Assembly (NCBI GenBank): GCA_028713325.1
Contig: JAQTON010000002.1
Span: forward strand, 62,001 to 126,000
From: Candidatus Altimarinota bacterium
GTDB lineage: Bacteria > Patescibacteriota > Gracilibacteria > BD1-5 > UBA2023
Length of the DNA stretch: 64,000 nucleotides
Direction: 5' to 3'
Part shown: one piece after another, positions 1 through 64,000 of the stretch
How the letters are laid out: the number at the start of each line of letters is the position of its first letter
Position numbering within the stretch: the stretch's first letter is position 1
The notes under the pieces: model-generated
What the model saw: the letters and a program-made list of their open reading frames with translations, nothing else
The model's database searches: none
Told to the model about the DNA's origin: nothing
Position numbers and translations under genes: made by a program

Positions 1-156
1 TTTTAAAATGAGCTCTTTTGTCGCAATGATGGCCGTGTCGAAATTAAGAGCTTTTCTGTATGTTTTAATCCATGCCAAAGCATCCGAAATATCAGTGATA
101 TTTTCGGATATTTTCGTTCCTACAGAAAAGATTTTTTTAATTTTCGAAAATATCAT
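1..156 (-). CDS. unrecognised protein, N-terminal part (runs off window)
   Basis: Fifty-two codons open at an ATG (154-156) and continue off the left edge with no stop. The gene starts 10 nt after the pilB-like stop on the same strand, so the two are probably co-transcribed. The visible N-terminus (begins MIFSKIKKIFSVGTKI) is basic, then mildly amphipathic with DALAWIKTYRKAL. I do not recognise a family. The position after a pilus ATPase makes a pilus assembly role possible, but nothing in the visible residues shows this. Confidence 0.55.
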   Translation of the reverse strand, partial: MIFSKIKKIFSVGTKISENITDISDALAWIKTYRKALNFDTAIIATKELILK

Positions 157-166
157 ATGTATATCA

Positions 167-1405
167 TTATATAAGTTTCATAATTTCTTCAACAGTTGTC
201 TTTCCCGTTGCCGCTTTTATGAGACCATCTTGCATGATGGTAATCATACCGAGTTCCCGAGCTTTTTGTTCGATTTCATGCACGGGTGCTTTTCCGAGAA
301 TGAGCGGATCGAGTGCTTCGTTCATAACCAACACTTCATGCGTCCCCATTCTTCCGGAATATCCGGATGAATCACATTGCTCACATCCCGTCGCTTTATA
401 GAAATCAATATCTGCAATATCGTCCTCGATGATATGACTCAAATATCCGGATACTTTTGATTGCATTGCCGGTTCAACTATCTTATAGGGAGTGTTGCAA
501 TGGGGGCAGAGTTTTTTCACGAGACGTTGTGAGATAACCATCTTGAGGGCCGATGATATCAAAAATGGCTCTATATCCATGTTGATGAGTCGTTGAATCG
601 TTCCAGCGGCACTATTGGTATGAATCGTTGAGAGTACCAAATGACCGGTAAGAGCTGCCTCTATGGCAAGCATAGCAGTTTCTTTATCACGGATTTCTCC
701 GACCATAATGATATCGGGATCTTGACGAACGAGTGATCGGAGTCCACTCGCAAAATCAAAGCCAATCTGTGGCTTTACCTGTGTTTGGTTGATATGAGGG
801 ATATTGTACTCGACAGGATCTTCGAGAGTGGTGATGTTGTGTGCAAGCGGATCAAAGGATCGAAGCATGGAGAAGAGTGTTGTGGATTTTCCCGATCCGG
901 TAGGACCGGCAACGAGAATCATCCCATACTTGCTTGCGAGACTTTTTTTAATTTTTTCGAGATTTGTATCGAGAAAATCGAGTTTTTCGAGGGAGAGCAT
1001 ATCGGCATTCTGTCGGAGAATTCGCATAACGATTTTTTCTCCGTCTACAATGGGCATAATGCTTACGCGTATGTCGATCAGCTCATTCCCGAGTTTCTCC
1101 GAGGTAAATGCTATCTTTCCATCCTGAGGTTTATGTTTTTCATCGATACGCATATTTGCAAGAATCTTCATTCGAGAAAGAAGCTTAGCGTATTCTTCAT
1201 GGGTAATCTTGTCAACGAAGAGAAAATCACCACTTTGACGAAAACGAATGGTGATGAAATCTTTGCTCGGTTCGATATGGATATCGGAAGCACCGGTTTC
1301 CAGAGCAAAATCAAAGAGTTTATTTGTGTAATCCACTATATCTCCAATATCACTTTTGAGTGGCATAGAAAAAAAGGTAGCAGAATCTTTTATCTTACGA
1401 AACAT
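167..1405 (-). CDS. pilB: PilB/GspE-type secretion ATPase
   Basis: This is a hexameric ATPase of the type II secretion / type IV pilus family, which powers pilin assembly at the inner face of the membrane. Visible motifs: Walker A GPTGSGKST at about residues 167-175, an Asp box (TTLEDPVEY), Walker B (DPDIIMVGEIRD) and a four-cysteine zinc site (CPHC and CEQC) in the C-terminal third. At 412 aa it is shorter than typical PilB (about 560 aa) because the N-terminal MshEN-like domain is missing; it starts just before the N2 domain. It has no in-frame TGA. A good promoter lies 38 nt upstream. It probably works with the prepilins elsewhere in the window (13.7, 56.9 and 60.7 kb). Confidence 0.92.
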   Translation of the reverse strand: MFRKIKDSATFFSMPLKSDIGDIVDYTNKLFDFALETGASDIHIEPSKDFITIRFRQSGDFLFVDKITHEEYAKLLSRMKILANMRIDEKHKPQDGKIAFTSEKLGNELIDIRVSIMPIVDGEKIVMRILRQNADMLSLEKLDFLDTNLEKIKKSLASKYGMILVAGPTGSGKSTTLFSMLRSFDPLAHNITTLEDPVEYNIPHINQTQVKPQIGFDFASGLRSLVRQDPDIIMVGEIRDKETAMLAIEAALTGHLVLSTIHTNSAAGTIQRLINMDIEPFLISSALKMVISQRLVKKLCPHCNTPYKIVEPAMQSKVSGYLSHIIEDDIADIDFYKATGCEQCDSSGYSGRMGTHEVLVMNEALDPLILGKAPVHEIEQKARELGMITIMQDGLIKAATGKTTVEEIMKLI

Positions 1406-1442
1406 AGAAATTTTGTGAGAAGAAATATATTACTTGTTGAGT

Positions 1443-1471
1443 ATTATACACCATAGTTGGGTATTATGCAA
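1443..1471 (-). promoter_or_regulatory. promoter of the pilB-like gene
   Basis: Minus-strand TTGCAT, 17-nt spacer, TATAAT. The -10 box lies about 38 nt before the ATG at 1405. Confidence 0.65.
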
Positions 1472-1492
1472 TATAAATGCACGCAGAAAGTA

Positions 1493-1521
1493 TTGACAAA
1501 GTCTATATGATGAGTTATATA
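1493..1521 (+). promoter_or_regulatory. plus-strand promoter-like sequence
   Basis: TTGACA, 17-nt spacer, TATATA. Nothing but the hairpin at 1546-1583 lies downstream on this strand, so it would give an RNA of only about 55 nt, or be fortuitous. Confidence 0.4.
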
Positions 1522-1545
1522 AATTTCTATGTTTTTTTATCCAAA

Positions 1546-1583
1546 AAATACACTCTACGAATTATTCGTAGAGTGTATTTTCT
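1546..1583 (-). terminator. rho-independent terminator of gatA
   Basis: Near-perfect palindrome (ATACACTCTACGAAT with its complement) flanked by A- and T-tracts, 11 nt after the gatA stop. It could act in both directions. Confidence 0.8.
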
Positions 1584-1593
1584 ATTTCAGACA

Positions 1594-3036
1594 TTAAAAC
1601 ATATTTGGTTTTTTGCTCTCTATATACTTTTTCAGAGTTTGTTCCAGTACATGTGCCACCTCAAAAACTTTCTCTTCTCCGAGTTCCGGTCCGAGAATCT
1701 GGAGTCCGACCGGAAGTTCCGTCGTTCCTCCGTCTTCGGGAAGCGAGTACCCGACAGGGAGAGAAAGTCCGGGTATTCATGCAAGACTTCCGTTGACCGT
1801 GAATATATCCGAAAGGTACATCTTGAGGGGATCGTCCGTCTTTTCCCCGATTTTCCATGACACCGACGGAGCGGTGGGAGTGACGATGATATCCACCTCT
1901 TTAAAAGCTTTTTTGAAGTCATCCTTGATGAGTTCCCGAACGAGGGATGCTCGACGGTAGTAGGCATCGTAGAATCCGGAAGAAAGTACGAAGGATCCGA
2001 GCATAATACGTCTCTGAGCCTCTTTCCCGAATCCTTCGCTCCGACTTATGGCGATATCCGCTCCGCCTCCGTGCGTATGTCCGAATCGGATTCCGTCATA
2101 ACGGGCAAGATTGGTCGACACTTCTGCCGGCATGACGATATAATACACAGCGAGACCATACTCGGTATGCGGAAGACTTATTTCTTTAATCTCTGCTCCG
2201 AGTTCGCGGAGTTTGGTAATGGCATTATCGATTTCCTTCTGAACTCCTTTCTCGATTCCTTCTATGAAGTACTCTTTCGGAATCCCGATTCTCACTCATT
2301 TCAAGTTTTTTTTGTCCCAGATAGCGGGATTGATAGCGGTGGGTTTATTTAAACTCGTAGAATCGCCCGCGTCGTATCCTGCCATGATTTCATAGAGAAA
2401 TGCCGCATCTTCCACAGTTTTGGTAAAGGTTCCCGGAGTATCGAGAGAACTTGCCATAGAGATAACTCCTTTTCGCGAATTTCGTCCGTAGGTTGGCTTG
2501 AATCCGACAATCCCGCACATGCTTGCCGGTTGTCGGATAGATCCGCCCGTATCGGTTCCAAGTGCTGCCGGAACCATTCCCGCTGCAACTGCCGCCGCCG
2601 ATCCGGAGGAAGATCCTCCGGGAATTCGGTCGGTATCCCAGGGATTTTTAGTAATTCTCATAGCACTGTTTTCCCCGCTTCCCCCCATAGCAAACTCGTC
2701 CATATTGAGTTTCCCTATGCTCGAAAATCCTGCTTCCTTGAGACACGTTATAATCGTCGCATCATACGGCGGTTTATATCCTGCCAACATCTTTGAGGCA
2801 GCAGTGGTTTCAACTCCCACCTCGGAGAATACATCCTTTACCCCAATTGGAACCCCTGCGAGAGGCGAGTGGATATCCTGATCTTTGAATGTCTCATGCA
2901 CGAGATTAAAGGCTTCAACCTTCGGGTCAAGCGTTTTGATACGACCGAGAAAATATTCATACACTTCTTTTCCAGTCGTGTTTCCGGATTTGATTTCCGC
3001 GACGATTTGTTTGAGACTCAGGTTCTTGAATTCCAT
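1594..3036 (-). CDS. gatA: Asp-tRNA(Asn)/Glu-tRNA(Gln) amidotransferase subunit A
   Basis: Amidase-signature subunit of GatCAB, which supplies ammonia from glutamine to convert mischarged Glu-tRNA(Gln) or Asp-tRNA(Asn). Read with UGA=Gly it is 480 aa, the usual GatA length. The two in-frame TGAs (2296-2298 and 1777-1779) join LK-G-MRIGIPKEYF and NGSLA-G-IPGLSLPVG, both standard GatA sequence with Gly at those positions. The Gly/Ser-rich amidase signature (GGSSSGSAAAVAAG) and catalytic Ser region (GTDTGGSIRQPAS) are present. gatB and gatC are not in the window. The gene ends in TAA followed by a terminator. It is one of the clearest proofs of the recoding here. Confidence 0.96.
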
Positions 3037-3082
3037 AAAGCTGGTATATATAAAAATAAATCGGGGCCAGTATATTCAAAAT

Positions 3083-3117
3083 AAAAAAAACTCCTAAAAA
3101 ATTTTAGGAGTTTTTTG
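3083..3117 (-). terminator. terminator after the GIGTT-repeat gene pair
   Basis: Hairpin ACTCCTAAAA / TTTTAGGAGT with T-runs, between the stop at 3176 and the gatA start. Symmetric enough to work both ways. Confidence 0.75.
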
Positions 3118-3175
3118 TTTTCTCAGATTAATTGCACATCTTTACACTCGGGTGGTCGAGGTAAGTCTGAGAATT

Positions 3176-4705
3176 TTAGTTTGTCGTTCCGATTGCCCAA
3201 ACTGTGTAGGTTCATGAGGACATCTGGAGAGTAAAATCATAAGCACTCGCTGTGTAGGTTCTCGTTGCCGGTGAACCGACGACCGTCTTTGAAGAAATAA
3301 CGTGAGGAACATTCCCATAAACATAAAAAACAAGATCAGAGAACTGATTGGCACCGGCTGCCCCGCTCACTACAAAGAGTCCACCATATCCGACCCGTCC
3401 GATAATAACGGGAGTGGTCGATATCGTAGCACCTGTTGGTTTAATCCATCCGCCATAACCACTATCGCCTATCTTAATATCCCCTCTTACATCCAGCTTA
3501 CTTCACGGATTCGTCGTCCCGATTCCGACATTCCCCGTTCCTCCTTGTATTATCATGGCAGTAACCTCGGTATAGCCCCTTTGTTTATAAGAAAATGACA
3601 AGTCATCATTATAGTGTGTGTTATATCCATAGATGGGATTTACCCAGCCTGATACCATTGACCCTATTTTCCACATATGAGAATCTCCAGTTCCAACAGT
3701 TGTTTCTTCGGTGTCATTAATTCCGATTGCAATATATGATCTAATTGTACCAATTGAATCCGTTTGATTACTCGTTCTTGAAATCCAAACATTATTATTT
3801 GTATTATAATTTCCAATTGATAATTTTTGATTCGGACTCGTCGTTCCAATTCCGACGTTACCAGCAGAAGAAATGACAAATCTATCAACAGCATTAGTTA
3901 TATCTCTAATATTAAAGTTGGTATTATTCACAGTTGTGGATCCTGCCATAAGACCCCATTTAGTACTGCTGCCTTCAATATGAATACCTTGTGCGTTTCC
4001 TGTACTAATATCTCCATGTTTAATATGTAGGGCCGCACTCGGATTCGTCGTACCGATTCCGACATTCCCCCCATTAGGATTAAGAGCCAATGGAAAATTA
4101 CTCGCCCAATTATTTGCATCATGAACTTGAATCCATCCTGGATAGGGAGTTGCTGTCCCGAATGTCCCGAAATCCATTGCGATATTTACCCCTGTATTAT
4201 TTAGTCTCATCATTCCAGCATTTGTATTCCCTGAAGTTGGAGGAAGACTATTTGTACCATTCTCTATATCAAGAGTGGCTCTTGGACTCGTCGTCCCGAT
4301 TCCGACATTCCCTCCGCTTCCGAACACGACTCGATTGCTTCCGTTCCAGAAACGGAGTTCTTCGGAGGTTTCGTCGTGATAAACTCCCCAATGGGGCTTC
4401 GTTCCGGATTGTATGTCGAGTTCGGCATTTCCGGAAACAGATCCTACTTTCACTTTTCCGGCAGTGTAATTGATACTGCTTGTAGCTCCCGTATTCCAGA
4501 GATTTCCTCATCCGGAAACAAGAGAATCGACTCGAGTATTGAGATCATCAATATTTGTAATCATCGCATTCCAGATGCCTATGGTAAGGGGTTGCCCCGA
4601 AGTTGCCGGAGTCATCGTTGAATATGTCGCGTACCCGACCGATAGCACGATGAGAGTGCCGAAGAATACGAGAGCGGAATAGAGAGCTTTTTTGAATGCG
4701 GTCAT
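3176..4705 (-). CDS. anchored surface protein with GIGTT repeats (paralogue 1)
   Basis: 509 aa with UGA=Gly at 4508, 3503 and 3212. The N-terminus (MTAFKKALYSALVFFGTLIV) is one membrane segment, not a pilin signal. A linker follows, then several copies of a GNVGIGTT(S/N)P module at regular spacing through the middle, then a C-terminal globular part. Such NVGIGTTSP repeats are known from phage tail fibres and intramolecular-chaperone-bearing surface proteins. No terminal S74 peptidase is evident. The first ~135 residues are almost identical, at DNA level too, to the paralogue at 4755-5951, while the rest differs. It lies 49 nt after that paralogue on the same strand, probably co-transcribed. 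A role as attachment fibre is inferred. Confidence 0.8.
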
Positions 4706-4754
4706 AGAGAAGAAAGGGAGAAAGTAAAAGATGAATTTGATATACTTATCATAA

Positions 4755-5951
4755 CTAATGAAGTACCGTCTCTGTTAATAGAGAGGCTCCTGCTGGCAAT
4801 GAAGTTCCATAGTACGATAGAACCGGAGTTGATAATGTTTGTCCCAGTATCTCAATATCGATAAGACGGTTGGTTGATTGTACGTGCATTCCTTTGATGT
4901 TAAAAATCAAAAACCCGCCCGTACTATCGACCCAGAAATCCACATCGGGGGTTTGGTCATACCAATAAGAATAACTATTGGGAGAACATTGTGAAAACAT
5001 TCTTGAAATCTGAGATATAGCCAGATACGCTGGTACCGCGGTATGATAGGTTCCATAAACCAGCTTATATTCTTGATTGCAGCTTCCTATAGCATGTCTT
5101 CCAAGCCACATAACATTTAGAGTCACCACTCCTCAATTGTTCTCGGAATTAGAATAGGTTTGGGGCAATGCGAGTTTATAATAGGAATTTGTATCGGTAA
5201 TAGTATGTCTCATAAGAATTTTTCTGTTTCCTGAATAAGGATCAACCAATCCTGCTACATAATGAAATTCCGTCTCGCTTTGCCCACGAATATCAAGTTT
5301 CGCGGTAGGACTCGCCGTCCCAACTCCGATATATCCACCGGTTCCGATAACCAAATGAGCATCCCCAGAACTCCCGCTATGATTGATACGAAATGTACCA
5401 TCATTTTTATTTACCAAAGTGACAGCATCTCCGGTTCTATTGAGTGAAATATAAGCATTTTCCGTGGTTGCATTAATTCCAAGTCCTGATCGTCCATTTG
5501 TATTTGCACCGATATCGAGTGCCCAAGACGGATTACTCATGCCAATCCCCACATTCCCTCCGCTTCCGAACACGACTCGATTGCTTCCGTTCCAGAAACG
5601 GAGCTCTTCGGAAGTCTCGTCGTGGTAGATTCCCCAATGAGGCTTCGTTCCGGATTGTATGTCGAGTTCGGCATTTCCGGAAACAGATCCTACTTTCACT
5701 TTTCCGGCAGTGTAATTGATACTGCTTGTAGCTCCCGTATTCCAGAGATTTCCTCATCCGGAAACAAGAGAATCGACTCGAGTATTGAGATCATCCATAT
5801 TTGTAATCATCGCATTCCAGATGCCTATGGTAAGGGGTTGCCCCGAAGTTGCCGGAGTCATCGTTGAATATGCCGCATACCCGACCGATAGCACGATGAG
5901 AGTGCCGAAGAATACGAGAGCGGAATAGAGAGCTTTTTTGAATGCAGTCAT
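4755..5951 (-). CDS. anchored surface protein with GIGTT repeats (paralogue 2)
   Basis: 398 aa with UGA=Gly at 5754 and 5133; stop TAG. Its architecture matches the downstream paralogue: one N-terminal membrane segment, a shared block ending GSGGNVGIG, then repeat modules (GGYIGVGTASP) and a distinct ~125-residue C-terminal domain with two spaced Cys (GSCNQEY, FSQCSP). I start it at the ATG at 5949-5951, matching the paralogue, rather than the more upstream ATG. A promoter sits just upstream. The unique C-terminus after a conserved anchor suggests exchangeable binding tips. Function unknown. Confidence 0.8.
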
Positions 5952-5986
5952 AGAGAAGAAATAAATAAGTAAACTGATATGCGAAT

Positions 5987-6014
5987 AGAATATCGTATTC
6001 TTTCGGGAATGCAA
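5987..6014 (-). promoter_or_regulatory. promoter of the GIGTT-repeat gene pair
   Basis: Minus-strand TTGCAT, 16-nt spacer, TATTCT, about 35 nt before the ATG at 5951. The -35 box overlaps the end of the yraN reading frame region. Confidence 0.5.
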
Positions 6015-6020
6015 GTTTTT

Positions 6021-6386
6021 TTACCTCATCTCCACATTTTTAAAATGCGTCAATCGATGGCTCGTCGTCATCTTCTGAATCGCGATGAAATCTACACGAT
6101 ACAATCCATCTTTCAAAGAGTGTTTCATGCAATACCAATTGACGGCAAAAAGAAAGCGACGTTTCTTGGTTCTGGTAAAAGTTTCGACAGCACTTCCATA
6201 CATATCCCCGCTTCGGTATTTGATCTCAAAAAAGACGGTAATTCCGTCTTTTTTTGCGATGATATCCACCTCTCCTCATTTCGATGCGACAAAATTGGTT
6301 TCCATGATTTCGTAGTCATGTTTTTGAAGGTATTGTATCGCGAGAAGTTCCGCTTGATCGCCAATGGTTCTGGAAGAAATAGTCAT
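6021..6386 (-). CDS. yraN: YraN/UPF0102-family nuclease-like protein
   Basis: 121 aa with one UGA (6276-6278). The UGA joins ASK-G-GEVDIIAKKDG and is followed by FFEIKYR. GE(V/I)D(I/L)IA...(V/I)E(V/I)K is the hallmark PD-(D/E)XK core of the UPF0102/YraN family (Glu-Asp plus Glu-x-Lys). The usual length is 110-130 aa, so this is complete. Without recoding only the C-terminal two thirds would be seen, from a GTG. The biochemical role of the family is poorly defined; links to recombination or DNA uptake have been proposed. It lies between an inverted-repeat element and the GIGTT gene pair. Confidence 0.85.
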
Positions 6387-6397
6387 AAAAATGTTTT

Positions 6398-6520
6398 GTC
6401 ATTCCTGCGAAGGCAGGAATCTACCAAATATCCCGCAGGGAAAGTACAGAGAAACTTCTCTTTTAAAATTCCATAATCTGTATAAAATACAAGGTAGATC
6501 CCCGCCTTCGCGAGGATGAC
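6398..6520. repeat. MITE-like inverted-repeat element
   Basis: A 28-nt left arm (begins GTCATTCCTGCGAAGGC, ends ATCTACC) is mirrored by a right arm (begins GGTAGATC, ends GAGGATGAC) around about 67 nt. The arms share the GTCATYC...GGATC theme of the elements at 12777 and 42847. It occupies the whole gap between yraN and the TraC-N gene. Confidence 0.7.
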
Positions 6521-6526
6521 GATTTT

Positions 6527-7249
6527 TTACTCCACATTTACGGCATTCATATCCTTGATTTTCACTTCCGCGTTCACTTTCGGATTATAGTACCCGATAA
6601 GGAGTTTGATGAGCTCGTCTTTTTTAATTTCATCACTCTTGATTCCTATCCCTTCGAGACTGGTTTTGATCGTGGAGAGTCGATCAAAATTTGCCTTTCT
6701 CATGGATTCGGATCTCCGACGCTTATCCCGAATGGAAGTGACGGTTTCTTCCTGAGTGATGGCCGACCAAAAAGTCCTGAAAACACCGACGATTCCCTTG
6801 TCTCGGACGCTCCGATCCTCATCGGTATCGTAGGGCACGACGATATAGAAATCCTTCTTCATAATCTGTGCCATATCGATGAGATTCGTGAGGAAATCCA
6901 CATAGCGATAGGTTTGTTCTTGAAGGAGGGGATTTTTTTGTTTCAGGGCAAGATTTTTCAGTCTCATAAGATACCCCTCGATATCGACTTTGAGAGATCG
7001 GACGATAATCTGTATGGGGAAACGGAGAGAATTCAGGAAACGCTGGTATCCGATGATAATGGAATCCTGTTCTTCCTCGCTCTTCAAATTGAAATTCACC
7101 GCATGAACTTTGAGAACCATACGGGAAGATCCATCCTTCATGATCATGCAATTGTCTCGGATCTCCGAGAAAGGGAGATATCGTTGCGTGGTGGAATCCT
7201 TGGTTGGATTCTTGGCAGCTTTTACGGAAGCGGTAGTTTTATCGGACAT
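6527..7249 (-). CDS. TraC/VirB4 N-terminal-domain-like protein
   Basis: 240 aa, no TGA. The sequence (RYLPFSEIRDNCMIMKDGSS, then VNFNLKSEEEQDSII, then a FIQIIVRSLKVDIEGY-like strand) resembles the N-terminal domain of TraC/VirB4 conjugative ATPases, including the early RDN and KSEEEQD elements. No Walker motifs follow, so this is a stand-alone N-domain. It follows a PrgI-family gene by 36 nt. PrgI plus a TraC-N protein is a known pairing in type IV secretion loci of CPR genomes. The ATPase half is not in this window, because a repeat element and yraN come next. The assignment to the family is moderate. Confidence 0.6.
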   Translation of the reverse strand: MSDKTTASVKAAKNPTKDSTTQRYLPFSEIRDNCMIMKDGSSRMVLKVHAVNFNLKSEEEQDSIIIGYQRFLNSLRFPIQIIVRSLKVDIEGYLMRLKNLALKQKNPLLQEQTYRYVDFLTNLIDMAQIMKKDFYIVVPYDTDEDRSVRDKGIVGVFRTFWSAITQEETVTSIRDKRRRSESMRKANFDRLSTIKTSLEGIGIKSDEIKKDELIKLLIGYYNPKVNAEVKIKDMNAVNVE

Positions 7250-7285
7250 AGTGGTAAAATATGGATTACAAATGACAGGATGAGA

Positions 7286-7699
7286 TTACAATTTTCCGAG
7301 TTTTTCTTCGACACTCTCGAACGTTTGATGACTATTTTTATTTTCCCCATTATTCTTCACTTCCTCAAGAGCTCGGATGTAGCCAACTTCGAGAGAATTG
7401 TAACTGTCAACTCCCTTCGACCAAGTACGATTTCCGACATTCAAATTGAGTCGTATGAGATTGAGAATAAAAGGAATAAAGGTCATCTCGGTATGACGGA
7501 AAAGTGCGATAACAAGAGCAAGTCCGATGATGATGATGGTAGGAAAGAGAGCGACGGATGCTCCAACATTCGGCTCCAGAGATTTAAATACCATGTAGCC
7601 GAAACCACCACCAACCATGATTATCACCAATTGACGAATGCTCAAATTCAAGAAGATTTTATCTTCATTTTCTATCTGTACGGGGATTTTGTATTGCAT
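7286..7699 (-). CDS. PrgI-family membrane protein
   Basis: 137 aa, no TGA. A short N-terminal segment (MQYKIPVQIENEDKIF) precedes two adjacent membrane helices (about residues 27-47 and 50-70, around IIMVGGGFGYMVF and IIIIGLALVIALF) and a cytoplasmic Arg/Asn-rich tail. This is the layout of PrgI (PF12666-like) proteins, small membrane partners in type IV secretion/conjugation systems of Gram-positives and CPR. The TraC-N gene follows. Its promoter is divergent from that of secF. Confidence 0.72.
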   Translation of the reverse strand: MQYKIPVQIENEDKIFLNLSIRQLVIIMVGGGFGYMVFKSLEPNVGASVALFPTIIIIGLALVIALFRHTEMTFIPFILNLIRLNLNVGNRTWSKGVDSYNSLEVGYIRALEEVKNNGENKNSHQTFESVEEKLGKL

Positions 7700-7731
7700 A
7701 GGACAAATTTATATGGACTTTTTACTTGTTC

Positions 7732-7760
7732 ATTATAGCCTATTTCCTATGAAATCGCAA
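7732..7760 (-). promoter_or_regulatory. promoter of the prgI-traC_N pair
   Basis: Minus-strand TTGCGA, 17-nt spacer, TATAAT; the -10 box is about 32 nt before the ATG. Confidence 0.6.
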
Positions 7761-7790
7761 GAGAATCGCAAGATTTTTCGTGTTTTTCTT

Positions 7791-7818
7791 TTGACTTTTT
7801 TCGCTTTCGTCTTATAAA
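7791..7818 (+). promoter_or_regulatory. promoter of secF
   Basis: TTGACT, 16-nt spacer, TATAAA; ends 49 nt before the secF ATG. Confidence 0.55.
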
Positions 7819-7867
7819 TTGGGGGTTCCTGCAAGGGGTTTTTACTATATTTTCTCACTTTTTTCTT

Positions 7868-8842
7868 ATGAAAATTGATTTTATCAAGAATCGTTTTATG
7901 TACTATGGATTTGCACTTATGCTCGTTCTCCTCTCTCTTGGTGCTTATCTGACTCTTCCGCTTAATCTCGGGATTGACATGACCGGTGGAGTACAGGCAG
8001 AGTATGATTATACCGCTGGACAAGTGAATATCGACACCATAAAAACGATGGTGGACGAAACCAAGAAAGGTCTTGTGTATAACAACACCGAAGTAGTGAA
8101 TAATATCAATGTCTACAAGATTTCCGGAGAAGATAAGTTCGTGGTTGAAGCGGGATTCTCGAAGATTTCCGATATTTCCGATAAAGATTTTGAGGGACTC
8201 AAAACAAAATTCAAGGAGGATATTACTGCTCAATTCACTGATTTGAGCTCAGTGAAGATAACAATGTCTCGGTATATTAATATCGGAGAATCGTTCGGGG
8301 ATTACATTAAGAAAACTGCGTATATGACCCTCGCGCTTGTTATCATCGCCATCTCTCTCTATATTGCGTACGCATTCCGAGGTTCTATCGAAGGGTTTAC
8401 AAGCTTTTCTTTCGCTTCTGTAACCGCCGTTTCGCTTTTCCATGATCTGGTTGTTGCTTTCGGTCTCTATATCATAGCCTCCTCCTTTTTTCCGGAGTTT
8501 AAGATCGATACATTCTTCATCACGGCGATGCTGACGGTTCTCGGGTACTCCATCAATGATACGATTGTCGTTATGGATCGAATACGATCCAATCTTCGAC
8601 TTCCGGAGAATAAGAAAAAAGACTTCGGTACGGTTATCAATAACTCGGTAAACGAGACGATGACCCGTTCCATCTATACTTCATCTACTATCTTTATCGT
8701 CCTCGTTGCGATGTTCTTCTTCGGACCTGATTCCATTCGAGGATTCATCCTTGCTCTTATCTTCGGTACGGTAGTCGGAGCCTATTCTTCTATCGCAATC
8801 GCCGCACCGCTTCTCTATGATATTAGTGGAAAGAAAAATTAA
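7868..8842 (+). CDS. secF: protein translocase subunit SecF
   Basis: 324 aa, no TGA. An RND-superfamily subunit that pairs with SecD to use proton-motive force for the late steps of Sec export. Signature LNLGIDMTGG just after the first membrane helix, a periplasmic domain (residues ~45-140), then five C-terminal helices with the conserved GYSINDTIVVMDRIR motif and FFGPDSIRGF. Length is typical (about 300-320 aa). secD is 20 kb away rather than adjacent, which is unusual because secDF are often neighbours. A MazG-like gene follows at 13 nt and is likely co-transcribed. Confidence 0.95.
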   Translation: MKIDFIKNRFMYYGFALMLVLLSLGAYLTLPLNLGIDMTGGVQAEYDYTAGQVNIDTIKTMVDETKKGLVYNNTEVVNNINVYKISGEDKFVVEAGFSKISDISDKDFEGLKTKFKEDITAQFTDLSSVKITMSRYINIGESFGDYIKKTAYMTLALVIIAISLYIAYAFRGSIEGFTSFSFASVTAVSLFHDLVVAFGLYIIASSFFPEFKIDTFFITAMLTVLGYSINDTIVVMDRIRSNLRLPENKKKDFGTVINNSVNETMTRSIYTSSTIFIVLVAMFFFGPDSIRGFILALIFGTVVGAYSSIAIAAPLLYDISGKKN

Positions 8843-8855
8843 TAATCTTGCCCCT

Positions 8856-9161
8856 ATGTCCAAACTTGTTCGAGATAAAATTCCCGAGATTATCACCAGA
8901 AATGATGAGATTATTCCGTCGACGCATATTGCTATAGGGGAAGATTTATTGGATGCCTTGGACAAGAAACTCGATGAGGAGATTGCGGAATTCCGGAGTG
9001 CCCCCGATGCTCATTCGGCTGTCGAGGAAATAGCCGATATCATCGAAGTGCTTCTCGCTCTTGCTCATTTCCGTGGTTTCTCACCGGAACAGATTGAGGC
9101 GATCCGTCTCGAAAAACGAGCGAAACGCGGAGGGTTTGAAAAGGGAATAATACTTGAATAA
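8856..9161 (+). CDS. MazG-like phosphoribosyl-ATP pyrophosphohydrolase-type protein
   Basis: 101 aa. It begins MSKLVRDKIPEII, the typical start of the house-cleaning NTP pyrophosphohydrolases of the MazG/PRA-PH superfamily (COG4997-like). The helical core carries the EExxE...ExxD metal-binding pattern as KKLDEEIAEF and VEEIADIIEVLLAL. It probably hydrolyses non-canonical nucleotides. I use the ATG at 8856; an upstream in-frame start would overlap secF. A terminator follows. Confidence 0.85.
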   Translation: MSKLVRDKIPEIITRNDEIIPSTHIAIGEDLLDALDKKLDEEIAEFRSAPDAHSAVEEIADIIEVLLALAHFRGFSPEQIEAIRLEKRAKRGGFEKGIILE

Positions 9162-9169
9162 AACACAAT

Positions 9170-9212
9170 AAAAATCTCATATACTACGGCATATGAGATT
9201 TTTGTTTTTTTT
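9170..9212 (+). terminator. terminator of the secF operon
   Basis: Stem AAAATCTCATAT / ATATGAGATTTT with a 7-nt loop, then a T-rich run; 8 nt after the stop. Confidence 0.85.
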
Positions 9213-9215
9213 CCC

Positions 9216-11183
<1,968 letters not shown>

Positions 11184-11202
11184 TTCCTAATTGAATTAAG
11201 TT

Positions 11203-11757
11203 ATGTTTTATAAATATTTAATAATATTATTTTGTAGTATTTTTATATCAAGTTGCACTTCTATAAATTCTATAAACAAAAACGAATTTAAATCTAACAC
11301 TTTCTCAATCAAGATGACTTGAGCTTCAATGTTACCAACATTTTCTGATAAGCAAATTCTTTCTGTTAATAAATGAATAACCGATATTAAAAGAGGAGAT
11401 ATTATAATAATGAATGTTTCAAAAAGTACCAATGAAATGTTTATAAAAAGAATCATAGGACTGCCTGGAGAAATTATAAAGATAATTGATGGAAGGGTTT
11501 TAATGAAGCATTCCCGAATTAGTGATTTTGTGGAATTTGAAGAAGAATATTTATCAGAATATAACAAAGGAAAAACTTTTCTCCCATTAAATGTAAAAGA
11601 AACTGAATTTCTGATTCCTGAAGGAAAATATTTTGTTATGGGAGATAATCGTAGTAATTCCTCAGATTCTCGTTCATGTTTTCAATCTTGTTCTATTGAA
11701 GGATCATCTCATTTTTTAGATCAAAAAGATATAGTTGGAAAAGTTATTAAATTTTAG
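11203..11757 (+). CDS. short signal peptidase I paralogue, AT-rich
   Basis: 184 aa reading UGA=Gly at 11320 and 11374. A hydrophobic N-terminus ends in a lipobox-like ISSC (Cys18). SIKMTGASMLPT carries the catalytic Ser (about Ser42), with the preceding Gly encoded by UGA. FIKRIIGLPGE carries the catalytic Lys and MGDNRSNSSDSRS is the third SPase I box. The second half closely matches the larger lepB at 42041-42841 (shared VKETEF, GDNR and SDSRSCF motifs). The gene is far more AT-rich than flanking gyrB and has a shorter catalytic domain, which suggests transfer or relaxed selection on a duplicate. It removes signal peptides if active; both catalytic residues are present. Confidence 0.82.
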
Positions 11758-11762
11758 ATTTC

Positions 11763-12170
11763 ATGCGTAATATCCCTGGAATCACTTTCCATAAAGAATA
11801 CCTCGATGAGTCGAGTTCTTGGTGGAGCATGTCTGCGGTCGAACAACTTGGGAATATTGGTTCGGAAGTTGGGCGGAGTATTGCGGCGAAAAAATCAGGT
11901 GACCGAGAGAAGTTTGAAGGAGCGACATGGCGAATGTACGAGCTCTTCGATCTCGCGATGGCAGACCCGAGATGGCGACGAAAGTGATCGCTCCGAGAGA
12001 TTTGTCGAGCACGCGAAGTGGTTTCGGATCACCTCTTCGGAGAGAGTCAGTATGGCGAGACTGATTCATCGCTGGAACGATATTTCCTTGCGTATGGTAT
12101 TATGGCGAATGAAGAGAGGAGAAGAAAGAGAGCGGAAAAGAAACTTGCATCTTCATTAAATTCCGTATAA
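11763..12170 (+). CDS. conserved small protein (UPF-type, unknown function)
   Basis: 135 aa with one UGA (11985-11987), stop TAA. It starts 5 nt after the preceding stop. It contains SSSWWSMSAVEQLGNIGSEV, RYELFDLAMADP-like helices, and then (after the UGA) a REICRAREVVSDHLFG motif. Proteins of this pattern (W-x-MS-x-x-EQ-x-x-N-x-G-SEV...LAREVV-D-FG) recur in diverse bacteria as short uncharacterised families. Entirely soluble and helical by eye. Function unknown. Confidence 0.7.
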
Positions 12171-12203
12171 TCTTTGTAACTTACAGCTTGTAACTTTCCT
12201 TGA

Positions 12204-12773
12204 ATGTCCTACACCATCGACCGCTACGAAGGCGCGAAAATCCTCAATTGCTCTACCCGTACGGTGGATAGGTATATCAGTGCGGGAAAAATCCGTTCGA
12301 AGCGGATGGGAAAGAAAGTATATCTTCACGACGAGGATATCCGTATTATTCAAAATGGGGGAATTCAGGAGGAGTATATCGTACTCGATTCCGATGGGCA
12401 TATGGTGACTGCCCAGCACGACGAATCCAATTTTACCCGCCGACCGGTGATGGTCGATTACAAGCAGCTCTTCGACGATGCACAGAAGGCGATAGAGCGA
12501 AAGGATATCCTCATACAGGAGCTTTCGTACCGTGCCGGACAGGCGGAATCGGAGCTCAAGAACTCCATTTCCATGATCGAGTACAAGAAAGCGACGATGC
12601 TCCTCGAAAGTTCGAAGATGCACGGTGAAGAAGAGCGAAAAAATCTTGACAGAAAGATAGGGGAGATAGTCATGGATTTGGATCAAAAAAATACCACTAA
12701 CATTATCCTTATGATACTCGTCTCCATACTTTTTATAGTCGCGATAATCCTCTGGTTTTTCAGTTTGAAGTAA
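12204..12773 (+). CDS. HTH-coiled-coil-TM protein
   Basis: 189 aa, no TGA. The N-terminus (residues 1-50: DRYEGAKILNCSTRTVDRYI, then GKIRSKRMGKKVYLHDEDI) is a MerR/excisionase-type winged helix. Residues ~85-160 form a charged heptad-like coiled coil. The last 25 residues are a membrane helix (IILMILVSILFIVAIILWFF). A tail-anchored DNA-binding protein could tether DNA to the membrane or act as a membrane-coupled regulator; which of these applies is not visible. A MITE-like repeat follows the gene. Confidence 0.75.
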   Translation: MSYTIDRYEGAKILNCSTRTVDRYISAGKIRSKRMGKKVYLHDEDIRIIQNGGIQEEYIVLDSDGHMVTAQHDESNFTRRPVMVDYKQLFDDAQKAIERKDILIQELSYRAGQAESELKNSISMIEYKKATMLLESSKMHGEEERKNLDRKIGEIVMDLDQKNTTNIILMILVSILFIVAIILWFFSLK

Positions 12774-12776
12774 ACC

Positions 12777-12857
12777 GTCATCCTCGGGCGTAGTATAGCG
12801 AAGACCCGGGGATCCATCTTGATTATTAGGCTGGATTCCCGCATTCACGGGAATGAC
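12777..12857. repeat. MITE-like inverted-repeat element
   Basis: Begins GTCATCCTCGGG and ends CACGGGAATGAC, with internal GGGGATCC / GGATTCCC; arms fold into a hairpin. Same theme as elements at 6398 and 42847. It lies right after a stop codon and before pyrH. Confidence 0.65.
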
Positions 12858-12889
12858 AAATTACTTATATTTCTATTAACTCCTCTCCT

Positions 12890-13609
12890 ATGAAACAACT
12901 TCCCGTACCGAAACGAATTCTTTTGAAACTCTCGGGAGAAGCCCTTCAGGGAAAGGGGGATCATGGAATCGAGACAGAGTTCCTCAATAGTCTCGCAAAA
13001 AAGATTGTGACTCTCACAAAAGAGAAAGATATCGAAGTGGTGATAGTTATCGGAGGAGGGAATATTTTTCGGGGAGTATCGGGAGCCGCTAAGGGAATTG
13101 ATCGAACTGCCGCCGATTATATGGGGATGCTCGCGACCGTTATCAACGGTATCGCTCTCGGAAATGCCATCGAAAAAGCCGGACAATCCGTTCGGATTAT
13201 GTCCGCCATTGAGATATCGAAAGTGGCGGAACTCTTTATCTACCGTCGGGCCTTGAAACACCTTCGTGAGAAACGTATCATCATCGTCGTTGCCGGAACC
13301 GGAAACCCGTACTTCACGACCGATTCGGCGGCGGTGCTTCGGGCATTGGAGCTCCATTGTGATTTCATGGTAAAAGGGACCAAGGTGGACGGAGTGTACG
13401 ACAAAGATCCCGCGAAACACCCGGATGCGAAACGTTACGACCGAGTTTCGGTCGATGAAGCTCTGAATAAAGGACTCCGTATTATGGATCAGTCCGCCAT
13501 CGCCCTCGCGAAAGATGAGAAACTCCCGCTTTTCGTGTGTCGCATCGAGGATATCGATCAGATCGGATCTCCCGATATACGAGGAACGTATGTATATGTA
13601 AACGAATAA
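12890..13609 (+). CDS. pyrH: UMP kinase
   Basis: 239 aa, no TGA. A bacterial-type hexameric UMP kinase of the amino-acid-kinase fold, making UDP from UMP. Motifs: RILLKLSGEAL at the N-terminus, VIGGGNIFRG, the DRTAADYMGMLATVING acceptor segment and the nucleotide-binding FFTTDSAA-type loop (as YFTTDSAAVLRA), then KVDGVYDKDP. Length is standard. The usual partners tsf and frr are absent. A strong terminator follows. Confidence 0.97.
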   Translation: MKQLPVPKRILLKLSGEALQGKGDHGIETEFLNSLAKKIVTLTKEKDIEVVIVIGGGNIFRGVSGAAKGIDRTAADYMGMLATVINGIALGNAIEKAGQSVRIMSAIEISKVAELFIYRRALKHLREKRIIIVVAGTGNPYFTTDSAAVLRALELHCDFMVKGTKVDGVYDKDPAKHPDAKRYDRVSVDEALNKGLRIMDQSAIALAKDEKLPLFVCRIEDIDQIGSPDIRGTYVYVNE

Positions 13610-13617
13610 TGCTAACG

Positions 13618-13651
13618 AAAAATCATCCCGAGAACTCGGGATGATTTTTTT
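13618..13651 (+). terminator. terminator between pyrH and the convergent pilin gene
   Basis: AATCATCCCGA / TCGGGATGATT stem with a 4-nt loop, flanked by A- and T-runs, so bidirectional. Confidence 0.85.
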
Positions 13652-14267
13652 AAAACTTCTTCTTCCAGTTTGTGAGAATAGTTTCCAGATTGATGCTGTG
13701 AGGTGAGGAACTCGAGGAATCTACCCAGGTAACAATACTGTTAACTTTCATATGGTCACCGTCCGGATGGCTGATTTGAATTTCTCTGGTGTAAATGGTC
13801 CGGCAGTTGACAGTTATTGAAGAACTGCACTTCGTAGTACTCCCGGAACTACTTGTGAGACCGTTCGAATCAAGAAAAACGGGGAATTGATTCCTGTATC
13901 CGCTATAGGCGGTAGCAATAGATAGGGGAGCGATAGTTCCGGAGAGTATCCAAAGCGTACCGCTTTGAACCAAGATATAGGAACCCGGAGAAAATTCTTT
14001 TCCGGAAACGCCGATACATCCGGCATCATAATCTTTTACTTTCCAGCAGTGTTCGTAGTCACTGGAGAACTTCAGCCAATTCGTATCGCGAATATTTTCT
14101 ACCGCTTCCATTCCTTCTCTTGCTATATTGATGGCTTTAATGCGATTTTCCGATGTCGTGGAAAGCTTTTGTCCGCTCTCGAGAATACCATACGCTCCTA
14201 CGATTCCAACAGTGAGTATGATAATTACTACCATGACTTCAATAATGGAATTTCCTCGATGATTCAT
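13650..14267 (-). CDS. PilV-like minor prepilin
   Basis: 205 aa, no TGA. A class III prepilin signal: short basic leader MNHRG, cleavage after Gly5, then NSIIEVMVVIIILTVGIVGA with Glu5 of the mature protein. The helix is followed by NIAREGMEAVENIRDTNW, a sequence commonly seen in PilV-type minor pilins, then a Ser/Thr-rich beta domain with three Cys pairs (CWKV...GCIG, KCSSSITVNC). Acts in the type IV pilus / pseudopilus, probably as a tip or priming pilin. It lies 36 nt downstream of the anchored Ig-like protein gene on the same strand. Confidence 0.85.
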   Translation of the reverse strand: MNHRGNSIIEVMVVIIILTVGIVGAYGILESGQKLSTTSENRIKAINIAREGMEAVENIRDTNWLKFSSDYEHCWKVKDYDAGCIGVSGKEFSPGSYILVQSGTLWILSGTIAPLSIATAYSGYRNQFPVFLDSNGLTSSSGSTTKCSSSITVNCRTIYTREIQISHPDGDHMKVNSIVTWVDSSSSSPHSINLETILTNWKKKF

Positions 14268-14303
14268 AAGTATGCTCTTTAGGAACTAAAATCCAAAAAC
14301 GTC

Positions 14304-15755
14304 CTATCCTTCCGTACTACTTCCGGTGGCTGTCGTACCGGTACTTGTGGAAATAGGCGTCGGCACTATATCTTCCACTTTTTCTTTTACAATGGTAAAG
14401 AGATTTGTGAAAAGAAGTTCGTCATTTTCCCCGTAATATTTTATGGTGTAGAGGTTAATCCCATCATTCATAGTTCCGTAATCCTTATTGGCAAAATAAT
14501 ACCAGGAAGTTCCGAGTTGAGGAAACTTGGAAAGACGATAGTCATTAATGGTTATGTATTTTACTATTCCTTTATTGACACGACCTTCTATGCGTACGAC
14601 ATCATCGGTTGTTTTATAGGGATTTTCCGTTGGGGAAATGATTCTGAAGTCTTTATCAGAAATGGGATACGTAGTAACGGAAGGTTTTTTGCTCGCGTCC
14701 TCTTTTCCTATTTTTTGTGAAGTATAGATGGTAAGAATGCCTTTTGCAAGGATACCACCCTCACTGTCATATGCTTTGTAGACTATATTATTGCTGGAGC
14801 TTGCGAGGGGAAAGCTCTTGTAGAGAAAACTCTTCTGTTCCTTGTCTATAAGTGCCTCCTTATCGTTTATGGTTACTTTTGTTATATCAGTATTTAGAAG
14901 TTTCCCTTCTATGGTTATCTCACTCGTATCGACCGTCGATTCATCTTCCGGTGAAGTAATGGTGAGTCCTATTTTTGTATTTTTTACTGAGAGCGATCAG
15001 GATGCATCGGTGCTTCCCGTCCCCTCTGAAGAAATCATGGAACTCAGAAGAGAATCTCCGTTGTGATTTATGAAGAGATTGGTGGTTTTGATATAATCGC
15101 TGAGCGGTTCAATCTTACTGGCAAATTGTAGAGTATTGCTGGAGAGATCATTTTTCATGATGGTAAGTTGTTGCCCCACTCCTATACTCGTGCTTGTTGA
15201 TTTTTTTGAATAATCCTCCACCAGAGCACTTCCTTTTAGGACATAGATATTGCTGGCAATGATATTTTGGCTCAAAATAATGACGGAATTATCACTCGGT
15301 GTTATGAAAAAATTCTTCAATTTTATGATCATATCACTCGTGCTGGAATCGGCAAGCATATCGGCATTTTCAAGAGAAATGATTTGTTTTCCGTCAATAA
15401 CTCCTTCGTATCTTACCTCACCTCATTTGTCTATAAAAAGCTTTGAAGTGCTATTTTCGAAACCCGCTTCGGCCTCTCCAAGAGAAACGGTGAGCTTGCT
15501 GTCCGTTGCATACATCTTTGTCGCTCCGTCGATACGCTTCTTGGAATCCCCGGACATATAGATGTATATCTCTGATTGTTCTTGTTTCGGAGTGACGGTC
15601 ATAAAAGATCCGGTATGATTTTCCGTAGGAGAGGAGGAAAACATATAACGGATTATGACGATGAGGATGATAAGTGCTATGGCAAAAGGAACAATAAAAG
15701 AAAAAGAGTTTCCTCCGATAGGAGAAGAATTTGATCTATTTCTGAGTCGAGTCAT
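14304..15755 (-). CDS. membrane-anchored FecR-like / Ig-like (glucodextranase-B type) protein
   Basis: 483 aa with UGA=Gly at 15423 and 14997; stop TAG. Cytoplasmic head MTRLRNRSN, one membrane helix (FSFIVPFAIALIILIVIIRY), then an extracellular region. Its first half (KMYATDSKLTVSLGEAEAGF, then a long beta-rich part ending VGQQLTIMKN) looks like a FecR-type beta domain. The second half has two repeats opening with a T(I/S)xSPxxxxxV pattern (TITSPEDESTVDTSEITIEG and RIISPTENPYKTTDDVVRIEG), typical of glucodextranase domain-B-like Ig folds. An upstream in-frame ATG exists, but MTRLRN gives the better topology. It probably supports surface structures next to a pilin gene. Confidence 0.72.
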
Positions 15756-15831
15756 AGGAAAAATATTTATGGAAATAATGGATACTCTGAATATACGCAA
15801 AATCCCGTAGGAATCAAGGGGAAATGACAAT

Positions 15832-15867
15832 AAAAAACATTTTCTTTTTTCTGGAAAATGTTTTTTT
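15832..15867 (-). terminator. terminator after the 182-aa gene
   Basis: AAAACATTTTC / GAAAATGTTTT hairpin followed on both sides by A/T runs. Confidence 0.75.
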
Positions 15868-15889
15868 GCTTGAAACTATTGGGATTCTT

Positions 15890-16438
15890 TTATTCTTTTG
15901 AGAGCGTTTTTGGGATAATTGCTTCGATTGCAGCATAGGTTGCATCTTTTCCTTTTGGTATGCGAATCGATACGGAATCGCCGATTTCTCATTTGATAAA
16001 AGTGACGGCAGCGAGAAGGGTATTGTATGTTTTCCCGTCGGCTATTACCTGAAATCGATCTTTATTCTTGGTAAGGAGTCCTATTTTCGTCTCATGTTCG
16101 ATTTCTTCTATGATTTTATAGGTAATTTTTCCATCACTATGGATGATTGCTTTCAGTTTGCTTCCCTGCACGAGCTTCGATTTGGATGCATAGTTCTGCG
16201 GTACCGGGTACATAGCCCCGTCTGAACCGAGCATTGCTTCTCCGGTAAATACCCCTTCTATAATCTTTTCATCTCCGCTCGTATAGTTGGAAAGTCCGGA
16301 AGCATCGAGGTATTCGAGTTCTTTCTTGAGCTCCGTATCATCGCTCATAGTGGCGAGAATCTTTTTCGCGGATATGATAGACTTCTGTGCACTGTCAAGA
16401 AAGTCCTTGATAGCCATGAGCTTCTTCGGTTCAAGCAT
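15890..16438 (-). CDS. unrecognised 182-aa soluble protein
   Basis: 182 aa with one UGA (15989). The N-terminal ~60 residues form a helical hairpin (KKLMAIKDFLDSAQKSIISA). The rest alternates short beta strands (GSDGAMYPVPQNY, KLKAIIHSDGKITYKII), and a final segment (IGDSVSIRIPKGKDATYAA) reminds me of a Gre-factor C-terminal or other small beta-barrel domain. This resemblance is weak. I chose the ATG at 16436-16438 because the longer reading frame upstream runs through the promoter. No partner genes are evident. Confidence 0.6.
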
Positions 16439-16469
16439 ATATGTGTATTTATTAAATAATATTTTTACC

Positions 16470-16497
16470 AGTATATTCGATAATGGGTTTTTTTCAA
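16470..16497 (-). promoter_or_regulatory. promoter of the 182-aa gene
   Basis: Minus-strand TTGAAA, 16-nt spacer, TATACT, about 32 nt before the ATG. Confidence 0.55.
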
Positions 16498-16540
16498 AAG
16501 AAATGAGTATTGACTGTGCGAGAAAGTATGTTCGGAATAA

Positions 16541-16571
16541 AAAATAAAAAACCGCCACTTGAGGTGGCGGT
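16541..16571 (-). terminator. terminator of the 71-aa gene
   Basis: ACCGCCACC / GGTGGCGGT-type stem with a 4-nt loop and, on the minus strand, a T-rich run. Confidence 0.8.
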
Positions 16572-16588
16572 CAATGTTGAGCGAAGAT

Positions 16589-16804
16589 TTACGCGAAAGC
16601 GTCAATCTTCCTCGGAGTCGTGACGGCAAGCGGATCTACAAGACCGCGATGCTCCATCAATTGTTTCGCTCCCGGCGCAAGCGGCAGAGGTTTTTCTGTC
16701 CTGAGTGCTGCAAGGCTTTCCTGATCCCTCACGAAACCAAGATCCTGTCTCGTAAAGTGCTTTACAGGTGTTACTGGTGTAGAGCCTGAGATACTTATTG
16801 ACAT
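16589..16804 (-). CDS. small 71-aa protein with Shine-Dalgarno-like leader
   Basis: 71 aa, stop TAA, no TGA. The sequence is unlike its neighbours: Ser/Thr/Pro-rich start (MSISISGSTPVTPVKHFTRQ), then charged and Pro/Leu-rich (LRTEKPLPLAPGAKQLMEH), no membrane segment. It has a complete transcription unit: promoter at 16874-16900, ~60-nt leader, AGGGAG 7 nt before the ATG, and a terminator 18 nt after the stop. Almost no other gene here has an SD motif. Codon use (AGG, CTG, GGC) also looks different. No family recognised. Confidence 0.65.
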   Translation of the reverse strand: MSISISGSTPVTPVKHFTRQDLGFVRDQESLAALRTEKPLPLAPGAKQLMEHRGLVDPLAVTTPRKIDAFA

Positions 16805-16873
16805 GTATTTCTCCCTTATTTATTTTCCCTTTTCCGAATTTGCGATCAGGGCGTTCCGGTTGGAACAAGAGTT

Positions 16874-16900
16874 ATTGTATACAAACTTTTTTATTGTCAA
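16874..16900 (-). promoter_or_regulatory. promoter of the 71-aa gene
   Basis: Minus-strand TTGACA, 15-nt spacer, TACAAT, preceded by TG/TA extended -10-like bases. Confidence 0.5.
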
Positions 16901-17006
16901 GAGATTTTTTAATTATTACACTCATTTTAGATAGAGAGTCAATACTTCTTCTTTTGTAAGGAGTGTATTTTTATGATAGGATAGGGGAAATTCTAACCTT
17001 TATCAT

Positions 17007-17894
17007 ATGCCTCAAACAATACTTTCTCGTATCGAACAGAATACCCCTTCTCCCAGTTATCAAGATAGGGAAGTGGATAACGATGGATTTTTCCAAACTA
17101 TGGAAGAGTGATTATCATCGATTCAGTCCGCCCCGGAAATCTGGAAACAAACACGCTCGGAACTCTTTGAACTCAAATGACTCCTTGCTCATATGAAAAA
17201 GCAAAAATTTATCCGTGGTGTTACCGAATGGACTGCATCGGAGCAGAAAAGTTTTTTTGAAAAAGTACAATCCGAAGTGATGGATGTCGGGGTCATGGCA
17301 TCAGTACGCATAAAGGAAAAAATTCAACTCCTCATAGAGGATGAAATCTGGCGTGAAATTAATGATGATGGGAAAAAATACAGTCTCCAGGACGGAGGGG
17401 GAAATACGATGATTTCAAATATGGGAGAATACCAACAATTTCTCGATACGAGCTTTCTCATCGCCAAAGAAACAAGTGTCATACCGATGGATTTAAGACT
17501 GATCATCAGTAAGAATGGATCGACGGCAGATGCAAAAAAGAAACTGGAGAGATACCATGGAAAATACAATGCCCTTGTTCTGGTAGATACTGATAATCGT
17601 CCCATAGGTATGGTGACACATGATGCATTAAAAGAATATGAAGCTACGGGAAATCCGACACTGGAGAATATTCACTTCATCCCAGATGTATTTTGATATT
17701 ATACCACCTCCAGTGACAACGCGAAGAAATTTATGCAACGATTCGGGATAAATATCCTTCCTATCATTGATTCGAAAACAGGTATATTGATTGGAATTTT
17801 GACGAGTCATTCGCTCGCAAAAAAAGAACTTCAATACTATTCCACTACCTCCCTTACCGAGCTGAGTCTCGATTATCTGAAGATGACTCTATAG
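17007..17894 (+). CDS. CBS-domain-pair-like protein
   Basis: 295 aa, reading UGA=Gly three times (codons in MEE-G-LSSIQ, ELK-G-LLAHM and DVF-G-YYTTS); stop TAG. N-terminal ~130 residues are helical. The C-terminal half looks like two CBS modules: VIPMDLRLIISKNGSTADAK leading to ALVLVDTDNRPIGMVTHDAL, then KKFMQRFGINILPIIDSKTG followed by ILIGILTSHSLAK. CBS pairs bind adenosyl nucleotides and regulate attached domains. No catalytic domain is attached here. The second module shows the typical (L/V)P(I/V)(I/V)D...G(I/V)(I/V)T pattern. A terminator follows. Confidence 0.7.
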
Positions 17895-17904
17895 GATACA
17901 GAAT

Positions 17905-17932
17905 AAAAAGAACAAGCATTCTGTTCTTTTTT
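17905..17932 (+). terminator. terminator of the CBS-pair gene
   Basis: AAAGAACA / TGTTCTTT hairpin with a 7-nt loop and a T6 run, 11 nt after the stop. Confidence 0.85.
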
Positions 17933-17942
17933 GGTAATAGAA

Positions 17943-18200
17943 AGAAAAAATCCGTACATGCGAGGCATTCGTCGAATGAAAGATGCCTATGTACGGATAA
18001 TTTGTTGTTGTGCCAAGAGTTCTCCATCTCCTCAAGGTCGCATCTACTGCATTCCCGTCTTTTTTTCGAGAATGACGAGCTCGTTTCATAGAGAAAAAAA
18101 ATTTTCGCATATGAGTTTTTATTGTACAAATTTTATTTGAATTTGTTTTTATTTTTGTGCTTGTGGCAAGATGGATTCACCTCGTTAAGCAGTAGATGAA
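17943..18200 (-). ncRNA. orphan transcription unit, candidate small RNA
   Basis: In the 355-nt gap between two convergent genes there is a complete minus-strand unit of about 255 nt: consensus promoter (18204-18232), predicted start near 18197, and a 47-nt stem terminator with T-run at 17943-17997. The only notable reading frame in it (ATG at 18110, or the internal MKRARHSRKKDGNAVDAT) has no TAA or TAG before the terminator. I therefore favour an RNA over a protein. I could not match it to tmRNA, RNase P, 6S or SRP RNA by eye. Confidence 0.45.
17951..17997 (-). terminator. terminator of the orphan transcript
   Basis: TCCGTACAT...GGCAT pairs with ATGCC...ATGTACGGA; on the minus strand it is followed by a T6 run. 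Confidence 0.75.
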
Positions 18201-18203
18201 TAT

Positions 18204-18232
18204 ATCATAGTATATAAAATATTAATTGTCAA
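18204..18232 (-). promoter_or_regulatory. strong promoter of the orphan transcript
   Basis: Minus-strand TTGACA, exactly 17 nt, TATGAT; among the best consensus matches in the window. It lies just 3' of the cyclase stop, so it is not the cyclase promoter. Confidence 0.7.
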
Positions 18233-18249
18233 ATATTTGAAGATCTTTT

Positions 18250-20298
18250 TTACTTTTCCGTCGCTCGATACACTCCTTGCCATCCTTCCGGGACACCGTT
18301 TTCGATGAGTTTTTCGCACCGCTCAATGAAGGCAAGGGAAGGGGCATCAGAAAACTGCTCATAGAGTTTTTTGAATATTTCTTTTCATTTCACGACATCT
18401 CCCATCGTATACAATAGCAATGCTTTTTCGAATTCTTCGATAAGCTGGAGTTTTTCCTGAGAAACTTCCCCGATTTTCTCGATGAGTTCATAGATAAAGA
18501 CGGGTTTTTCTTTTCACTTTACTTGAATGCTATCAAGTTTTCGGAATACGAACAATTCTTTCGATTCTTCCATAACACTCTCTCCGACACATATGAGCGT
18601 TCCGTAGAGCTTATTGATCCCCTCGAATCTGGAGGCGGTATTTACGGAATCTCCGAGAGCGGTATATTCAATTTTTTTCCCCATACTTCCGATATTTCCA
18701 ACAACCGCCACTCATTTATTGATCCCCATACGGACTTCTATTTCAAATCCATGATTTTTCTTGAATTCCTCATTGATTTCTTGTATCTTCCGCTGTTGTT
18801 CAAGGGCTGCTCGACAGGCGAGAATAGTTTGTTCCTTCTCGTCTCCTCCGAATGCTCCCCAGAGTGCCATAACCGCATCTCATTCGTATTTGTTGATGAA
18901 TCCCTTATTGTGCATAATGATATCGGACACTTCCTTGAGATAGATAGAGAGGAAATGTACGAGCTCCTCCGGTTCCATATTCTCCGATATGCTCGTGAAT
19001 CCTGCGATATCGGAGAAGAAACTCGTGATATTCATCCGCTTTCCGTCGAGCTTCACTTCTTCGAATTTATCGAGGATATTTACGACAAGCTCTTCCGAAA
19101 GGTATTGGGAAAGGGCTCATTTAAGAGCACGCTTTCATGATTCTTCATATATGTATTTATACCCGGTAACGAAAATGGTTGTCAGCATAACGATGAGCAT
19201 CAACTGCACAGGGAGCGTGAAGAGTCTTTGAAATAAGCTGAAATATCCTATCTCCGCACCGAAGAGTACGATGAACCCTACCAACAAGAAGAGAAACTGA
19301 AATACCCGATTTTTGGCATAAAGAGTGAATAATACGAGGAGAAAAGTGAGGATAAAGAGCATGACAAGTTCTTTCCATCTCTCCACCTCCACTATATATT
19401 TTTGATTGAGTACGGTATTGATCATATTTGCATGAACAAATATACCATCCTGAATCCCGCGGGGTGTATGGAACTTGTCATAGAGTGCCGTTGCTGTCGA
19501 TCCGATAAGGATAATCTTGTCTTTTACGAAGTCCGGATTATATTTTCTATTATAGGCATCTACAAAGGAAATCTCTTGAAATTTTGCTCCGTTTGGAAGA
19601 TAATTTATGAAAATATCCCTCGCATAAGCAGAAGAATACGGAACTTGTCTCATTCATTCCATTCACTCAAATGGGTATACCGCTCATCGTAACTTCAAAG
19701 AAGCTCCATTTTCTTCCGTATGTACATCAAAATACTTTTGAAGAATCTCAAATGAAAAAGCTTTGTTTCATTGTTTCTGAGGTACTATGCTATATACGGT
19801 CGAATTGTAGGTATTTACTTCCGGATGAAAATACCCAATTCAAAGAGCGTTATTTTTAAGAGAGAGGATGGGATAGAGTTTTTCTGTAAGAGAAAAGCCA
19901 AGAACGACATTTCCCGCATTCTTAAGGGATTTTTCCAGAGAACCGTCTTCTTCGGACTTCTCGGAGAAGAGGACGTCTATTCCTATGATACTGGCACCGT
20001 CTTCCTTCAAATTATCTATAACCTGAGCATAGTACGCTCGTTTAAAATTCTGAAATCTTCCGAGTCATTCGTTGTCGGAAAGTGTTTTATTATCAATAGC
20101 AACAATAGTGATGTTCTTGTTGGCAATATCATTTGCCCCGTATCTCGTGAAAAGAATATTTTTTATACCAAGATTTCCTTGTTGTATGAACTCTTCACTG
20201 AAGGAGTTTACACTTAAAAGTGTAACAATGATTATAATGACAATGGAAAGAAAACAGGCAATAATTCTTTTATCATGAGCTATTTTTTTGAGATTCAT
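18250..20298 (-). CDS. CHASE2-domain class III adenylate/guanylate cyclase
   Basis: 682 aa with at least 12 UGA=Gly codons; stop TAA. Order: an N-terminal membrane helix (IIACFLSIVIIIIVTLLSVN); an extracytoplasmic CHASE2 sensor with DNKTLSDNE-G-LGRF, DGASIIGIDVLFSE and KDKIILIGSTATALYDKFHTP; about three membrane helices; then a cyclase domain with the metal-binding FFSDIAGFTSISE, YEGDAVMALWG (its Gly is a UGA) and GDSVNTASR motifs; and a C-terminal helical tail after VKGKEKPVFIYEL. It turns an external signal into cyclic nucleotide. It sits downstream of a FecR-domain gene on the same strand. CHASE2 cyclases and FecR proteins are known to co-occur. Confidence 0.93.
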
Positions 20299-20312
20299 AT
20301 ACGATTTTGAGT

Positions 20313-20488
20313 TATATTACTGAGTAAGATTTTTGTTTCCGATTTTTCTTATTTTCTCCGAAATCTGCGAAACTCAACCATCCCGAGTACTCGGGATTGG
20401 GATTCGGACACGATCTCGATTTCTCCGAAATATAAGAAAAATCGGAAAACCAATTTCATCTGGGTATATATTACCGAGTAAGATTTTT
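20313..20488. repeat. long inverted repeat bracketed by 22-bp direct repeats
   Basis: Direct repeats at 20313-20334 and 20467-20488 (21 of 22 identical, containing GAGTAAGATTTTT) bracket an inverted repeat (arms CCGATTTTTCTTAT at 20339-20352 and its complement at 20432-20445, extending imperfectly to ~27 bp), itself around a perfect palindrome ATCCCGAGTACTCGGGAT. The right direct repeat contains the fecR-like stop codon. It looks like an insertion or duplication within the fecR-cyclase operon. Confidence 0.7.
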
Positions 20489-21811
20489 TAATCCGTCCGT
20501 AATGCTGTTACGAATCTCTGTTGCGGTATTGTTGATTTTCTCCAAAGTACCGGTATTCAACTCTTTTTTTGCTTCTTCCAGAAGATTTTTCTTTCCGATA
20601 CTTTTTATAATCATTTGTTTCGTATCTTCCAGAGTGGTATTGAGATTCTGTATATCTTCTTGTTCGGCCGCGTTTTTTAACGCATCGATAAGCCCCTTGT
20701 CGGCCCCTTGTTTTATATAGTTTTCAAGTTTTTTCTGGAGTCAATCCATGCTTCCGGTACCGATTTTTAGAACATTCCAGGAATCATAGAGAGTGGAACG
20801 GGCAAAATCATTCAGAAACATCTTCTTTTTGTCTTCCGGTGCGGTTTCTATGATGAGATCGCGGAGCTTCATTTTTGTATCCAAAAGTTTAGGGGTATTC
20901 TGAAATCCATAGAACTGTTGATAGATATCCAAAAGTTTTTTCGAATCACCTCATTTTTTCATCTCATTTTCGAATTGCGTCCATCCGTTTTCATCATCGG
21001 TAATGAGAGTCTCTAGAGAAGACCGGTTTTTTTGAATACCGATTTTTTGTAGAAAAATCTCCATAAAATTTTCTTCCCCAAGATGTTCAAAAATCTCCTT
21101 TTTGAGAGATTCCATACGCCTGTTGAGGTAGATGATATCGGCATCGTTGTTTGCCTTGTTCCAAACTTCATCGATTTTATCTTGAATGATCGCTTTGCGA
21201 GTATCGGTATCAAAAACCCCGCCAGCCACGACAAGAACACTCCCGGTATGGTTTTTTAGGTCTTCGATGGATATCCCATGATCGATGGTGCGAATATATT
21301 TATGATCGAGATTCACTTCAAATATAGTTCCGCGTACTGCCGCAAGAGCAGTGTCGTTATCGAATCGTTCATGAAAATAAGATTCCCCGAACATGTACTT
21401 TATGACATTGGACCAACTTTTCCCTTCCTCCAAACTAAAATCCACCTGAATGGCCTCATTTGCTGTTTTTGCTCGCATTTCGTGAATCTTGATGGAGGAT
21501 TTTTCCCCCAAACGTGTGATACTTCCATCTGGCCAGAAAATAGTGGCGGTAGAATGAAGAGTTTTGATTTTATCTCACACAAAGATGGGTGCTTGCTGAT
21601 TTTCTTCTACGGTAAGGAGTTTGTCTCGAATAATAAGAGTGTTTCCTTTTGTCGAAAGTACGTAGGGATTTATTTTTTCGGACATAGCAGTAGGGCCTTG
21701 AGAGAAATCAGAAAAGAGGAGAACTCAAATAATGGCGAAGAGTCCCCACATAATGAGTACTATTGCATGTTTATGAAAAAATCATTCCGAAACTTTTGAA
21801 GAATTCTGCAT
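20471..21811 (-). CDS. FecR-domain anchored protein
   Basis: 446 aa with five UGA=Gly codons; stop TAA. Short cytoplasmic N-terminus (MQNSSKVSE-G-FFHKHA), one membrane helix (IVLIMWGLFAII-G-VLLF), then a FecR domain: DKIKTLHSTATIFWPDGSIT, RLGEKSSIKI, KSWSNVIKYMFG and the telling DTALAAVRGTIFEVNL with GSVLVVAG. A long helical C-terminal region follows. FecR domains act outside the cytoplasmic membrane as signal or carbohydrate-binding modules. The CHASE2 cyclase follows after 172 nt containing an inverted repeat. Transcribed from a bidirectional promoter. Confidence 0.88.
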
Positions 21812-21841
21812 AAAAAATTATGAAAAAAGATATTTTTGGAT

Positions 21842-21871
21842 ATTGTATTCATAAAATACAGAAAATACAAT
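21842..21871. promoter_or_regulatory. symmetric bidirectional promoter
   Basis: The same 30 bp reads TTGTAT-17 nt-TACAAT on both strands, because ATTGTAT...ATACAAT is a dyad. It serves the FecR-like gene leftward (ATG ~30 nt from the -10) and the 137-aa gene rightward (ATG only 8 nt after the -10, hence nearly leaderless). Confidence 0.6.
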
Positions 21872-21879
21872 CTTTTCCT

Positions 21880-22293
21880 ATGAAAAAACGATATCAGTAC
21901 ATTCTTTTTTGTCTTCTTCTTCTTATTGTCTATGAGGTGTACCTTGTCGTGCTCTATAAATACAAGGATTTTCAGATTAATTCCTATCTCTCGTATATCA
22001 CCGCAGAAAATGGAAAAGTAGAAGAATCTATAGAAAAGAAAAAGGAGCGTCTCGCCTATGTAAAGACGAATGCTTTTCTCGATAAGATTGCAAAAACTTC
22101 CCAAAATAAAAAAAATCCAGGAGAAGAGGTGATAGTCCTTGTGACCGATGAGGAAGTGGAAGAGTACAAAAGGATTGACACAAACAAGCAAATGATCGGT
22201 GGAATAAAGCAGGAGACTTCTAAGACACTCGGTATGACGAATGGAGAGAAGTGGATGTACTACATATTTCACACGGATACTCGAAACGACTAA
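21880..22293 (+). CDS. single-TM coiled-coil protein (FtsB/DivIC-like layout)
   Basis: 137 aa, stop TAA, no TGA. Short basic head (MKKRYQY), one membrane helix (ILFCLLLLIVYEVYLVVLY), then a helical segment (KVEESIEKKKERLAYVKTNAF) and a soluble tail. The bitopic layout and size resemble FtsB/DivIC-type or other septum-associated proteins, but diagnostic residues are not clear. I use the ATG at 21880 because it fits the promoter; the longer frame from 21820 overlaps it. A structured 3' element begins 1 nt after the stop. Confidence 0.6.
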   Translation: MKKRYQYILFCLLLLIVYEVYLVVLYKYKDFQINSYLSYITAENGKVEESIEKKKERLAYVKTNAFLDKIAKTSQNKKNPGEEVIVLVTDEEVEEYKRIDTNKQMIGGIKQETSKTLGMTNGEKWMYYIFHTDTRND

Positions 22294-22294
22294 A

Positions 22295-22413
22295 AAAATC
22301 TCTGAAAAACTCGTTCTTCGAGCTTAAATCTCCGCTTCTCACTCTCCGTACAATAGTACGGTTCGCTCTAATGCTCGATTTGTACTCGAATTACTTCGCT
22401 TTTGAGAGATTTT
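22295..22413 (+). repeat. structured 3' element, copy A
   Basis: 119 nt, terminal stem AAAATCTCT / AGAGATTTT, inner hairpin CCGTAC-AATA-GTACGG at 22346-22361 followed by TTCGCT. Begins 1 nt after a stop codon. No T-run follows. Related copies at 38288, 62113 and 43601. Confidence 0.75.
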
Positions 22414-22431
22414 GAATACTATCACTTCTAT

Positions 22432-22460
22432 AAAAATCCCCGTTTCAAACGGGGATTTTT
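22432..22460 (-). terminator. terminator of ssb
   Basis: AAAATCCCCGTTT / AAACGGGGATTTT with a 1-nt centre, immediately after the ssb stop. Confidence 0.85.
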
Positions 22461-22463
22461 AGA

Positions 22464-22913
22464 CTAAAACGGAATATCTTCGATATTGATTTCTTCTTCT
22501 GCTTTGGGAGCAGCTTTCTTTGTTTTAACAGGAGTTACCTCTTCCGGTGTTTCCTGTGAGAAGGAATCACTTGTCTCGTCTCTCTTACCAGAAAGCATAA
22601 TCAGATTATCCGCAACCACTTCTGTTTTATACTTCTTTACTCCCGTTGGATCGTCCCAACTACGAGTTTGGAGTCGTCCTTCGAGATACACTTTCTGTCC
22701 TTTCGTAAGGTATTGCTCCACAATCCCTGCGAGAGAACCCCAGATAACGATATTATGAAATTCCACCTGTTCCTGCTTCATCCCGGAAGTATCTTTCCAT
22801 ACACGATTTGTTGCTATGGAAAAATTTGCAACCTTTTGTCCGTTTGGTGTTTCTTTTACTTCCGGAGTGGCAGTAAGATTTCCGATAAGTTGTACCTTGT
22901 TGAGTGAATTCAT
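22464..22913 (-). CDS. ssb: single-stranded DNA-binding protein
   Basis: 149 aa, no TGA. OB-fold SSB: MNSLNKVQLIGNLTATPEVK, then FSIATNRVWKD, EFHNIVIWG, GQKVYLEGRLQTRSWDD and VVADNLIMLSG in order. The C-terminus is the acidic interaction tip INIEDIPF preceded by an EEE run. Length typical. It is a monocistronic unit with its own promoter and terminator, not in the usual rpsF-ssb-rpsR operon. Confidence 0.97.
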   Translation of the reverse strand: MNSLNKVQLIGNLTATPEVKETPNGQKVANFSIATNRVWKDTSGMKQEQVEFHNIVIWGSLAGIVEQYLTKGQKVYLEGRLQTRSWDDPTGVKKYKTEVVADNLIMLSGKRDETSDSFSQETPEEVTPVKTKKAAPKAEEEINIEDIPF

Positions 22914-22949
22914 AAAAAGAATTGGTAAAAAAGATAAAGATACCAGGTA

Positions 22950-22977
22950 ATGATAGTGGAAAATATAAGAAGTGCAA
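22950..22977 (-). promoter_or_regulatory. promoter of ssb
   Basis: Minus-strand TTGCAC, 16-nt spacer, TATCAT, ~36 nt before the ATG. Confidence 0.5.
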
Positions 22978-22992
22978 ATGTTTTATAAAAAA

Positions 22993-23030
22993 TCTCCTAA
23001 AAAAAGAGATCGATCTCTTTTTTTAGGAGA
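22993..23030 (-). terminator. terminator after the coiled-coil protein gene
   Basis: Perfect 38-bp palindrome TCTCCTAAAAAAAGAGATCG plus complement. T-runs lie inside the stem rather than after it. Confidence 0.6.
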
Positions 23031-23051
23031 CCGATCTCTAAATTTTATTTC

Positions 23052-24119
23052 TTACTGTGTTATAGTGGTAGTTCCAGTACTGGTAGCGGTATCGTCAGAA
23101 AGAATATCATTAAGAAGATTTTCTTCGGAAGAACCTCCAGTGAGCTCATCGATTTTAGTTTGAAGAAGTTCTTGAATTTCTTTCAATTGATCGATCACTC
23201 TTTCCTTCTTCGCTATAGTAAGAGCTTTTTCGACTTTCGTAAGAATACCCTGAAGTCTCTCTATCGGCAGAGTACCGATAACCTTGTCGAGAACAGTACG
23301 GTTTTTTTCAGAAAGAGCTCGTTTCTTTGCCTGTATTTCTTTTTTAAATTCTTGTTTCTGTCCCTTTATTTCTTCCTTAAATTCTTTTTTCTGTTGTTTT
23401 ACCTCTTCTTTAAATTCTTTACGAACTTCTTGATTTTTTGCCATCATAGACATTCTTTCTTCCATTATTTTCTTGAAAAGATCTTGTTTGTCAGTACTAA
23501 TATAGGCAAGAAGAGCGGTCATATGAGTACTTGTAAGCTCTCGCATTTTTATTGCTTTTTCTTCCATAGCAAGAGAGGTATCATCCATAATAACGTCTCG
23601 TTCCAATTGCTGTGCTCGAAGGAGTGCTATAACAGCATCCTGTTCTTCTTTGGTAAGCGGATTTCTAAGGAAACCTCAGAGCTCTCTCACTAACATAGGA
23701 GATTTACCAAGTTCATTTCCCATGGTTCCCGTAATTTTCGGAGCCATTATATTTTCCTGTTTTATTTCCATTTTTTGATCTTTTACTTCTTGTTTTATTT
23801 TCTCTGAGCAGTTAGCCCATTTATAGAGTTTTCCGCTTGGAAAATACCAACCTTCACTTCTTGTTCCTATATTTCTACATGTCGCAGAGTTTATATTCTC
23901 AGTGGCAGTAGTTGCCCCCGTTGATGTAGAGGCATTCTCTGTAGTAGTTGTCACTGCTGTATTAGCAGTTTCGCTCGATACGGAGGTAGCTTCATTAGCT
24001 GTCTCTGTTGTTGTTCCAGTAGTTGTCTCTGTCGTTTCGGCAGAAACAGATGATAATAGACTTGCTCCAGTAACAAGAATTGTAACGGAAGCACTGATAA
24101 TTTTCTTTGTATACATCAT
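23052..24119 (-). CDS. secreted Thr-rich / Lys-Glu coiled-coil protein
   Basis: 355 aa with one UGA (23676). N-terminal signal peptide (KKIISASVTILVTGASLLSS, VSAET cleavage-like site). Then a Thr/Glu/Ala/Ser low-complexity linker (~45 residues); a small domain with Cys pair around ATCRNIGTRSEGWYFPSGKLY and WANCSEKIKQ; helices; and a Lys/Glu coiled coil with repeated KKEFKEE(I/V)K units at about residues 230-270. It ends in a Thr-rich tail (TATSTGTTTITQ). Probably exported or surface-located. No family recognised. Confidence 0.75.
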
Positions 24120-24162
24120 ATTATAAAAGATAATGAATAAAATTGGTAGAAATACCGCGAGC

Positions 24163-24190
24163 AGTTTATGACACTTTTTACAAGAGTCAA
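24163..24190 (-). promoter_or_regulatory. promoter of the coiled-coil protein gene
   Basis: Minus-strand TTGACT, 16-nt spacer, TAAACT, ~44 nt before the ATG. Confidence 0.45.
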
Positions 24191-24224
24191 TAATAAATTC
24201 GTGAAGAGTTTGTGGAGATTTTTT

Positions 24225-25121
24225 TTATGACTCAATATTTTCATCCTCCTTGTCTGTTTTTACGATGATTTTGTAGGTCGAGAGATATATCATCGAGGCA
24301 AGTCCCTCAAACAACAGGAAAGAAAGGAGTACAAAGAGGGGAGTGTATTTTTCGGAGAATATTTCTTCGCCCATCTGAACCAGACCTATAGATACTCCGA
24401 GAACAACAAGAAAAGGAAGAATAAGAGAAATGATTTTCCATACTTTTTTCTTCGTCAGACGGAAACTCTCGTCGATATACATTTTTGCTTTTCCTACCTC
24501 TTCGCTATAAAGCAATACATAATAAGAAAAGACGAGACGAATGGCAAGATACAGGAACCAGATGAAGAGAGCGACAAAAAGCATCAAAGAAATTCCTCCA
24601 ACAACAAAAGTGGAGAGTCCGAAGCTGATCTTTGCAAGAATTCCAAATGGGATAACAAGAATAAGTCCCGTCATTATCGGTGCGAGAAGATAGAGAGCCA
24701 TCCATCCGAGTATTCCTATATATGCACGAAAGTGTTTGAGAGAGAAATAGAGATTTTTCGTGTAAGGAAGTCGTTCCCCGACAAGATAGGATTTGTAGAC
24801 GTTTTGCAGAAGGAAGTTCCCATACGTGTAGGTACAGATGAAAATCGTCACAATACAGAGAAGCAGAAAGAGAGTAACGGCGATGGTACCGATATTATTA
24901 AGCAAAAATTCTTCCGAACTGACCGAGAGTCCGAGTTTGCTATAACTCGTAAAATATTGATAGACGATAATGCCGACGAATGGGAGGGATGCTATGAGTC
25001 CCACTATGTTGGCATAGAGGAAAATGCACACTTTGGAGATATTCCAATGAAAAAAATTCTTATAGAGGAGAATGATATTTTCGAAAATCTGTTTGAGATT
25101 GGCGAGATAGGATCGTATCAT
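24225..25121 (-). CDS. polytopic membrane protein, unknown function
   Basis: 298 aa, no TGA, stop TAA. Five to six hydrophobic helices: around VCIFLYANIVGLIASLPFVG, TIAVTLFLLLCIVTIFICT, GWMALYLLAPIMTGLILVIP, GGISLMLFVALFIWFLYLA, IISLILPFLVVLGVSIGL and LFVLLSFLLFEGL. Two amphipathic linkers carry conserved-looking charged segments (GKAKMYIDESFRLTKKKVW). The pattern (helix pairs separated by an amphipathic DESFxLxKxK segment) is like GPDPase-membrane / DUF975-type proteins of Firmicutes and CPR; this is inference. Confidence 0.7.
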   Translation of the reverse strand: MIRSYLANLKQIFENIILLYKNFFHWNISKVCIFLYANIVGLIASLPFVGIIVYQYFTSYSKLGLSVSSEEFLLNNIGTIAVTLFLLLCIVTIFICTYTYGNFLLQNVYKSYLVGERLPYTKNLYFSLKHFRAYIGILGWMALYLLAPIMTGLILVIPFGILAKISFGLSTFVVGGISLMLFVALFIWFLYLAIRLVFSYYVLLYSEEVGKAKMYIDESFRLTKKKVWKIISLILPFLVVLGVSIGLVQMGEEIFSEKYTPLFVLLSFLLFEGLASMIYLSTYKIIVKTDKEDENIES

Positions 25122-25210
25122 AATAATGAAAATAGAAGATAAAAAGGAGTATTTTATATTTTTTAAAGAAATATCATATATTCAGTATATCTAAAATTGG
25201 ATTCTTTCAA

Positions 25211-25261
25211 ATGAAAATATCATTTTCAGTGATTTACCATCACAATTTCAACAACCATTAA
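25211..25261 (+). CDS. possible leader peptide, 16 aa
   Basis: MKISFSVIYHHNFNNH then TAA, rich in His and Asn, ending 22 nt before a terminator hairpin (25284). The layout is like an attenuator leader, but the next gene is a transglycosylase with its own promoter beyond the terminator. Tentative. Confidence 0.25.
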   Translation: MKISFSVIYHHNFNNH

Positions 25262-25283
25262 TAAATGAATAAAAATTCCGAAG

Positions 25284-25314
25284 ATTCTCTCCGTACAAGA
25301 GGGAGGATTTTTTT
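25284..25314 (+). terminator. terminator upstream of the transglycosylase gene
   Basis: ATTCTCTCC pairs (with G-T pairs) to GGGAGGAT across an 8-nt loop, followed by T7. It ends a short upstream unit or acts as an attenuator. Confidence 0.6.
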
Positions 25315-25323
25315 GGTTTTCAT

Positions 25324-25351
25324 TTGGTCTTCTTCTCTTTTTTATTATACT
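25324..25351 (+). promoter_or_regulatory. promoter of the transglycosylase gene
   Basis: TTGGTC, 16-nt spacer, TATACT, 56 nt before the ATG. Confidence 0.5.
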
Positions 25352-25406
25352 CAACCTAAATCTATTTCAGATATACTTGGAATATTCCCTTTTCATAAAC
25401 TCCCCT

Positions 25407-26288
25407 ATGAACAGAAGTCGTCTCATCCTTATTTTATCCACTTTTCTGCTTTTTATAAGCATAGTGGTATTCTTTCTGGTGGGTGAAAGGATGCAACACT
25501 ATGGGGATCTCTCAAAAATTATCGATTATTCAAAGGTGAATTTCGCCGGAGAACAGGTTTCTTTTAAGGGAAAATACTACTATAATCTGGAGAAATTCGA
25601 ACGAGAACTCTCGGTAACTCGGTTCAATATGTATCAATTTGTCCTCTATCACAAACGAGAACCCCTCTATATTCCGTATATAGAAAAAAAGTTGAAAAGT
25701 GCGGGAATCCCCGATGATTTTAAGTACCTTGCTATCGCTGAGAGCGGTCTTCGGAATGAATCCCTGAGTAGTGCAGGAGCCGGAGGAATTTGGCAATTTG
25801 TTCCGGGTACCGCCAAACAATATGGGCTACAAGTGACGGATTTGGTGGATGAACGATATAATTTCGAACTGGCAACCGATGCCGCGATTGCTTATTTTCA
25901 GAAACTCTATGAAGATTTTCATGACTGGACACTCGTGGCCGCCGCCTATAATCGGGGAGAGAACGGACTCCGTCGTGCTCTCGACGACCAAAAGGTTTCT
26001 TCCTATTACGATCTCTATCTCAACGAGGAAACGACCCGATATCTTTTCCGAATTATCGCCATTAAGTATCTGATGGAAAACAGATACGAGATCTTTGATG
26101 CAGATGAACTATGAGATGTTTTCATGAAACCGAAAACTCGTATTGTTGAGATTTTGGAAATCCAAGATATTAAAGCATGGTGTCTCTCGAAAAAATACGA
26201 CTATGCCATGGTGAGACAACTGAATCAGTGGATTCTCGGAAACAGTCTCCCAAAAGGGAATTGGAAGATACAGGTATTGGATTTGTAG
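25407..26288 (+). CDS. membrane-anchored lytic transglycosylase (MltD/Slt type)
   Basis: 293 aa with one UGA (26112-26114); stop TAG. N-terminal anchor (LILILSTFLLFISIVVFFLV), then a goose-lysozyme-like SLT domain. Catalytic Glu in YLAIAESGLRNESLSSAGAG, then GGIWQFVPGTAKQYGL, DERYNFELATDAAIAYFQKL and AAAYNRGENGL, the four standard motifs of family 1 transglycosylases. After the UGA a ~58-residue helical tail follows. It cleaves peptidoglycan glycan strands, for wall remodelling or to pass pili and secretion machinery. Confidence 0.93.
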
Positions 26289-26360
26289 TTTTTGTTTGTT
26301 TCTTAAGAGCTTTTGTATTATAATACGAAAAAGTCATAAATTTCTTATACGCATCTTCCT

Positions 26361-28022
26361 ATGTTCAAAAAATTCATTCTTTCTTTTCTCGTCTTTTTTC
26401 CATCTTTCGTAGCGGCTGCCGAGCTTCCTTTTACGGATGTCTCGATAGGGGCTTCCTATTATGCTCCGCTCAAGCATATGTACGATGCGGGAGTTATCGG
26501 TGATACTTCCGATTGATTGTTTCGTCCGGACGGACTCCTTCCTCGAGATGAATTTGTGGGAATCGCTGTCGGAGTAAGCTGCCGAAAGTGTCTCTCTCCA
26601 AGCATAGAAGACATCATTCGTTATAGCCAGAACCCATTCATTGATATCCTCAAGAAAAACCAGTATTTCTATTGCATCTCATACGCAAAGGAAAAAGAGA
26701 TTGTTCGCGGATATACTCTCGATAGTAGCGGAAAAACACAGTGTCAAAACGGAAAAACTTTTTCGGAAGTTCCTTTTTGTCCGTCGAATAACATCACGCG
26801 GATAGAGGCTGCGGCAGTGCTTTTGCGTCAGGCGGGACTTTGGAACGAATCGCTCAATGACAGTTCGTATGAAAAGAAAATGACTTTATCGGATTTGGAC
26901 GCTTATTGGTATGGGTATGCACAAAAAGCGGTAGAGTCAGGACTTATAACTGTTGATGGAGGGGGAAAAATTTTTCCAGACGAGTATATCACCCGAAAAG
27001 AGTTCGTCATAATGGCTTCGAAGATTTTTACCATTAATATGTGCAGTGTAAAAAATAATAAAATTCCTTCCGATTTCGGTACTATCATAAAAATTTTCGA
27101 TAAAGAGAAGAAAGATTGTTCCAATACTCAAAACGTTACCGTTTTCCCGAACGACAGGGAGGCTATTTATGATTTTGGATGATACGCAACCGATGGTCTC
27201 ACACCTCCTTTGCGATATGATTGGATTTTTACCAATAGTACTACCTGAGAGCAGAAAACCGCAACCGGCAGCTGTCTCGATGATTTTAACTTGGAATCGA
27301 CGGGCTCATGGACGGTGGGACTCACCGTCACCGATGCAAATGGTCGCAGTTCCACCGCATACCAACAGGTTTCTATCGGTGCCGATACATGAATTTCTCT
27401 TCAGATTTGAATTGCCAATACTCCTGTTGACGGCATTCGCGATCCACTCAGAGCGTCTGCCACCACTCTTTATGGAACCGTGGGCGTTCCGATGCCGTTT
27501 TTTTCAACTGCAACGGGATGAGATGGGAATTATAGTTACCATTGGGATTTTTCTGACGGAGGAATTGCTTCCTTAAAAGACCCATTGCACGTATTTATGA
27601 GAGAGGGAATATATCCGGTGTCTCTTACCGTGCGGGATACATCGGGAAATATCGCTTATGCCCGACTCACCGTCATTCTTTCTCCAAATCTCGATAGAGA
27701 TAATGATGGGATACGTGACTATGCTCCATCGGGAAATGTACTGGATATATGTCCGGATGTTTTCGGTCCCATTTCCAATAGAGGGTGTCCGATAGTGAGT
27801 GAATACGGTACGGATGGAATAATTGTAGACAATCTCTGTCTTTCAAACAAGATACGCTCTTCAGGAATGATAGAATGAACTGCACAGTGTACGAGTTGTC
27901 CGTGCGAGTATTCGTCTGAATTTATCGCTCAAGTACGAAGCTGTGACATTATTTTTCCTTCCATTACCTCTCCGGATAAGAAAACACTCTATTCTCGCGG
28001 AAGTATTTTTCCGGTGCCGTAA
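26361..28022 (+). CDS. SLH- and PKD-domain surface protein
   Basis: 553 aa with seven UGA=Gly codons; stop TAA. Signal peptide MFKKFILSFLVFFPSFVAAA. SLH-like modules: LPFTDVSIGASYYAPLKHMY with GLFRPDGLLPRDEFV, and DLDAYWYGYAQKAVESGLIT with GGKIFPDEYITRKEFV. Two PKD/Ig-like beta domains follow: GLTPPLRYDWIFTNSTT..SWTVGLTVTDANGRSS, and YSYHWDFSDGG..YPVSLTVRDTSGN. Then a thrombospondin-3-like calcium segment LDRDNDGIRD and a Cys-rich end (CTSCPCEY). SLH modules bind cell-wall polymers, so this is probably wall-associated. Under the standard code it would appear as several fragments. Confidence 0.85.
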
Positions 28023-28052
28023 CAGTTTTTTCATATACACTTTTAATATATC

Positions 28053-28081
28053 TTGACATATTTTTTTTCTTCATATAATCT
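28053..28081 (+). promoter_or_regulatory. strong promoter of the small unit before secD
   Basis: TTGACA, exactly 17 nt, TAATCT. Confidence 0.65.
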
Positions 28082-28087
28082 GAACAG

Positions 28088-28120
28088 ATGAAATCCTCCT
28101 TTGCACAGCCTGTGCTTTAG
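28088..28120 (+). CDS. possible 10-aa upstream peptide
   Basis: MKSSFAQPVL then TAG, overlapping a hairpin (TCCTTTGCACAG / CTGTGCTTTAGGA). It starts with the same codons as the following 57-aa frame (MKSS). Tentative. Confidence 0.25.
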   Translation: MKSSFAQPVL

Positions 28121-28158
28121 GATTGTGATTCATTCAATTTTTGAGAAAGAGACTACAT

Positions 28159-28332
28159 ATGAAATCTTCTTCCGTTACTCCACCCGCTTCCCTTGCAGCT
28201 GCTGCCTCAACTAATCCGATGCAACAGGCAAGAAAAGATCAAGAGAAGGTGCAAGAGACTGCACAACAGTCGCAACCACCAAAAACTTCCCCGGTCGGAA
28301 ACCTCGGCAATAACGTGGATACTCACGCCTGA
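28159..28332 (+). CDS. 57-aa low-complexity protein, ends at a UGA
   Basis: Ser/Ala/Pro/Gln-rich frame (MKSSSVTPPASLAAAASTNP ... NLGNNVDTHA) with a GAGAAAGAGA purine-rich leader. It sits in a tight transcription unit: consensus promoter, then a terminator only 17 nt after the frame. The frame's first stop is TGA. If TGA is Gly, as in all other genes, translation runs through the terminator and has no TAA/TAG until 28573, inside secD. So it is a non-stop message, a UGA used as stop, or an RNA with fortuitous coding look. Confidence 0.4.
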   Translation: MKSSSVTPPASLAAAASTNPMQQARKDQEKVQETAQQSQPPKTSPVGNLGNNVDTHA

Positions 28333-28349
28333 TCTTCTTTTTCAATCCG

Positions 28350-28382
28350 GTCCATGGAATATTTTCCATGGGCTTTCTTTTT
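28350..28382 (+). terminator. terminator of the small unit before secD
   Basis: Perfect stem CCATGGAA-TATT-TTCCATGG extended by two pairs, then TTTCTTTTT. Confidence 0.8.
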
Positions 28383-28456
28383 GTACAGAAAACTTGCAAA
28401 CAAAAGGCTTTTCCATATAATCCCGCGTAGTTTATTTATCTCATTATTTTTCATCT

Positions 28457-30238
28457 ATGAAATGACTTGGTTTTCGTCTCGCGATTATCGTGCTTCTCGC
28501 TATTTTTTCAGCTGCCTACATTCTTCCGTGGAAAACCATCGGGATCAGTACTCCATTTCCCGTTGCGGAATATAAACTCGGCCTCGACCTCCATGGGGGA
28601 GTGGAACTCGATTACAAGATAGATCTCGAAGATGCCAAGAAAAAAGGATCTGAGTTTCAGCCAAAAGATATCATAGAAGGGCTTAAATCCATCGTGGAAA
28701 AACGGGTGAATTCTCTCGGTACCGCAGAACCGACTATTCAAACGGCGAGTTACGGAGGAGAGGAGCACATCATCGTTCAGATACCCACTCAGAATTTCGA
28801 TGGAGAAGCCATGACCGATGAAGAAAAGAAAGCAAAGAATGACGAATACATAGCAAAAGCAAAAGAAACGATAGGGAAAGTGGTTCGTCTCGAATTTAAA
28901 GAACAAAAAACAATGGTAACCGATACGGACAAACAGGAGCGTACCGATATCGCAACCAAACTTCTTGCAGAGATAGGGGAAGCGAAGTACCCATTTGCCA
29001 CGATTGCCAATAAGTATAAAGATCAGTATGAGAATATAGAATATCGAGCGGGAAGCGGGGAGACCTCTGAAATTCCTGCGGAATTCACTTTTACCGGAAT
29101 GGAAAACATCCAAATTCCGTATGTGTCCACTAAAATAATGGAGACGCAGAAAGGGGTAGGATATACGCTCGGACTCGATAATAAACTCGAGACAACAGAA
29201 GGAGAAAAAGGGTATAGTATCGTCCGAATCAAAAATATAACATCCGTTGAAAAAGAGCGGGAAGCGAAAACGGAAACTGGAGCAACAGAGGTTGCTAAAA
29301 AAGAAAAATATACAGCAAAAATCTATGAGTACGAAGGGATATTTGTCAGTCAGAAGCCAAGCGAGTGGACGGCTGCGAAAACCGAAGACGGAAGAGTGCT
29401 TGACGAACAATACCTCACAAAAGCTTCCGTAAGCTTTTCTCAAGGTTTTGCTCCTCAGGTGGATCTCCTCTTTAATGCCGATGGCGGGAAGATTTTCGCA
29501 GAGCTTACCAAACGCCTCCTCGGAAAGCAGATTGCTATATTTGTCGGAGGAGAACTCCTTACGGCACCTACGGTTCAATCGGTTATCCCTGACGGACGAG
29601 CGGTGATTACCGGAAACTATACGGCGGAAAGTGCGAAAAAACTCTCGACCGATATCAACACCGGTATCGTTCCGGCACCGATCTACCTCACGAGCGAACG
29701 AACGATCGATGCGAAAATCGGAGCGGATGCACTTCGAGTCATTATCAATGCCGGTCTCATCGGACTTCTCCTTATTATTATTTTCCTTGTTCTCATCTAC
29801 CGTGTTTCCGGACTTATGGCCGGTATTGCACTTATCATTTACGGACTTATCCTTCTCGCCATCGTGAAGTCGTTCGGAATCGTCCTCACGCTTGCTTCCA
29901 TTGCCGGTCTTATTCTCTCGATAGGGCTCGCAATCGATGCGAATATCCTTATATTCGAGCGAACGAAAGAAGAACTCCGAAAGGGGGTGGAGATTGAAAA
30001 AGCGATTATTGTCGGATTCGGGAAGTCCTGGTCTGCTATCTGGGATAGTCATATCACCTCGTTCACGAGTGCTGTGGTTCTCTATATCTTCGGTATCAGT
30101 CTCATCAAAGGATTCGGGCTTATGCTCGGACTCGGTATTCTCCTCTCGCTCTTTACGGCGATGTGGATATCTCGAATTCTTATTCTCGTGGCAGGACACA
30201 GAATGCGAAAGAATACGAAGGCGTTTATCGGAGTATAA
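28457..30238 (+). CDS. secD: protein translocase subunit SecD
   Basis: 593 aa, start MK-G-LGFRLAIIVL with UGA=Gly as codon 3 (28463); stop TAA. It pairs with SecF in proton-driven late export. KLGLDLHGGVELDY after the first helix is the SecD D1 motif. A long P1 periplasmic domain includes an insertion with DEEKKAKNDEYIAKAKE and an SurA/PpiC-like helical stretch. Then FAGQITSP-type repeats as GRAVITGNYTAESAKKLSTD and ALRAG-like helices; the membrane part has SIGLAIDANILIFERTKEEL. Length is usual for CPR/Gram-positive SecD. Its first codons would be lost under the standard code. Confidence 0.96.
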
Positions 30239-30273
30239 AATAGAGTCTGTAGAGTCGAAAGTCTCTCAAGTCA

Positions 30274-30313
30274 AAAAAATCCCCTCGATTCAGAAATGAA
30301 CAAGGGGATTTTT
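30274..30313. terminator. bidirectional terminator between secD and the ABC-F gene
   Basis: AAAAATCCCCT / AGGGGATTTTT stem with T-runs on both strands, between two convergent stops. Confidence 0.75.
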
Positions 30314-30318
30314 ATTTC

Positions 30319-32142
30319 TTAAAACACTTCTGCAAATCCTTTCTCCGGTTCGTCGAACGTTCGGAGGACTCCTTCCTGGATGAGCCATACTTTGTTGGAG
30401 ATATGTTCCAATAGGTCTCGGTCGTGTGAGACGATGAGACTCGTTCCGTTGAAGTGTTCGAGCATATTCTTGATGACGTTCTTGGAATGGAGGTCGAGAT
30501 GGTTCGTGGGCTCGTCCATGATGATGACGTGGGGTTTCGTGAGAAGCATCTTGGTGAGGGCGACTTTGGCTCGTTCTCACCCGGAGAGGGTTTTGATTTT
30601 CTGCTCCACCTTGTCTCCAGTTATGAGGAGACCTCCGAGCATCGCACGGATTTCGCTCTCTTTTTCGTGGTTCTTCCCAAGTTCCGCGATGATACTCTCC
30701 TCTCCATTCAAATCCGCGAGTACCTGCGAATACGATCCGATTATGAGGTCGGGGTTTATCTTCACCACTCCCGAAAGAGCCGGAAGTTCCCCGAGGATAG
30801 TTTTCAGGAATGTTGTTTTCCCCGCTCCGTTTTTTCCGATAATCCCGATTTTGTCGTCCTTTCGGACGATGAGTTCGTCGGAAGTGGTGATAATGGGGGT
30901 CTGATATCCGACCGCAAGGTTCGAGAATTCCATGACTTTTTCCGGGAGTCTCTTGTCGGTTTTTACGATGATATTCCGGACGGTGGACTCGTTCTCCGGG
31001 CGTTCTATCCGCTCAATCTTATCGACCTGTTTTATGCGACTCTGAACTCCGGCCGCCTTGCTTGCTTGGTATCGGAAACGGTCGATATAGGCTTCCTGTT
31101 TTTCGAGCTCTTTCTGCTGAGTTTCGTAGTCCTTCATCTGCTGGTCGTACTTGGCTTGCTTGAGGGTCAGGTACTGCTCATAATACCCCGGGTAATTATG
31201 GAGTTTCTTGTCGGAAATCTCGATAATTTTATCGGAAGTGTTGTTAATGAATCGAACATCGTGGGAGATGGAGAGGATGGCTTTTTTCCAGATTTTGCAA
31301 AAGTGCTCCAGAAATATGATTCCCTCGATATCCAAGTGATTCGTCGGCTCATCAAGGATCAAGAGATCTACTTCGGTGATGAGGAATTTCGCAATCTGAA
31401 CTTTAGTCTGTTCTCCTCCGGAGAGTTGGAGTACATTAAAATCCATCTGTTCATCCGTGAATCCGAAGTACTTGAGAATCTCAAGTTGGAGGTCGTATCG
31501 GGCATATCCGTCATTATCTCGCATGTATTTTTTTAGAGCATCCGCTTCTTCCCAGTGAGCGTCGTCGTTCTCAATCGCTATGAGTCGGTTCATCTTCTCT
31601 GTAACCTTGGGGAATACCATGAGCATCTCGGCTCGAAGGGTGTTCTTGGTATCTTGCCAGAATAGGTCCTGCGAAAGGTATCCGATTTTCAAATTCGCCG
31701 CTTTCTCGATTCGTCCGTCGAAATCACCTTCTTTTCAGATGATCATTTTCAGAAGTGTCGTTTTTCCGGCTCCGTTCTTTCCGATCAAAGCGATCTTGTC
31801 CCGCCGATTTATCTTCATCTCGGCGTTCAGAAACAGTTCGGTCTGTTCGATATTTTTCGTGAGAGCGGTGATAGTGACGAGACTCGATGCAATCTCGGCT
31901 TTTCCATTGAACAGATATTCGGGAATGAGCTCCAGACTATACGCCCTGTTTGATACTTTTTTCGTCTCCTGACTTTCGAGTTCGAACTCTTTTTCCAAGT
32001 ATTTCACGAGTCGCTTGAGTTTCGTTTCCTCCTTGATCTTCTCGGTAATGGAGCTCAGGAATAGTTCGCACACCTCCTCGACTTCTTCGTAGGTGAAATC
32101 GGGGTGCACTGCGAGGACTCGGTAGATTATTTCGGAGAGCAT
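30319..32142 (-). CDS. ABC-F family ATPase (Uup/EttA type)
   Basis: 607 aa with UGA=Gly at 31735 and 30577; stop TAA. Two ABC modules in one chain, no membrane helices: first Walker A LIGKNGAGKTTLLKM, signature LQLSGGEQTKVQIA and Walker B LLILDEPTNHLD; then a charged helical linker (residues ~250-330, YEQYLTLKQAKYDQQMKDYE); second Walker A IIGKNGAGKTTFLK, signature LSG-G-ERAKVALTK with the second Gly from UGA, and Walker B VIIMDEPTNHLD. ABC-F proteins act on ribosomes (translation factor or antibiotic protection). Starts on ATG (MLSEIIYRVLAVHPDFTYEE); the N-terminal ~70 residues before the first module are unusual for the family. Confidence 0.93.
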
Positions 32143-32336
32143 TCGGGATGGGTAGGATATAATGGCAGAGAGTGTAGCGATAGAGTCTATTTAGTCAAGT
32201 GCGGATTTGATAATAGGTTCTTTTCTGAAAGTGAAACTCTATACAAATACTTATATTGATGTAATATATAAAAATTATTTGCATTTTTATTCATTATCGT
32301 ATACTCAAAATATATAGTACTTTCCTTCTTTCCTGT

Positions 32337-33200
32337 ATGAATAAAATAATAGAATTCAAAACTCCTGATGGGACAACTCAAAATCCATCGGATACCGCTC
32401 TTGTTCGAGAATAAAAATCCGCCATAGTTCATAAGCTTATAATCCCTCCCCCTCAGTTTTATATCTATAGAGAGCGATTTACAACTCAAGACGTCGATAT
32501 AGAGGAATTTTTTTCTGTTCTTTTAAATACTGGTCAGGTAATCATAGTTAGTACCAACGAAGAAATAACTCTTGAATCGGTACTCCGAGTCGAGAGAGAA
32601 TCGAATGATATCTATGAGATGGGAATCAATACCTTTGTCCGTCTCACGGAGCCGGTAAGAGGAATGGTTCGGAGAGAAAACATCGATGCGTATATTCTCC
32701 CTGTTTTGAGTAGTATCGGCATACGAATCGGTATGGTCACGGAAGCGGAAGGGGTTTTCAACGAATCGGATTTTCAGGAAAAGGATTTGGAAGTTTTTTG
32801 TGCGGAGGATATAGCCGTAGTGTGGGAAGGAGGATTCTACTCTTGTCTGATCGATAATCTTGACGGGGAGTCCATAGCTTTTACTCTCGACGATTTCATC
32901 TCTCCCGACGATATAAATCTCCTCCATTTTCTCTGTCATGCCTACTGCGGGTATTTTGGAAACGGGTGCATAATCGATGAAACGCGCATATGTATAGAGC
33001 TCGCTTCCAATGAGGAACGGTATACTGATGTACGGGCTATACCCCTCCCTCTTCTCAAGGAGATTATCGTTTCTGCCATCGCCCGCAAATATCCGCTCTA
33101 TGCGAACTTTTCACCGGAGATGTGTATCAAAAAGTTCTACGATGATTTCGTATTTCCACTTCTCTCCGAAGAGTATCTGACGGGAGCGTTTGAGGAGTAG
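32337..33200 (+). pseudogene. gene interrupted by one in-frame TAA, unknown family
   Basis: An ATG at 32337 opens 25 codons (MNKIIEFKTPDGTTQNPSDT...RE) and meets TAA at 32412-32414. The same frame then continues without a break for 262 codons to 33200, with plausible protein sequence (KLIIPPPQFYIYRERFTTQD, LLNTGQVIIVSTNEEITLES) before the first later ATG at 32619. The coding-like sequence between TAA and 32619 has no good start codon. The rest (GIRIGMVTEAEGVF, HAYCGYFGNGCIIDETRICI) looks like a folded cytoplasmic protein. Either a recent nonsense mutation, a sequencing error, or a leader peptide plus a non-ATG start. No family recognised. Confidence 0.55.
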
Positions 33201-33217
33201 TGGGGTTATTTGCAAAA

Positions 33218-33252
33218 TATCATTCTATGTGATACTATCATTCTATGTGATA
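33218..33252. repeat. 17-bp tandem direct repeat
   Basis: TATCATTCTATGTGATA occurs twice with a 1-nt gap, upstream of the cold-shock fusion gene. Each unit is itself a partial dyad (TATCA...TGATA), so it could be an operator pair. Confidence 0.6.
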
Positions 33253-33287
33253 ATCGCTTTATATTTTACTTTTTATCTTAATATTAT

Positions 33288-34130
33288 ATGGGAACAGAAC
33301 ATCTAGAAGGGGGCGTTGAAGGAATGGTACCAAAAATGAAAGGGATTATAGAAAGCATTAATCATACACAAGGTTTTTGATATATTAAAGATGAGAATGG
33401 AGAAAGATATGTTTTTAACTTTAAGGGATGTATCAATGACATAGATACTTTTAATGAACTGGAAGATGGAATGCGAGTAATATTTCATGAAGTGAATCGT
33501 ACGGATGAAGAGAAATTAAGACGAGGTCTTAAGGCCTGTAATATCGCAATCGATACTTCCGAAGAAACTTCCGTTCTTATTCCAAAAACAGAGAATGCAG
33601 TTGCAAACGTTCTTGATATTGTTGCAAATTCTCCAGAATGTTCTTTGAAAGACGAGGCATTCCGTGTCGATTCGACTGGATGGAAGGAAGAAATAGTTGA
33701 GAATACCAAAGGAAATTCGCTTATAGTGAAAACAAATCAGGGAAAAGATATTTGTGAATTCCCAAACGGAGTACAACTTTTCACTGCCAATGCTACGGCT
33801 CGCGAGTTGATGCTTGCCCGGAGAGCAAAGGATATAATGACAGAAGAACAAGCACAATGGCTTCTCAAAAATACGCCGAATAATGTCCCTGATAATTGTA
33901 AATTTGCAGGATTTATCAATTCGAAAGACGGAAAACTTCATTTTGATGGAGAAACTGCTTGTTATTGGATAGGTGAGATGAGTAAAAAAGATAATATGAA
34001 AGCACTGTTTTGCATCGATATCAATAAAGTCGATGAGGAAATGCGACCGTATACAGACGAGATGATCATCAGTGATTATGATGTGGAATCCATGATGCAA
34101 GTTCGTTTGCTCAAAAAGAAAACGGTATAG
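33288..34130 (+). CDS. cold-shock-domain fusion protein
   Basis: 280 aa with one UGA at about codon 31; stop TAG. Residues 18-70 match a cold-shock (OB-fold) domain: MKGIIESINHTQGF-G-YIKD then GERYVFNFKGC and LEDGMRVIFHEVN, including the GFGYI RNP1-like motif whose Gly is UGA-encoded. The remaining ~210 residues contain SLIVKTNQGKDICEFPNGVQ, RARRAKD-like helices and a C-terminal ALFCIDINKV segment that I do not recognise. Single-strand nucleic acid binding is expected. Two tandem dyads upstream may regulate it. A terminator follows. Confidence 0.72.
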
Positions 34131-34147
34131 TATCTCAAAAAGATGAT

Positions 34148-34181
34148 AAAAAACCCTCTCCGAATCGGAGAGGGTTTTTTT
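34148..34181. terminator. bidirectional terminator between the CSD gene and ftsZ
   Basis: AAACCCTCTCCGA / TCGGAGAGGGTTT hairpin with A- and T-runs; genes on both sides converge on it. Confidence 0.85.
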
Positions 34182-34190
34182 GTTATAAGT

Positions 34191-35408
34191 CTATTTCATC
34201 TTATTTCTCAAAAATGCTGGAACATCAAGTTCGGATTGTGGAGTGTTCGGATTACTCATGCCTCCTATAGTTCCTTGATTCGATGGGGCATTGTGCATAG
34301 GAGCCTGGTGTCCGAGCATCTTTTTCCCGAATTGGTGAGAAAGAGTTTTCGGTGCTTCCTGATATCGCTGGTTGGTTTCTTCGTTGAAGCCGGTGGCAAC
34401 CACGGTAATTTTGATCTCTCCGGTGTAATTTTCGTTGATCGTTGCTCCGAAGATGATGTTCGCCTCTGGATCACACGCCTCGGTGATGATGCGAGCTGCT
34501 TCGTCGACTTCGAACATAGAGAGGTCGGTTCCTCCAGTAATATTGAAGAGAAGTCCGCGAGCTCCCGCGATGGAGAGTTCGAGAAGAGGGGAGTCCACCG
34601 CCGCTCGGGCAGCCTCAACCGCACGGTTTTCTCCGCTTCCGTATCCGATACCCATAAGGGCGGAACCGGCATTTTCCATAACACTTCGAACATCGGCAAA
34701 GTCGACATTGATGAGTCCTGGAAGAGTGATGAGATCGGAAACACCCTGTACTCCTTGATTGAGAACCTCGTCTACGATATTGAACGCATCCAATAGAGGA
34801 GTCTTCTTATCGATGATGGAAAGGATCTTATCATTGGGAATCGTGATGAGCGTATCCACTTTCTCTTTGAGACGATCGTATCCGTCGATGGCTTGGATAA
34901 AACGACGTTGTCCTTCAAAACCGAAAGGTTTCGTAACGACTCCGATAACGAGTGCTCCGAGTCCTTTCGCGATTTCTGCGATGATCGGTGCGGCTCCCGT
35001 ACCGGTTCCTCCTCCGAGTCCGCAAGTGACGAAAACCATATCGGCTCCGGCAAGTGCCTGTTTGATTTCTTCCGAGGATTCTTCCGCCGCTTTCTTTCCG
35101 ATTTCCGGATTGGCTCCGGCTCCGAGTCCGCGAGTCGTGGCTCGTCCGATATTGATACGGACCTGTGCCTTAGAAGTGAAAAGAGCTTGAGCATCCGTAT
35201 TGACGGCGATAAATTCCACTCCTTCAAGTCCGGATTGGATCATACGATTAATCGCATTTGATCCGGCACCTCCGATTCCTACCACTTTGATGTTGGCAAT
35301 GGGAGAGATATATTCGGAAACATTCACCTCTTCGACACTATTTCGAGAAAAATTACTTCCTCCACCGAGGAGATTCTTGAGTTTATCGTCAGTCTTGCGG
35401 ATAGCCAT
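34191..35408 (-). CDS. ftsZ: cell division protein FtsZ
   Basis: 405 aa, no TGA. Tubulin-like GTPase forming the division ring. N-terminal [17 protein letters not shown], tubulin signature [19 protein letters not shown], the T7 catalytic loop [11 protein letters not shown], then a Gln/Asn/Pro-rich linker and a C-terminal peptide [11 protein letters not shown] that binds FtsA and other partners. It follows ftsA by 71 nt and is very likely in the same operon. Confidence 0.98.
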
Positions 35409-35479
35409 AATATGAAAAAGTTAAATAAAAATAAATTAAGAATTTAGAAATGGAATTTAATATATTTTGAGAAAGCCCG

Positions 35480-36715
35480 TTACGGCATTATCTTCTTGAG
35501 AGCATTCTTGATAGATCCAAAGAATCCATTAACGGAAAGATGAAGCTTAAATCCACTTCGAACCACTCCGTATTTTTGAGAAAGAAGGAGTGTTCCGATG
35601 ATTCCTGCGAATATAGGGTCTCCGATAGAAGTTCCACTGATAAAGTCAGAGTCTTCGGGAGTTCCAATCATGGAGGGGAGTCGGAGAACTTCTTTGGCGA
35701 GATCATTGAGATCTCGTGCCTTCGCTCCACCTCCGCTTATCACCGCTCCTTCCGGGAGCATTCCGTCCTTTCCTATCTTCTTGAGTTCATTATTCACATA
35801 GTAGAATATCTCAGAGTATCGAGCTCGAATAATTTCAGAAAGGTATTTCCGTGAAATGGTCGTCGTTTCATTTTTTGAAATCTTTGCGAGATCAATCTCG
35901 TCATCTTTTGCTTTTTCTTCTTTGCAGAACCCAACAGAACCATACTCGATTTTAAGCTTCTCTGCCGTATCGATGGATACGCGAGCTCCGAGGGCGATAT
36001 CGGAAGTGACATGTTCTCCTCCGATAGGTATAACCGCCGCGAAGATGAGAGAGCCTTCCTCAAATACCGCAACATCCGTCGTGCTTGCTCCGATATCGAT
36101 ACATACGACTCCGAGTTCTTTTTGTCTCTTGGAGAGAACTGCCTCCGGTGCCGAAAGAACGTTCGGATAGATATCGAGGATATCCACCCCGACGTCATAG
36201 ATACCCTTTTTGATATTACTGAGGATATTGCTGGAGATACAGAATATATGACTGCGAACCTCCAATTTCTTTGCAGACATTCCAACCGGATTTTTTACTC
36301 ATGACTCCATATCGAGCGTGAAAGATTCTGGGATAACCTTGAGAACTACCTTGTTCATAAGATCCACTCCGTTCTGACTCATGTCGAGAACGCGGTTCAC
36401 ATCTTCATTGCTTACTTCTCCATGCGGAACGGAGATGATACCGTTATTGGTAACCACCTCGATATTGGTTCCGGAAAGAGAAAGATAGATGGCAGAAACT
36501 TGCTCTCCCGTCATACGCTCCGCTTCCGAAAGAGAGTCGTCTATGTTTTTCTTGAATTCATCCATATCGATGATATTCCCTTTTCGAATACCGTTTGATT
36601 TGGCGATACCGACTCCGAGAACACGGAGCTTCTTGTCTTCCGTAAAAGTGGCAATAACGGTTTTTATCTTTGCTGTTCCTATATCTATGGCGGTGAATAC
36701 TTCTCCGGATACCAT
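35480..36715 (-). CDS. ftsA: cell division protein FtsA
   Basis: 411 aa with one UGA (36299) in LDMES-G-VKNPVGMSA; stop TAA. Actin-like ATPase that links FtsZ to the membrane. Phosphate-1 TAIDIGTAKIKTVIA, subdomain 1C region (DEFKKNIDDSLSEAERMTG), CIDIGASTTDVAVFEEGSL and VISGGGAKARDLNDLA adenosine motif. The C-terminus ends in a short amphipathic segment (FFGSIKNALKKIMP) suited to membrane targeting. A promoter lies 45 nt upstream. Confidence 0.95.
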
Positions 36716-36759
36716 ATGTGGTGAGTGATTAGTGGAAAATAAAAAGGTGGTGTATAAAA

Positions 36760-36787
36760 ATTGTATTCAAGAAAATCCTTTATACAA
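36760..36787 (-). promoter_or_regulatory. promoter of ftsA-ftsZ
   Basis: Minus-strand TTGTAT, 16-nt spacer, TACAAT, ~45 nt before the ATG. Like the one at 21842 it is nearly symmetric. Confidence 0.5.
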
Positions 36788-36863
36788 AGGCATTTTCCGT
36801 AGAAGGGATGACCCCTTAACACGACATATTATATGACGGAAGTATTATTTTTCAAATGGAAAT

Positions 36864-36888
36864 AAAAAAATGAATAATTCATTTTTTT
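36864..36888. terminator. A/T palindrome upstream of tig
   Basis: AAAAAAATGAAT / ATTCATTTTTTT; could be a terminator or part of the regulatory region. Confidence 0.4.
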
Positions 36889-36901
36889 GTGGAGAATAAA
36901 T

Positions 36902-36930
36902 TTGTCTTTTCCTGATTTTCCATATAATAA
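36902..36930 (+). promoter_or_regulatory. promoter of tig
   Basis: TTGTCT, then TATAAT/TAATAA after 15 or 17 nt; ends ~31 nt before the ATG. Confidence 0.45.
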
Positions 36931-36960
36931 CGCCACTTTTATTCAACTAATACAATTTCT

Positions 36961-38289
36961 ATGCAAAGCAGTTCAAAAAAACTCAACGCCTACACAGTGG
37001 AACTCACCATTAAGGAAAACACCAAAGAGTTCGAAAAAGCTCGAGCGGAAACCATCGACGCTATCCGAAATAATGCGAACATCAAAGGGTTCCGCAAGGG
37101 GGCTCATATCCCTGAGGAAGTGATCGTGAAAGAATACGGGGAGGATATGATTCGAGAACGAACCGTCAATACGCTTCTCGACAAGATATACCACAAGGCT
37201 CTTCAGAAAGAGGGAATCGTTCCCGTTTCGGCAGGAGCGGTGAGGTCTGTGATATCAGAGTCTCCACTTGAGGTCATTCTCGATGTGGAGGTACTTCCGG
37301 AAGCGATTATCGACGAGAAGAAGATGAAGAAGATCAAAATCAAAAAAACAGAAGTGAAGACCGAAGAAGACGAGGTGACTTCGACTATTAAAGAAATCGA
37401 GAAACGATTCACTCACTACCACGATGCGGGAGGGCACAGTGAAGATGGATTCGATGCTTCGAGTGTCGTTATCGAAAAATGAGACCGTGTAACGATCGAT
37501 ACGCAAGGGTTCGACAAGCAGGGAGGAAAAGAGATTCCAGAAACGAAAGTCGCAGCATTTCCACTCGTCATCGGTTCGGGATCATTTATCCCAGGGTTCG
37601 AAGAGAAGATGCTCGGAAAGAAGGCAGGTGAAGTCGTGGAATTCGACATTACCTTCCCGGCGGATTACCACTCAGCGGAGTTCAAGAATCGTAAGGTATT
37701 CTTTATGACCACTATTTTCCGGATCGAGAAAGCTCATGGTCCGGAATGGACTCCTGAATTCATCGAGAAACTTCGAGGAGTGAAGACCGATTTTGAAGGA
37801 TTCAAGGATGTTCTTCGAAAGGAAATCCAGGGAGAGAAAGAATATCAGGCTCGAGCGAAAGACGAGCATAATCTTCTCACGGAGCTTATGTTGATTACCG
37901 AACTCGATATAGGACCATCGCTCATTCAGAGTGAGATAGACCGAGTATTCTCCGAACAGAAACACAATATCGAGTCCCAAGGATATACCATGAAAGATTA
38001 TCTTTCTCATGCGAAAAAAGACGAGGATTCCTACAAGGAAGAAGTGGTAAAACCTGAGGCGGTTCGTCGAGCGAAAGCCGAGCTTATCCTCAAACGCGTT
38101 CGTGAAATTCTCAATATCGAAGCGACGGAACAAGAAATAAAGGAAGAGATAGAGAAGATGATTGCTCAGTATTCGAGCGATAAAGTCGTAGAACGACTCC
38201 GAGCGAAACTTGTTCCCGGGGATGATTACTATGAGGATATCAAGAATCGGGTGGCGTACAGAAAAGTAGTTGACTCATTTTTTGCATAA
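36961..38289 (+). CDS. tig: trigger factor
   Basis: 442 aa with one UGA (37480) giving IEK-G-DRVTID, the conserved Gly-Asp of the PPIase domain start. Ribosome-associated chaperone and prolyl isomerase. N-terminal ribosome-binding domain includes NIKGFRKGAHIP in place of the GFRxGxxP signature. The FKBP domain shows FIPGFEEKMLGKKAGE and DITFPADYHS; the helical C-terminal chaperone domain runs from ~residue 270. Length normal. No clpX/clpP neighbours here; clpP is 24 kb away. Structured element B begins inside the stop codon region. Confidence 0.96.
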
Positions 38290-38405
38290 AACTCTGAAAA
38301 ACTCGTTCTTTGAGCTTAAATCTCCGCGTCTTTACTCTCCGTACAGTCGTACGGTTCGCTCAGATGCTCGATTTGCACTCAAATTACTTCGCTTTTGAGA
38401 GTTTT
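38288..38405 (+). repeat. structured 3' element, copy B
   Basis: 118 nt: terminal stem AAAACTCT / AGAGTTTT, inner hairpin CCGTAC-AGTC-GTACGG then TTCGCT. Overlaps the last two bases of the tig stop codon. Confidence 0.75.
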
Positions 38406-38429
38406 ATAACTCATCTTACCATCACTAAT

Positions 38430-39128
38430 ATGGAAAAATTTAAAATTTATCTCATAAATTCAATTCTATTTTTAATATGTCTTACTCTTGTAGTATTCAT
38501 ATTTAAAAATCTGAATGTTGAGAATAATAAAATATTATTAGATTTAATAAAAGCAATAGTTTATCCTTGAGTAATTTTGTATTCAGTACTAATATTCAAA
38601 GATGAAGTTAAATTTTTTATAAAAAATATCAAAATAAAAACCCCTGGATGATTTGAGTTTGATTCACATTTTCCTCCAGTTCAAGAAACAATAAAAGTTG
38701 ACGATCTTAGTCTGGCTGATTTATTTAGTGAAGATACAAACAATCAAGGTAATGGTAGCACTCCAATAAAAATAGAGCAATTTAATGAAGTAAAACATAC
38801 TGCTGATATATTGGCAAAAGAATTGCTTTTTGAAAGAATTTATTATTATATTTATTGAAGCCAAATTAACTTATTAAAAAAATTAAAATTATACTGAACA
38901 GATTGAATGAATTTATTGGATGTAGTAGCTCATTTTGAGATGATAAAAAATATCTATTGAGATTTTTATAAAGATATGAATATAGAGAAATATTTAGAAT
39001 TTTTAGCAGCAAATAATCTGCTTGAAAAAAAAGAAAATTGATGAGTTATGTTTATAAGAATAACTCAGCCCTGAAATGAATTTATAGAATATCTCATGTT
39101 TCAAAAATACATAGATAAAACATATTAA
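38430..39128 (+). CDS. AT-rich two-TM protein with nine UGA codons
   Basis: 232 aa only if UGA=Gly is applied nine times, including two in tandem (EN-GG-VMFIR); stop TAA. Two membrane helices (FKIYLINSILFLICLTLVVF and LLDLIKAIVYP-G-VILYSV). Then a cytoplasmic region with KTP-G-GFEFDSHFPP, an acidic linker and a helical C-terminal domain (ELLFERIYYYIY, KYLEFLAANNLLEKK). That domain resembles a winged-helix-like fold of membrane-anchored CPR/phage-type proteins. Its base composition is far more AT-rich than tig and secA beside it, suggesting transfer, yet from a donor with the same code. Function unknown. Confidence 0.78.
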
Positions 39129-39161
39129 AATTTAGAATCCTTAACTCTATAGTTTCATTCC

Positions 39162-41912
39162 ATGATAAACACTCTCATCACCAAAATCTTCGGAGATCCG
39201 TCCGAAAAACGAGTTAGGAACTACGCTCGCGATCTCGAAGCGATTAAGCTCATCGAAACGAAACTCCGAAATGAACTCACTTCCATCGAGCTTGTTCAAG
39301 CCAAGACTCGCGATTTTATGGCGCGTTTCGAGGGGCTCGATTATCGAAAGGATGAGGATTATCAACAAATTAAATCTATCCTCAACGAAATCAAATTCGA
39401 GGCTTTTGCGACGCATCGAATCGCCTGCGGACTTATTAATGGGAAAACATTTGAGCTTTCAGAAGGACATAGTGTGGAATGGAATATGATTCCATACGAT
39501 GTTCAGTTGGTCGGTGCACTTGCACTTCATGATGGTTCCATCGCCGAGATGCGAACGGGAGAGGGAAAAACACTCGTTGCGACGATTGCCGCGTACCTCA
39601 ATGCGCTTGCGGGACTTCCGGTACATGTCGTAACGGTCAATGATTACCTCGCGAAACGAGATGCCTCCGAGATGGGGATTATTTACAACACTCTTGGGCT
39701 TACTGTCGGGGTAATCGTTCATAACCAACAACCAAGCGAGAAACAATCGCAGTACCGATGTAATGTCGTGTATGCGACCAATAACGAGCTCGGATTCGAT
39801 TATCTTCGAGACAATATGGCTCCGACTCTGGAACGCCGTGCTATGGGACCGCTTTTTTTCGCGATCATCGACGAGGTGGATTCCATCCTCGTGGACGAGG
39901 CTCGTACTCCGCTCATTATCTCCGCTCCCGACAGCGAGCCGACGAGCAAATATATGAAATTCGCCCAGATAGCGAAGAAGCTTGAAAGTATGAAACACTA
40001 CAAAGTGGACGAAAAAATGAAAACCGCGAGTTTGACCGAAGAGGGGATTATGGAGATCGAACGAATTCTCGGAATCGAGAATATCTATGTTTCCGCACAT
40101 TATAATGACCTCCATCACATCGAAAATGCACTGAAGGCGGAAACGGTGTACCGAAAAGATGTGGATTACCTCAATCGAAACGATGAGATTCTGATCATCG
40201 ATGAGCATACGGGACGGGTTCTCTCGGGGCGACGGTATTCGGATGGGCTTCATCAGGCTATCGAGGCGAAGGAAGGTGCGACGATTCAGCAGGAATCCCG
40301 CACGCTCGCTTCCATTACATTCCAGAACTATTTCCGTCTCTATCGGAAACTCGCCGGGATGACCGGAACCGCGAAGACCGAGGAGGAAGAATTCTACAAA
40401 ATCTATCGACTGGAGGTTCTCCCAATCCCGACGAATCGTCCGATGATTCGGGACGACCGATCCGATCTGCTTTTCAAGAACGAAACCGGGAAATTTACCT
40501 ATGTCGTGAAACTCATCAAGGCGTTCCATGAAGCGGGGCAACCGGTTCTCGTGGGAACGGTTTCTGTCGTGAAATCCGAGTATTTGAGCGATCTCCTTAT
40601 AAAAGAGGGAATTCCCCATAAAGTGCTCAATGCGAAGCAGGATGCGAATGAGGCGGAAATTATCGGAGCTGCCGGACAGTTCGGATCGGTGACGATCGCC
40701 ACCAATATGGCGGGTCGGGGAACCGATATCAAAGTATCGGACGAGGTGCGAAAGCTCTCTGCGGAAATAACGGTCGAAGGACAAACATACAAGCTCGGTG
40801 GGCTCGCGGTTATCGGAACGGAAAAACACGAGACGCGCCGTATTGACAATCAGCTTCGAGGACGCTCGGGACGACAGGGAGATCCGGGACTTTCTCAGTT
40901 TATGGTGAGTCCGCAGGATGACATCATGCGTATATTCGGGGGCGATAAGCTCTTCTCGATTTTCAATGCACCGATGTTCGCTTCTATTCCCGACCACGAA
41001 CCGCTCATCGAATCGGGGATGCTTACGAAACGGATTGACGGAGTTCAGAAACAGGTGGAAGGCCGAAACTTCGACGTGCGAAAGCACATCCTCGAATACG
41101 ATGATGTCCTCAATCAGCACCGTCTCGTGATTTACGGACGACGCAATAAGATTCTCGAACAAGGGGATATCCATGAGGATATAATCGCGATGGTTCGGGA
41201 TCAAGCGGGAGCTTTCGTCGAGGGAATTCTCTATTCCGACGACAAATACGAATGGGATTTCGATCATCTCGTTGCTGAAACCAATGTTTTTGCGGGGAAA
41301 GAAGTACTCCGAACAGAACACATCACCGATACGGAAGACAAAGAAGCCATAAAAGAAATGATTGCAAACAAATTTGTTGCGAATATCGAAGCGATTCGTG
41401 CAAGCGGAAAGACGGAAGATTTCGCCGATTTCGAGAGAAAACTTACCCTCCAATCCATTGACGAACTTTGGATGCAGCACATCGATGCGATGGCACATCT
41501 CAGAGAAGAAGTGGCTTTCGAGGGATATGCTCAGAAAAATCCGCTCATCGTATACAAGGAACGGGCATTTGACAAATTCGTGGCACTTCTCTCCGAAGTC
41601 GGATTCAAGGTAACCAAAGGTCTTCTCACCGCTTCGCCTCACCAACAGATAGAGCGAATCGAATTGGATGAAAAAACACTCCAAGCACTTCTTGCGACAC
41701 CCGAGAGCGAACTCAAAAATCTCAACATCAACAATCTTCTTTCCGATGCGATGGCAGAGAAGTTCGGAACTCAGGGAAAAGAGCAGGAAGGGGTGCGAGT
41801 GTATCGAGCGGATGCAAAAAAAGAATTGTCGTCCGAATATAAGAATGTCGGACGAAACGATCTATGTCCGTGCGGAAGCGGGAAAAAATTCAAGCAGTGT
41901 CACGGGAGATAA
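39162..41912 (+). CDS. secA: preprotein translocase ATPase SecA
   Basis: 916 aa, full length, no TGA. Motor of Sec export. NBD1 has Walker A MRTGEGKTLVA and Walker B IIDEVDSILVDEARTP; the preprotein cross-linking domain follows; NBD2 has QEVEGR-type motifs as RGTDI (NMAGRGTDIKV), GTEKHETRRIDNQLRGRSGR and QGDPG. The helical scaffold and the C-terminal zinc finger RNDLCPCGSGKKFKQCHGR (C-x-C-x8-CH) that binds SecB or ribosomes are present. The ATG at 39162 gives the canonical start. Confidence 0.98.
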   Translation: MINTLITKIFGDPSEKRVRNYARDLEAIKLIETKLRNELTSIELVQAKTRDFMARFEGLDYRKDEDYQQIKSILNEIKFEAFATHRIACGLINGKTFELSEGHSVEWNMIPYDVQLVGALALHDGSIAEMRTGEGKTLVATIAAYLNALAGLPVHVVTVNDYLAKRDASEMGIIYNTLGLTVGVIVHNQQPSEKQSQYRCNVVYATNNELGFDYLRDNMAPTLERRAMGPLFFAIIDEVDSILVDEARTPLIISAPDSEPTSKYMKFAQIAKKLESMKHYKVDEKMKTASLTEEGIMEIERILGIENIYVSAHYNDLHHIENALKAETVYRKDVDYLNRNDEILIIDEHTGRVLSGRRYSDGLHQAIEAKEGATIQQESRTLASITFQNYFRLYRKLAGMTGTAKTEEEEFYKIYRLEVLPIPTNRPMIRDDRSDLLFKNETGKFTYVVKLIKAFHEAGQPVLVGTVSVVKSEYLSDLLIKEGIPHKVLNAKQDANEAEIIGAAGQFGSVTIATNMAGRGTDIKVSDEVRKLSAEITVEGQTYKLGGLAVIGTEKHETRRIDNQLRGRSGRQGDPGLSQFMVSPQDDIMRIFGGDKLFSIFNAPMFASIPDHEPLIESGMLTKRIDGVQKQVEGRNFDVRKHILEYDDVLNQHRLVIYGRRNKILEQGDIHEDIIAMVRDQAGAFVEGILYSDDKYEWDFDHLVAETNVFAGKEVLRTEHITDTEDKEAIKEMIANKFVANIEAIRASGKTEDFADFERKLTLQSIDELWMQHIDAMAHLREEVAFEGYAQKNPLIVYKERAFDKFVALLSEVGFKVTKGLLTASPHQQIERIELDEKTLQALLATPESELKNLNINNLLSDAMAEKFGTQGKEQEGVRVYRADAKKELSSEYKNVGRNDLCPCGSGKKFKQCHGR

Positions 41913-42040
41913 CATTTGGTCATTGCGAGTGGCACCATCGGGATATAGGTGCGTAGCAATCCAGATAAAAATAATCTTCCTTGCTTTTCCCAAAAATTCG
42001 ATAATATCTCTCTGTAAAAATACCTCATTACTCATTATTC

Positions 42041-42841
42041 ATGTCAGAAAACGAAATCAAAGAAAAAAATATTTCCGCTTTCAGGGTTCCGGAAACGACA
42101 GAGGTTCCTGATTCCGAAGAACATCCGAAAACGAAACTCCAGGAGGTTATCGAGTTTTTGCGGGATCTTGTTATTATTTTTCTGGTTGTTATCTTCGTGA
42201 GAACTTTTCTCGCTGCACCTTTCCAGATTTCTGGATCATCCATGGAAGAGAGTTATCATAGCGGGGAATTCATTCTCGTGAATAAGTTTTCATATGCTCG
42301 CGTAGACAGTCCCTCGTGGATGAATTTCTGAGCAATAAGCGTTGGAGATCCCATTCGTGGAGATGTGGTTATTCTTCGTCCGCACGCGGCCAATGGAAAA
42401 GAGTATTATATCAAGCGGGTCATAGGATTGCCTGGCGATAGAGTGAAAATCGAAGAAGGAGATGTTTTTCTCAAAATAGCAGGAAAAACAGATTTCGTGA
42501 AACTCGAAGAAGGATATCTTTCCACTGCGAACAAAGGAGAAACTTTTCTTCCGATGGACGTGAAAGAAACGGAGTTTATCGTTCCGGAAGGACAGTATTT
42601 TACTATGGGAGACAATCGGAATAATTCTTCGGATTCCCGGTCTTGCTTTATGTCCTGTTCTGCACAAAACGCTACTCATTTTGTCAGTCGAGCGAATATC
42701 GTCGGAAAGCTCTTTATCGATTTCGGGTATATAAATATCTTCCGTGAGGGAGGGGTTCGTACCACCGGCGAATGGAAATGGACCTATGCTCCACGATTTT
42801 TGGCAACGCCGAAGGACTGGGTGTATAGAGAGTTAGAGTAA
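42041..42841 (+). CDS. lepB: signal peptidase I
   Basis: 266 aa with one UGA (42329) in WMNF-G-AISVG. One N-terminal membrane helix (RDLVIIFLVVIFVRTFL), then the catalytic Ser in PFQISGSSMEESYHSGE (Ser67), box with RGDVVILRP, catalytic Lys in YYIKRVIGLPGDRV, and MGDNRNNSSDSRSCF. Cleaves signal peptides on the outer face of the cytoplasmic membrane. SecA is just upstream, so export and maturation genes are together. The C-terminal domain is longer than that of the AT-rich paralogue at 11203. Confidence 0.95.
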
Positions 42842-42846
42842 AATTC

Positions 42847-43053
42847 TTTGTCATTCCGACCGTAGCGGAGGAATCCCTTTAGATCGGTACTTATGAAACT
42901 ATGCTTCCAGAATATGAAAAACCATAACTACTTCGTCTATATTCTTGCAAGTGATTCAGGAACACTTTATATGGGAGTTACTTCTAATCTGGAAAGATTT
43001 GTCTCAAACGTGGTAGTCAAAAGGGATTCCTCGACTTCGTTCGGAATGACAAA
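42847..43053. mobile_element. inverted-repeat element carrying a GIY-YIG remnant
   Basis: About 35-bp terminal repeats (left begins TTTGTCATTCCGACCG, ends GAATCCCTTT; right is the complement with few changes) enclose ~135 nt, nearly all occupied by a truncated GIY-YIG frame that reads out into the right repeat (RDSSTSFGMT). A MITE-like element whose repeat belongs to the family at 6398 and 12777. Confidence 0.7.
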
Positions 43054-43075
43054 TATACAATACTCGCACTTTTAA
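42914..43075 (+). pseudogene. truncated GIY-YIG endonuclease remnant
   Basis: MKNHNYFVYILASDSGTLYM continues GVTSNLERF, the start of the small GIY-YIG (Uri/YhbQ-like) family with the Y-V-Y and G-T-Y signature partly kept as FVYIL and GTLYMG. The frame then runs straight into repeat sequence (VKRDSSTSFGMTN) and ends at 43075 after 53 codons. A complete member has about 80-100 aa with a catalytic Arg and Glu; the Glu part is missing. Inactive remnant. Confidence 0.75.
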
Positions 43076-43090
43076 CCACGAAACATTTAC

Positions 43091-43600
43091 ATGTCATCAA
43101 AACACCCACATTTTCATATACGAGAGCTTCGTGCGATTATCGGACATATCATCGGTGATGAGGATTTTAGAAAACTTCAGACTCACCGTCATCATATGTT
43201 TTTCAATCGCTATGAGCATCTTCTCAACGCTTCATTTTTCGCGTACCAACTTGCCCGTCTTTTCCGTGCCGATTTGGAAGTATGTGCCTTGGCCGGACTT
43301 CTCCATGACTATCATTTTACGACTCTCAAGTCGTACAGTCACGCGGTAATTGCCGCGAAAAATTCGGAACGTTTTATGGTCAGCGAAGAGGTGGTCGAAA
43401 TTGTACGATCTCATATGTATCCTTTTTGAAGAAGTAAGATAAAGTGTATTCATACGAAAAATTTCTGGGTTGTGAAAATCGCCGATTTCAGTGCCGCTTT
43501 TTTTGAAATTAGTTACTCTATTGTTTTTCTTCAATTTCAACATGATCGTATCAAACTCAAAAGAAGCAAGCTTCTCATGGAAATGGTAGGAGAGAAATAA
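43091..43600 (+). CDS. HD-domain phosphohydrolase-like protein
   Basis: 169 aa with one UGA (43427) at YPF-G-RSKIKC; stop TAA. Pattern H-x-HD: RHHMFFNRYEHLLNASFFAY supplies the first His, CALAGLLHDYHFTTL the HD pair, and VEIVRSHMYPF the later His; the last Asp is less clear (KIADFSAAFFEI). Nucleotide or phosphoester hydrolysis is typical. Short CPR HD proteins of this type are common. Structured element D starts right after the stop. Confidence 0.78.
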
Positions 43601-43748
43601 TGGAATCTCTGTAAAATGCGAATTTTGCACTCAAATCTTCCGTTCCTCTGACCCACAAGGGGAGCTAAATAGCTTCTCCGTACAAGTCGTACGGTTCGCT
43701 ACGGTACTTGATTTTCATACGAACTTCATCATTTTTCACGAAATTCCA
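43601..43748 (+). repeat. structured 3' element, divergent copy D
   Basis: 148 nt. Terminal stem TGGAAT / ATTCCA, inner CCGTAC-AAGTC-GTACGG then TTCGCT, plus an extra CTTCC...AGCT insert. Begins immediately after the HD-gene stop. Confidence 0.6.
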
Positions 43749-43800
43749 AATCTCTTGAAAAGAAGAGTTTTGCAGATGTTCCTAATATAAACTTTTTAAA

Positions 43801-44667
43801 ATGTTTTTTCTTATACAGAAACCCCTCGGTCTCTCCAGTTTTTCCGTTATTTCGCATCTCCGAAAGAAGTTCGGGATCAAGAAAGTGGGTCACACCGGAA
43901 CCCTTGATCCGCTCGCAACGGGTCTTTTACTTATGGCAACCGGCAACTCCACGAAACTTATTCCCTACATCGATAAGGCTCGAAAAACCTACGTATTCAC
44001 GGTTCGTCTCGATGGACAGACTCCATCATGCGATTTGGATACTCCAGTCGAATATCTGGATTCTACTCTTTTGGAGCAAGCCCGAGGAACACTTACGCAG
44101 GAAACTATAGAAAAAACGGTACAAACATATTTTTCCGGAAAGATAGAACAAATACCCCCTTCCTATTCTGCCATCCGACTCCAGGGACAGCGAGCGTATG
44201 ATATGGTGCGAGCAGGACAAGAAGTAATTATCTCAAAGCGAACAGTGGAGATATTCTCTTCCAAAATCGTTTCGTTTTCGTTCCCGGAATTGACGATTGA
44301 GATGGAAGTATCGGTCGGAACCTACATCCGATCCATCGCTCGGGATATCGGGGAGAAACTCGGACTTGCGGGGTATGTGACGATGCTTCACAGAAGCAAG
44401 ATAGAACATATGGGGGAATATCTCGCAAAAAAGATAGAGGATGTAACGATCGAAGATATTCTGTCATACGAGCAGATATTTCCGCATTTTGAAACACTCT
44501 CTCCATCGTTCGATATTCTCGAGAAACTCAGGAATGGTCTGAAGTTTCCAAACACTCTTGGTCTGAAGTTAGGAAAAAAATATCTGGTAAAAGACGGGGG
44601 CAAATATATCTCACTGATTGAGGAGCGGGAAGGGGAGGTGAGAATATGTGCAAATAATATCGAATAA
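43801..44667 (+). CDS. truB: tRNA pseudouridine(55) synthase
   Basis: 288 aa, no TGA. Makes pseudouridine 55 in the T-loop of tRNAs. Motif I as [19 protein letters not shown], motif II with catalytic Asp in [15 protein letters not shown], then [15 protein letters not shown], and the [21 protein letters not shown] segment. The C-terminal part is PUA-like ([20 protein letters not shown]). Located directly before rpsO; truB-rpsO adjacency is common in bacteria. Confidence 0.96.
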
Positions 44668-44730
44668 ATTTGCTTTTTGCTCACTTTTCCATATAGTTCT
44701 CGGGTTCCATTTCTGGCGTATTTTCTGGTT

Positions 44731-44759
44731 TTGGAAATTATTTTATTTTATCATAATAC
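44731..44759 (+). promoter_or_regulatory. promoter of rpsO
   Basis: TTGGAA, 17-nt spacer, TAATAC. The -10 box ends 8 nt before the ATG, so the message would be leaderless or nearly so. Confidence 0.5.
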
Positions 44760-44767
44760 CTTGGTCT

Positions 44768-45037
44768 ATGGCACTCGAAAAAAACGACAAGAAGACACTT
44801 ATGGATAAGTTCGCTACTCATAAAGGGGATACTGGTTCTCCAGAAGTACAAGTAGCTATCCTTACAGAACGAATCGAAGATTTGAAACTTCATTTGGATA
44901 TTCATAAGAAAGACAACCACTCACGACGTGGTATCATGCTCATGGTAGCAAAACGACGAAAACTCCTCAATTACCTCAAGAAGAAAGACAATGCTCGATA
45001 TGAGAAACTCATTGCAGAACTCGAACTTCGAAAATAA
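44768..45037 (+). CDS. rpsO: 30S ribosomal protein S15
   Basis: 89 aa, no TGA, typical S15 length. Contains [36 protein letters not shown] and [20 protein letters not shown], the 16S rRNA helix 20-22-binding region. Binds early in 30S assembly. The ATG at 44768 gives the canonical N-terminus; the longer frame upstream is excluded. Predicted start of transcription is 1-3 nt from the ATG. Confidence 0.98.
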
Positions 45038-45049
45038 TCCAAAAATATG

Positions 45050-45081
45050 AAAAATGCAACAAAACCTTTGTTGCATTTTTT
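45050..45081 (+). terminator. terminator of rpsO
   Basis: AAAATGCAACAAA / TTTGTTGCATTTT stem followed by a T-run. Confidence 0.85.
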
Positions 45082-45094
45082 AATGTTCGATTTT

Positions 45095-45123
45095 TTGCAT
45101 TTTATAAAAATTTAGGGTAATAT
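45095..45123 (+). promoter_or_regulatory. promoter of the 408-aa gene
   Basis: TTGCAT, exactly 17 nt, TAATAT; 36 nt before the ATG. Confidence 0.6.
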
Positions 45124-45159
45124 GAACTTGTTATCTTAATTTTTTATACAAAAACACAT

Positions 45160-46386
45160 ATGACAAATAATAAATCAGAAGTAATGACAATCGAAAAATT
45201 TAACGAATCCAATAAAAGTGCCAAGTTAGTAAAAATGACTCAGGCAATCTTCGGTCAATCGAAAGAAAGTCCTGGCAACAAAGATCCCAAAGATTTGGTT
45301 TTCGCAACGGAAGTGGAACGGGAACGATACGTCGATAAGCTTCAGGCTACCGATTTAGGTAGTGATTATAATGAGCTTATTTCAGGACTTACCGAGGCAA
45401 AAAATAATATTCGAGCGGAAACAAAAAAAGAACTCGCCATTCTTAAAGAATTAATGCCGAAAATCAATGCAGGAAAAGGAACGGCTGCCGATGCAAAAAC
45501 TTGGCAGGATGCAGAAAATAAACTTTCTGATTTGGGAAGAAACGCGAGAATGCGGCAACAAGCTGAAACTTTCGAGAGACTTTCAAAAGGTGTGGTTTCA
45601 GTAGTAAAACCAGTAGAAATACCTCAGGTGATAGAGATGAACTCATTACGACGAACAACACCGGTAGTGTCGAAGGATCTAGAGATAGATTCATTTGTAG
45701 AAATTTCAAAAACTCTTAAAAGTTCCAAAAACGTTACAAAAGAAGTACAAGATAATGCTCTTGCGATTGAGGCTGAATTGACAAAGGCATCAAATAAAAA
45801 TGCTGTAAAAGAGAGTATTGGAGTGCTTGTGAACCCAGGTAAGACAAATAAGGATTTTCAAAAATCACTCGGTATCAAAGAAGATGGAATTATCGGACGA
45901 CTTACTATCAATACACTTTTTACAAAGGCAGGATCCGAGTATCGGATACCGGAAGTAAAAAAATCCGCTCCGGTTCAAATAGAGAGAAAGAAGAGTCTTG
46001 AAGAAAAGTCTGATGTTTCGATCGTTTCCCCAGCAGATGTCATCGAAGCGGGGAAAGTAGAAAAGCAGTCAATATCGATCCAAAATCTTGAGACGAAGAA
46101 AGGGGGCGTAATAGGAAAATCGATCAATGATTTCAATGAGTATATCAAAAATAATCATTATAATAATCGTATTATACAAAAATCGGGGTTTGCCAAATGG
46201 ACAACCATCGATTGAGGGGGTGAATTTTCTTTACTGATTACAGAAAAATGAACGGTAGATTATGAAATGAGAATCACTACCGAAAATTTTTTTTATGACA
46301 ATCGAAAATTAACTGCATTTCAAAGTTCTCTTTTGGATATCCTTAAGAAAATGGTAAAAGACAATCAGGAAAATATGAAAAAGTAG
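45160..46386 (+). CDS. large helical protein with peptidoglycan-binding-like motif
   Basis: 408 aa with two UGA=Gly codons near the end (TTID-G-GGEF, TEK-G-TVDY); stop TAG. No signal peptide. Mostly charged and helical (AETKKELAILKELMPKINAG). Residues ~220-250 read VNPGKTNKDFQKSLGIKEDG then IIGRLTINTLF, like a PG_binding_1 repeat (FQKxxGLxxDGxxGxxTxxAL). It opens a block of four to five large unrecognised genes on one strand. It has its own promoter and terminator. Function unknown. Confidence 0.7.
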
Positions 46387-46407
46387 GAGGGTAAATATTT
46401 CTTCATA

Positions 46408-46441
46408 AAAAAAAACGAGTACTTTCTGTGCTCGTTTTTTT
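46408..46441 (+). terminator. terminator of the 408-aa gene
   Basis: AAAACGAGTAC / GTGCTCGTTTT stem (one G-T pair) with T7. Confidence 0.8.
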
Positions 46442-46499
46442 GCGTTTGGAGAAAATATATGGTACGATAAAGGAAATTATATCTCTAATTACTATTTTT

Positions 46500-48488
46500 A
46501 TGTCAGAAACATCCTCTTCAGAAATGCTTCAGAAGAACATTAAGGACAATAATATTCGAGAATTTTATTTTCGCGATAGTAAAGAATTAGCGTTATCCCT
46601 TCGTCAGATTGGACAATGAGATATTACCGAGGCGGATGTGGCTTTTGATAGTTCTATCAGGTTTAAGAACGATGAGTACATCTCTCTCGTGGAAGAACTG
46701 GAAGGAAAGAATATCGAAGAAAAACGAAAGATTCTGCAACAAGTTATACGATGATTGATAGCCAATCTCAAGGCTGAAGTAGTTTTAAATCAATCACAGA
46801 ATATCAGTACTCTCAAATCCAAGATTGAATCTCAAATGAAAGAGCCACTTACTATTGCTTCTATCAACACGCTTCTCGAAAAACTTCCATCAAAAGAAGC
46901 GAACGATACCATCGGACAGTCATATATAGTACAATATCTCTGGGCGAAACTTCGTGCAAAAGAATATATGATGACGATTGAAAATGATTCCGTAAAACTG
47001 CTCGCTAAGGATATCGATGATGCTAATGTACTTCCGTTTACCGATACTATCAATAGTTATATCAGAGCGGGAAGACTTAGTCTCGCGGATTGTACTCAGG
47101 CGATTATGATTGGATCTGGAACGATTGGGGAATATATAGAAACTCGCAAGGCGATGCCGACGGATATTAGCAATGCCGATTATATCGATTATCTTAGAGA
47201 AAAATATACACTTTCTCAGAATTTTACCTCATCTGAGATAGGAGGAAAAAATATCCCGGCTGAAGATAAATCACTCCTTCTTTCCAGTATGGATAAGAAT
47301 TTCTCAAACATGGATATGAAACAGGTAACGAAGAATTATACCGAGATGAAAATACAAGCAAAAGAGGTTTTTGAATCAAAGACTTTTCAGGCTATCGAAA
47401 AGGCTATTGGCGGAACTCCGACCAATGCTAAAGATCTTGCAGATCAAGTAACAAAAGATCCATCCATTCTTGCTGGAAAACCCCTTACGGTCATCGCGGG
47501 AGGAATCGCCGCCATAATGGCTCTCGGACACGAAAAAGGGAAATGATTTTCTCTTTGGACCGGACTCACTCGTGGATTTATGGCACTTATCGCTCTGTTT
47601 CTCGGTGCCGGAGTTGCTAAAGAGTGGGGAATGGATTCGGAGAAGATCATGAAAGAAGTGAAAGATATGATGAAATGAGGAGAAACATCTCCTGTTCCTG
47701 CGGTGGCTTGAGTTCCAGTGGTTGCTTCAAAACCAGAAATCGGGGAAAAAATAGAGGAGAAATCAAAACTTTCTCCGAGTCAACAAATGGCAACCGATAA
47801 GGTAAAGTCAGATCCGCGAATCAAGACCCTTTTTGATGTATCAAGAGATAAAAAAACAGCAACATTCGATACGTATGTAGAGTTTATCAATACTCAATTG
47901 AAGGATAAACCACTCTCGTCACTTGTATCTCCAGTCAATCCAAAAAATAGTATCTTCTCATTGACCGCATTGTTGGATGAGTCGATAATGGTACCACCAG
48001 ATATGGACGGAGTTATCCTGAAAGATATGCTTCGGTTATATTTGACCGGTGTAAGTATTCCGAGATCTTCTTTGGTGCAGGATAAATATAAGCCAATGAT
48101 AGCAGTAAGTGAAAGCAAATATAATTCACAACAAGATACTCTTTTTTCCGCTCTTCAGAAAGTATATGGTGTTACCGATAAGGTGTCGGAAAATATCGAA
48201 TCAAAGATCGCTCATTATAATCTCGTGTTAGAGGGAAATCCTATTGCGAAAGACAATCTGGATATCAAGACCGAAATAAAAACTCCAGGTTATCTCACTA
48301 CTTTGAGTATAAAGGATCCGTCGAAATGGAATTTGAGTTCGATTAAACCCATAAATATAGAGTTTGATACTGGAGGAAAGCTTATAACTACAGAAGTCAA
48401 GATTTCTTGATCTGCGTGATTATTGCCCGTGAATGAAACCTATTCACTCACTCAAAACGGTACTGATATCCTTATTCAATCTGTATAA
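46500..48488 (+). CDS. 662-aa protein, two membrane segments, unknown
   Basis: Seven UGA=Gly codons (for example QIGQ-G-DIT, QVIR-G-LIA, GK-G-FSLW, MMK-G-GETS, PAVA-G-VPV); stop TAA. The N-terminal 330 residues are helical. About residues 333-370 hold two Gly/Ala-rich hydrophobic stretches (LTVIAGGIAAIMALG and FMALIALFLGAGVAKEWG) separated by a short charged turn. A Pro-rich linker leads to a C-terminal domain of ~230 residues, mixed alpha/beta, ending in repeated strands. No signal peptide. No family recognised. The next gene starts 23 nt after the stop. Confidence 0.72.
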
Positions 48489-48511
48489 TTTACTTCCAAA
48501 ACATACGATAT

Positions 48512-50215
48512 ATGTCTAAAAATATTGAACTCAGTGATGGTATGGTAGAAGCTCTTTCTCAAACAAAGGAATGTACAACGTTGCTTGATTACGGTACGGA
48601 AGTACCCGCTTCGATTGTGCTGAGTTTTCTCGAACAAAAATCAAAAATTACGCAACAAGAATGTGCCCAAGCATTAGGGTATAAAAATGATTCAAAAGAT
48701 CTTCTGGATGATCTTAAAAAGATGGTATCACCACAAATTTCCAGTGCAGGGGAAAAAAAAGAGGAACCAAAAGCGAAAAAAGAATCGGAAATGAGAGTTG
48801 ATGTGATTGGTAAGGATTTTGAAACTTTCAGCGAATCCCATGGGTATCTGTATGCTTTTGCCCGTGCCTTTACGATGGGGTATATTCCACAAACGCATGA
48901 CAATAAATTTTTCTCCGAGAAAGAAGCTCCGATTGATCTTGTCCGCAAGATGAAATGGGTAGCATTCGGTTGATTTTTCACCAACGGATCTTTCGAGTCC
49001 ATAAAACGCGGGTCGCTCCATAAAGATATCGCTTCTTTTTACACAAGCGTACAATGAGCAGTGAAGCAGGAAACAAACAATCTGGAAGCCATAAAAAATC
49101 AAGCACAAGCAATTCCAGAAAAATGATTACAGGAAAGTGCTTTGAAAGAATGTGCAGAGAGAAAAAAATGGCTCGATGTATTGTCTGTTGCTATAAACGA
49201 AAATCCCCAGAATCACAACCTCATAAAAAAAGCACTCGGAGAATACCAAAAAGTGGCAAAAATGTCACGAATGGAGTTCATGAAAAAATATGGAATTGCA
49301 TGGACATTGTCTGGAGGCGGAAAATGAGAGAATCTTGCAAAGGAAGTCCATAAAAAAGAAACAGCAGATCCGAAAAATGTTGAAAAAGAAATCACTGAAG
49401 CATCGGAGAAGATGAAGGAATTGCGTGAGTTGATTTTGAAAAAACTCGCCGATCTTGAAGCGAATCCGAATGATCCCAAAAAACGTGCCGAAGTCCTTAA
49501 AGCAATCGAGACAACAAACAAACAAATATCACTCCTTGAACGAGCAGGAGTGGAAGGGCTTTCGAAACTCGACAGCAAACATATAGCTATTCTCGGAACG
49601 AAAAATTCATGGGTTGCGGATTTTCTCAAAGCGAACGGAGGACTCGATAAAACGACGCAATGGTTCAATGAACAAGCGAAATGAAAAGTGGGAAAACCGC
49701 TTCTCTGAGTCGGTATCATCAGTTTATTGTACAATAACAAAGAAGGATTTCTCGATCTCGTAAAGGGCTGAAATGTAGGAGATATGGCGACACGGGTTCT
49801 CGATTTCGGAATGGGAATGGTACCGGTAGCATCATCCGTTCATGAATACTTTATCCTCGAAGACGGATGGTACAAAAATTTCATCCTCGGAGAAAAGTAC
49901 CGACTTTCCGATACCGAGAAAAATTTCCGTCGGGCGTTTATGGTTGCCGGAGTGGTTCCGTTCGGTGGGGCTATCGCAAAAACCGGAGGACGATTGGTTC
50001 TTGCTGGAACGGAAGGAGCGAGCAGAGAACTTGTTGAGACAGGAGGAAAATGGGTGGGAAATAATCTCATTGTAGGAGCAGATGTTGCCGTTACAGGTAC
50101 GCAATCCGTCATGCAACTCGGAACTTATTCCGTTCTCGGTATGAGTGCGACCACCATGACCTACGATCTGTATCAGACTGGAGAAAAATATTATGGAGGT
50201 AAAACCCAAAAATAG
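48512..50215 (+). CDS. 567-aa protein with Gly-rich hydrophobic C-terminus, unknown
   Basis: Seven UGA=Gly codons; stop TAG. N-terminal ~90 residues helical, then a region with GYLYAFARAFTMGYIPQTHD and KMKWVAFG. A long helical part follows (KELRELILKKLADLEANPND). The last ~170 residues have Gly-rich hydrophobic stretches (GKPLLGVGIISLLYNN, DFGMGMVPVASSVHEYF, RAFMVAGVVPFGGAIAKTGG) that could insert into membranes. Continuous with the 46500 gene (23 nt), ending in a terminator. No family recognised. Confidence 0.72.
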
Positions 50216-50242
50216 TATGTATGTACTGAAATAGTGGGAAAT

Positions 50243-50268
50243 AAAAGGCAAATCTTTGCCTTTTATTT
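50243..50268 (+). terminator. terminator overlapping the next promoter
   Basis: AAAAGGCAAA-TC-TTTGCCTTTT then ATTTT. Its right arm contains the -35 box of the promoter at 50256. Confidence 0.75.
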
Positions 50269-50284
50269 TACTATATGCTACAAT
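50256..50284 (+). promoter_or_regulatory. promoter of the second 567-aa gene
   Basis: TTGCCT, exactly 17 nt, TACAAT, ~35 nt before the ATG. Confidence 0.55.
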
Positions 50285-50318
50285 TGGAGAGTAATTTATA
50301 TTCTCACGAGAAATTCTT

Positions 50319-52022
50319 ATGCCAGAAACGACCCCAGAAATTAAAAGAAATCCAGAAATCAAAACTCCGGGAGAGCTTATTAGACGACTCGAAGCGAAGA
50401 GTCAGAAAACTCTTGCCGATAAAGTTCGTACCATCGAACAAACAGTGACCGATGGGACGGAATCCAAGTGGAAGAAACTTCAATCAGAGCTTCCAGATGC
50501 GGAAAAAAAGGAAATTGAAAAAATTCTTAAAGATGAGAATCCTGAAGTTGGAAACCGTCTCAAAACGGTTGCATGAGCTACAGTCTGAGCGACTGGAATA
50601 GCTCTTGCTATTGATCAGCTCGATGGATCCATGGAAAAAACTGGACTTGGTAAACTGGGGATTAAGGAGAGTATCAAAGAGTGGATTACTGAAACACTTA
50701 CGGAAGAACTCCCTCAAGATGCGGATTTTTTCGATAAATTTATGCATAAAATCAAGATGATGTTTCTCACTCCATTTGCAAAGATATTCGGAGTGAATTT
50801 GGCGAAGAAAGAAGGAAAAGGGGACGGTAAGAAGGAGGAAAAAGAGGGGAAAAAAGATCAGGAAGACAAAGAAATGGAAAAATCGTGAAACTATAAATAT
50901 GTTAGTACGATTAAGGCATTTGTCTGATTTTATCAAACGGGAGAATCAAAGGACAAGGCGAAAATACAGGATGTATTCCTTCAAGAAAAATTTCAACAGC
51001 TATCTTTTTCTCAGGCCAAAGACTGTTTTAATTCATATAAAGCAAATAAAAACTTTCCATTAAAAGAAACTATAGGAATTAAGGGCAATATTTCTAATGA
51101 AAATATTTATACAGCCCTTGGGTTATTGTTTCAAGGGAAATCCAATGAACTTATAGAAAAGAAATTTTCTTCTAATGAGAAAAATAAATGAAAATGAATA
51201 GGGGACGAAAAAATTCATACCCTCGTTCAGTGACTTCATGAAGACATAGCCCATTTTGGAGATATTCTCGGTATGGTTCCCGATAATATCGGAGACATTA
51301 AACAGTATGTAGGATTAAAGATATCCAAAACAGAAAATGGAGAATTTGATATATCCTGACCATTAAAAGAAAAAGCAAACTCACTCGGTCTTTCAAAAGA
51401 AATTCTTGTGTACATGGGGGCTATCAGTCCAAAGAAAACTCTTAAAAAAACAGATGAGCTTATTGAACAGATAGATGGGGAAAAGCAGCTTTCCAGTGAT
51501 AATATGAAAACACTTCAGGAAAAAATTCTTCCATTTGCTCATGCAATGCAATCCGAGATTATTGCCAATAATCAGATTAACTTAGGGGTAAATTTTACAA
51601 AAATTTTTAAAAATTCTTCGCTCGATTTCTCTGAAATTCTTAAACTCTATATCATAACAGGAGGAAAAACGAATTTTTCTTCTATGAACTCATTTGAACA
51701 ATTGGGAGTATATGCCTTTATGTCTTGAGTAGCCGGAGATCGCTGAGAGAATGTCGGTGACGGTAATTACTCGTATAGATTAGGTTCCGAACTTTTGAAA
51801 ACTACCAATAGTATTATTCCGGACGGAACAAGAGAAATTGGAATGAAAGTACTTACCTCCGCATGAGAGTTTATCTGAAATACCCTCTGGTCTGCTACCA
51901 AGTGGACTTGGGGAGTTTTAGAGGAGAATCCAGTGGCTGCCGCTGCAATAGTTACATTTTTTGTATTTGGAAATTGGTTACCAAGAAGAACAAGTCCATT
52001 TAATATGGTTCGAGGAAATTAA
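50319..52022 (+). CDS. 567-aa protein with twelve UGA codons, unknown
   Basis: About 12 UGA=Gly codons; stop TAA. It starts MPETTPEIKRNPEIKTPGEL. A short hydrophobic Gly-rich piece at ~residues 86-96 (A-G-ATV-G-ATGIALAI) and a Lys/Glu-rich low-complexity stretch (KEGKGDGKKEEKEGKKDQED) at ~167-187 follow. A helical body follows, and a C-terminal membrane segment (AAAAIVTFFVFGNWLPRRTS). The same gross plan as the 46500 and 48512 genes: helical body plus Gly-rich hydrophobic segments. The AT content rises along the gene. No family recognised. Confidence 0.72.
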
Positions 52023-52059
52023 ATATTAAAAATTAAATATCAAAAACCCAAACAAAAAT

Positions 52060-52815
52060 ATGACCCATCTCACTACTGCAGAACGCGAACTCGACTCTCG
52101 CGGAGCTTCCACCCTTGTGAATACTCTTATGAATCACGGGGAAGATATTCATAAACAGATTTCCTATTGGCAACGATCTGTTAAGGGGACACAAGAATAT
52201 ATGACGCCCTCAGAGAAACTTGGAGCCGAGAAAATCAAGAGCTGGTATGATCTTGAATCAAAGACCCGATCGTATAATGCCCCCGGATGGAAGATTTCTC
52301 CCGAACGAACCGCTTTGTTTGCCGAGTTTCGCAATGATCCGAACTATTCCATTAAAAACATCGTGGAGCTTGCCACGAGGAGTCTCATATTTGAGATGCT
52401 ACGAGCGGATGGAATCGATGCGAAAGTGGCAGTTACGAGCGATTCAGACGATGTTTTTGGAGGTGCTGACGTTATTGCTACCATTAACACTCCCCATGGT
52501 GAAGAGTATGTGGCTTTTGATATCGCCGTATCTGCCAATGCCGAATATCTTGATGAAAAAGAAAAACGCACGGAGACCATCTGCTATGAATTTAATGCGG
52601 TGAAGAATCTAAAAAACAAATCCATTCCGCGAGTGGTTTTTGCTATCCCGCCCCGTATTATGGCGAGATTCATATCCGAGTATATGAAACAGGTTTCGGC
52701 GAAGGGTTTTATAGAGAGAAAAGATATTCTCATGCTTTTCAAATCGGCTGCATCTGACACGGTAAAAGAGTTGTCTGAAAAAGTACATAGCCGAATCGAT
52801 GCCATTATTCATTAA
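52060..52815 (+). CDS. 251-aa soluble protein, possible nuclease fold
   Basis: No TGA. Helical N-terminus (ERELDSRGASTLVNTLMNHG), then LATRSLIFEMLRADGIDAKV, DVFGGADVIATINTP and EEYVAFDIAVSANAEY. The order helix - strand - GGAD(V)I - strand FDIAVS resembles PD-(D/E)XK nuclease cores (Glu/Asp, then Asp, then D/E-x-K), but the Lys is not in the expected place (FDIAVS). It may be an inactive or different fold. It follows the 50319 gene by 37 nt and precedes a 70-aa frame by 14 nt; the three look like an operon. Confidence 0.65.
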   Translation: MTHLTTAERELDSRGASTLVNTLMNHGEDIHKQISYWQRSVKGTQEYMTPSEKLGAEKIKSWYDLESKTRSYNAPGWKISPERTALFAEFRNDPNYSIKNIVELATRSLIFEMLRADGIDAKVAVTSDSDDVFGGADVIATINTPHGEEYVAFDIAVSANAEYLDEKEKRTETICYEFNAVKNLKNKSIPRVVFAIPPRIMARFISEYMKQVSAKGFIERKDILMLFKSAASDTVKELSEKVHSRIDAIIH

Positions 52816-52829
52816 TCACTCACCAACAT

Positions 52830-53042
52830 ATGACAATAAAACACAAAAATCCCAATCAATTTGAGCTTTTTGAGGAAGTGACAAATAGGGAAATGCTCCC
52901 GATTGATTCGGGAGAATCTTCGAAAAAAGAACCGCTTCCTCCAGGTATTATTAATGCTATTGCAAGTGTGAGAAAGCATTTGAAAGAGTTGAACGCCGAT
53001 CCGAAAAAATCCGATCCCGAATCTCTTTCCGTCGATCATTAA
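52830..53042 (+). CDS. 70-aa hydrophilic protein
   Basis: Starts 14 nt after the 251-aa gene; stop TAA. Reads MTIKHKNPNQFELFEEVTNR then a Ser/Lys/Pro-rich middle, an ASVRKHLKELNAD helix and a disordered tail. No TGA. Its last 86 nt overlap the antisense end of the nucleotidyltransferase gene. Small accessory protein of unknown role. Confidence 0.6.
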   Translation: MTIKHKNPNQFELFEEVTNREMLPIDSGESSKKEPLPPGIINAIASVRKHLKELNADPKKSDPESLSVDH

Positions 53043-53742
53043 TATGGAGTTTCACCATATCGTCATTCACCAAAATCCCTTCCGTTCCATCGGTGGGGAT
53101 TCTTTTTGCTATGAGTTTCTTTGATACAAATCCGAGAATGGTGTCTTTGAAAGAGAGGAAGGGAGCGAAGAATTCTCACATCTGCGTTATCCATAGATAT
53201 CTTTGTGTCAGAAGAAGAAATATCCTATTTTCTCTGAGAAGATTTGCTCGTTCTTCTTCGGATAATTCAAGCTGGAGAGTGTCTTCGTAAAATACCTTGT
53301 TTACTTCCATAAAACGCCCATAGGTGTAATATTGGTTATAAATAGGTTTGAGCGAAGATATCCAGTATGCCATATATACATCATTTTCTATGGCAATTTC
53401 TTTGAGAGAGAGATTTTTATCCGTTATAAAGAATGGAAAACAGAACTTTCCCGCCTCATTGCCCAGTTTTGTTCGTACGCCGAGAAGAGTCGCCATAGAG
53501 AGAACAAGAGTTCGTACTATCCAGAGTCTGCGAGGTGCGGTGACGATGAAGAGATCGATATCGGATTCTTTGTGTGTAGCGTACATAGCAAGGGAATTGG
53601 AAACCGCCACCATCCGAAGTCAGGGAATCCATTTGATGGATTGGACAAAATCTCGGGTTTTTTGAAAAAGTTCCTGTTCCTCGGGAGAAGGGGATTTTTT
53701 CACGCCGAGAAAAGATTCGAGTTTCTTTGTGATATTTTGCAT
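52957..53742 (-). CDS. nucleotidyltransferase-domain protein
   Basis: 261 aa with two UGA=Gly codons (WIP-G-LRMVAVSNS and TQM-G-EFFAP); stop TAG. After a 40-residue helical start comes VAVSNSLAMYATHKESDIDL followed by FIVT, the polymerase-beta-like GS-x10-D-x-D motif with Gly replaced by Asn and catalytic Asp pair in SDIDLF. Then a helical region (LWIVRTLVLSMATLLG; YMAYWISSLKPIYNQYYTYG) like the CPR/archaeal COG1708-type families. The 3' end overlaps the 70-aa gene antisense, so the exact stop is less sure. Substrate unknown. Confidence 0.8.
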
Positions 53743-53809
53743 GGACGAGGTAGAAAGATGGGTGAAAGTGAGGATTATATGAATTTTTTCTTTTTTTCAA
53801 ATTTTTCCT

Positions 53810-53838
53810 TTGACTCTGTTTTTTCTTTGTGTTATAAT
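53810..53838 (+). promoter_or_regulatory. promoter of the 293-aa anchored protein gene
   Basis: TTGACT, exactly 17 nt, TATAAT; 37 nt before the ATG. Confidence 0.65.
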
Positions 53839-53874
53839 TTTCTTTACTGGAACTTTTAGCCTTTTTTCAATATT

Positions 53875-54756
53875 ATGACACCGCCAAAACGATACATCCA
53901 CGAAGATATAGGAGAAGAGAATCTTTGGATAGATCTCTCTATTCTTACGTTTTTGCGTGAGGAAATGCTCCTTGGAAATCTCGATTATGTATCCCTTCGG
54001 GAGTCACACAAACAGGGGCTGTTTTCCTCGGATGTCGATTGTTCTTGGGAACGTTTTCGTCGCAGGGCACTCTACCAGGTATGACTCGGGTTTGCGGTAC
54101 CGCAAATCATTTATGGTCCGGAAGGGGAGAAGATAGACAGTAAAAAGCATACGGGGCATCTCTGTGCTCTCCGTATCACTCCATTCGGTTTTATGCAGAT
54201 ATCGGAATTGGAGAAAGAGATAAAAAAATACGAGGGATTTAATCGATATATCACGAAGATAAAAGCATGGAGCGAGAGGATTGTGGGGATGAAATGAGGA
54301 ATTGTTGTTGGTACTACGACATTTTTGATTATTTGTATATTTGCTTTTAATATAAAGGTGAGTGCAATAGTTCAGAAAATACCAATACTCAGTTCCATTA
54401 TAGATACGAGCATTCTTAAGGAATTTGAGGCAATCAATACGAATGATGAATTTTATCAGGCTATGATGAGTGATTCCGGAACCCCCTCGTCATGATTGAC
54501 AAACGCTGCCGGTAACAGGGAATATGAAAGCACCACGGTTCCCGTATCTGAAATTGCCGCAAAACTTGTTCCGAAGAACATAGTCATTCCGAAAGCCATT
54601 CAAAATATTCTCCCAGAAAAAGCAAAAATTGAAGACATGACCGTACAAAATATTTCTCCAACGGAAAAGCTTTTCAAAATTACTCTTGATACTGGAGTAA
54701 CTCGGTACGTACAGGTAAAAAGAGAGAGTGAAAACTACATAATAGAAGGGAGATAG
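53875..54756 (+). CDS. 293-aa single-TM protein, unknown
   Basis: Three UGA=Gly codons (YQV-G-LGFAV, VGMK-G-GIVV, TPSS-G-LTNA); stop TAG. The N-terminal ~135 residues are cytoplasmic and helical (IDLSILTFLREEMLLGN; YVSLRESHKQGLFSSDVDCS) and may form a winged helix. One membrane helix (GIVVGTTTFLIICIFAFNIK) at ~142-162, then an outer region with a Thr/Ser-rich linker and a small beta domain (KLFKITLDTGVTRYVQVKRE). A regulator-like inside with outside sensor is plausible, not shown. A strong promoter precedes it. Confidence 0.7.
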
Positions 54757-54792
54757 GCATGCTATTGTTCATCTTCCTATTTTGAAGGAAGA

Positions 54793-55251
54793 TTAAAACG
54801 AGAGATTTTGGACGATGTCTCTCACACGCTCCATAATCTCTCCTCTTTTTTTCAAATCTGCAATCTCTTCCCCATACTCATAATAAGTACAGATATCGAG
54901 CACTTCGCTAAATTCACGAGATAAAAACTCTCCACGGAGATCCTTGGAAGTTTTTTTTGTGGCACGGGGAACCTGTTCTGAATCCTCCAAATGTGATCGG
55001 ATAATGAAACTGAGTTTTTCAAAGAAATGAGTATCTTCTACCTGAAGACTGTTTAATACCTCCAAAAGAGACTTCTCTTCCGGAGAGTTGAGCGTCCCGT
55101 TATTCTGAGTTTTATAATAACGCTCAAAGATCGCAAGATATATTATGTATATGACGTATACGATAATCCCAACCCCGAGCATATACCAGGTTTCTTCCTT
55201 CAGATATGGGAAGAAATAGAGGAGATTTTTAATGGTGTGTATATCGGTCAT
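54793..55251 (-). CDS. 152-aa single-TM protein near ftsQ
   Basis: No TGA. Short outer N-terminus, one membrane helix (YMLGVGIIVYVIYIIYLAIF), then a helical cytoplasmic domain (EEKSLLEVLNSLQVEDTHFF; REFSEVLDICTYYEYGEEIA). The pattern of an amphipathic C-terminal domain with conserved Phe/Leu and YG resembles DUF4381-like / BatA-associated small proteins, but I cannot assign it. ATG at 55251 chosen; the frame can extend 4 codons. It follows ftsQ after a 71-nt gap containing a GC hairpin. Confidence 0.65.
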   Translation of the reverse strand: MTDIHTIKNLLYFFPYLKEETWYMLGVGIIVYVIYIIYLAIFERYYKTQNNGTLNSPEEKSLLEVLNSLQVEDTHFFEKLSFIIRSHLEDSEQVPRATKKTSKDLRGEFLSREFSEVLDICTYYEYGEEIADLKKRGEIMERVRDIVQNLSF

Positions 55252-55286
55252 AGTAAGAAGCAAAATAATAAGGAAGTGAAAATTTT

Positions 55287-55311
55287 CCCCCTCTCCTCAC
55301 AGGAGAGGGGG
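55287..55311 (-). other. perfect GC hairpin between ftsQ and the 152-aa gene
   Basis: CCCCCTCTCCT-3 nt-AGGAGAGGGGG; no T-run follows on either strand, so not a classical terminator. It could pause or shield the 3' end. Confidence 0.6.
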
Positions 55312-55322
55312 ATGATGAGTCT

Positions 55323-56339
55323 CTATTTATAATATTCTCCGTAAATTCTTCTGAGATTGCTCTTGCAGAGTATTTTATTTTTGCAAATAAATATCTTCCC
55401 GGGGACACGCATATCGATGTATTGCATATCTCATGAATTGATAAAATCCTTATTTTTATCATTATATATCTTGAGAGAGAGAATTTGATTATTGATATCA
55501 CTAGCCGTTCTGAGAAGAACAATAAGTCCGCTCTCCAGAGCGATATGCACTTCACGTTCGGATTTAAAATAAGTAAATTTTGCTATATTCACGGCAGGGA
55601 AAGTGGTTTTGAATATGTCACGTGAAGCAAGGATAAAAGACATAAATTCTTCTCCCACCCCTTCTTTGTAATCTATGAAGCTCATCTCTGCAAAGCTTGG
55701 ATCCACCAAATCGAGAAAATGGAGATTCGTGTCATGTATTTTTTGGTACACGAGAATGCCGTTGCTTGTTATAATGTAGGATTTTTCCGAATTTGGGAAA
55801 CGTACAAAAAACTGGGGAGTGTAAGACTCGATAATAATTTTTAATCCGTTCGGAAACAATTTCGAAATTTCCACATGCTTGATATTTTTCTGAAGAGCGG
55901 TGAGTGCTTCAAGAACTTCGTCTGTTTTCACCGAAAATATCGAAGTGCTGTAAATGTCTTCTATCGATTTATAGGCGATATTGATATCGGTAATGGAATC
56001 AAAACGTTCGATGATAACCTTTGATGGAGATACCCGAAAATACGGAGAGAAAAAAAGGATATACAAACTTGAAACGATAAGAAATGTTCCGATGAGAAGA
56101 AAAGAAAGCCGAAAACGATCCTTATTTTGATCCAGAACATTGATAATGGTATTAAAATAATAGAATCGCTTTTTTTCTCTAAAAAAAGTAAAGAGTGAAG
56201 GGTGTCACTCTGGGGATTTTTTCGCACTAAAAAGGTAGCGCTTTTTTTTCTCCAGTGCTGTTTCTTTTCGAAATTTTCGATTTTTCCAGTATCGAGCAAT
56301 TCTCTGAATACTGTTTCTAAGGCGTCTCGTGAAGTCCAT
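55323..56339 (-). CDS. ftsQ: cell division protein FtsQ (POTRA domain)
   Basis: 338 aa with two UGA=Gly codons (SPE-G-HPSLF and FINS-G-DMQYIDMRV); stop TAG. Basic cytoplasmic head (~80 residues), one membrane helix (FRLSFLLIGTFLIVSSLYIL), then a POTRA domain (FRVSPSKVIIERFDSITDIN, YSTSIFSVKTDEVLEALTAL) and the beta domain with FVRFPNSEKSYIITSNGILV. The final DMQYIDMRVPGKIFI is the conserved FtsQ/DivIB C-terminal strand. Essential divisome link. It overlaps rbfA by 23 nt, start on ATG. Confidence 0.88.
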
Positions 56340-56676
56340 ATTTTTTGGAGAGTTCATTAATGATATCTTGTACATTTCTTGTTACCGCCTTATTTTTCAC
56401 TCGCTTGAATCGGATATGCGGAATCTTGTAGGTTTGCACCTGTTTTCCGATATCGTGACGGAGCTTATCAGCCAAGGGTGCCAATTTTTTTGGAAGCATC
56501 GCCTCATTAGTTGCCGCGGATACATATATATCCGCATAGGACCTATCCTTGCTAATCTCTACCTTGACGATGCTGACGATACCGAATTCCTCACCGTACT
56601 CTCGTATATGTTCGAGAATAATGGGGGAGGACATAGTTAAAATGGTTTCTGCAAAACGGTCGGTTTTTGTGGACAT
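56317..56676 (-). CDS. rbfA: ribosome-binding factor A
   Basis: 119 aa, no TGA. KH-like fold protein that matures the 30S subunit (16S 5' end) and helps in cold. Starts MSTKTDRFAETILTMSSPII; IVSIVKVEISKDRSYADIYV, then LRHDIGKQVQTYKIPHIRF are the conserved RbfA core (R-x-I...L...YA-V-V...R...P-L-F). The gene overlaps ftsQ, so both are translated from one message; this pairing is not common. Confidence 0.92.
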   Translation of the reverse strand: MSTKTDRFAETILTMSSPIILEHIREYGEEFGIVSIVKVEISKDRSYADIYVSAATNEAMLPKKLAPLADKLRHDIGKQVQTYKIPHIRFKRVKNKAVTRNVQDIINELSKKYGLHETP

Positions 56677-56833
56677 GAAAATGATACTAGTTGGTAAGTA
56701 TTGAATATACTTTGGAAGTATATGGAAAATATTTGTTTTTCAAAATAAACATATGTTTTTTTAGGTATATTATATCGAATAATTGTAATAATTTTTAAAA
56801 CTATCTTAAATATGGTTTATTTCAAGCTTTCAC

Positions 56834-56862
56834 TTGACAGCACGAATATATTAAAATATACT
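56834..56862 (+). promoter_or_regulatory. promoter of the pilin-lectin fusion gene
   Basis: TTGACA, exactly 17 nt, TATACT; 39 nt before the ATG. Confidence 0.7.
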
Positions 56863-56901
56863 TTCCTCGTTATTTTATATACCTTATTTTCTTCTTCTTA
56901 T

Positions 56902-58656
56902 ATGAAAACAAATAATACAAACAAGATATCTTTAAAAAAGAACATCTATTGATTCACTCTCGTAGAACTTATCGTGGTTATTACGATTCTGGTGATACTA
57001 TGAACGGTGGCTTTCACTTCTCTCACCGGATATTCCGGTTCTGCCCGTGACAGTAGTAGAGTGTCCGATGTTTCCAATATCTCCAAAGGCCTGGATATTA
57101 CCTATATCAAGATGGGGACCTATCCAAATCCCGATAATTCTTTCTCTGTTACCTATTCCGGTGGGGTCCTCTGGACTCAGTGAACCGTCTGAGAAAGGGT
57201 TATTAACACTATCGGTGCATGATGAGGAGTCAAGGTAAGCAAAAACCCAACCGATCCACTCGCTACAACAAAAGAATACACCTATTCCAAACTTGCTTTC
57301 TGAAATGCTTACCAAATCAAGGCTGATTGGGAAGGGGAAAGTATTTCTCTGAATTCTCGTCTCATTCCGCAAACATACGCAGACGCCGGTAACCCCACCC
57401 TTTCCTACATCAAAGGAAACTACAATGGAATAACTACAAAAACTCAAACAGGAGATCTTATTTATCTTCTCGCTTTACCCAGCATCATTACTTCTCAATC
57501 GGGAGTTACCTCATTCGATCAACTTATAAATAAGATTCTTATCCACTGACAGACGAACTCCGGAGGTATTGCCTATACGCCAAAACTTGTTTATTCTTCC
57601 GGTTCCCTTCCATCAACCAATGCTGAAAAGATTCTTTTTGCAAGCGGTATTGCCAATGCTTATTATGAGAATGTTGGTCTTTCCGCTAATCCTGCCATCC
57701 AATCATTCGTCGCAGCAAGGGGAAACACGGAAGCTCTCGCATCACTCGGAGAAAAACTTGTGAGCACAAGTCTTGGAGGAAGTGCGAATATGACACCACC
57801 CCCCCCAACAATATATGCTTGTACGGGAAGTCTCATCATCGTCAATGCGAATATCTCCAATACAACGGAACTTATAGTAAACACCCCCTATCAGACAACC
57901 GTATCAGGAAACGCCTGTTACTATACTTGCAAAACAAATTACAGTGGAATGAATTGTCAGACATACACCGCTCCAGAATCAACCTATGCCATATCCGCTT
58001 GTCCAACAGTAAATGCAGCAAGAAACGACGCTACTCCCACCAAAACTCAGATACTCGCGAGCATTACGGATTATATAGGATGTACTGTTTCTGGTATAAC
58101 GGGAGGAATCATAGCAGGATATACTTACTCTGGATCAATCCTGTTAGCAAACAGGATGGTATTGGTAACAGAAACAACCAATACCGCAGGAGCCTCTACG
58201 ACCCCTTGGTGAGGTACCATGTCAGATATCTGATCGACAACGGATAATGTATGAGCTCTTTCGAGTATGAGCGGGAGTATATATGGGTGGGACGGATTGC
58301 GAAACACCAATGCAATTATATGAGTTCAGTGAGCAGGATCTTACTATGCAGCACAAAAATGCAACGCAAAATGAACGGGGTGGTATCTCCCTGCCAATGA
58401 GGAACTCAACGAACTTTACTGTTACAGCAATCAGACAGCCACGGGAGATTCTTTTTATGGAACGCATGCCAATTGTGTAGCGAAGTGATATATTACTGCT
58501 AATATCTGAACTCTCCCGAATTTTATTGCCAATTATTATCAATCTTCCACTGAGTACAATGGTGACATTGTATGGGTTCAGAGTTTCGATAATGGTTATC
58601 GTGATACGAATGGGAAAGCCAGTCCTTACGCCGTTCGTTGTGTTAAAAGATTTTAA
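56902..58656 (+). CDS. type IV prepilin fused to a DUF1566 (lectin-like) tip domain
   Basis: 584 aa with 16 UGA=Gly codons; stop TAA. Leader MKTNNTNKISLKKNIY-G is followed by FTLVELIVVITILVIL: the prepilin peptidase site Gly(-1) is itself a UGA. The pilin helix and N-terminal domain lead to a long Ser/Thr-rich central part with Cys pairs (CTGSLIIVN; CYYTCKTNYSGMNCQTY, EGF-like). The last ~130 residues contain CNAK-G-TGWYLPANEELNEL, YQSSTEYNGDIVWVQSF and YAVRCVKRF, the Lcl/DUF1566 C-type-lectin-like fold. It probably forms a pilus tip adhesin. No protein of this size would be predicted with standard code. Confidence 0.85.
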
Positions 58657-58738
58657 AAGAAGATAACTCTCTATGGGGATGATATGATATTACGGTATAT
58701 TGATAAGAAATAATTAAACTATATGTCCCCTCATTCCG

Positions 58739-59506
58739 CTAGAGAGTTTTTGATGTTTTTTCTCCACTCACAAAACATCCGCCACCCTCTTGTTTTATGA
58801 TATCTATGCACATTTCATAGACCGAGATATTTTTCATATCCTGTGCGATGGAACGAAGACGATTGATGGCAGTGATGTATTTCATGGAGACAAGTTTTCC
58901 GAGTATTTCACGCCGGAGAATTTTGCTGGATCTTTTGAGAAATTTCTCTACGAGATATTGATCTATTCCGTTGTCCGTGTCGCGTATGAGAAGAGTATCA
59001 AGAAGGGCCAGTTCTGGGCAGGCGATTCGAAGTTTTTGGTCATCTATCTCGAGAGAATCGGTATATCTTTTAAAGAAAGAATAGATGTTTCTGTTGAGAG
59101 TTTTTTTCCCGGATGTGATGGGACGAACGGAAAGGGAGTAGGTTTTGGAAATCTGAAGATTTTTTGTTGTATCCTTCCCGGAAACGATGAGTTTTTTCGG
59201 TGCACTGTAGTCTTTCATAAGGATCTCAAGAGCTTTGTTGCCAGATATGAAATACTCTCCTCATACTTCCCGGGAGAGTATTTTTTTTACAATCCTCCAA
59301 TACCCATCTTCCACGATTCACTCAATATTAATATTTTCACTTTCGGGGACATAATAGAGTCATTGTTTTATGGGAATGAGAATATTACTCCCCTTAAGTC
59401 GATAGAGCACCTTATAGGTAGGAGATCTTTTATTCAGAGACTTCTTTCGAAAGTCGGGATCGACGATATCCGATATATCATCTATATCGATGAATTCTCC
59501 TCTCAT
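58739..59506 (-). CDS. AbiEi-type antitoxin-like protein
   Basis: 255 aa with three UGA=Gly codons; stop TAG. N-terminal winged helix (MRGEFIDIDDISDIV; KRSPTYKVLYRLKGSNILIP, then IKQ-G-LYYV), followed by EV-G-GEYFISGNKALEILMKD and the TYSLSVRPITSGKK strand, then CPELALLDTLLIRDTDNGID. The order W/H-x-x-G-x-(Y/F)-(V/I)-x-(S/G)-x-x-x-AL...ELA(L/I)-D is the AbiEi/type IV toxin-antitoxin antitoxin family. No AbiEii nucleotidyltransferase lies beside it; it appears orphan, with a divergent 266-aa gene upstream. Could be a stand-alone regulator. Confidence 0.68.
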
Positions 59507-59686
59507 TTTTCACAGTTTATTAACAATTTTGTTGAAATCTATCATGATATATTTTGTTTTATAATAGGGATTTTTATGGTAGATATATAATATATTTTCT
59601 ACTATAGATAGTATAGATAGTTTACTCTATAAATCAAGTTTATTTTACCTATTTTAACATATGAAACAAAGAAGGGTTCTTAAATT

Positions 59687-59714
59687 TTGAAATAAAAACA
59701 CTTTGTGATATACT
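59687..59714 (+). promoter_or_regulatory. promoter of the 266-aa gene
   Basis: TTGAAA, 16-nt spacer, TATACT; 39 nt before the ATG. Confidence 0.55.
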
Positions 59715-59753
59715 GGAATTTAGTATTCATATATCCTATATCCATAATGCAGT

Positions 59754-60554
59754 ATGTCTCTAATATCACAATCATCACAGGGGGATCGACAATGGAGTGA
59801 CGATCAGGTACGCTCTTGGGAGTTCGGTGCTAGACTCTTGGTTCGCCGAGGAGTGGATTGATATTTTTCCGGTGGGGAAAGGGCCTATTTTGAGGAAATG
59901 GAAAGAAGCGGTGGCGTTACGCCAAAAAACATAAGAGACATAAGAAATCAGGCGGGCGATACGATTATTTCATTATTGCACCAGGCGGGCGATGCAGATA
60001 TTGCGAGAAAAATCACGAATATGGAGACTATCGGGAATAATCCGTTGGAAGCCTATATCGGGAAACTGAAAGGATTTTTTAGGGGAAAATGTTCTCTGGC
60101 TATACACGAATATACTCAATCCATAAGAAAAACTCAAAATCCAAACGCTCATCCGATGAATATGAAGCCATTGTTGCATTATCTTTGCGAACAGTATGTT
60201 CTCACGGAAAATCGTCATAGTCTGATTGAATTGATCGAAGGATTTCTCTCTCTTGAATGAGCGGATCCGAATATGCTTGACTGTAGAGATACGATTGAAT
60301 TTAAAGAAAATCCCCGTTTTAATGGAAAACATGTATTTGACGTATTTGATACGGAGGAAAAACTCCTTACTAACAGACGTATAGTGTTAATGCTGCTAAA
60401 CGCATGAACAGACTGACAGCTGTCAACCGTCTGGAATGTTATTTATAGAAAAGATGGCTCAGATTGGGAATTAAAGGATTATTCCAATGAGAATACCGTA
60501 AAGTCTCATATGACACAGGCGATAGATGCCTATCAAGAACAATCAAAAATGTAG
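59754..60554 (+). CDS. 266-aa soluble protein, unknown
   Basis: Four UGA=Gly codons (RGVD-G-YFS, SLE-G-ADPN, LNA-G-TDGQ region); stop TAG. N-terminal part is helical with VTPKNIRDIRNQAGDTIISL, a Lys/Arg-rich middle and a C-terminal beta part (ERKFD-like strands: GKHVFDVFDTEEKLLT). No membrane segments. It is divergent from the AbiEi-like gene, but toxin motifs such as GSxxxTxDxD are absent. No family recognised. Confidence 0.65.
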
Positions 60555-60603
60555 TGAAAACGAAGAATTTGCTGGCGAAAAAGAAGCTAAAATTAAAATT
60601 TAC

Positions 60604-60631
60604 TTGAATTTTTCCTAAATACCCCTACAAT
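60604..60631 (+). promoter_or_regulatory. promoter of the second prepilin, inside a hairpin
   Basis: TTGAAT, 16-nt spacer, TACAAT. The -10 box forms the loop of the terminator hairpin at 60617-60643; ATG 36 nt downstream. Confidence 0.5.
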
Positions 60632-60643
60632 ACGGGGGTATTT
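60617..60643 (+). terminator. terminator of the 266-aa gene
   Basis: AATACCCC / GGGGTATT stem followed by TTTCTATTT. Confidence 0.65.
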
Positions 60644-60666
60644 CTATTTGTAATCTTTCTTTCTCT

Positions 60667-61464
60667 ATGAAACAGAATTCTCTGAAACAGAATATTTCCT
60701 CTGTTTCCGGTTTTACCCTTGTGGAACTTTTAGTGGTTATTACGATTCTTGCGATCATCAGTATTACCGCTTACACCAGCTTCTCCGGTTCTACCGATAA
60801 GGCAAAAAATTCAACGAAAATAGGACATATCGCCAGCATCGAAACAGGACTTAATACTTTCTTCGTTGAGAAAAATTATTATCCGATGCCTTCGCAGTAT
60901 GTTGCGGACACTAATGTATGGGGGTATGATAATACCCTGGCTGCGGCCATTTCAAATACTTTTACGGGAGTTATCAATAACAATCAGATAGAAAGTATCT
61001 CTTCTGGTGCCGGTGGAGGGAAGGTTTATATGAGTGGTGCAACTACTTCAACCGGTCAGATTGGTGCCAAGGGAACCATCGATTCCGATGTGCTGTCCAA
61101 ACAGTACCTCTCTCAGGAACTCGTAGATCCGTCTCTTAAAGATACAAAAGTGGGAAATGATAAAACCCTCAAAGATTTTGGAATAGGAGAATATACGTAT
61201 GGAGTATATGCCAAAAATAATAGTGTTTGGACGAGTGCTTCCAAAAAAGGTACCGCTTATAATGTCGCTATCGTTGTTTCCGATGAACAGAAAGGAGTGA
61301 TTACAAAAATATCTGGAAATTTTGATAAGTCCACCTGTATCAACTGTCCGAATACTCTTATCGGAAGCGGAACGGCAAATAATAATCTTAAGGACGGAGA
61401 ATCATATAATGGAGATGTTTTTGATGCAAATACTCGTGTAGCCTATCCCATCAGCGGATTTTAA
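60667..61464 (+). CDS. type IV prepilin (PilA/GspG-like)
   Basis: 265 aa, no TGA (its cleavage-site Gly uses a normal codon), stop TAA. Leader MKQNSLKQNISSVSG then FTLVELLVVITILAIISITAY: prepilin peptidase site with Glu5 and N-methylated Phe1. GspG-like NSTKIGHIASIETGLNTFFV and NYYPMP follow, then a Gly/Ser-rich domain with a Cys pair CINC near the end. A likely major pilin. It shows no UGA while the fusion pilin upstream has 16, consistent with high expression. clpP starts 22 nt later. Confidence 0.9.
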   Translation: MKQNSLKQNISSVSGFTLVELLVVITILAIISITAYTSFSGSTDKAKNSTKIGHIASIETGLNTFFVEKNYYPMPSQYVADTNVWGYDNTLAAAISNTFTGVINNNQIESISSGAGGGKVYMSGATTSTGQIGAKGTIDSDVLSKQYLSQELVDPSLKDTKVGNDKTLKDFGIGEYTYGVYAKNNSVWTSASKKGTAYNVAIVVSDEQKGVITKISGNFDKSTCINCPNTLIGSGTANNNLKDGESYNGDVFDANTRVAYPISGF

Positions 61465-61486
61465 TTAAAATATAACCTCCTTTCCC

Positions 61487-62110
61487 ATGACCCTTAAAAG
61501 TATACAAAAGAAGAAAACTATAGTACGAGCAAGTCTCATTCCTACGGTCATCGATAAAATCGGTGGACAGGAGCGGGCGTACGACATCTATTCCCGACTT
61601 CTGGAAGATCGGGTGGTATTTCTCGGGGATGCCATCGATGCGTCGGTGGCGAATACGGTTATCGCACAGCTTCTCTATCTCGAGAAACAAGATCCGAAAG
61701 CTCCGATAACTATCTATGTGAATTCTCCGGGAGGACACGTGACCGCCGGACTCGCCATCTACGATGTTATGCAATACGTTCAGTGCGATATCATCACCGT
61801 TTGCGTGGGGCTCGCCGCATCTATGGGGTCCATCATCCTCGCGGGAGGAACGAAAGGGAAACGATACAGTCTTCCGCATTCCGAGATCATGATTCATCAA
61901 CCGCTTGGCGGAACGGAAGGACAAGCAACCGATATTCGAATCGCTGCGGAACACATCCTGAAAACGGGTGGGGTGCTCTATGGAATCCTTGCAAAACATT
62001 CGGGTCAGGATGTGAAAAAAGTGGAAAAAGACTGCGATCGAGATAACTATATGACTCCGGAGGAAGCGTTGAAGTATGGGCTTATTGATAAAATCATCAA
62101 TAACAAGTAG
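61487..62110 (+). CDS. clpP: ATP-dependent Clp protease proteolytic subunit
   Basis: 207 aa, no TGA. Serine protease barrel that works with ClpX/ClpC unfoldases. DRVVFLGDAIDASVANTVIA at the N-terminus, catalytic Ser112 in GLAASMGSIILAGGTKGKR, His137 in HSEIMIHQPLGG, and the Asp in the KDCDRDNYMTPEEALKYGLI segment. Length is typical. Structured element C follows 2 nt after the stop. Confidence 0.97.
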   Translation: MTLKSIQKKKTIVRASLIPTVIDKIGGQERAYDIYSRLLEDRVVFLGDAIDASVANTVIAQLLYLEKQDPKAPITIYVNSPGGHVTAGLAIYDVMQYVQCDIITVCVGLAASMGSIILAGGTKGKRYSLPHSEIMIHQPLGGTEGQATDIRIAAEHILKTGGVLYGILAKHSGQDVKKVEKDCDRDNYMTPEEALKYGLIDKIINNK

Positions 62111-62112
62111 AG

Positions 62113-62231
62113 GAAAGTTCTGAAAAACTCGTCCTTTGAACTCAAAACTCCGTTCCTCGTTCTCCGTACATTTGTACGGCTCACTTCGGTACTCATTTTT
62201 CATTCAAATTACTTCGTTTTTGAGAACTTTC
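62113..62231 (+). repeat. structured 3' element, copy C
   Basis: 119 nt: terminal stem GAAAGTTCT / AGAACTTTC, inner hairpin CCGTAC-ATTT-GTACGG then CTCACT. Begins 2 nt after the clpP stop. Confidence 0.75.
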
Positions 62232-62271
62232 AGAAGTTTTTAGAAGTGGGATTTTTTTAACTGTTGTATTT

Positions 62272-63477
62272 ATGATCCAAAAGGATATCCTCATTCAAAA
62301 CCTCCTCGATAAGGGGGTTTCTCGTGTTATTGACAGGGAACATCTGGAGAAACAGCTCCAGTCCGGAAAGAAACTCCGCATAAAGTTCGGGATTGATCCG
62401 ACCGGATCGGTGGTTCATATCGGACATGCGGTTCCCATCCTGAAACTCCGTGCTTTTCAGGAACTCGGACATCAGATCGTCCTCATTATCGGAGATGCAA
62501 CCGCTCAAGTAGGGGATACTTCCGACAAGGATGCGGAACGTCCGATGCTCTCGCGTACAGAAACTCGAAAGAATGCGGAAAACTACCTTGCACAGTTCGG
62601 GAAGATTCTCGATCTCTCAAAGCTCGAAGTTCATTACAACAGCGAGTGGATGGATACGACGAACTTCAATATCGTCGGGGAGCTTGCCAAAAATTTCTCG
62701 GTTGCCGAGATGCTCGATCGGGACAATTTCTCCAAACGGTATAAGGAGGGAATCCGTATCTCTCTCCAAGAATTTCTCTATCCGATTATGCAGGGATGGG
62801 ACAGTGTCCAGGTGAAAGCGGATGTGGAACTCGGAGGAAACGATCAGTATTTCAACCTCCTAGCAGGGCGTACTCTCCAGGAAGCCTACGGACAACCGAA
62901 ACAGGATATCATGACATTTCATCTCCTTGAAGGAACGGATGGCCGAAAAATGAGCAAGACCTACAAAAATTTCATCGGACTTTCCGATACTCCGAACGAG
63001 ATGTTCGTGAAGATTATGGAAATCAAAGACGAGCTTATTATTCCGTATTTTGTCCACTGTACCACTCTTTTGCTCTCAGAAATTGAACCATACAAGATTC
63101 GCCTTCTCTCGGATGAGAATCCGAAGTACATCAAGATGGATTTGGCTCACATCATTGTCTCGCTCTATCATGGGGAAGAGGCGGCAATTGCCGGAAAAGC
63201 GTACTTTGAAAAGGTGCTTACGGACGGGATTGTGCCGAGTGAGGAGGAGATTGAAAAAGTATATCTTTCCGTTTCGGACATAGAGCTTGGAAATTTGCTG
63301 AAAGAATTGAAATTCTGTGCAACCACCGGAGACGTTCGAAACGCTCTTTCTGGTGGAAGCGTTCGAGTGAACAATGAAGCGGTTTCTGATATTAAAATGA
63401 CAATTCCTCTTTCGTTCGAGAAAGGAGTGTTTGTTCAAATGGGAAAGAAGAAGTTTCGGAACGTGTTTAAAAAATAA
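62272..63477 (+). CDS. tyrS: tyrosyl-tRNA synthetase
   Basis: 401 aa, no TGA. Class Ic synthetase. FGIDPTGSVVHIGHAVPILK holds the HIGH motif at ~49-52, RTEAR-like segment LSRTETRKNAENYL, GGNDQYFNLLAGR substrate pocket and GRKMSKTYKNFI with the KMSKS-type loop. The C-terminal S4 domain is present (RNALSGGSVRVNNEAVSD). Complete; sufS-like gene starts 12 nt later, probably in the same operon. Confidence 0.97.
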   Translation: MIQKDILIQNLLDKGVSRVIDREHLEKQLQSGKKLRIKFGIDPTGSVVHIGHAVPILKLRAFQELGHQIVLIIGDATAQVGDTSDKDAERPMLSRTETRKNAENYLAQFGKILDLSKLEVHYNSEWMDTTNFNIVGELAKNFSVAEMLDRDNFSKRYKEGIRISLQEFLYPIMQGWDSVQVKADVELGGNDQYFNLLAGRTLQEAYGQPKQDIMTFHLLEGTDGRKMSKTYKNFIGLSDTPNEMFVKIMEIKDELIIPYFVHCTTLLLSEIEPYKIRLLSDENPKYIKMDLAHIIVSLYHGEEAAIAGKAYFEKVLTDGIVPSEEEIEKVYLSVSDIELGNLLKELKFCATTGDVRNALSGGSVRVNNEAVSDIKMTIPLSFEKGVFVQMGKKKFRNVFKK

Positions 63478-63489
63478 TTTATAATTTTC

Positions 63490-64000
63490 ATGTCTCTTCG
63501 TTCACACTTTCCCGTTTTCTCGCACCATCCGGATTTGGTGTACTTGGATAGTGCCTCGACGGCACAGAAACCGGGTGTAGTTATAGAAGGAATGAAATGA
63601 CATATGGAGCAGGAATATGCGAATATCCATCGGGGTTCGTATGATCTCTCGGAAGCTTCGGAAGTGCTCTATCACTCCTCGAAGGAGGCGGTGGTGCGAC
63701 TCATCAACGCTCGGGAGACCGCGGAGATTTCCTACAGTTACAATGCGACTTCAGCTCTGAATATCCTCGTGACTTCCCTCATTCGATCGGGAGAACTGAA
63801 AAAAGGAGACAGGGTTCTCCTCTCTCGTGCCGAACACCATGCGAATATCGTTCCGTGGCTCATCGCCAAGGAAACGACCGGAATCGAAGTGGAATTCGTG
63901 AATCTCGATTCGGATTTCGGACTCGATTTTGCGGATTTTGAAGCGAAATTGACGAAGAATGTTCGAGTGATTTCTCTCACTGCTGCGTCGAATGTGACCG
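63490..64000 (+). CDS. sufS: cysteine desulfurase SufS, N-terminal part (runs off window)
   Basis: 170 codons visible, with one UGA at codon 37 (GMK-G-HMEQEY). Class V PLP aminotransferase that takes sulfur from Cys for Fe-S clusters. Visible: LVYLDSASTAQKPGVVIEGM, YANIHRGSYDLSEASEVLYH (the NIHRG motif of the SufS group), SYNATSALNILVTSLI and the LLSRAEHHANIVPWLIAKE motif with the PLP-stacking His. The Lys and Cys loops lie beyond the edge. Confidence 0.93.

Follow-up and report, generated by a model that had tools for sequence, protein, structure and literature searches.

A probably mobile, RPE-like palindromic element found after stop codons and inside genes in Gracilibacteria

Introduction

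Cases of palindromic repeats inserting peptides into conserved proteins come, to our knowledge, chiefly from Rickettsiales. The Rickettsia palindromic elements (RPE; Ogata et al. 2000) are 105-146 bp long and, as described in the available excerpts of the sources (PMC2229807, PMC3767692, PMC10969869), form a single long stem-loop with terminal inverted repeats and are spread both between and inside genes. They lie in frame in conserved proteins, PheRS beta among them, with a preferred reading frame, and different subtypes are found at orthologous sites. Each of these traits recurs in the elements described here.

Other bacterial repeats show a more partial likeness. QMITE2 of Coxiella resides mainly in 3' untranslated regions, a likeness by description in the excerpt available (PMC10969869), and the ERIC and YPAL repeats of enterobacteria are reported in such excerpts to be hairpins of about 120-170 bp, often at gene ends and in some cases fused in frame (PMC2229807, PMC10969869). 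ERIC and YPAL belong to other taxa, and the TA target duplication that these excerpts report for some of the class is not a consistent feature here. REP elements are also dispersed palindromes at gene ends, and as a rule do not lie in coding frames. Those associated with RAYT transposases measure about 20-40 bp in the part of the source available (PMC3733652).

The elements of the window

The window, a stretch of 64,000 nucleotides of contig JAQTON010000002.1, holds four copies of the element, an empty site and the 5' part of a host gene:

22295..22413, structured strand minus: copy 1, end type I, with closing stem 22295-22303 paired with 22405-22413 and apical hairpin 22346-22361; directly 3' of the stop codon of the plus-strand gene 21820-22293
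38287..38406, structured strand minus: copy 2, end type I, with closing stem 38287-38295 paired with 38398-38406 and apical hairpin 38339-38354; overlaps the stop codon of the plus-strand trigger factor gene 36961-38289
43601..43748, structured strand minus: copy 3, end type II, with closing stem 43601-43606 paired with 43743-43748, more pairs inside and a nested module at about 43649-43676; 3' of the stop codon of the plus-strand HD-domain gene 43091-43600, ahead of truB
61455..61480, plus strand: empty site, with stop codon 61462-61464 and the next gene directly after; a second genome (G001) carries an element copy exactly there
62113..62231, structured strand minus: copy 4, end type I, with closing stem 62113-62121 paired with 62223-62231 and apical hairpin 62164-62179; 3' of the stop codon of the plus-strand Clp protease gene 61487-62110
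63478..64000, plus strand: 5' part of a sufS-type cysteine desulfurase gene, with an in-frame element copy just past the window end (contig 5, 126058-126181)

The four elements had been located in a preliminary description of the window, and all are present with the inner CCGTAC/GTACGG hairpin and the closing stems given there (AAAATCTCT/AGAGATTTT, TAAAACTCT/AGAGTTTTA, GAAAGTTCT/AGAACTTTC and TGGAAT/ATTCCA); three begin 0, 1 and 2 nt past a stop codon and the copy at 38287 overlaps one, likewise as described. The T-run that follows the hairpin of an intrinsic terminator is, as had been noted, absent 3' of the stems in all four. The copy at 43601-43748, there called divergent, is indeed a member of the family, differing in its other end type (GTAAAATGCG) and in a nested hairpin module (CCCACAAGGGGAGCTAAATAGCTT). 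Rfam 15 gives no match at gathering score in the window, and on two copies searched singly (L007 and L123) it gives sub-threshold matches only, none spanning the element. It had also been said that no described family with such a layout was known, yet the RPE have it, and by its anatomy, rather than by sequence comparison, the Gracilibacteria element appears to be RPE-like in kind.

Spread of the family, filled and empty sites

The element is a palindrome of the 100-150 bp class, about 120 bp long (about 123-127 bp without nested modules), which folds as a single long stem-loop bounded by terminal inverted repeats. There are 61 matches in its own 1.05-Mb genome (G000, about 95% complete; E<=0.1, the weakest at 1.4e-6), mostly dispersed, with no longer copy among these own-family matches. 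The family is patchy among relatives, being carried by 22 of 59 genomes, and its counts are uneven, ranging from 10 to 60 matches within the genus. Placement was scored for 151 copies from six genomes, the 61 of the own genome and 90 fetched from relatives, after removal of five rows from a set of 66 (three wrong-strand hits, one truncated, one full duplicate) and of one wrong-strand hit from a set of 91. Eighty-six are stop-adjacent, 34 lie inside genes and 31 were assigned to neither. Thus the location at gene 3' ends that had been proposed is non-random, and it is not exclusive. In the own genome, 39 of the 61 copies lie against a stop codon, that of a gene to which the folded strand is antisense, with tight spacing (-5 to +2) and a fixed orientation relative to the upstream gene. 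A weak purine-A-A preference is seen just outside the right arm of the 151 copies.

Orthologous sites differ in content between species. The sites of copies 1 and 4 (22295 and 62113) are empty in all four relatives aligned in each case, the site of copy 3 holds an intact element in none of five, and the trigger factor site of copy 2 exists in five different states among seven species. Filled and empty orthologous sites are found both between and inside genes, usually with both flanks conserved, and sites are refilled with other subtypes and unrelated repeats. Such presence and absence at the same sites between species argue for mobility, against which the earlier description had spoken. Window position 35450 was discarded as a clean empty site, as G002 has a decayed copy there; the window sequence may carry a deletion scar at this point, and the site was left out of the counts.

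No consistent target-site duplication was found at the empty sites examined; possible short duplications occur at 22295 and in the frame of a glycosyltransferase-like gene. The locus-specific closing stems raised the possibility that they derive from the target, by insertion into a pre-existing hairpin. This was rejected as a general rule because most empty orthologous sites lack both arms and the insert lengths include them. In the glycosyltransferase-like frame, the empty homologue already contains GAAATTTC, which is compatible with target-derived stems.

Copies inside genes

Long open reading frames in which the folded strand is coding hold nine copies of the own genome and 20 of the 90 from relatives, that is, 29 of the 34 in-gene copies; in the other five the folded strand is antisense, and two of these (L014 and L031) are doubtful. 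The hosts include pcrA (pcrA/uvrD), sufS, uvrA, ksgA, a miaB-type gene, pheT, radA and ftsJ, and in sufS, pcrA, ksgA and pheT matches to the host family flank the element on both sides. These are conserved genes with unbroken frames and existing empty homologues: the length differences in all 19 comparisons are multiples of three, and the insert in the sufS-type gene at the window end is absent from both relatives compared. As read from the sequences, in-gene copies would add about 41 residues to conserved proteins.

Twenty-five of the 29 folded-strand-coding copies are read in phase 2 and four in phase 0. All 25 phase-2 copies contain two to five TGA codons in frame, where TGA is glycine (genetic code 25), and no TAA or TAG. 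The idea that type I elements have one open frame only proved wrong, for most of the 29 have two or three (one in eight copies, two in 18, three in three), and frame openness alone therefore fails to explain the phase-2 preference. Open frames are about as frequent on the element's gene-sense strand as on the folded strand.

Fold, covariation and strand

Both strands of the window copies fold better than expected from 200 dinucleotide shuffles. For the copies at 22295, 38288, 62113 and 43601, z is -4.9, -5.5, -5.1 and -4.6 on the gene-sense strand and -6.9, -5.9, -7.1 and -4.5 on the opposite strand, and in each of the eight tests none of the 200 shuffles folds as well as the real copy. Covariation is strong and exceeds that of all 500 shuffles. 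The compensatory change that had been noted in the closing stems is real and extends beyond them, with 25 of the 38 pairs of the whole rod showing it among 28 copies. Orthologous copies also carry compensatory changes, common even in closing stems (34 pairs, less L152/L103 and then the out-of-register L104/L022 and L110/L069, removed by hand). This suggests that pairing has been kept up after insertion, whether by selection on a transcript, by selection on a single-stranded DNA intermediate, or by template-switch correction.

Long inverted repeats are prone to template switching, and covariation produced when replication corrects imperfect palindromes, rather than by selection, is compatible with a mobile element and with compensatory changes that reach even the closing stems. 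We nevertheless find this origin of the covariation rather unlikely: the small internal loops have gone uncorrected, remaining unpaired across 28 and 91 copies, and G·U pairs are favoured on one strand only.

That strand is the one opposite the mRNA. In a sequence-only alignment the gene-sense strand shows 42 A·C against 11 G·U, whereas on the folded strand G·U outnumbers A·C by 130 to 44 and 125 to 42 in two copy sets (255 to 86 in total), counted with most of the rows later removed still in. Copy by copy, G·U is favoured there at 60:9 and 50:3, in an analysis whose in-gene list of 16 is an earlier, hand-made one that differs from the 29 above. The consensus energy is -23.2 on the mRNA strand and -40.3 on the other. 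The better-conserved fold therefore lies on the complement of the upstream gene's mRNA, and the element is not simply an mRNA 3'-UTR RNA.

The proposal of a new 3'-UTR RNA thus stands in so far as the family, its covariation and its 3'-end bias are real, and falls on the strand of the conserved fold and on the in-gene copies. A cis-acting RNA, whose hairpin protects, processes or ends the transcript of the upstream gene, would suit the 39 own-genome copies abutting a sense stop codon, the significant fold of the gene-sense strand and the compensatory changes at orthologous sites. Its fold should be conserved, and G·U tolerated, on the mRNA strand; instead, wobble pairs sit on the opposite strand even when only the 39 stop-adjacent copies are counted (83 G·U to 27 A·C), the energies favour that strand, some copies lie inside genes, and the four window sites are empty or otherwise filled in most relatives aligned, all of which makes this reading highly improbable.

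Equally improbable is that the folded strand yields a regulatory antisense RNA at gene 3' ends and that in-gene copies are by-products. The conservation of that strand's fold and the fixed orientation to the upstream gene speak for it; in-gene copies, however, have the fold on the coding strand, and a promoter for an antisense transcript was dropped from consideration when the 45 nt past the element showed no conserved promoter-like motif across 151 copies.

A single-strand recombination site on the folded strand, of the REP/RAYT transposase or integron attC type, would account for one strand being structurally constrained and for a location after stop codons that recalls attC and REP, and has little support and scant likelihood, since the Y1 (RAYT) transposase has no match in G000, the tyrosine recombinase has one, with counts (1, 1, 0, 2, 1, 2 and 4 in G000-G006) that do not track copy number, most copies are dispersed, and orthologous sites usually keep both flanks.

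Discussion

The best explanation, which we hold to be very probable, is a mobile palindrome, about 120 bp long and RPE-like in kind, that is tolerated behind stop codons and, in frame, within protein loops. One strand, the minus strand at the four window copies, folds into a long rod made of a 9-bp closing stem free in sequence, short stems with small internal loops, and an apical hairpin, and the element presumably spreads by a process acting on, or passing through, that folded strand. Copies would persist where harm is small: directly after a stop codon with the folded strand antisense to the gene, or inside genes with the folded strand coding, mostly in one reading frame, where TGA would be read as glycine. 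Counting against this explanation are the lack of a consistent target-site duplication, the 31 copies assigned to neither placement, the five in-gene copies with the folded strand antisense, and the enzyme families searched (Y1 transposase, tyrosine recombinase and reverse transcriptase), whose counts are out of step with copy number. The element differs from the RPE, as the available excerpts present them, in its distant phylum, in the TGA codons that its preferred frame contains under genetic code 25, and in the tight spacing and orientation of its stop-adjacent copies; wobble by strand and compensatory change are measured here.

Simple insertion followed by decay would not lead one to expect compensatory changes at orthologous sites, the distance of -5 to +2 from the stop codon and the orientation there, or, as the gene-sense strand is open about as often, the orientation bias inside genes. 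We raise, tentatively and as the less probable case, that the fold is under one-strand selection after landing, even within essential coding sequence, so that in-gene copies would be both a 41-residue insert and a maintained structured RNA, and the 3'-end copies functional antisense RNA or single-stranded DNA structures rather than debris.

The family adds a second case to that of Rickettsiales, from a distant phylum whose tiny-genome bacteria have reassigned a stop codon, which suggests that the habit recurs. It brings dozens of gene pairs, filled and empty, and opens to testing the questions of what moves such elements and whether selection keeps the fold after insertion. Predicted proteins of Gracilibacteria can carry repeat-derived inserts, a point to bear in mind when calling genes, aligning sequences or predicting structures.

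Copies, structure and spread of the element

The preliminary description had placed four structured elements in the window, and inspection of the sequence found them at those places, as copies of a palindromic repeat of about 120 bp:

22295-22413, folded strand minus: type I
38287-38406, folded strand minus: type I
43601-43748, folded strand minus: type II, with a nested double-hairpin module at about 43649-43676
62113-62231, folded strand minus: type I

The own genome (G000) amounts to 1.05 Mb in 5 contigs, the window being positions 62001-126000 of contig 5, and a BLAST search with the first window copy as query gave 43 matches in it at E≤10. The scan by covariance model that had been proposed, run with a minus-strand model of 28 copies without nested modules, found 61 copies in G000 (E≤0.1, the weakest at 1.4e-6) and matches at E≤0.01 in 22 of 59 genomes, the own genome counted in. 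At the latter threshold the element is present in 7/7 genomes of the genus, with at least 59 and at least 60 matches in G000 and G001 (lower bounds, as the best 60 candidates were scored per genome) and 11, 31, 31, 24 and 10 in the relatives G002 to G006; the rest of the family ranges from 0 to at least 60 per genome, and the order has few. The nearest relatives by protein search are mostly Candidatus Gracilibacteria MAGs.

In the 28 copies the core measures 101-105 nt and is largely similar. The closing stems, claimed to vary and yet stay paired, are 9-10 bp long, differ in many of these copies and do pair, albeit with some mismatches. At least three end types occur (GAAAAACTCG, GTAAAATGCG, GAAATAACTTC), and the minus-strand consensus of the covariance model forms a single 38-pair rod, unbranched and interrupted by small internal loops. 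The double-hairpin module (CCCACGAGGGGAGCTAAATAGCTT and variants; 24-26 nt) is nested at several positions within elements, being found also in copies L016, L020, L024, L027, L029 and L032.

Conservation of pairing and the strand that folds

In the sequence-only alignment A2, 97.0% of cells pair against a shuffled mean of 86.3, changes on both sides occur in 25/38 pairs (15.0 shuffled) and 133 cells (36.7 shuffled), and the covariation score is 0.422 against 0.205; none of 500 shuffles attained any of these four measures, in a test that leaves kinship among the copies in place. When the partners are shifted by 1-3 columns, paired cells drop to 26-53%. A model-fitted alignment of 91 copies from relatives, under shuffles of the same kind, is 95.2% paired, with both-sided changes in 31/38 pairs and 645 cells against 193.8 (0/500 shuffles).

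Compensatory change was compared in 33 of 34 pairs from orthologous sites. Among the 11 whose elements are at least 78% identical, 336 base pairs are unchanged, 33 differ in a compensatory way, 30 on one side only and 9 in other ways; removal by hand of two out-of-register pairs leaves 286, 20, 24 and 4, respectively, where some pairs have a copy in common and some sites may have been refilled independently. By hand arithmetic, about one compensatory pair would be expected by chance at that rate of change, against the 20 counted. Clear cases are the orthologous copies L123 and L004 (GAAATCTCT/AGAGATTTC and GAAATCTTT/AAAGATTTC) and L151 and L140 (GAGGTCTCT/AGAAACCTC and GAGACATCT/AGAAGTCTC). 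At some sites, such as that of L119 and L024, the arms are still similar and the inner subtype is swapped.

Read on the gene-sense strand, that of the upstream gene's mRNA, the cells of 32 pairs of the 28 copies in a sequence-only alignment are Watson-Crick in 830 cases, A·C in 42, G·U in 11 and of other kinds in 13. Since an A·C reads as G·T on the complement, the tolerated wobbles lie on the opposite strand, for which RNAalifold gives -40.3 kcal/mol against -23.2 on the gene-sense strand. The folded strand carries 130 G·U against 44 A·C in 91 matches from relatives, all outside the training of the model, and 125 against 42 in 65 distinct own-genome matches; fitting to the minus-strand model makes both larger alignments lean to that strand, whereas the 28-copy alignment is model-free. 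Per copy, after removal of duplicates and wrong-strand hits, G·U is in excess in 60, A·C in 9 and neither in 21 of 90 copies from relatives, with 50, 3 and 8 for the 61 of the own genome. The excess appears in 39 stop-adjacent copies (83 G·U vs 27 A·C) and in 16 listed as in-gene at that stage (29 vs 7); it is weakest at the outermost stem pairs, the first pair alone having 6 G·U against 11 A·C in relatives. Strand skew of the flanks is small (A 0.29, T 0.31, C 0.20, G 0.20).

Placement relative to genes

With genes called by a purpose-built codon-usage caller, a gene-sense stop codon lies within -5 to +2 of the model start in 39/61 own-genome copies, against a rough chance expectation of 4.3% for random non-coding sites and orientation, taken from hand-entered gene spacing in the window. 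A second, broader scheme sorted 151 copies (61 own and 90 from five relatives, the latter mostly better-scoring matches) into 86 stop-adjacent, 29 in genes whose coding strand is the folded one, 5 in genes to which the folded strand is antisense and 31 unassigned (41, 9, 2 and 9 in the own genome); in-gene copies were recognised by open frames, so gene-breaking copies would be missed.

Relatives were aligned for seven host genes in 24 comparisons:

State of relatives at in-gene sites
pcrA: 4/6 without insert, 2/6 with an unrelated repeat
uvrA: insert absent in 2/2
ksgA (n=5): 1 empty, 2 another element subtype, 1 unrelated repeats, 1 short unrelated stretch
miaB-type: 3/5 empty, 2/5 filled
ftsJ: 2/3 empty, 1/3 filled
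glycosyltransferase-like frame: 1/1 empty
sufS: 2/2 empty

All net length differences listed for these comparisons are multiples of three, 123 bp in sufS and ftsJ. An unrelated palindromic repeat of the CCCTAACCCTCTCC..GGAGAGGG type occupies, with the frame kept, protein loops that contain the element in the own genome (loci L165 and L166 in pcrA, L153 in ksgA).

Five states are found among seven species at the site that follows the trigger factor gene: G000 and G004 carry type I, G001 and G005 type III and G006 type II, G003 has a plain hairpin, and G002 has nothing. The G003 site (L038) bears a perfect hairpin, GAAAATCTCAAAGAA-GAAA-TTCTTTGAGATTTTC, with the element core absent. An intact element is absent from the truB-side site (43601) in 5/5 relatives, and the element is absent from the 22295 and 62113 sites in 4/4 relatives aligned; at 61464 the window is empty and G001 has a copy directly past the stop codon. 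The 62113 site, between clpP and a tRNA synthetase gene, holds mutually different sequences with small open frames in G002, G004, G005 and G006 (L077-L080).

Mobilisation and other repeats

Matches to Y1 transposases number 14 in G003, 1 in G001 and 0 in the other five genomes; to tyrosine recombinases 1, 1, 0, 2, 1, 2 and 4 in G000 to G006; and to reverse transcriptases 3 in G000, 4 in G003, 1 in G005 and 0 in the remaining four. Across G000-G006, none of these three enzyme families tracks element copy number, and no longer, autonomous-looking copy is evident among the own-genome BLAST and covariance-model matches. The own-genome reverse transcriptase (RVT_1) matches lie at contig 3: 30746-31423 and contig 1: 170287-170898 and 421554-421991.

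Another repeat family, unrelated to the element and with ends of the kind TTTGTCATTCC..GGAATGACAAA, lies at 42847-43053, 6378-6421 and 12834-12877 of the window, and relatives carry similar repeats at some gene ends where the element otherwise sits (L085, L043). The window also holds a 300-nt direct repeat (4284-4583 and 5530-5829; 95% identical, 1246 nt apart).

Host proteins and reading frame

Among titles and abstracts, with subscription literature mostly outside the search, no account of such palindromic elements was found for Gracilibacteria, Patescibacteria or Absconditabacteria. The proposed likeness is to Rickettsia palindromic elements (RPE), which one report describes as stem-loops of 105-146 bp with terminal inverted repeats, in-frame in 19 genes, among them a guanylate kinase that is translated and active with its insert (PMC2229807). 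Two others describe integrated RPE in many unrelated genes (PMC10969869) and different RPE groups at orthologous sites, with PheRS beta one of the hosts (PMC3767692).

Own-genome frames with in-gene copies
L019: UvrD/PDDEXK helicase-nuclease (Pfam)
L026: PcrA/UvrD (Pfam), PcrA-type (NCBIfam)
L021: glycosyltransferase domains in unusual order, putative gene structure (Pfam)
L017: class V aminotransferase (Pfam), SufS-type (NCBIfam)
L018: UvrA (Pfam)
L024: RsmA/KsgA (Pfam)
L066: radical SAM with UPF0004 (Pfam)
L068: FtsJ (Pfam)

Of the ten own-genome frames scanned with Pfam, L031 and L029 are without a match; in NCBIfam, L031, L029, L074 and L006 are. Ten in-gene frames of relatives, scanned at E≤1e-20, include RlmD (two copies), PheRS beta, a DinG-like protein (members of two genera), RadA, a copper P-type ATPase (two copies, one per orientation), an aspartate-tRNA ligase (folded strand antisense) and a BatA-like protein, with no profile match for L046 at that threshold. 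In SufS, the element (about residues 193-234) fills the gap between profile matches that end at 192 and resume at 235, and in PheRS beta one match stops at 349, with the element at 350-391. The element of a MurG frame may be a 5' extension, since it lies at the extreme start (residues 91-132), ahead of the match from 130.

Where the folded strand of an in-gene copy is coding, entry is in phase 2 in 7/9 own-genome cases and 18/20 cases in relatives, the remaining four of the 29 being phase 0. Each of the 25 phase-2 copies has 2 to 5 TGA in that frame and lacks TAA and TAG there, so that the frame depends on TGA being sense; the 162 TGA codons among 18,427 codons in 41 long frames fit table 25 (TGA = Gly). 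In 18 of these 29 copies another frame, too, lacks TAA and TAG, and in 3 all three frames do. Across the 151 copies, such frames number 84, 99 and 60 on the gene-sense strand against 68, 42 and 96 on the folded strand. Because further frames are open in many copies and the gene-sense strand is open about as often as the folded strand, the bias of these elements in frame and orientation within their host genes is more than mere avoidance of stop codons.

What the first reader, a model, noticed from the sequence alone, without database searches (positions are those of the whole stretch)
45160..53042. A block of large, unrecognised proteins on one strand
Genes at 45160, 46500, 48512, 50319, 52060 and 52830 total ~2,500 codons with about 28 UGAs and no family I can name. 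Three of them share a plan: long charged helical body plus Gly/Ala-rich hydrophobic segments without signal peptides; one has a peptidoglycan-binding-like repeat; one is possibly nuclease-like. Tight spacing (23 nt, 37 nt, 14 nt) and few internal promoters suggest co-function. A secreted or injected toxin set, an envelope structure, or a lineage-specific contact apparatus are all possible.
Basis: partly seen in the sequence, partly recalled or inferred. Interest (0 to 1): 0.65.

Follow-up and report, generated by a model that had tools for sequence, protein, structure and literature searches.

The report
Fast-evolving giant-protein locus of Gracilibacteria
A cluster of large, unnamed proteins in a tiny, probably host-dependent bacterium turns out to be a conserved but constantly reshuffled locus, in which proteins with membrane-seeking segments are repeatedly found beside cell-wall-cutting enzymes, so it may be part of how these bacteria attack or attach to other bacteria.

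Summary
In detail: under code 25, five large genes plus a doubtful sixth (about 2,525 codons, 28 UGA) lie at 45160-53042, and no Pfam, NCBIfam, PHROG, PADLOC or PDB family reaches its cut-off. Close relatives are named Candidatus Gracilibacteria. The block is not one operon: strong terminator-like hairpins separate g1 | g2-g3 | g4-g5(-g6). g2 and g3 are one protein in relatives. The g3 C-terminus carries a PT-TG-like 'pre-toxin' element, found in 40 of 353 genomes of the class and essentially nowhere else in the phylum sample. The locus keeps its place (rpsO | locus | nucleotidyltransferase) in several genomes, but its content is mosaic: three parts of g2 have three different nearest relatives, while flanking genes stay 56-80% identical in the genus. 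Within four genes of PT-TG proteins, seven peptidoglycan hydrolases of three unrelated families occur, none with a hydrophobic N-terminus. Best reading (0.4): a modular, non-Sec, wall- and membrane-breaching contact weapon. It works somewhat like polymorphic toxins or phage ejection proteins but fails their membership tests: no C-terminal toxin domain recognised, no immunity gene, no virion genes. A prophage is disfavoured. Function is inferred; both structure predictions failed.

The parts
43801..44667 (+). truB, upstream anchor of the locus (75-80% identical in the genus)
   Evidence: sequence
44768..45037 (+). rpsO (ribosomal protein S15), immediate upstream neighbour
   Evidence: sequence; same truB-rpsO order in G006, G001 and G003
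45048..45082 (.). terminator-like hairpin between rpsO and g1
   Evidence: z -7.1
45160..46386 (+). g1, 408 aa, first gene of the locus, degenerate peptidoglycan-binding half-domain (residues 231-253)
   Evidence: gene at the same place in G006 has PF01471 over cut-off
46409..46441 (+). terminator-like hairpin between g1 and g2
   Evidence: z -6.1
46500..48488 (+). g2, 662 aa, mosaic helical protein; N-terminal half of the fused protein of relatives
46500..46784 (+). g2 residues 1-95: genus-specific N-terminal module (65% to G003, 57% to G001)
46785..47774 (+). g2 residues 96-425: core module nearest to another genus (G017, 45.5%)
47466..47633 (+). Gly/Ala-rich hydrophobic hairpin of g2 (residues 323-378)
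47775..48485 (+). g2 residues 426-662: C-terminal module nearest to G010/G025/G019
48512..50215 (+). g3, 567 aa, PT-TG-bearing half of the fused protein of relatives
49802..50011 (+). PT-TG-like motif region of g3 (residues 431-500), conserved across the class
50238..50269 (+). terminator-like hairpin between g3 and g4
   Evidence: z -4.5
50319..52022 (+). g4, 567 aa, helical protein with two hydrophobic segments (81-101, 532-555), mosaic
52060..52815 (+). g5, 251 aa, PD-(D/E)XK-like acidic pattern (E103, D130, D131, D137, D154, S158), no catalytic lysine seen
52830..53042 (+). g6, 70 aa, doubtful open frame overlapping the NTase 3' end
   Evidence: no relative found
52957..53742 (-). conserved nucleotidyltransferase-like gene, convergent downstream anchor of the locus

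Best explanation
The block is the local version of a locus specific to the class of the window's genome (Gracilibacteria and relatives). Shown: it encodes large, mostly helical proteins without signal peptides; a PT-TG-like element and Gly/Ala-rich hydrophobic segments recur; the chromosomal place is conserved while content is exchanged module by module; relatives of g3 are repeatedly encoded beside peptidoglycan hydrolases or peptidoglycan-binding proteins that also lack signal peptides. Inferred: the proteins leave the cell by a route other than Sec when it touches another bacterium; the partner opens the wall; the hydrophobic segments, kept inside a soluble helical body as in pore-forming colicins, insert into a membrane and make a lesion or passage. 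Fast mosaic change would then reflect an arms race with hosts or prey. The patescibacterial type IV secretion apparatus, whose VirB4-like ATPase and pilins this genome encodes, is one possible route; nothing here links it to these proteins.
For: PT-TG (PF14449) matches 7 of 13 g3 relatives, best E 3.2e-8, and the motif is aligned across the class. Relatives in 40/353 class genomes; outside the class only 3 marginal hits among 380 sampled phylum genomes. Hydrolases near PT-TG proteins: glucosaminidase in G031 and G146, M23 in G146, G162, G183, NlpC/P60 in G106, G181; 8 of 165 genes within four positions carry a hydrolase, 3D or peptidoglycan-binding hit against 5 of 577 elsewhere, Fisher p 0.002. 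First locus gene has PG_binding_1 in G006 (over cut-off), G001 (E 2.8e-4) and weakly here. No hydrophobic N-termini (sequences). Same place in G000, G003, G004, G006, G009, G016, G017, G022. Mosaicism with z up to 102 while truB is 75-80% and the NTase 56-68% identical in the genus. VirB4-like ATPase and T4SS pilins in the genome.
Against: The window itself carries no recognisable peptidoglycan hydrolase, only a degenerate binding half-domain, and g3 itself has no Pfam PT-TG hit, only its relatives. No toxin domain is recognised after the PT-TG element and no immunity gene was found. Hydrophobic segments are marginal (mean hydropathy 1.1-1.75). Both structure predictions are too poor to use (mean pLDDT 47 and 36). 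No export signal is known, and no expression, localisation or activity data were used. The hydrolase domains used as queries were taken from loci near PT-TG proteins, which biases that count. Code-11 relatives (L094-L099, L102) show no adjacent hydrolase and several sit beside housekeeping genes.
Confidence: 0.4

Rival explanations
1. A lineage-specific structural or contact apparatus of the producer's own envelope: the giant proteins form a scaffold or channel in its own membrane, and the hydrolases remodel its own wall to let the structure through, as specialised wall enzymes do for secretion systems and pili. Variation would come from phage or host pressure on an exposed structure.
For: Conserved chromosomal place; several large proteins usually occur together; wall enzymes are nearby; code-11 relatives sit at a stable site beside ndk and folP, like a vertically inherited function; no immunity genes.
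Against: PT-TG is a pre-toxin element in known systems; the module swapping is stronger than expected for a purely structural complex; the wall enzymes lack signal peptides, so they would need another way out.
Confidence: 0.3
2. Cytoplasmic or inner-membrane proteins of unrelated local functions that happen to be adjacent, evolving fast because constraint is weak; the PT-TG and wall-enzyme links are incidental.
For: Terminator-like hairpins split the block; g5 occurs independently elsewhere; g2-g4 are AT-rich with low GC3.
Against: g2-g3 are fused and followed by a g4-type gene in relatives; recurrence of the PT-TG giant proteins over many genera; wall enzymes of unrelated families near PT-TG proteins.
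Confidence: 0.15
3. An anti-phage or anti-element defence locus, with g5 as a nuclease effector.
For: A g5-like domain is fused to a STAND-like NTPase in G004 (nSTAND_NTPase5, E 2.5e-4, below cut-off); the locus varies as defence loci do.
Against: No PADLOC hit for any of the six proteins or the fusion; wall enzymes do not fit; g5 is absent from several versions of the locus.
Confidence: 0.08
4. A prophage, phage remnant or domesticated virion-ejection cassette.
For: Large helical proteins with wall-hydrolase partners resemble tape-measure and internal virion (ejection) proteins; the hydrolase domains match PHROG endolysin and tail families.
Against: No relative of g2 or g3 in IMG/VR, none of g3 or g4 in phage records; giant proteins have no PHROG hit; no capsid, terminase or tail genes recognised beside them; stable chromosomal place.
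Confidence: 0.05

Closest known systems
Polymorphic toxins with the pre-toxin domain PT-TG (PF14449; general class in PMC3482391)
   Same: PT-TG-like element, long protein body before it, modular exchange between relatives, conflict-like patchy distribution
   Different: no recognised export domain at the N-terminus, no recognised toxin domain after PT-TG (in the order the motif lies mostly 95-160 residues before the C-terminus), no immunity gene found; several giant proteins plus, in relatives, a wall hydrolase per locus
Phage ejection (internal virion) proteins and tape-measure proteins with wall-hydrolase domains (own knowledge)
   Same: large, helical, charged, with hydrophobic segments, no signal peptide, wall hydrolase close by or in the same protein
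   Different: no virion genes, no sequence relation, chromosomal locus at a fixed place
Pore-forming colicins (own knowledge)
   Same: soluble helical body with a Gly/Ala-rich hydrophobic hairpin, as a physical analogy
   Different: no sequence relation, no translocation or receptor domains recognised, structure not established
Patescibacterial type IV secretion system (PMC12102498)
   Same: present in the genome (VirB4-like ATPase, T4SS pilins); a contact machine that could export such proteins
   Different: different proteins, not adjacent to the locus; no substrate link shown
Giant surface proteins of Vampirococcus lugosii (PMC8080830)
   Same: large proteins in a predatory bacterium of a neighbouring lineage, thought to act at host contact
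   Different: those are 1392-4163 aa, membrane-located, with adhesion domains such as WD40, PKD and fibronectin; these are smaller and lack named domains

Membership tests
PT-TG polymorphic toxins | PT-TG domain | tested here: inconclusive
   7 of 13 relatives match, best 3.2e-8; g3 itself has no Pfam hit, but aligns over the motif in the class profile
PT-TG polymorphic toxins | variable toxin domain C-terminal to the pre-toxin domain | tested here: not met
   in the order's g3 proteins the motif lies mostly 95-160 residues from the C-terminus, no toxin family recognised
PT-TG polymorphic toxins | N-terminal trafficking or export domain | tested here: not met
   no such Pfam hit, no hydrophobic N-terminus
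PT-TG polymorphic toxins | immunity gene next to the toxin gene | tested here: not met
   no immunity family among the locus genes; an unknown immunity family cannot be excluded
Phage ejection or tape-measure proteins / prophage | virion genes in the neighbourhood and relatives in phages | tested here: not met
Anti-phage defence systems | match to a known defence protein model | tested here: not met
PD-(D/E)XK nucleases (g5) | conserved acidic core with catalytic D/E-x-K | tested here: inconclusive
   invariant E103, D130, D131, D137, D154, S158 but D-x-A-x-S in place of D/E-x-K; no Pfam or PDB relative
Type IV secretion substrates | export through the apparatus | not testable with these tools
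   machine genes found in the genome; no substrate signal known for this system
Pore-forming colicin-like proteins | helical bundle enclosing a hydrophobic hairpin that forms a pore | not testable with these tools
   sequence shows hydrophobic segments only; both structure models unusable

The most novel reading that the evidence does not exclude
A so far undescribed contact apparatus of the class: several giant, non-Sec helical proteins and an interchangeable wall hydrolase assemble into a wall- and membrane-crossing passage into the host or prey cell, analogous to phage ejection proteins but cellular, with parts exchanged module by module to follow changing hosts.
Probability: 0.2. Interest if true: 0.85.

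Novelty: new variant of a known kind. Interest (0 to 1): 0.6.

Why it matters
How Gracilibacteria and their neighbours breach or feed on host cells is unknown, and no Gracilibacteria (BD1-5) lineage had been cultured according to PMC11452946. A conserved, class-specific, rapidly reshuffled locus that combines membrane-seeking giant proteins with wall hydrolases is a concrete candidate for the host-contact machinery. It could be sought in cultured relatives and tested by expressing single genes in laboratory bacteria.

Tried and rejected
Prophage: viral contigs were scanned with g2, g3 and a g3 profile, phage records with g3 and g4, nothing found. Defence: PADLOC empty. Known structures: none by sequence; no fold search was run because both AlphaFold models are poor (47 and 36 mean pLDDT). 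A first genome-contig scan with g2 found no named relative; a profile of three close relatives named three Candidatus Gracilibacteria MAGs. g4 of the window and the large last gene of G001/G003/G004 (g4b) looked like counterparts by position but are not detectably related. A large p1 family of the locus (A5) is absent from this genome. The 3D/peptidoglycan-binding gene beside the locus in G019 and G025 also occurs away from it in G024 (L131), so I do not count it as support. Rfam: nothing in 44000-54500.
Full report
What is there. The window is G000:C5:62001-126000 of a 1.05 Mb, five-contig genome read with code 25. Relatives of g2, g3, g4 and g5 in other genomes show these are genes.

No named family. 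Pfam, PHROGs, NCBIfam and PADLOC give nothing over cut-off for the six proteins, and the PDB gives nothing convincing by sequence. g2 and g4 have clear Gly/Ala-rich hydrophobic segments, g3 a weak one, and none has a hydrophobic N-terminus like a signal peptide.

Not one operon. Hairpins followed by U-runs sit between rpsO and g1, g1 and g2, and g3 and g4, with z-scores of -7.1, -6.1 and -4.5 against shuffles. The likely units are g1; g2-g3; g4-g5(-g6). The consensus scan for promoters is no better than chance. g6 has no relative and overlaps the end of the convergent gene.

g2 and g3 belong together. In G001 (L034:4275-7247) one 990-residue protein carries the g2 N-terminus and g3; in G031 one 957-residue protein carries a g2-like region and g3 (profile comparison). 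A g4-type gene follows directly in G017 and G031.

PT-TG-like element. The best conserved part of g3 is near its C-terminus. A profile of seven sequences (A1) finds it in 40 of 353 genomes of the class at E 0.001 or better; at that threshold well under one false hit is expected over the whole set. Among 380 genomes sampled over the phylum only three from other classes match, marginally and outside the motif. Of 13 g3 relatives, 7 match Pfam PT-TG (best 3.2e-8) and 4 match DUF4112. The motif lies mostly 95-160 residues before the C-terminus in the code-25 relatives; in most code-11 relatives it sits further inside proteins of up to 1,300 residues.

Fixed place, changing content. In the genus the locus follows truB-rpsO in the window, G004 and G006. 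A nucleotidyltransferase-like gene closes it, convergent, in the window, G003, G004, G016, G017, G022 and G009, beside very large unnamed proteins. The flanking genes are well conserved in the genus (truB 75-80%, nucleotidyltransferase 56-68%). The locus genes are not. g2 is a mosaic: residues 1-95 match G003 (65%) and G001 (57%) of the same genus; residues 96-425 match G017 of another genus best (45.5%, z 102) and not G001 or G003 (z 2.9 and -0.1); residues 426-662 match G010, G025 and G019 only. g4 residues 1-170 match G017 best (46%, z 37.5), the rest matches G019 best (z 22). G001, G003 and G004 carry a different large last gene that is not detectably related to g4. In G005 the large-gene set is elsewhere. 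g1, g2 and g4 are AT-richer than most neighbours, and GC3 of g1-g4 is 0.31-0.37.

Wall enzymes beside the relatives. Within four genes of PT-TG proteins there is a glucosaminidase in G031 (E 5.7e-33) and G146, an M23 peptidase in G146, G162 and G183, and NlpC/P60 in G106 and G181. These are three unrelated families, and none of the proteins starts with a signal-peptide-like stretch (sequences). The count of hydrolase, 3D or peptidoglycan-binding genes is 8 of 165 near against 5 of 577 elsewhere (Fisher p 0.002). The queries came largely from near genes, so this p-value is optimistic. The only M23 protein among the distant genes starts with a hydrophobic stretch like a signal peptide. In the genus the first gene of the locus carries a peptidoglycan-binding domain: over cut-off in G006, just below in G001, degenerate in the window.

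g5. Eight sequences share E103, D130, D131, D137, D154 and S158, a pattern like PD-(D/E)XK nucleases but without the lysine. A g5-like domain is fused behind a STAND-like NTPase in G004. A stand-alone g5 follows the large genes in the window and in G004 but not in G003, so it is an optional member.

How it may work. The combination of a pre-toxin-like element, marginally hydrophobic helical segments, exchangeable wall enzymes without Sec signals, class restriction and mosaic change at a fixed place is best explained by a contact-acting set that breaches wall and membrane (0.4). Export is the weakest step. The genome has a VirB4-like ATPase and eleven T4SS-pilin hits over cut-off, as described for the phylum (PMC12102498), but nothing ties these proteins to it. 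The main rival is a structure of the producer's own envelope (0.3), which the same facts allow. A prophage is unlikely, and no known defence family was recognised.

Limits. Both structure predictions failed. Presence counts depend on draft genomes, several of which break at this locus. No expression or localisation data were used. The statistics on mosaicism use shuffled sequences and local alignments, not a phylogenetic test.

Noticed in passing
L173, L174, L176 (G006, G001, G003): Contigs of three related draft genomes end 0.36-1.35 kb after truB, and the G001 nucleotidyltransferase contig begins 331 bases from that gene: the locus seems to be an assembly break point, as a strain-variable region would be.
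   Followed up: partly
L038:7003-10221: In G004 a 1072-residue protein joins a STAND-like NTPase (nSTAND_NTPase5, E 2.5e-4, below cut-off) to a g5-like C-terminal domain, reminiscent of defence proteins, with no PADLOC hit.
   Followed up: partly
window 3176-5951 (minus); L157:1626-3710; L159:14165-14842: A family of proteins with a similar N-terminus (MTAFKKALYSALVFFGTLIVLSVGYA and variants) occurs at least four times in this genome, twice in tandem in the window.
   Followed up: no
window 38364-39128: Open frame with 9 of 12 glycine codons as UGA and 23.5% GC, far below its neighbours; possibly foreign or not a gene.
   Followed up: no
G000 contigs C1, C3, C4: Seventeen matches to the T4SS pilin family PF18895, eleven over cut-off, in several clusters: a large number for a 1 Mb genome.
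   Followed up: no
L103:10208-10714: A DUF4112 protein (E 2.2e-17) lies between the PT-TG giant protein and an M23 peptidase in G183; some g3 relatives also match DUF4112, so the two families may be related.
   Followed up: no
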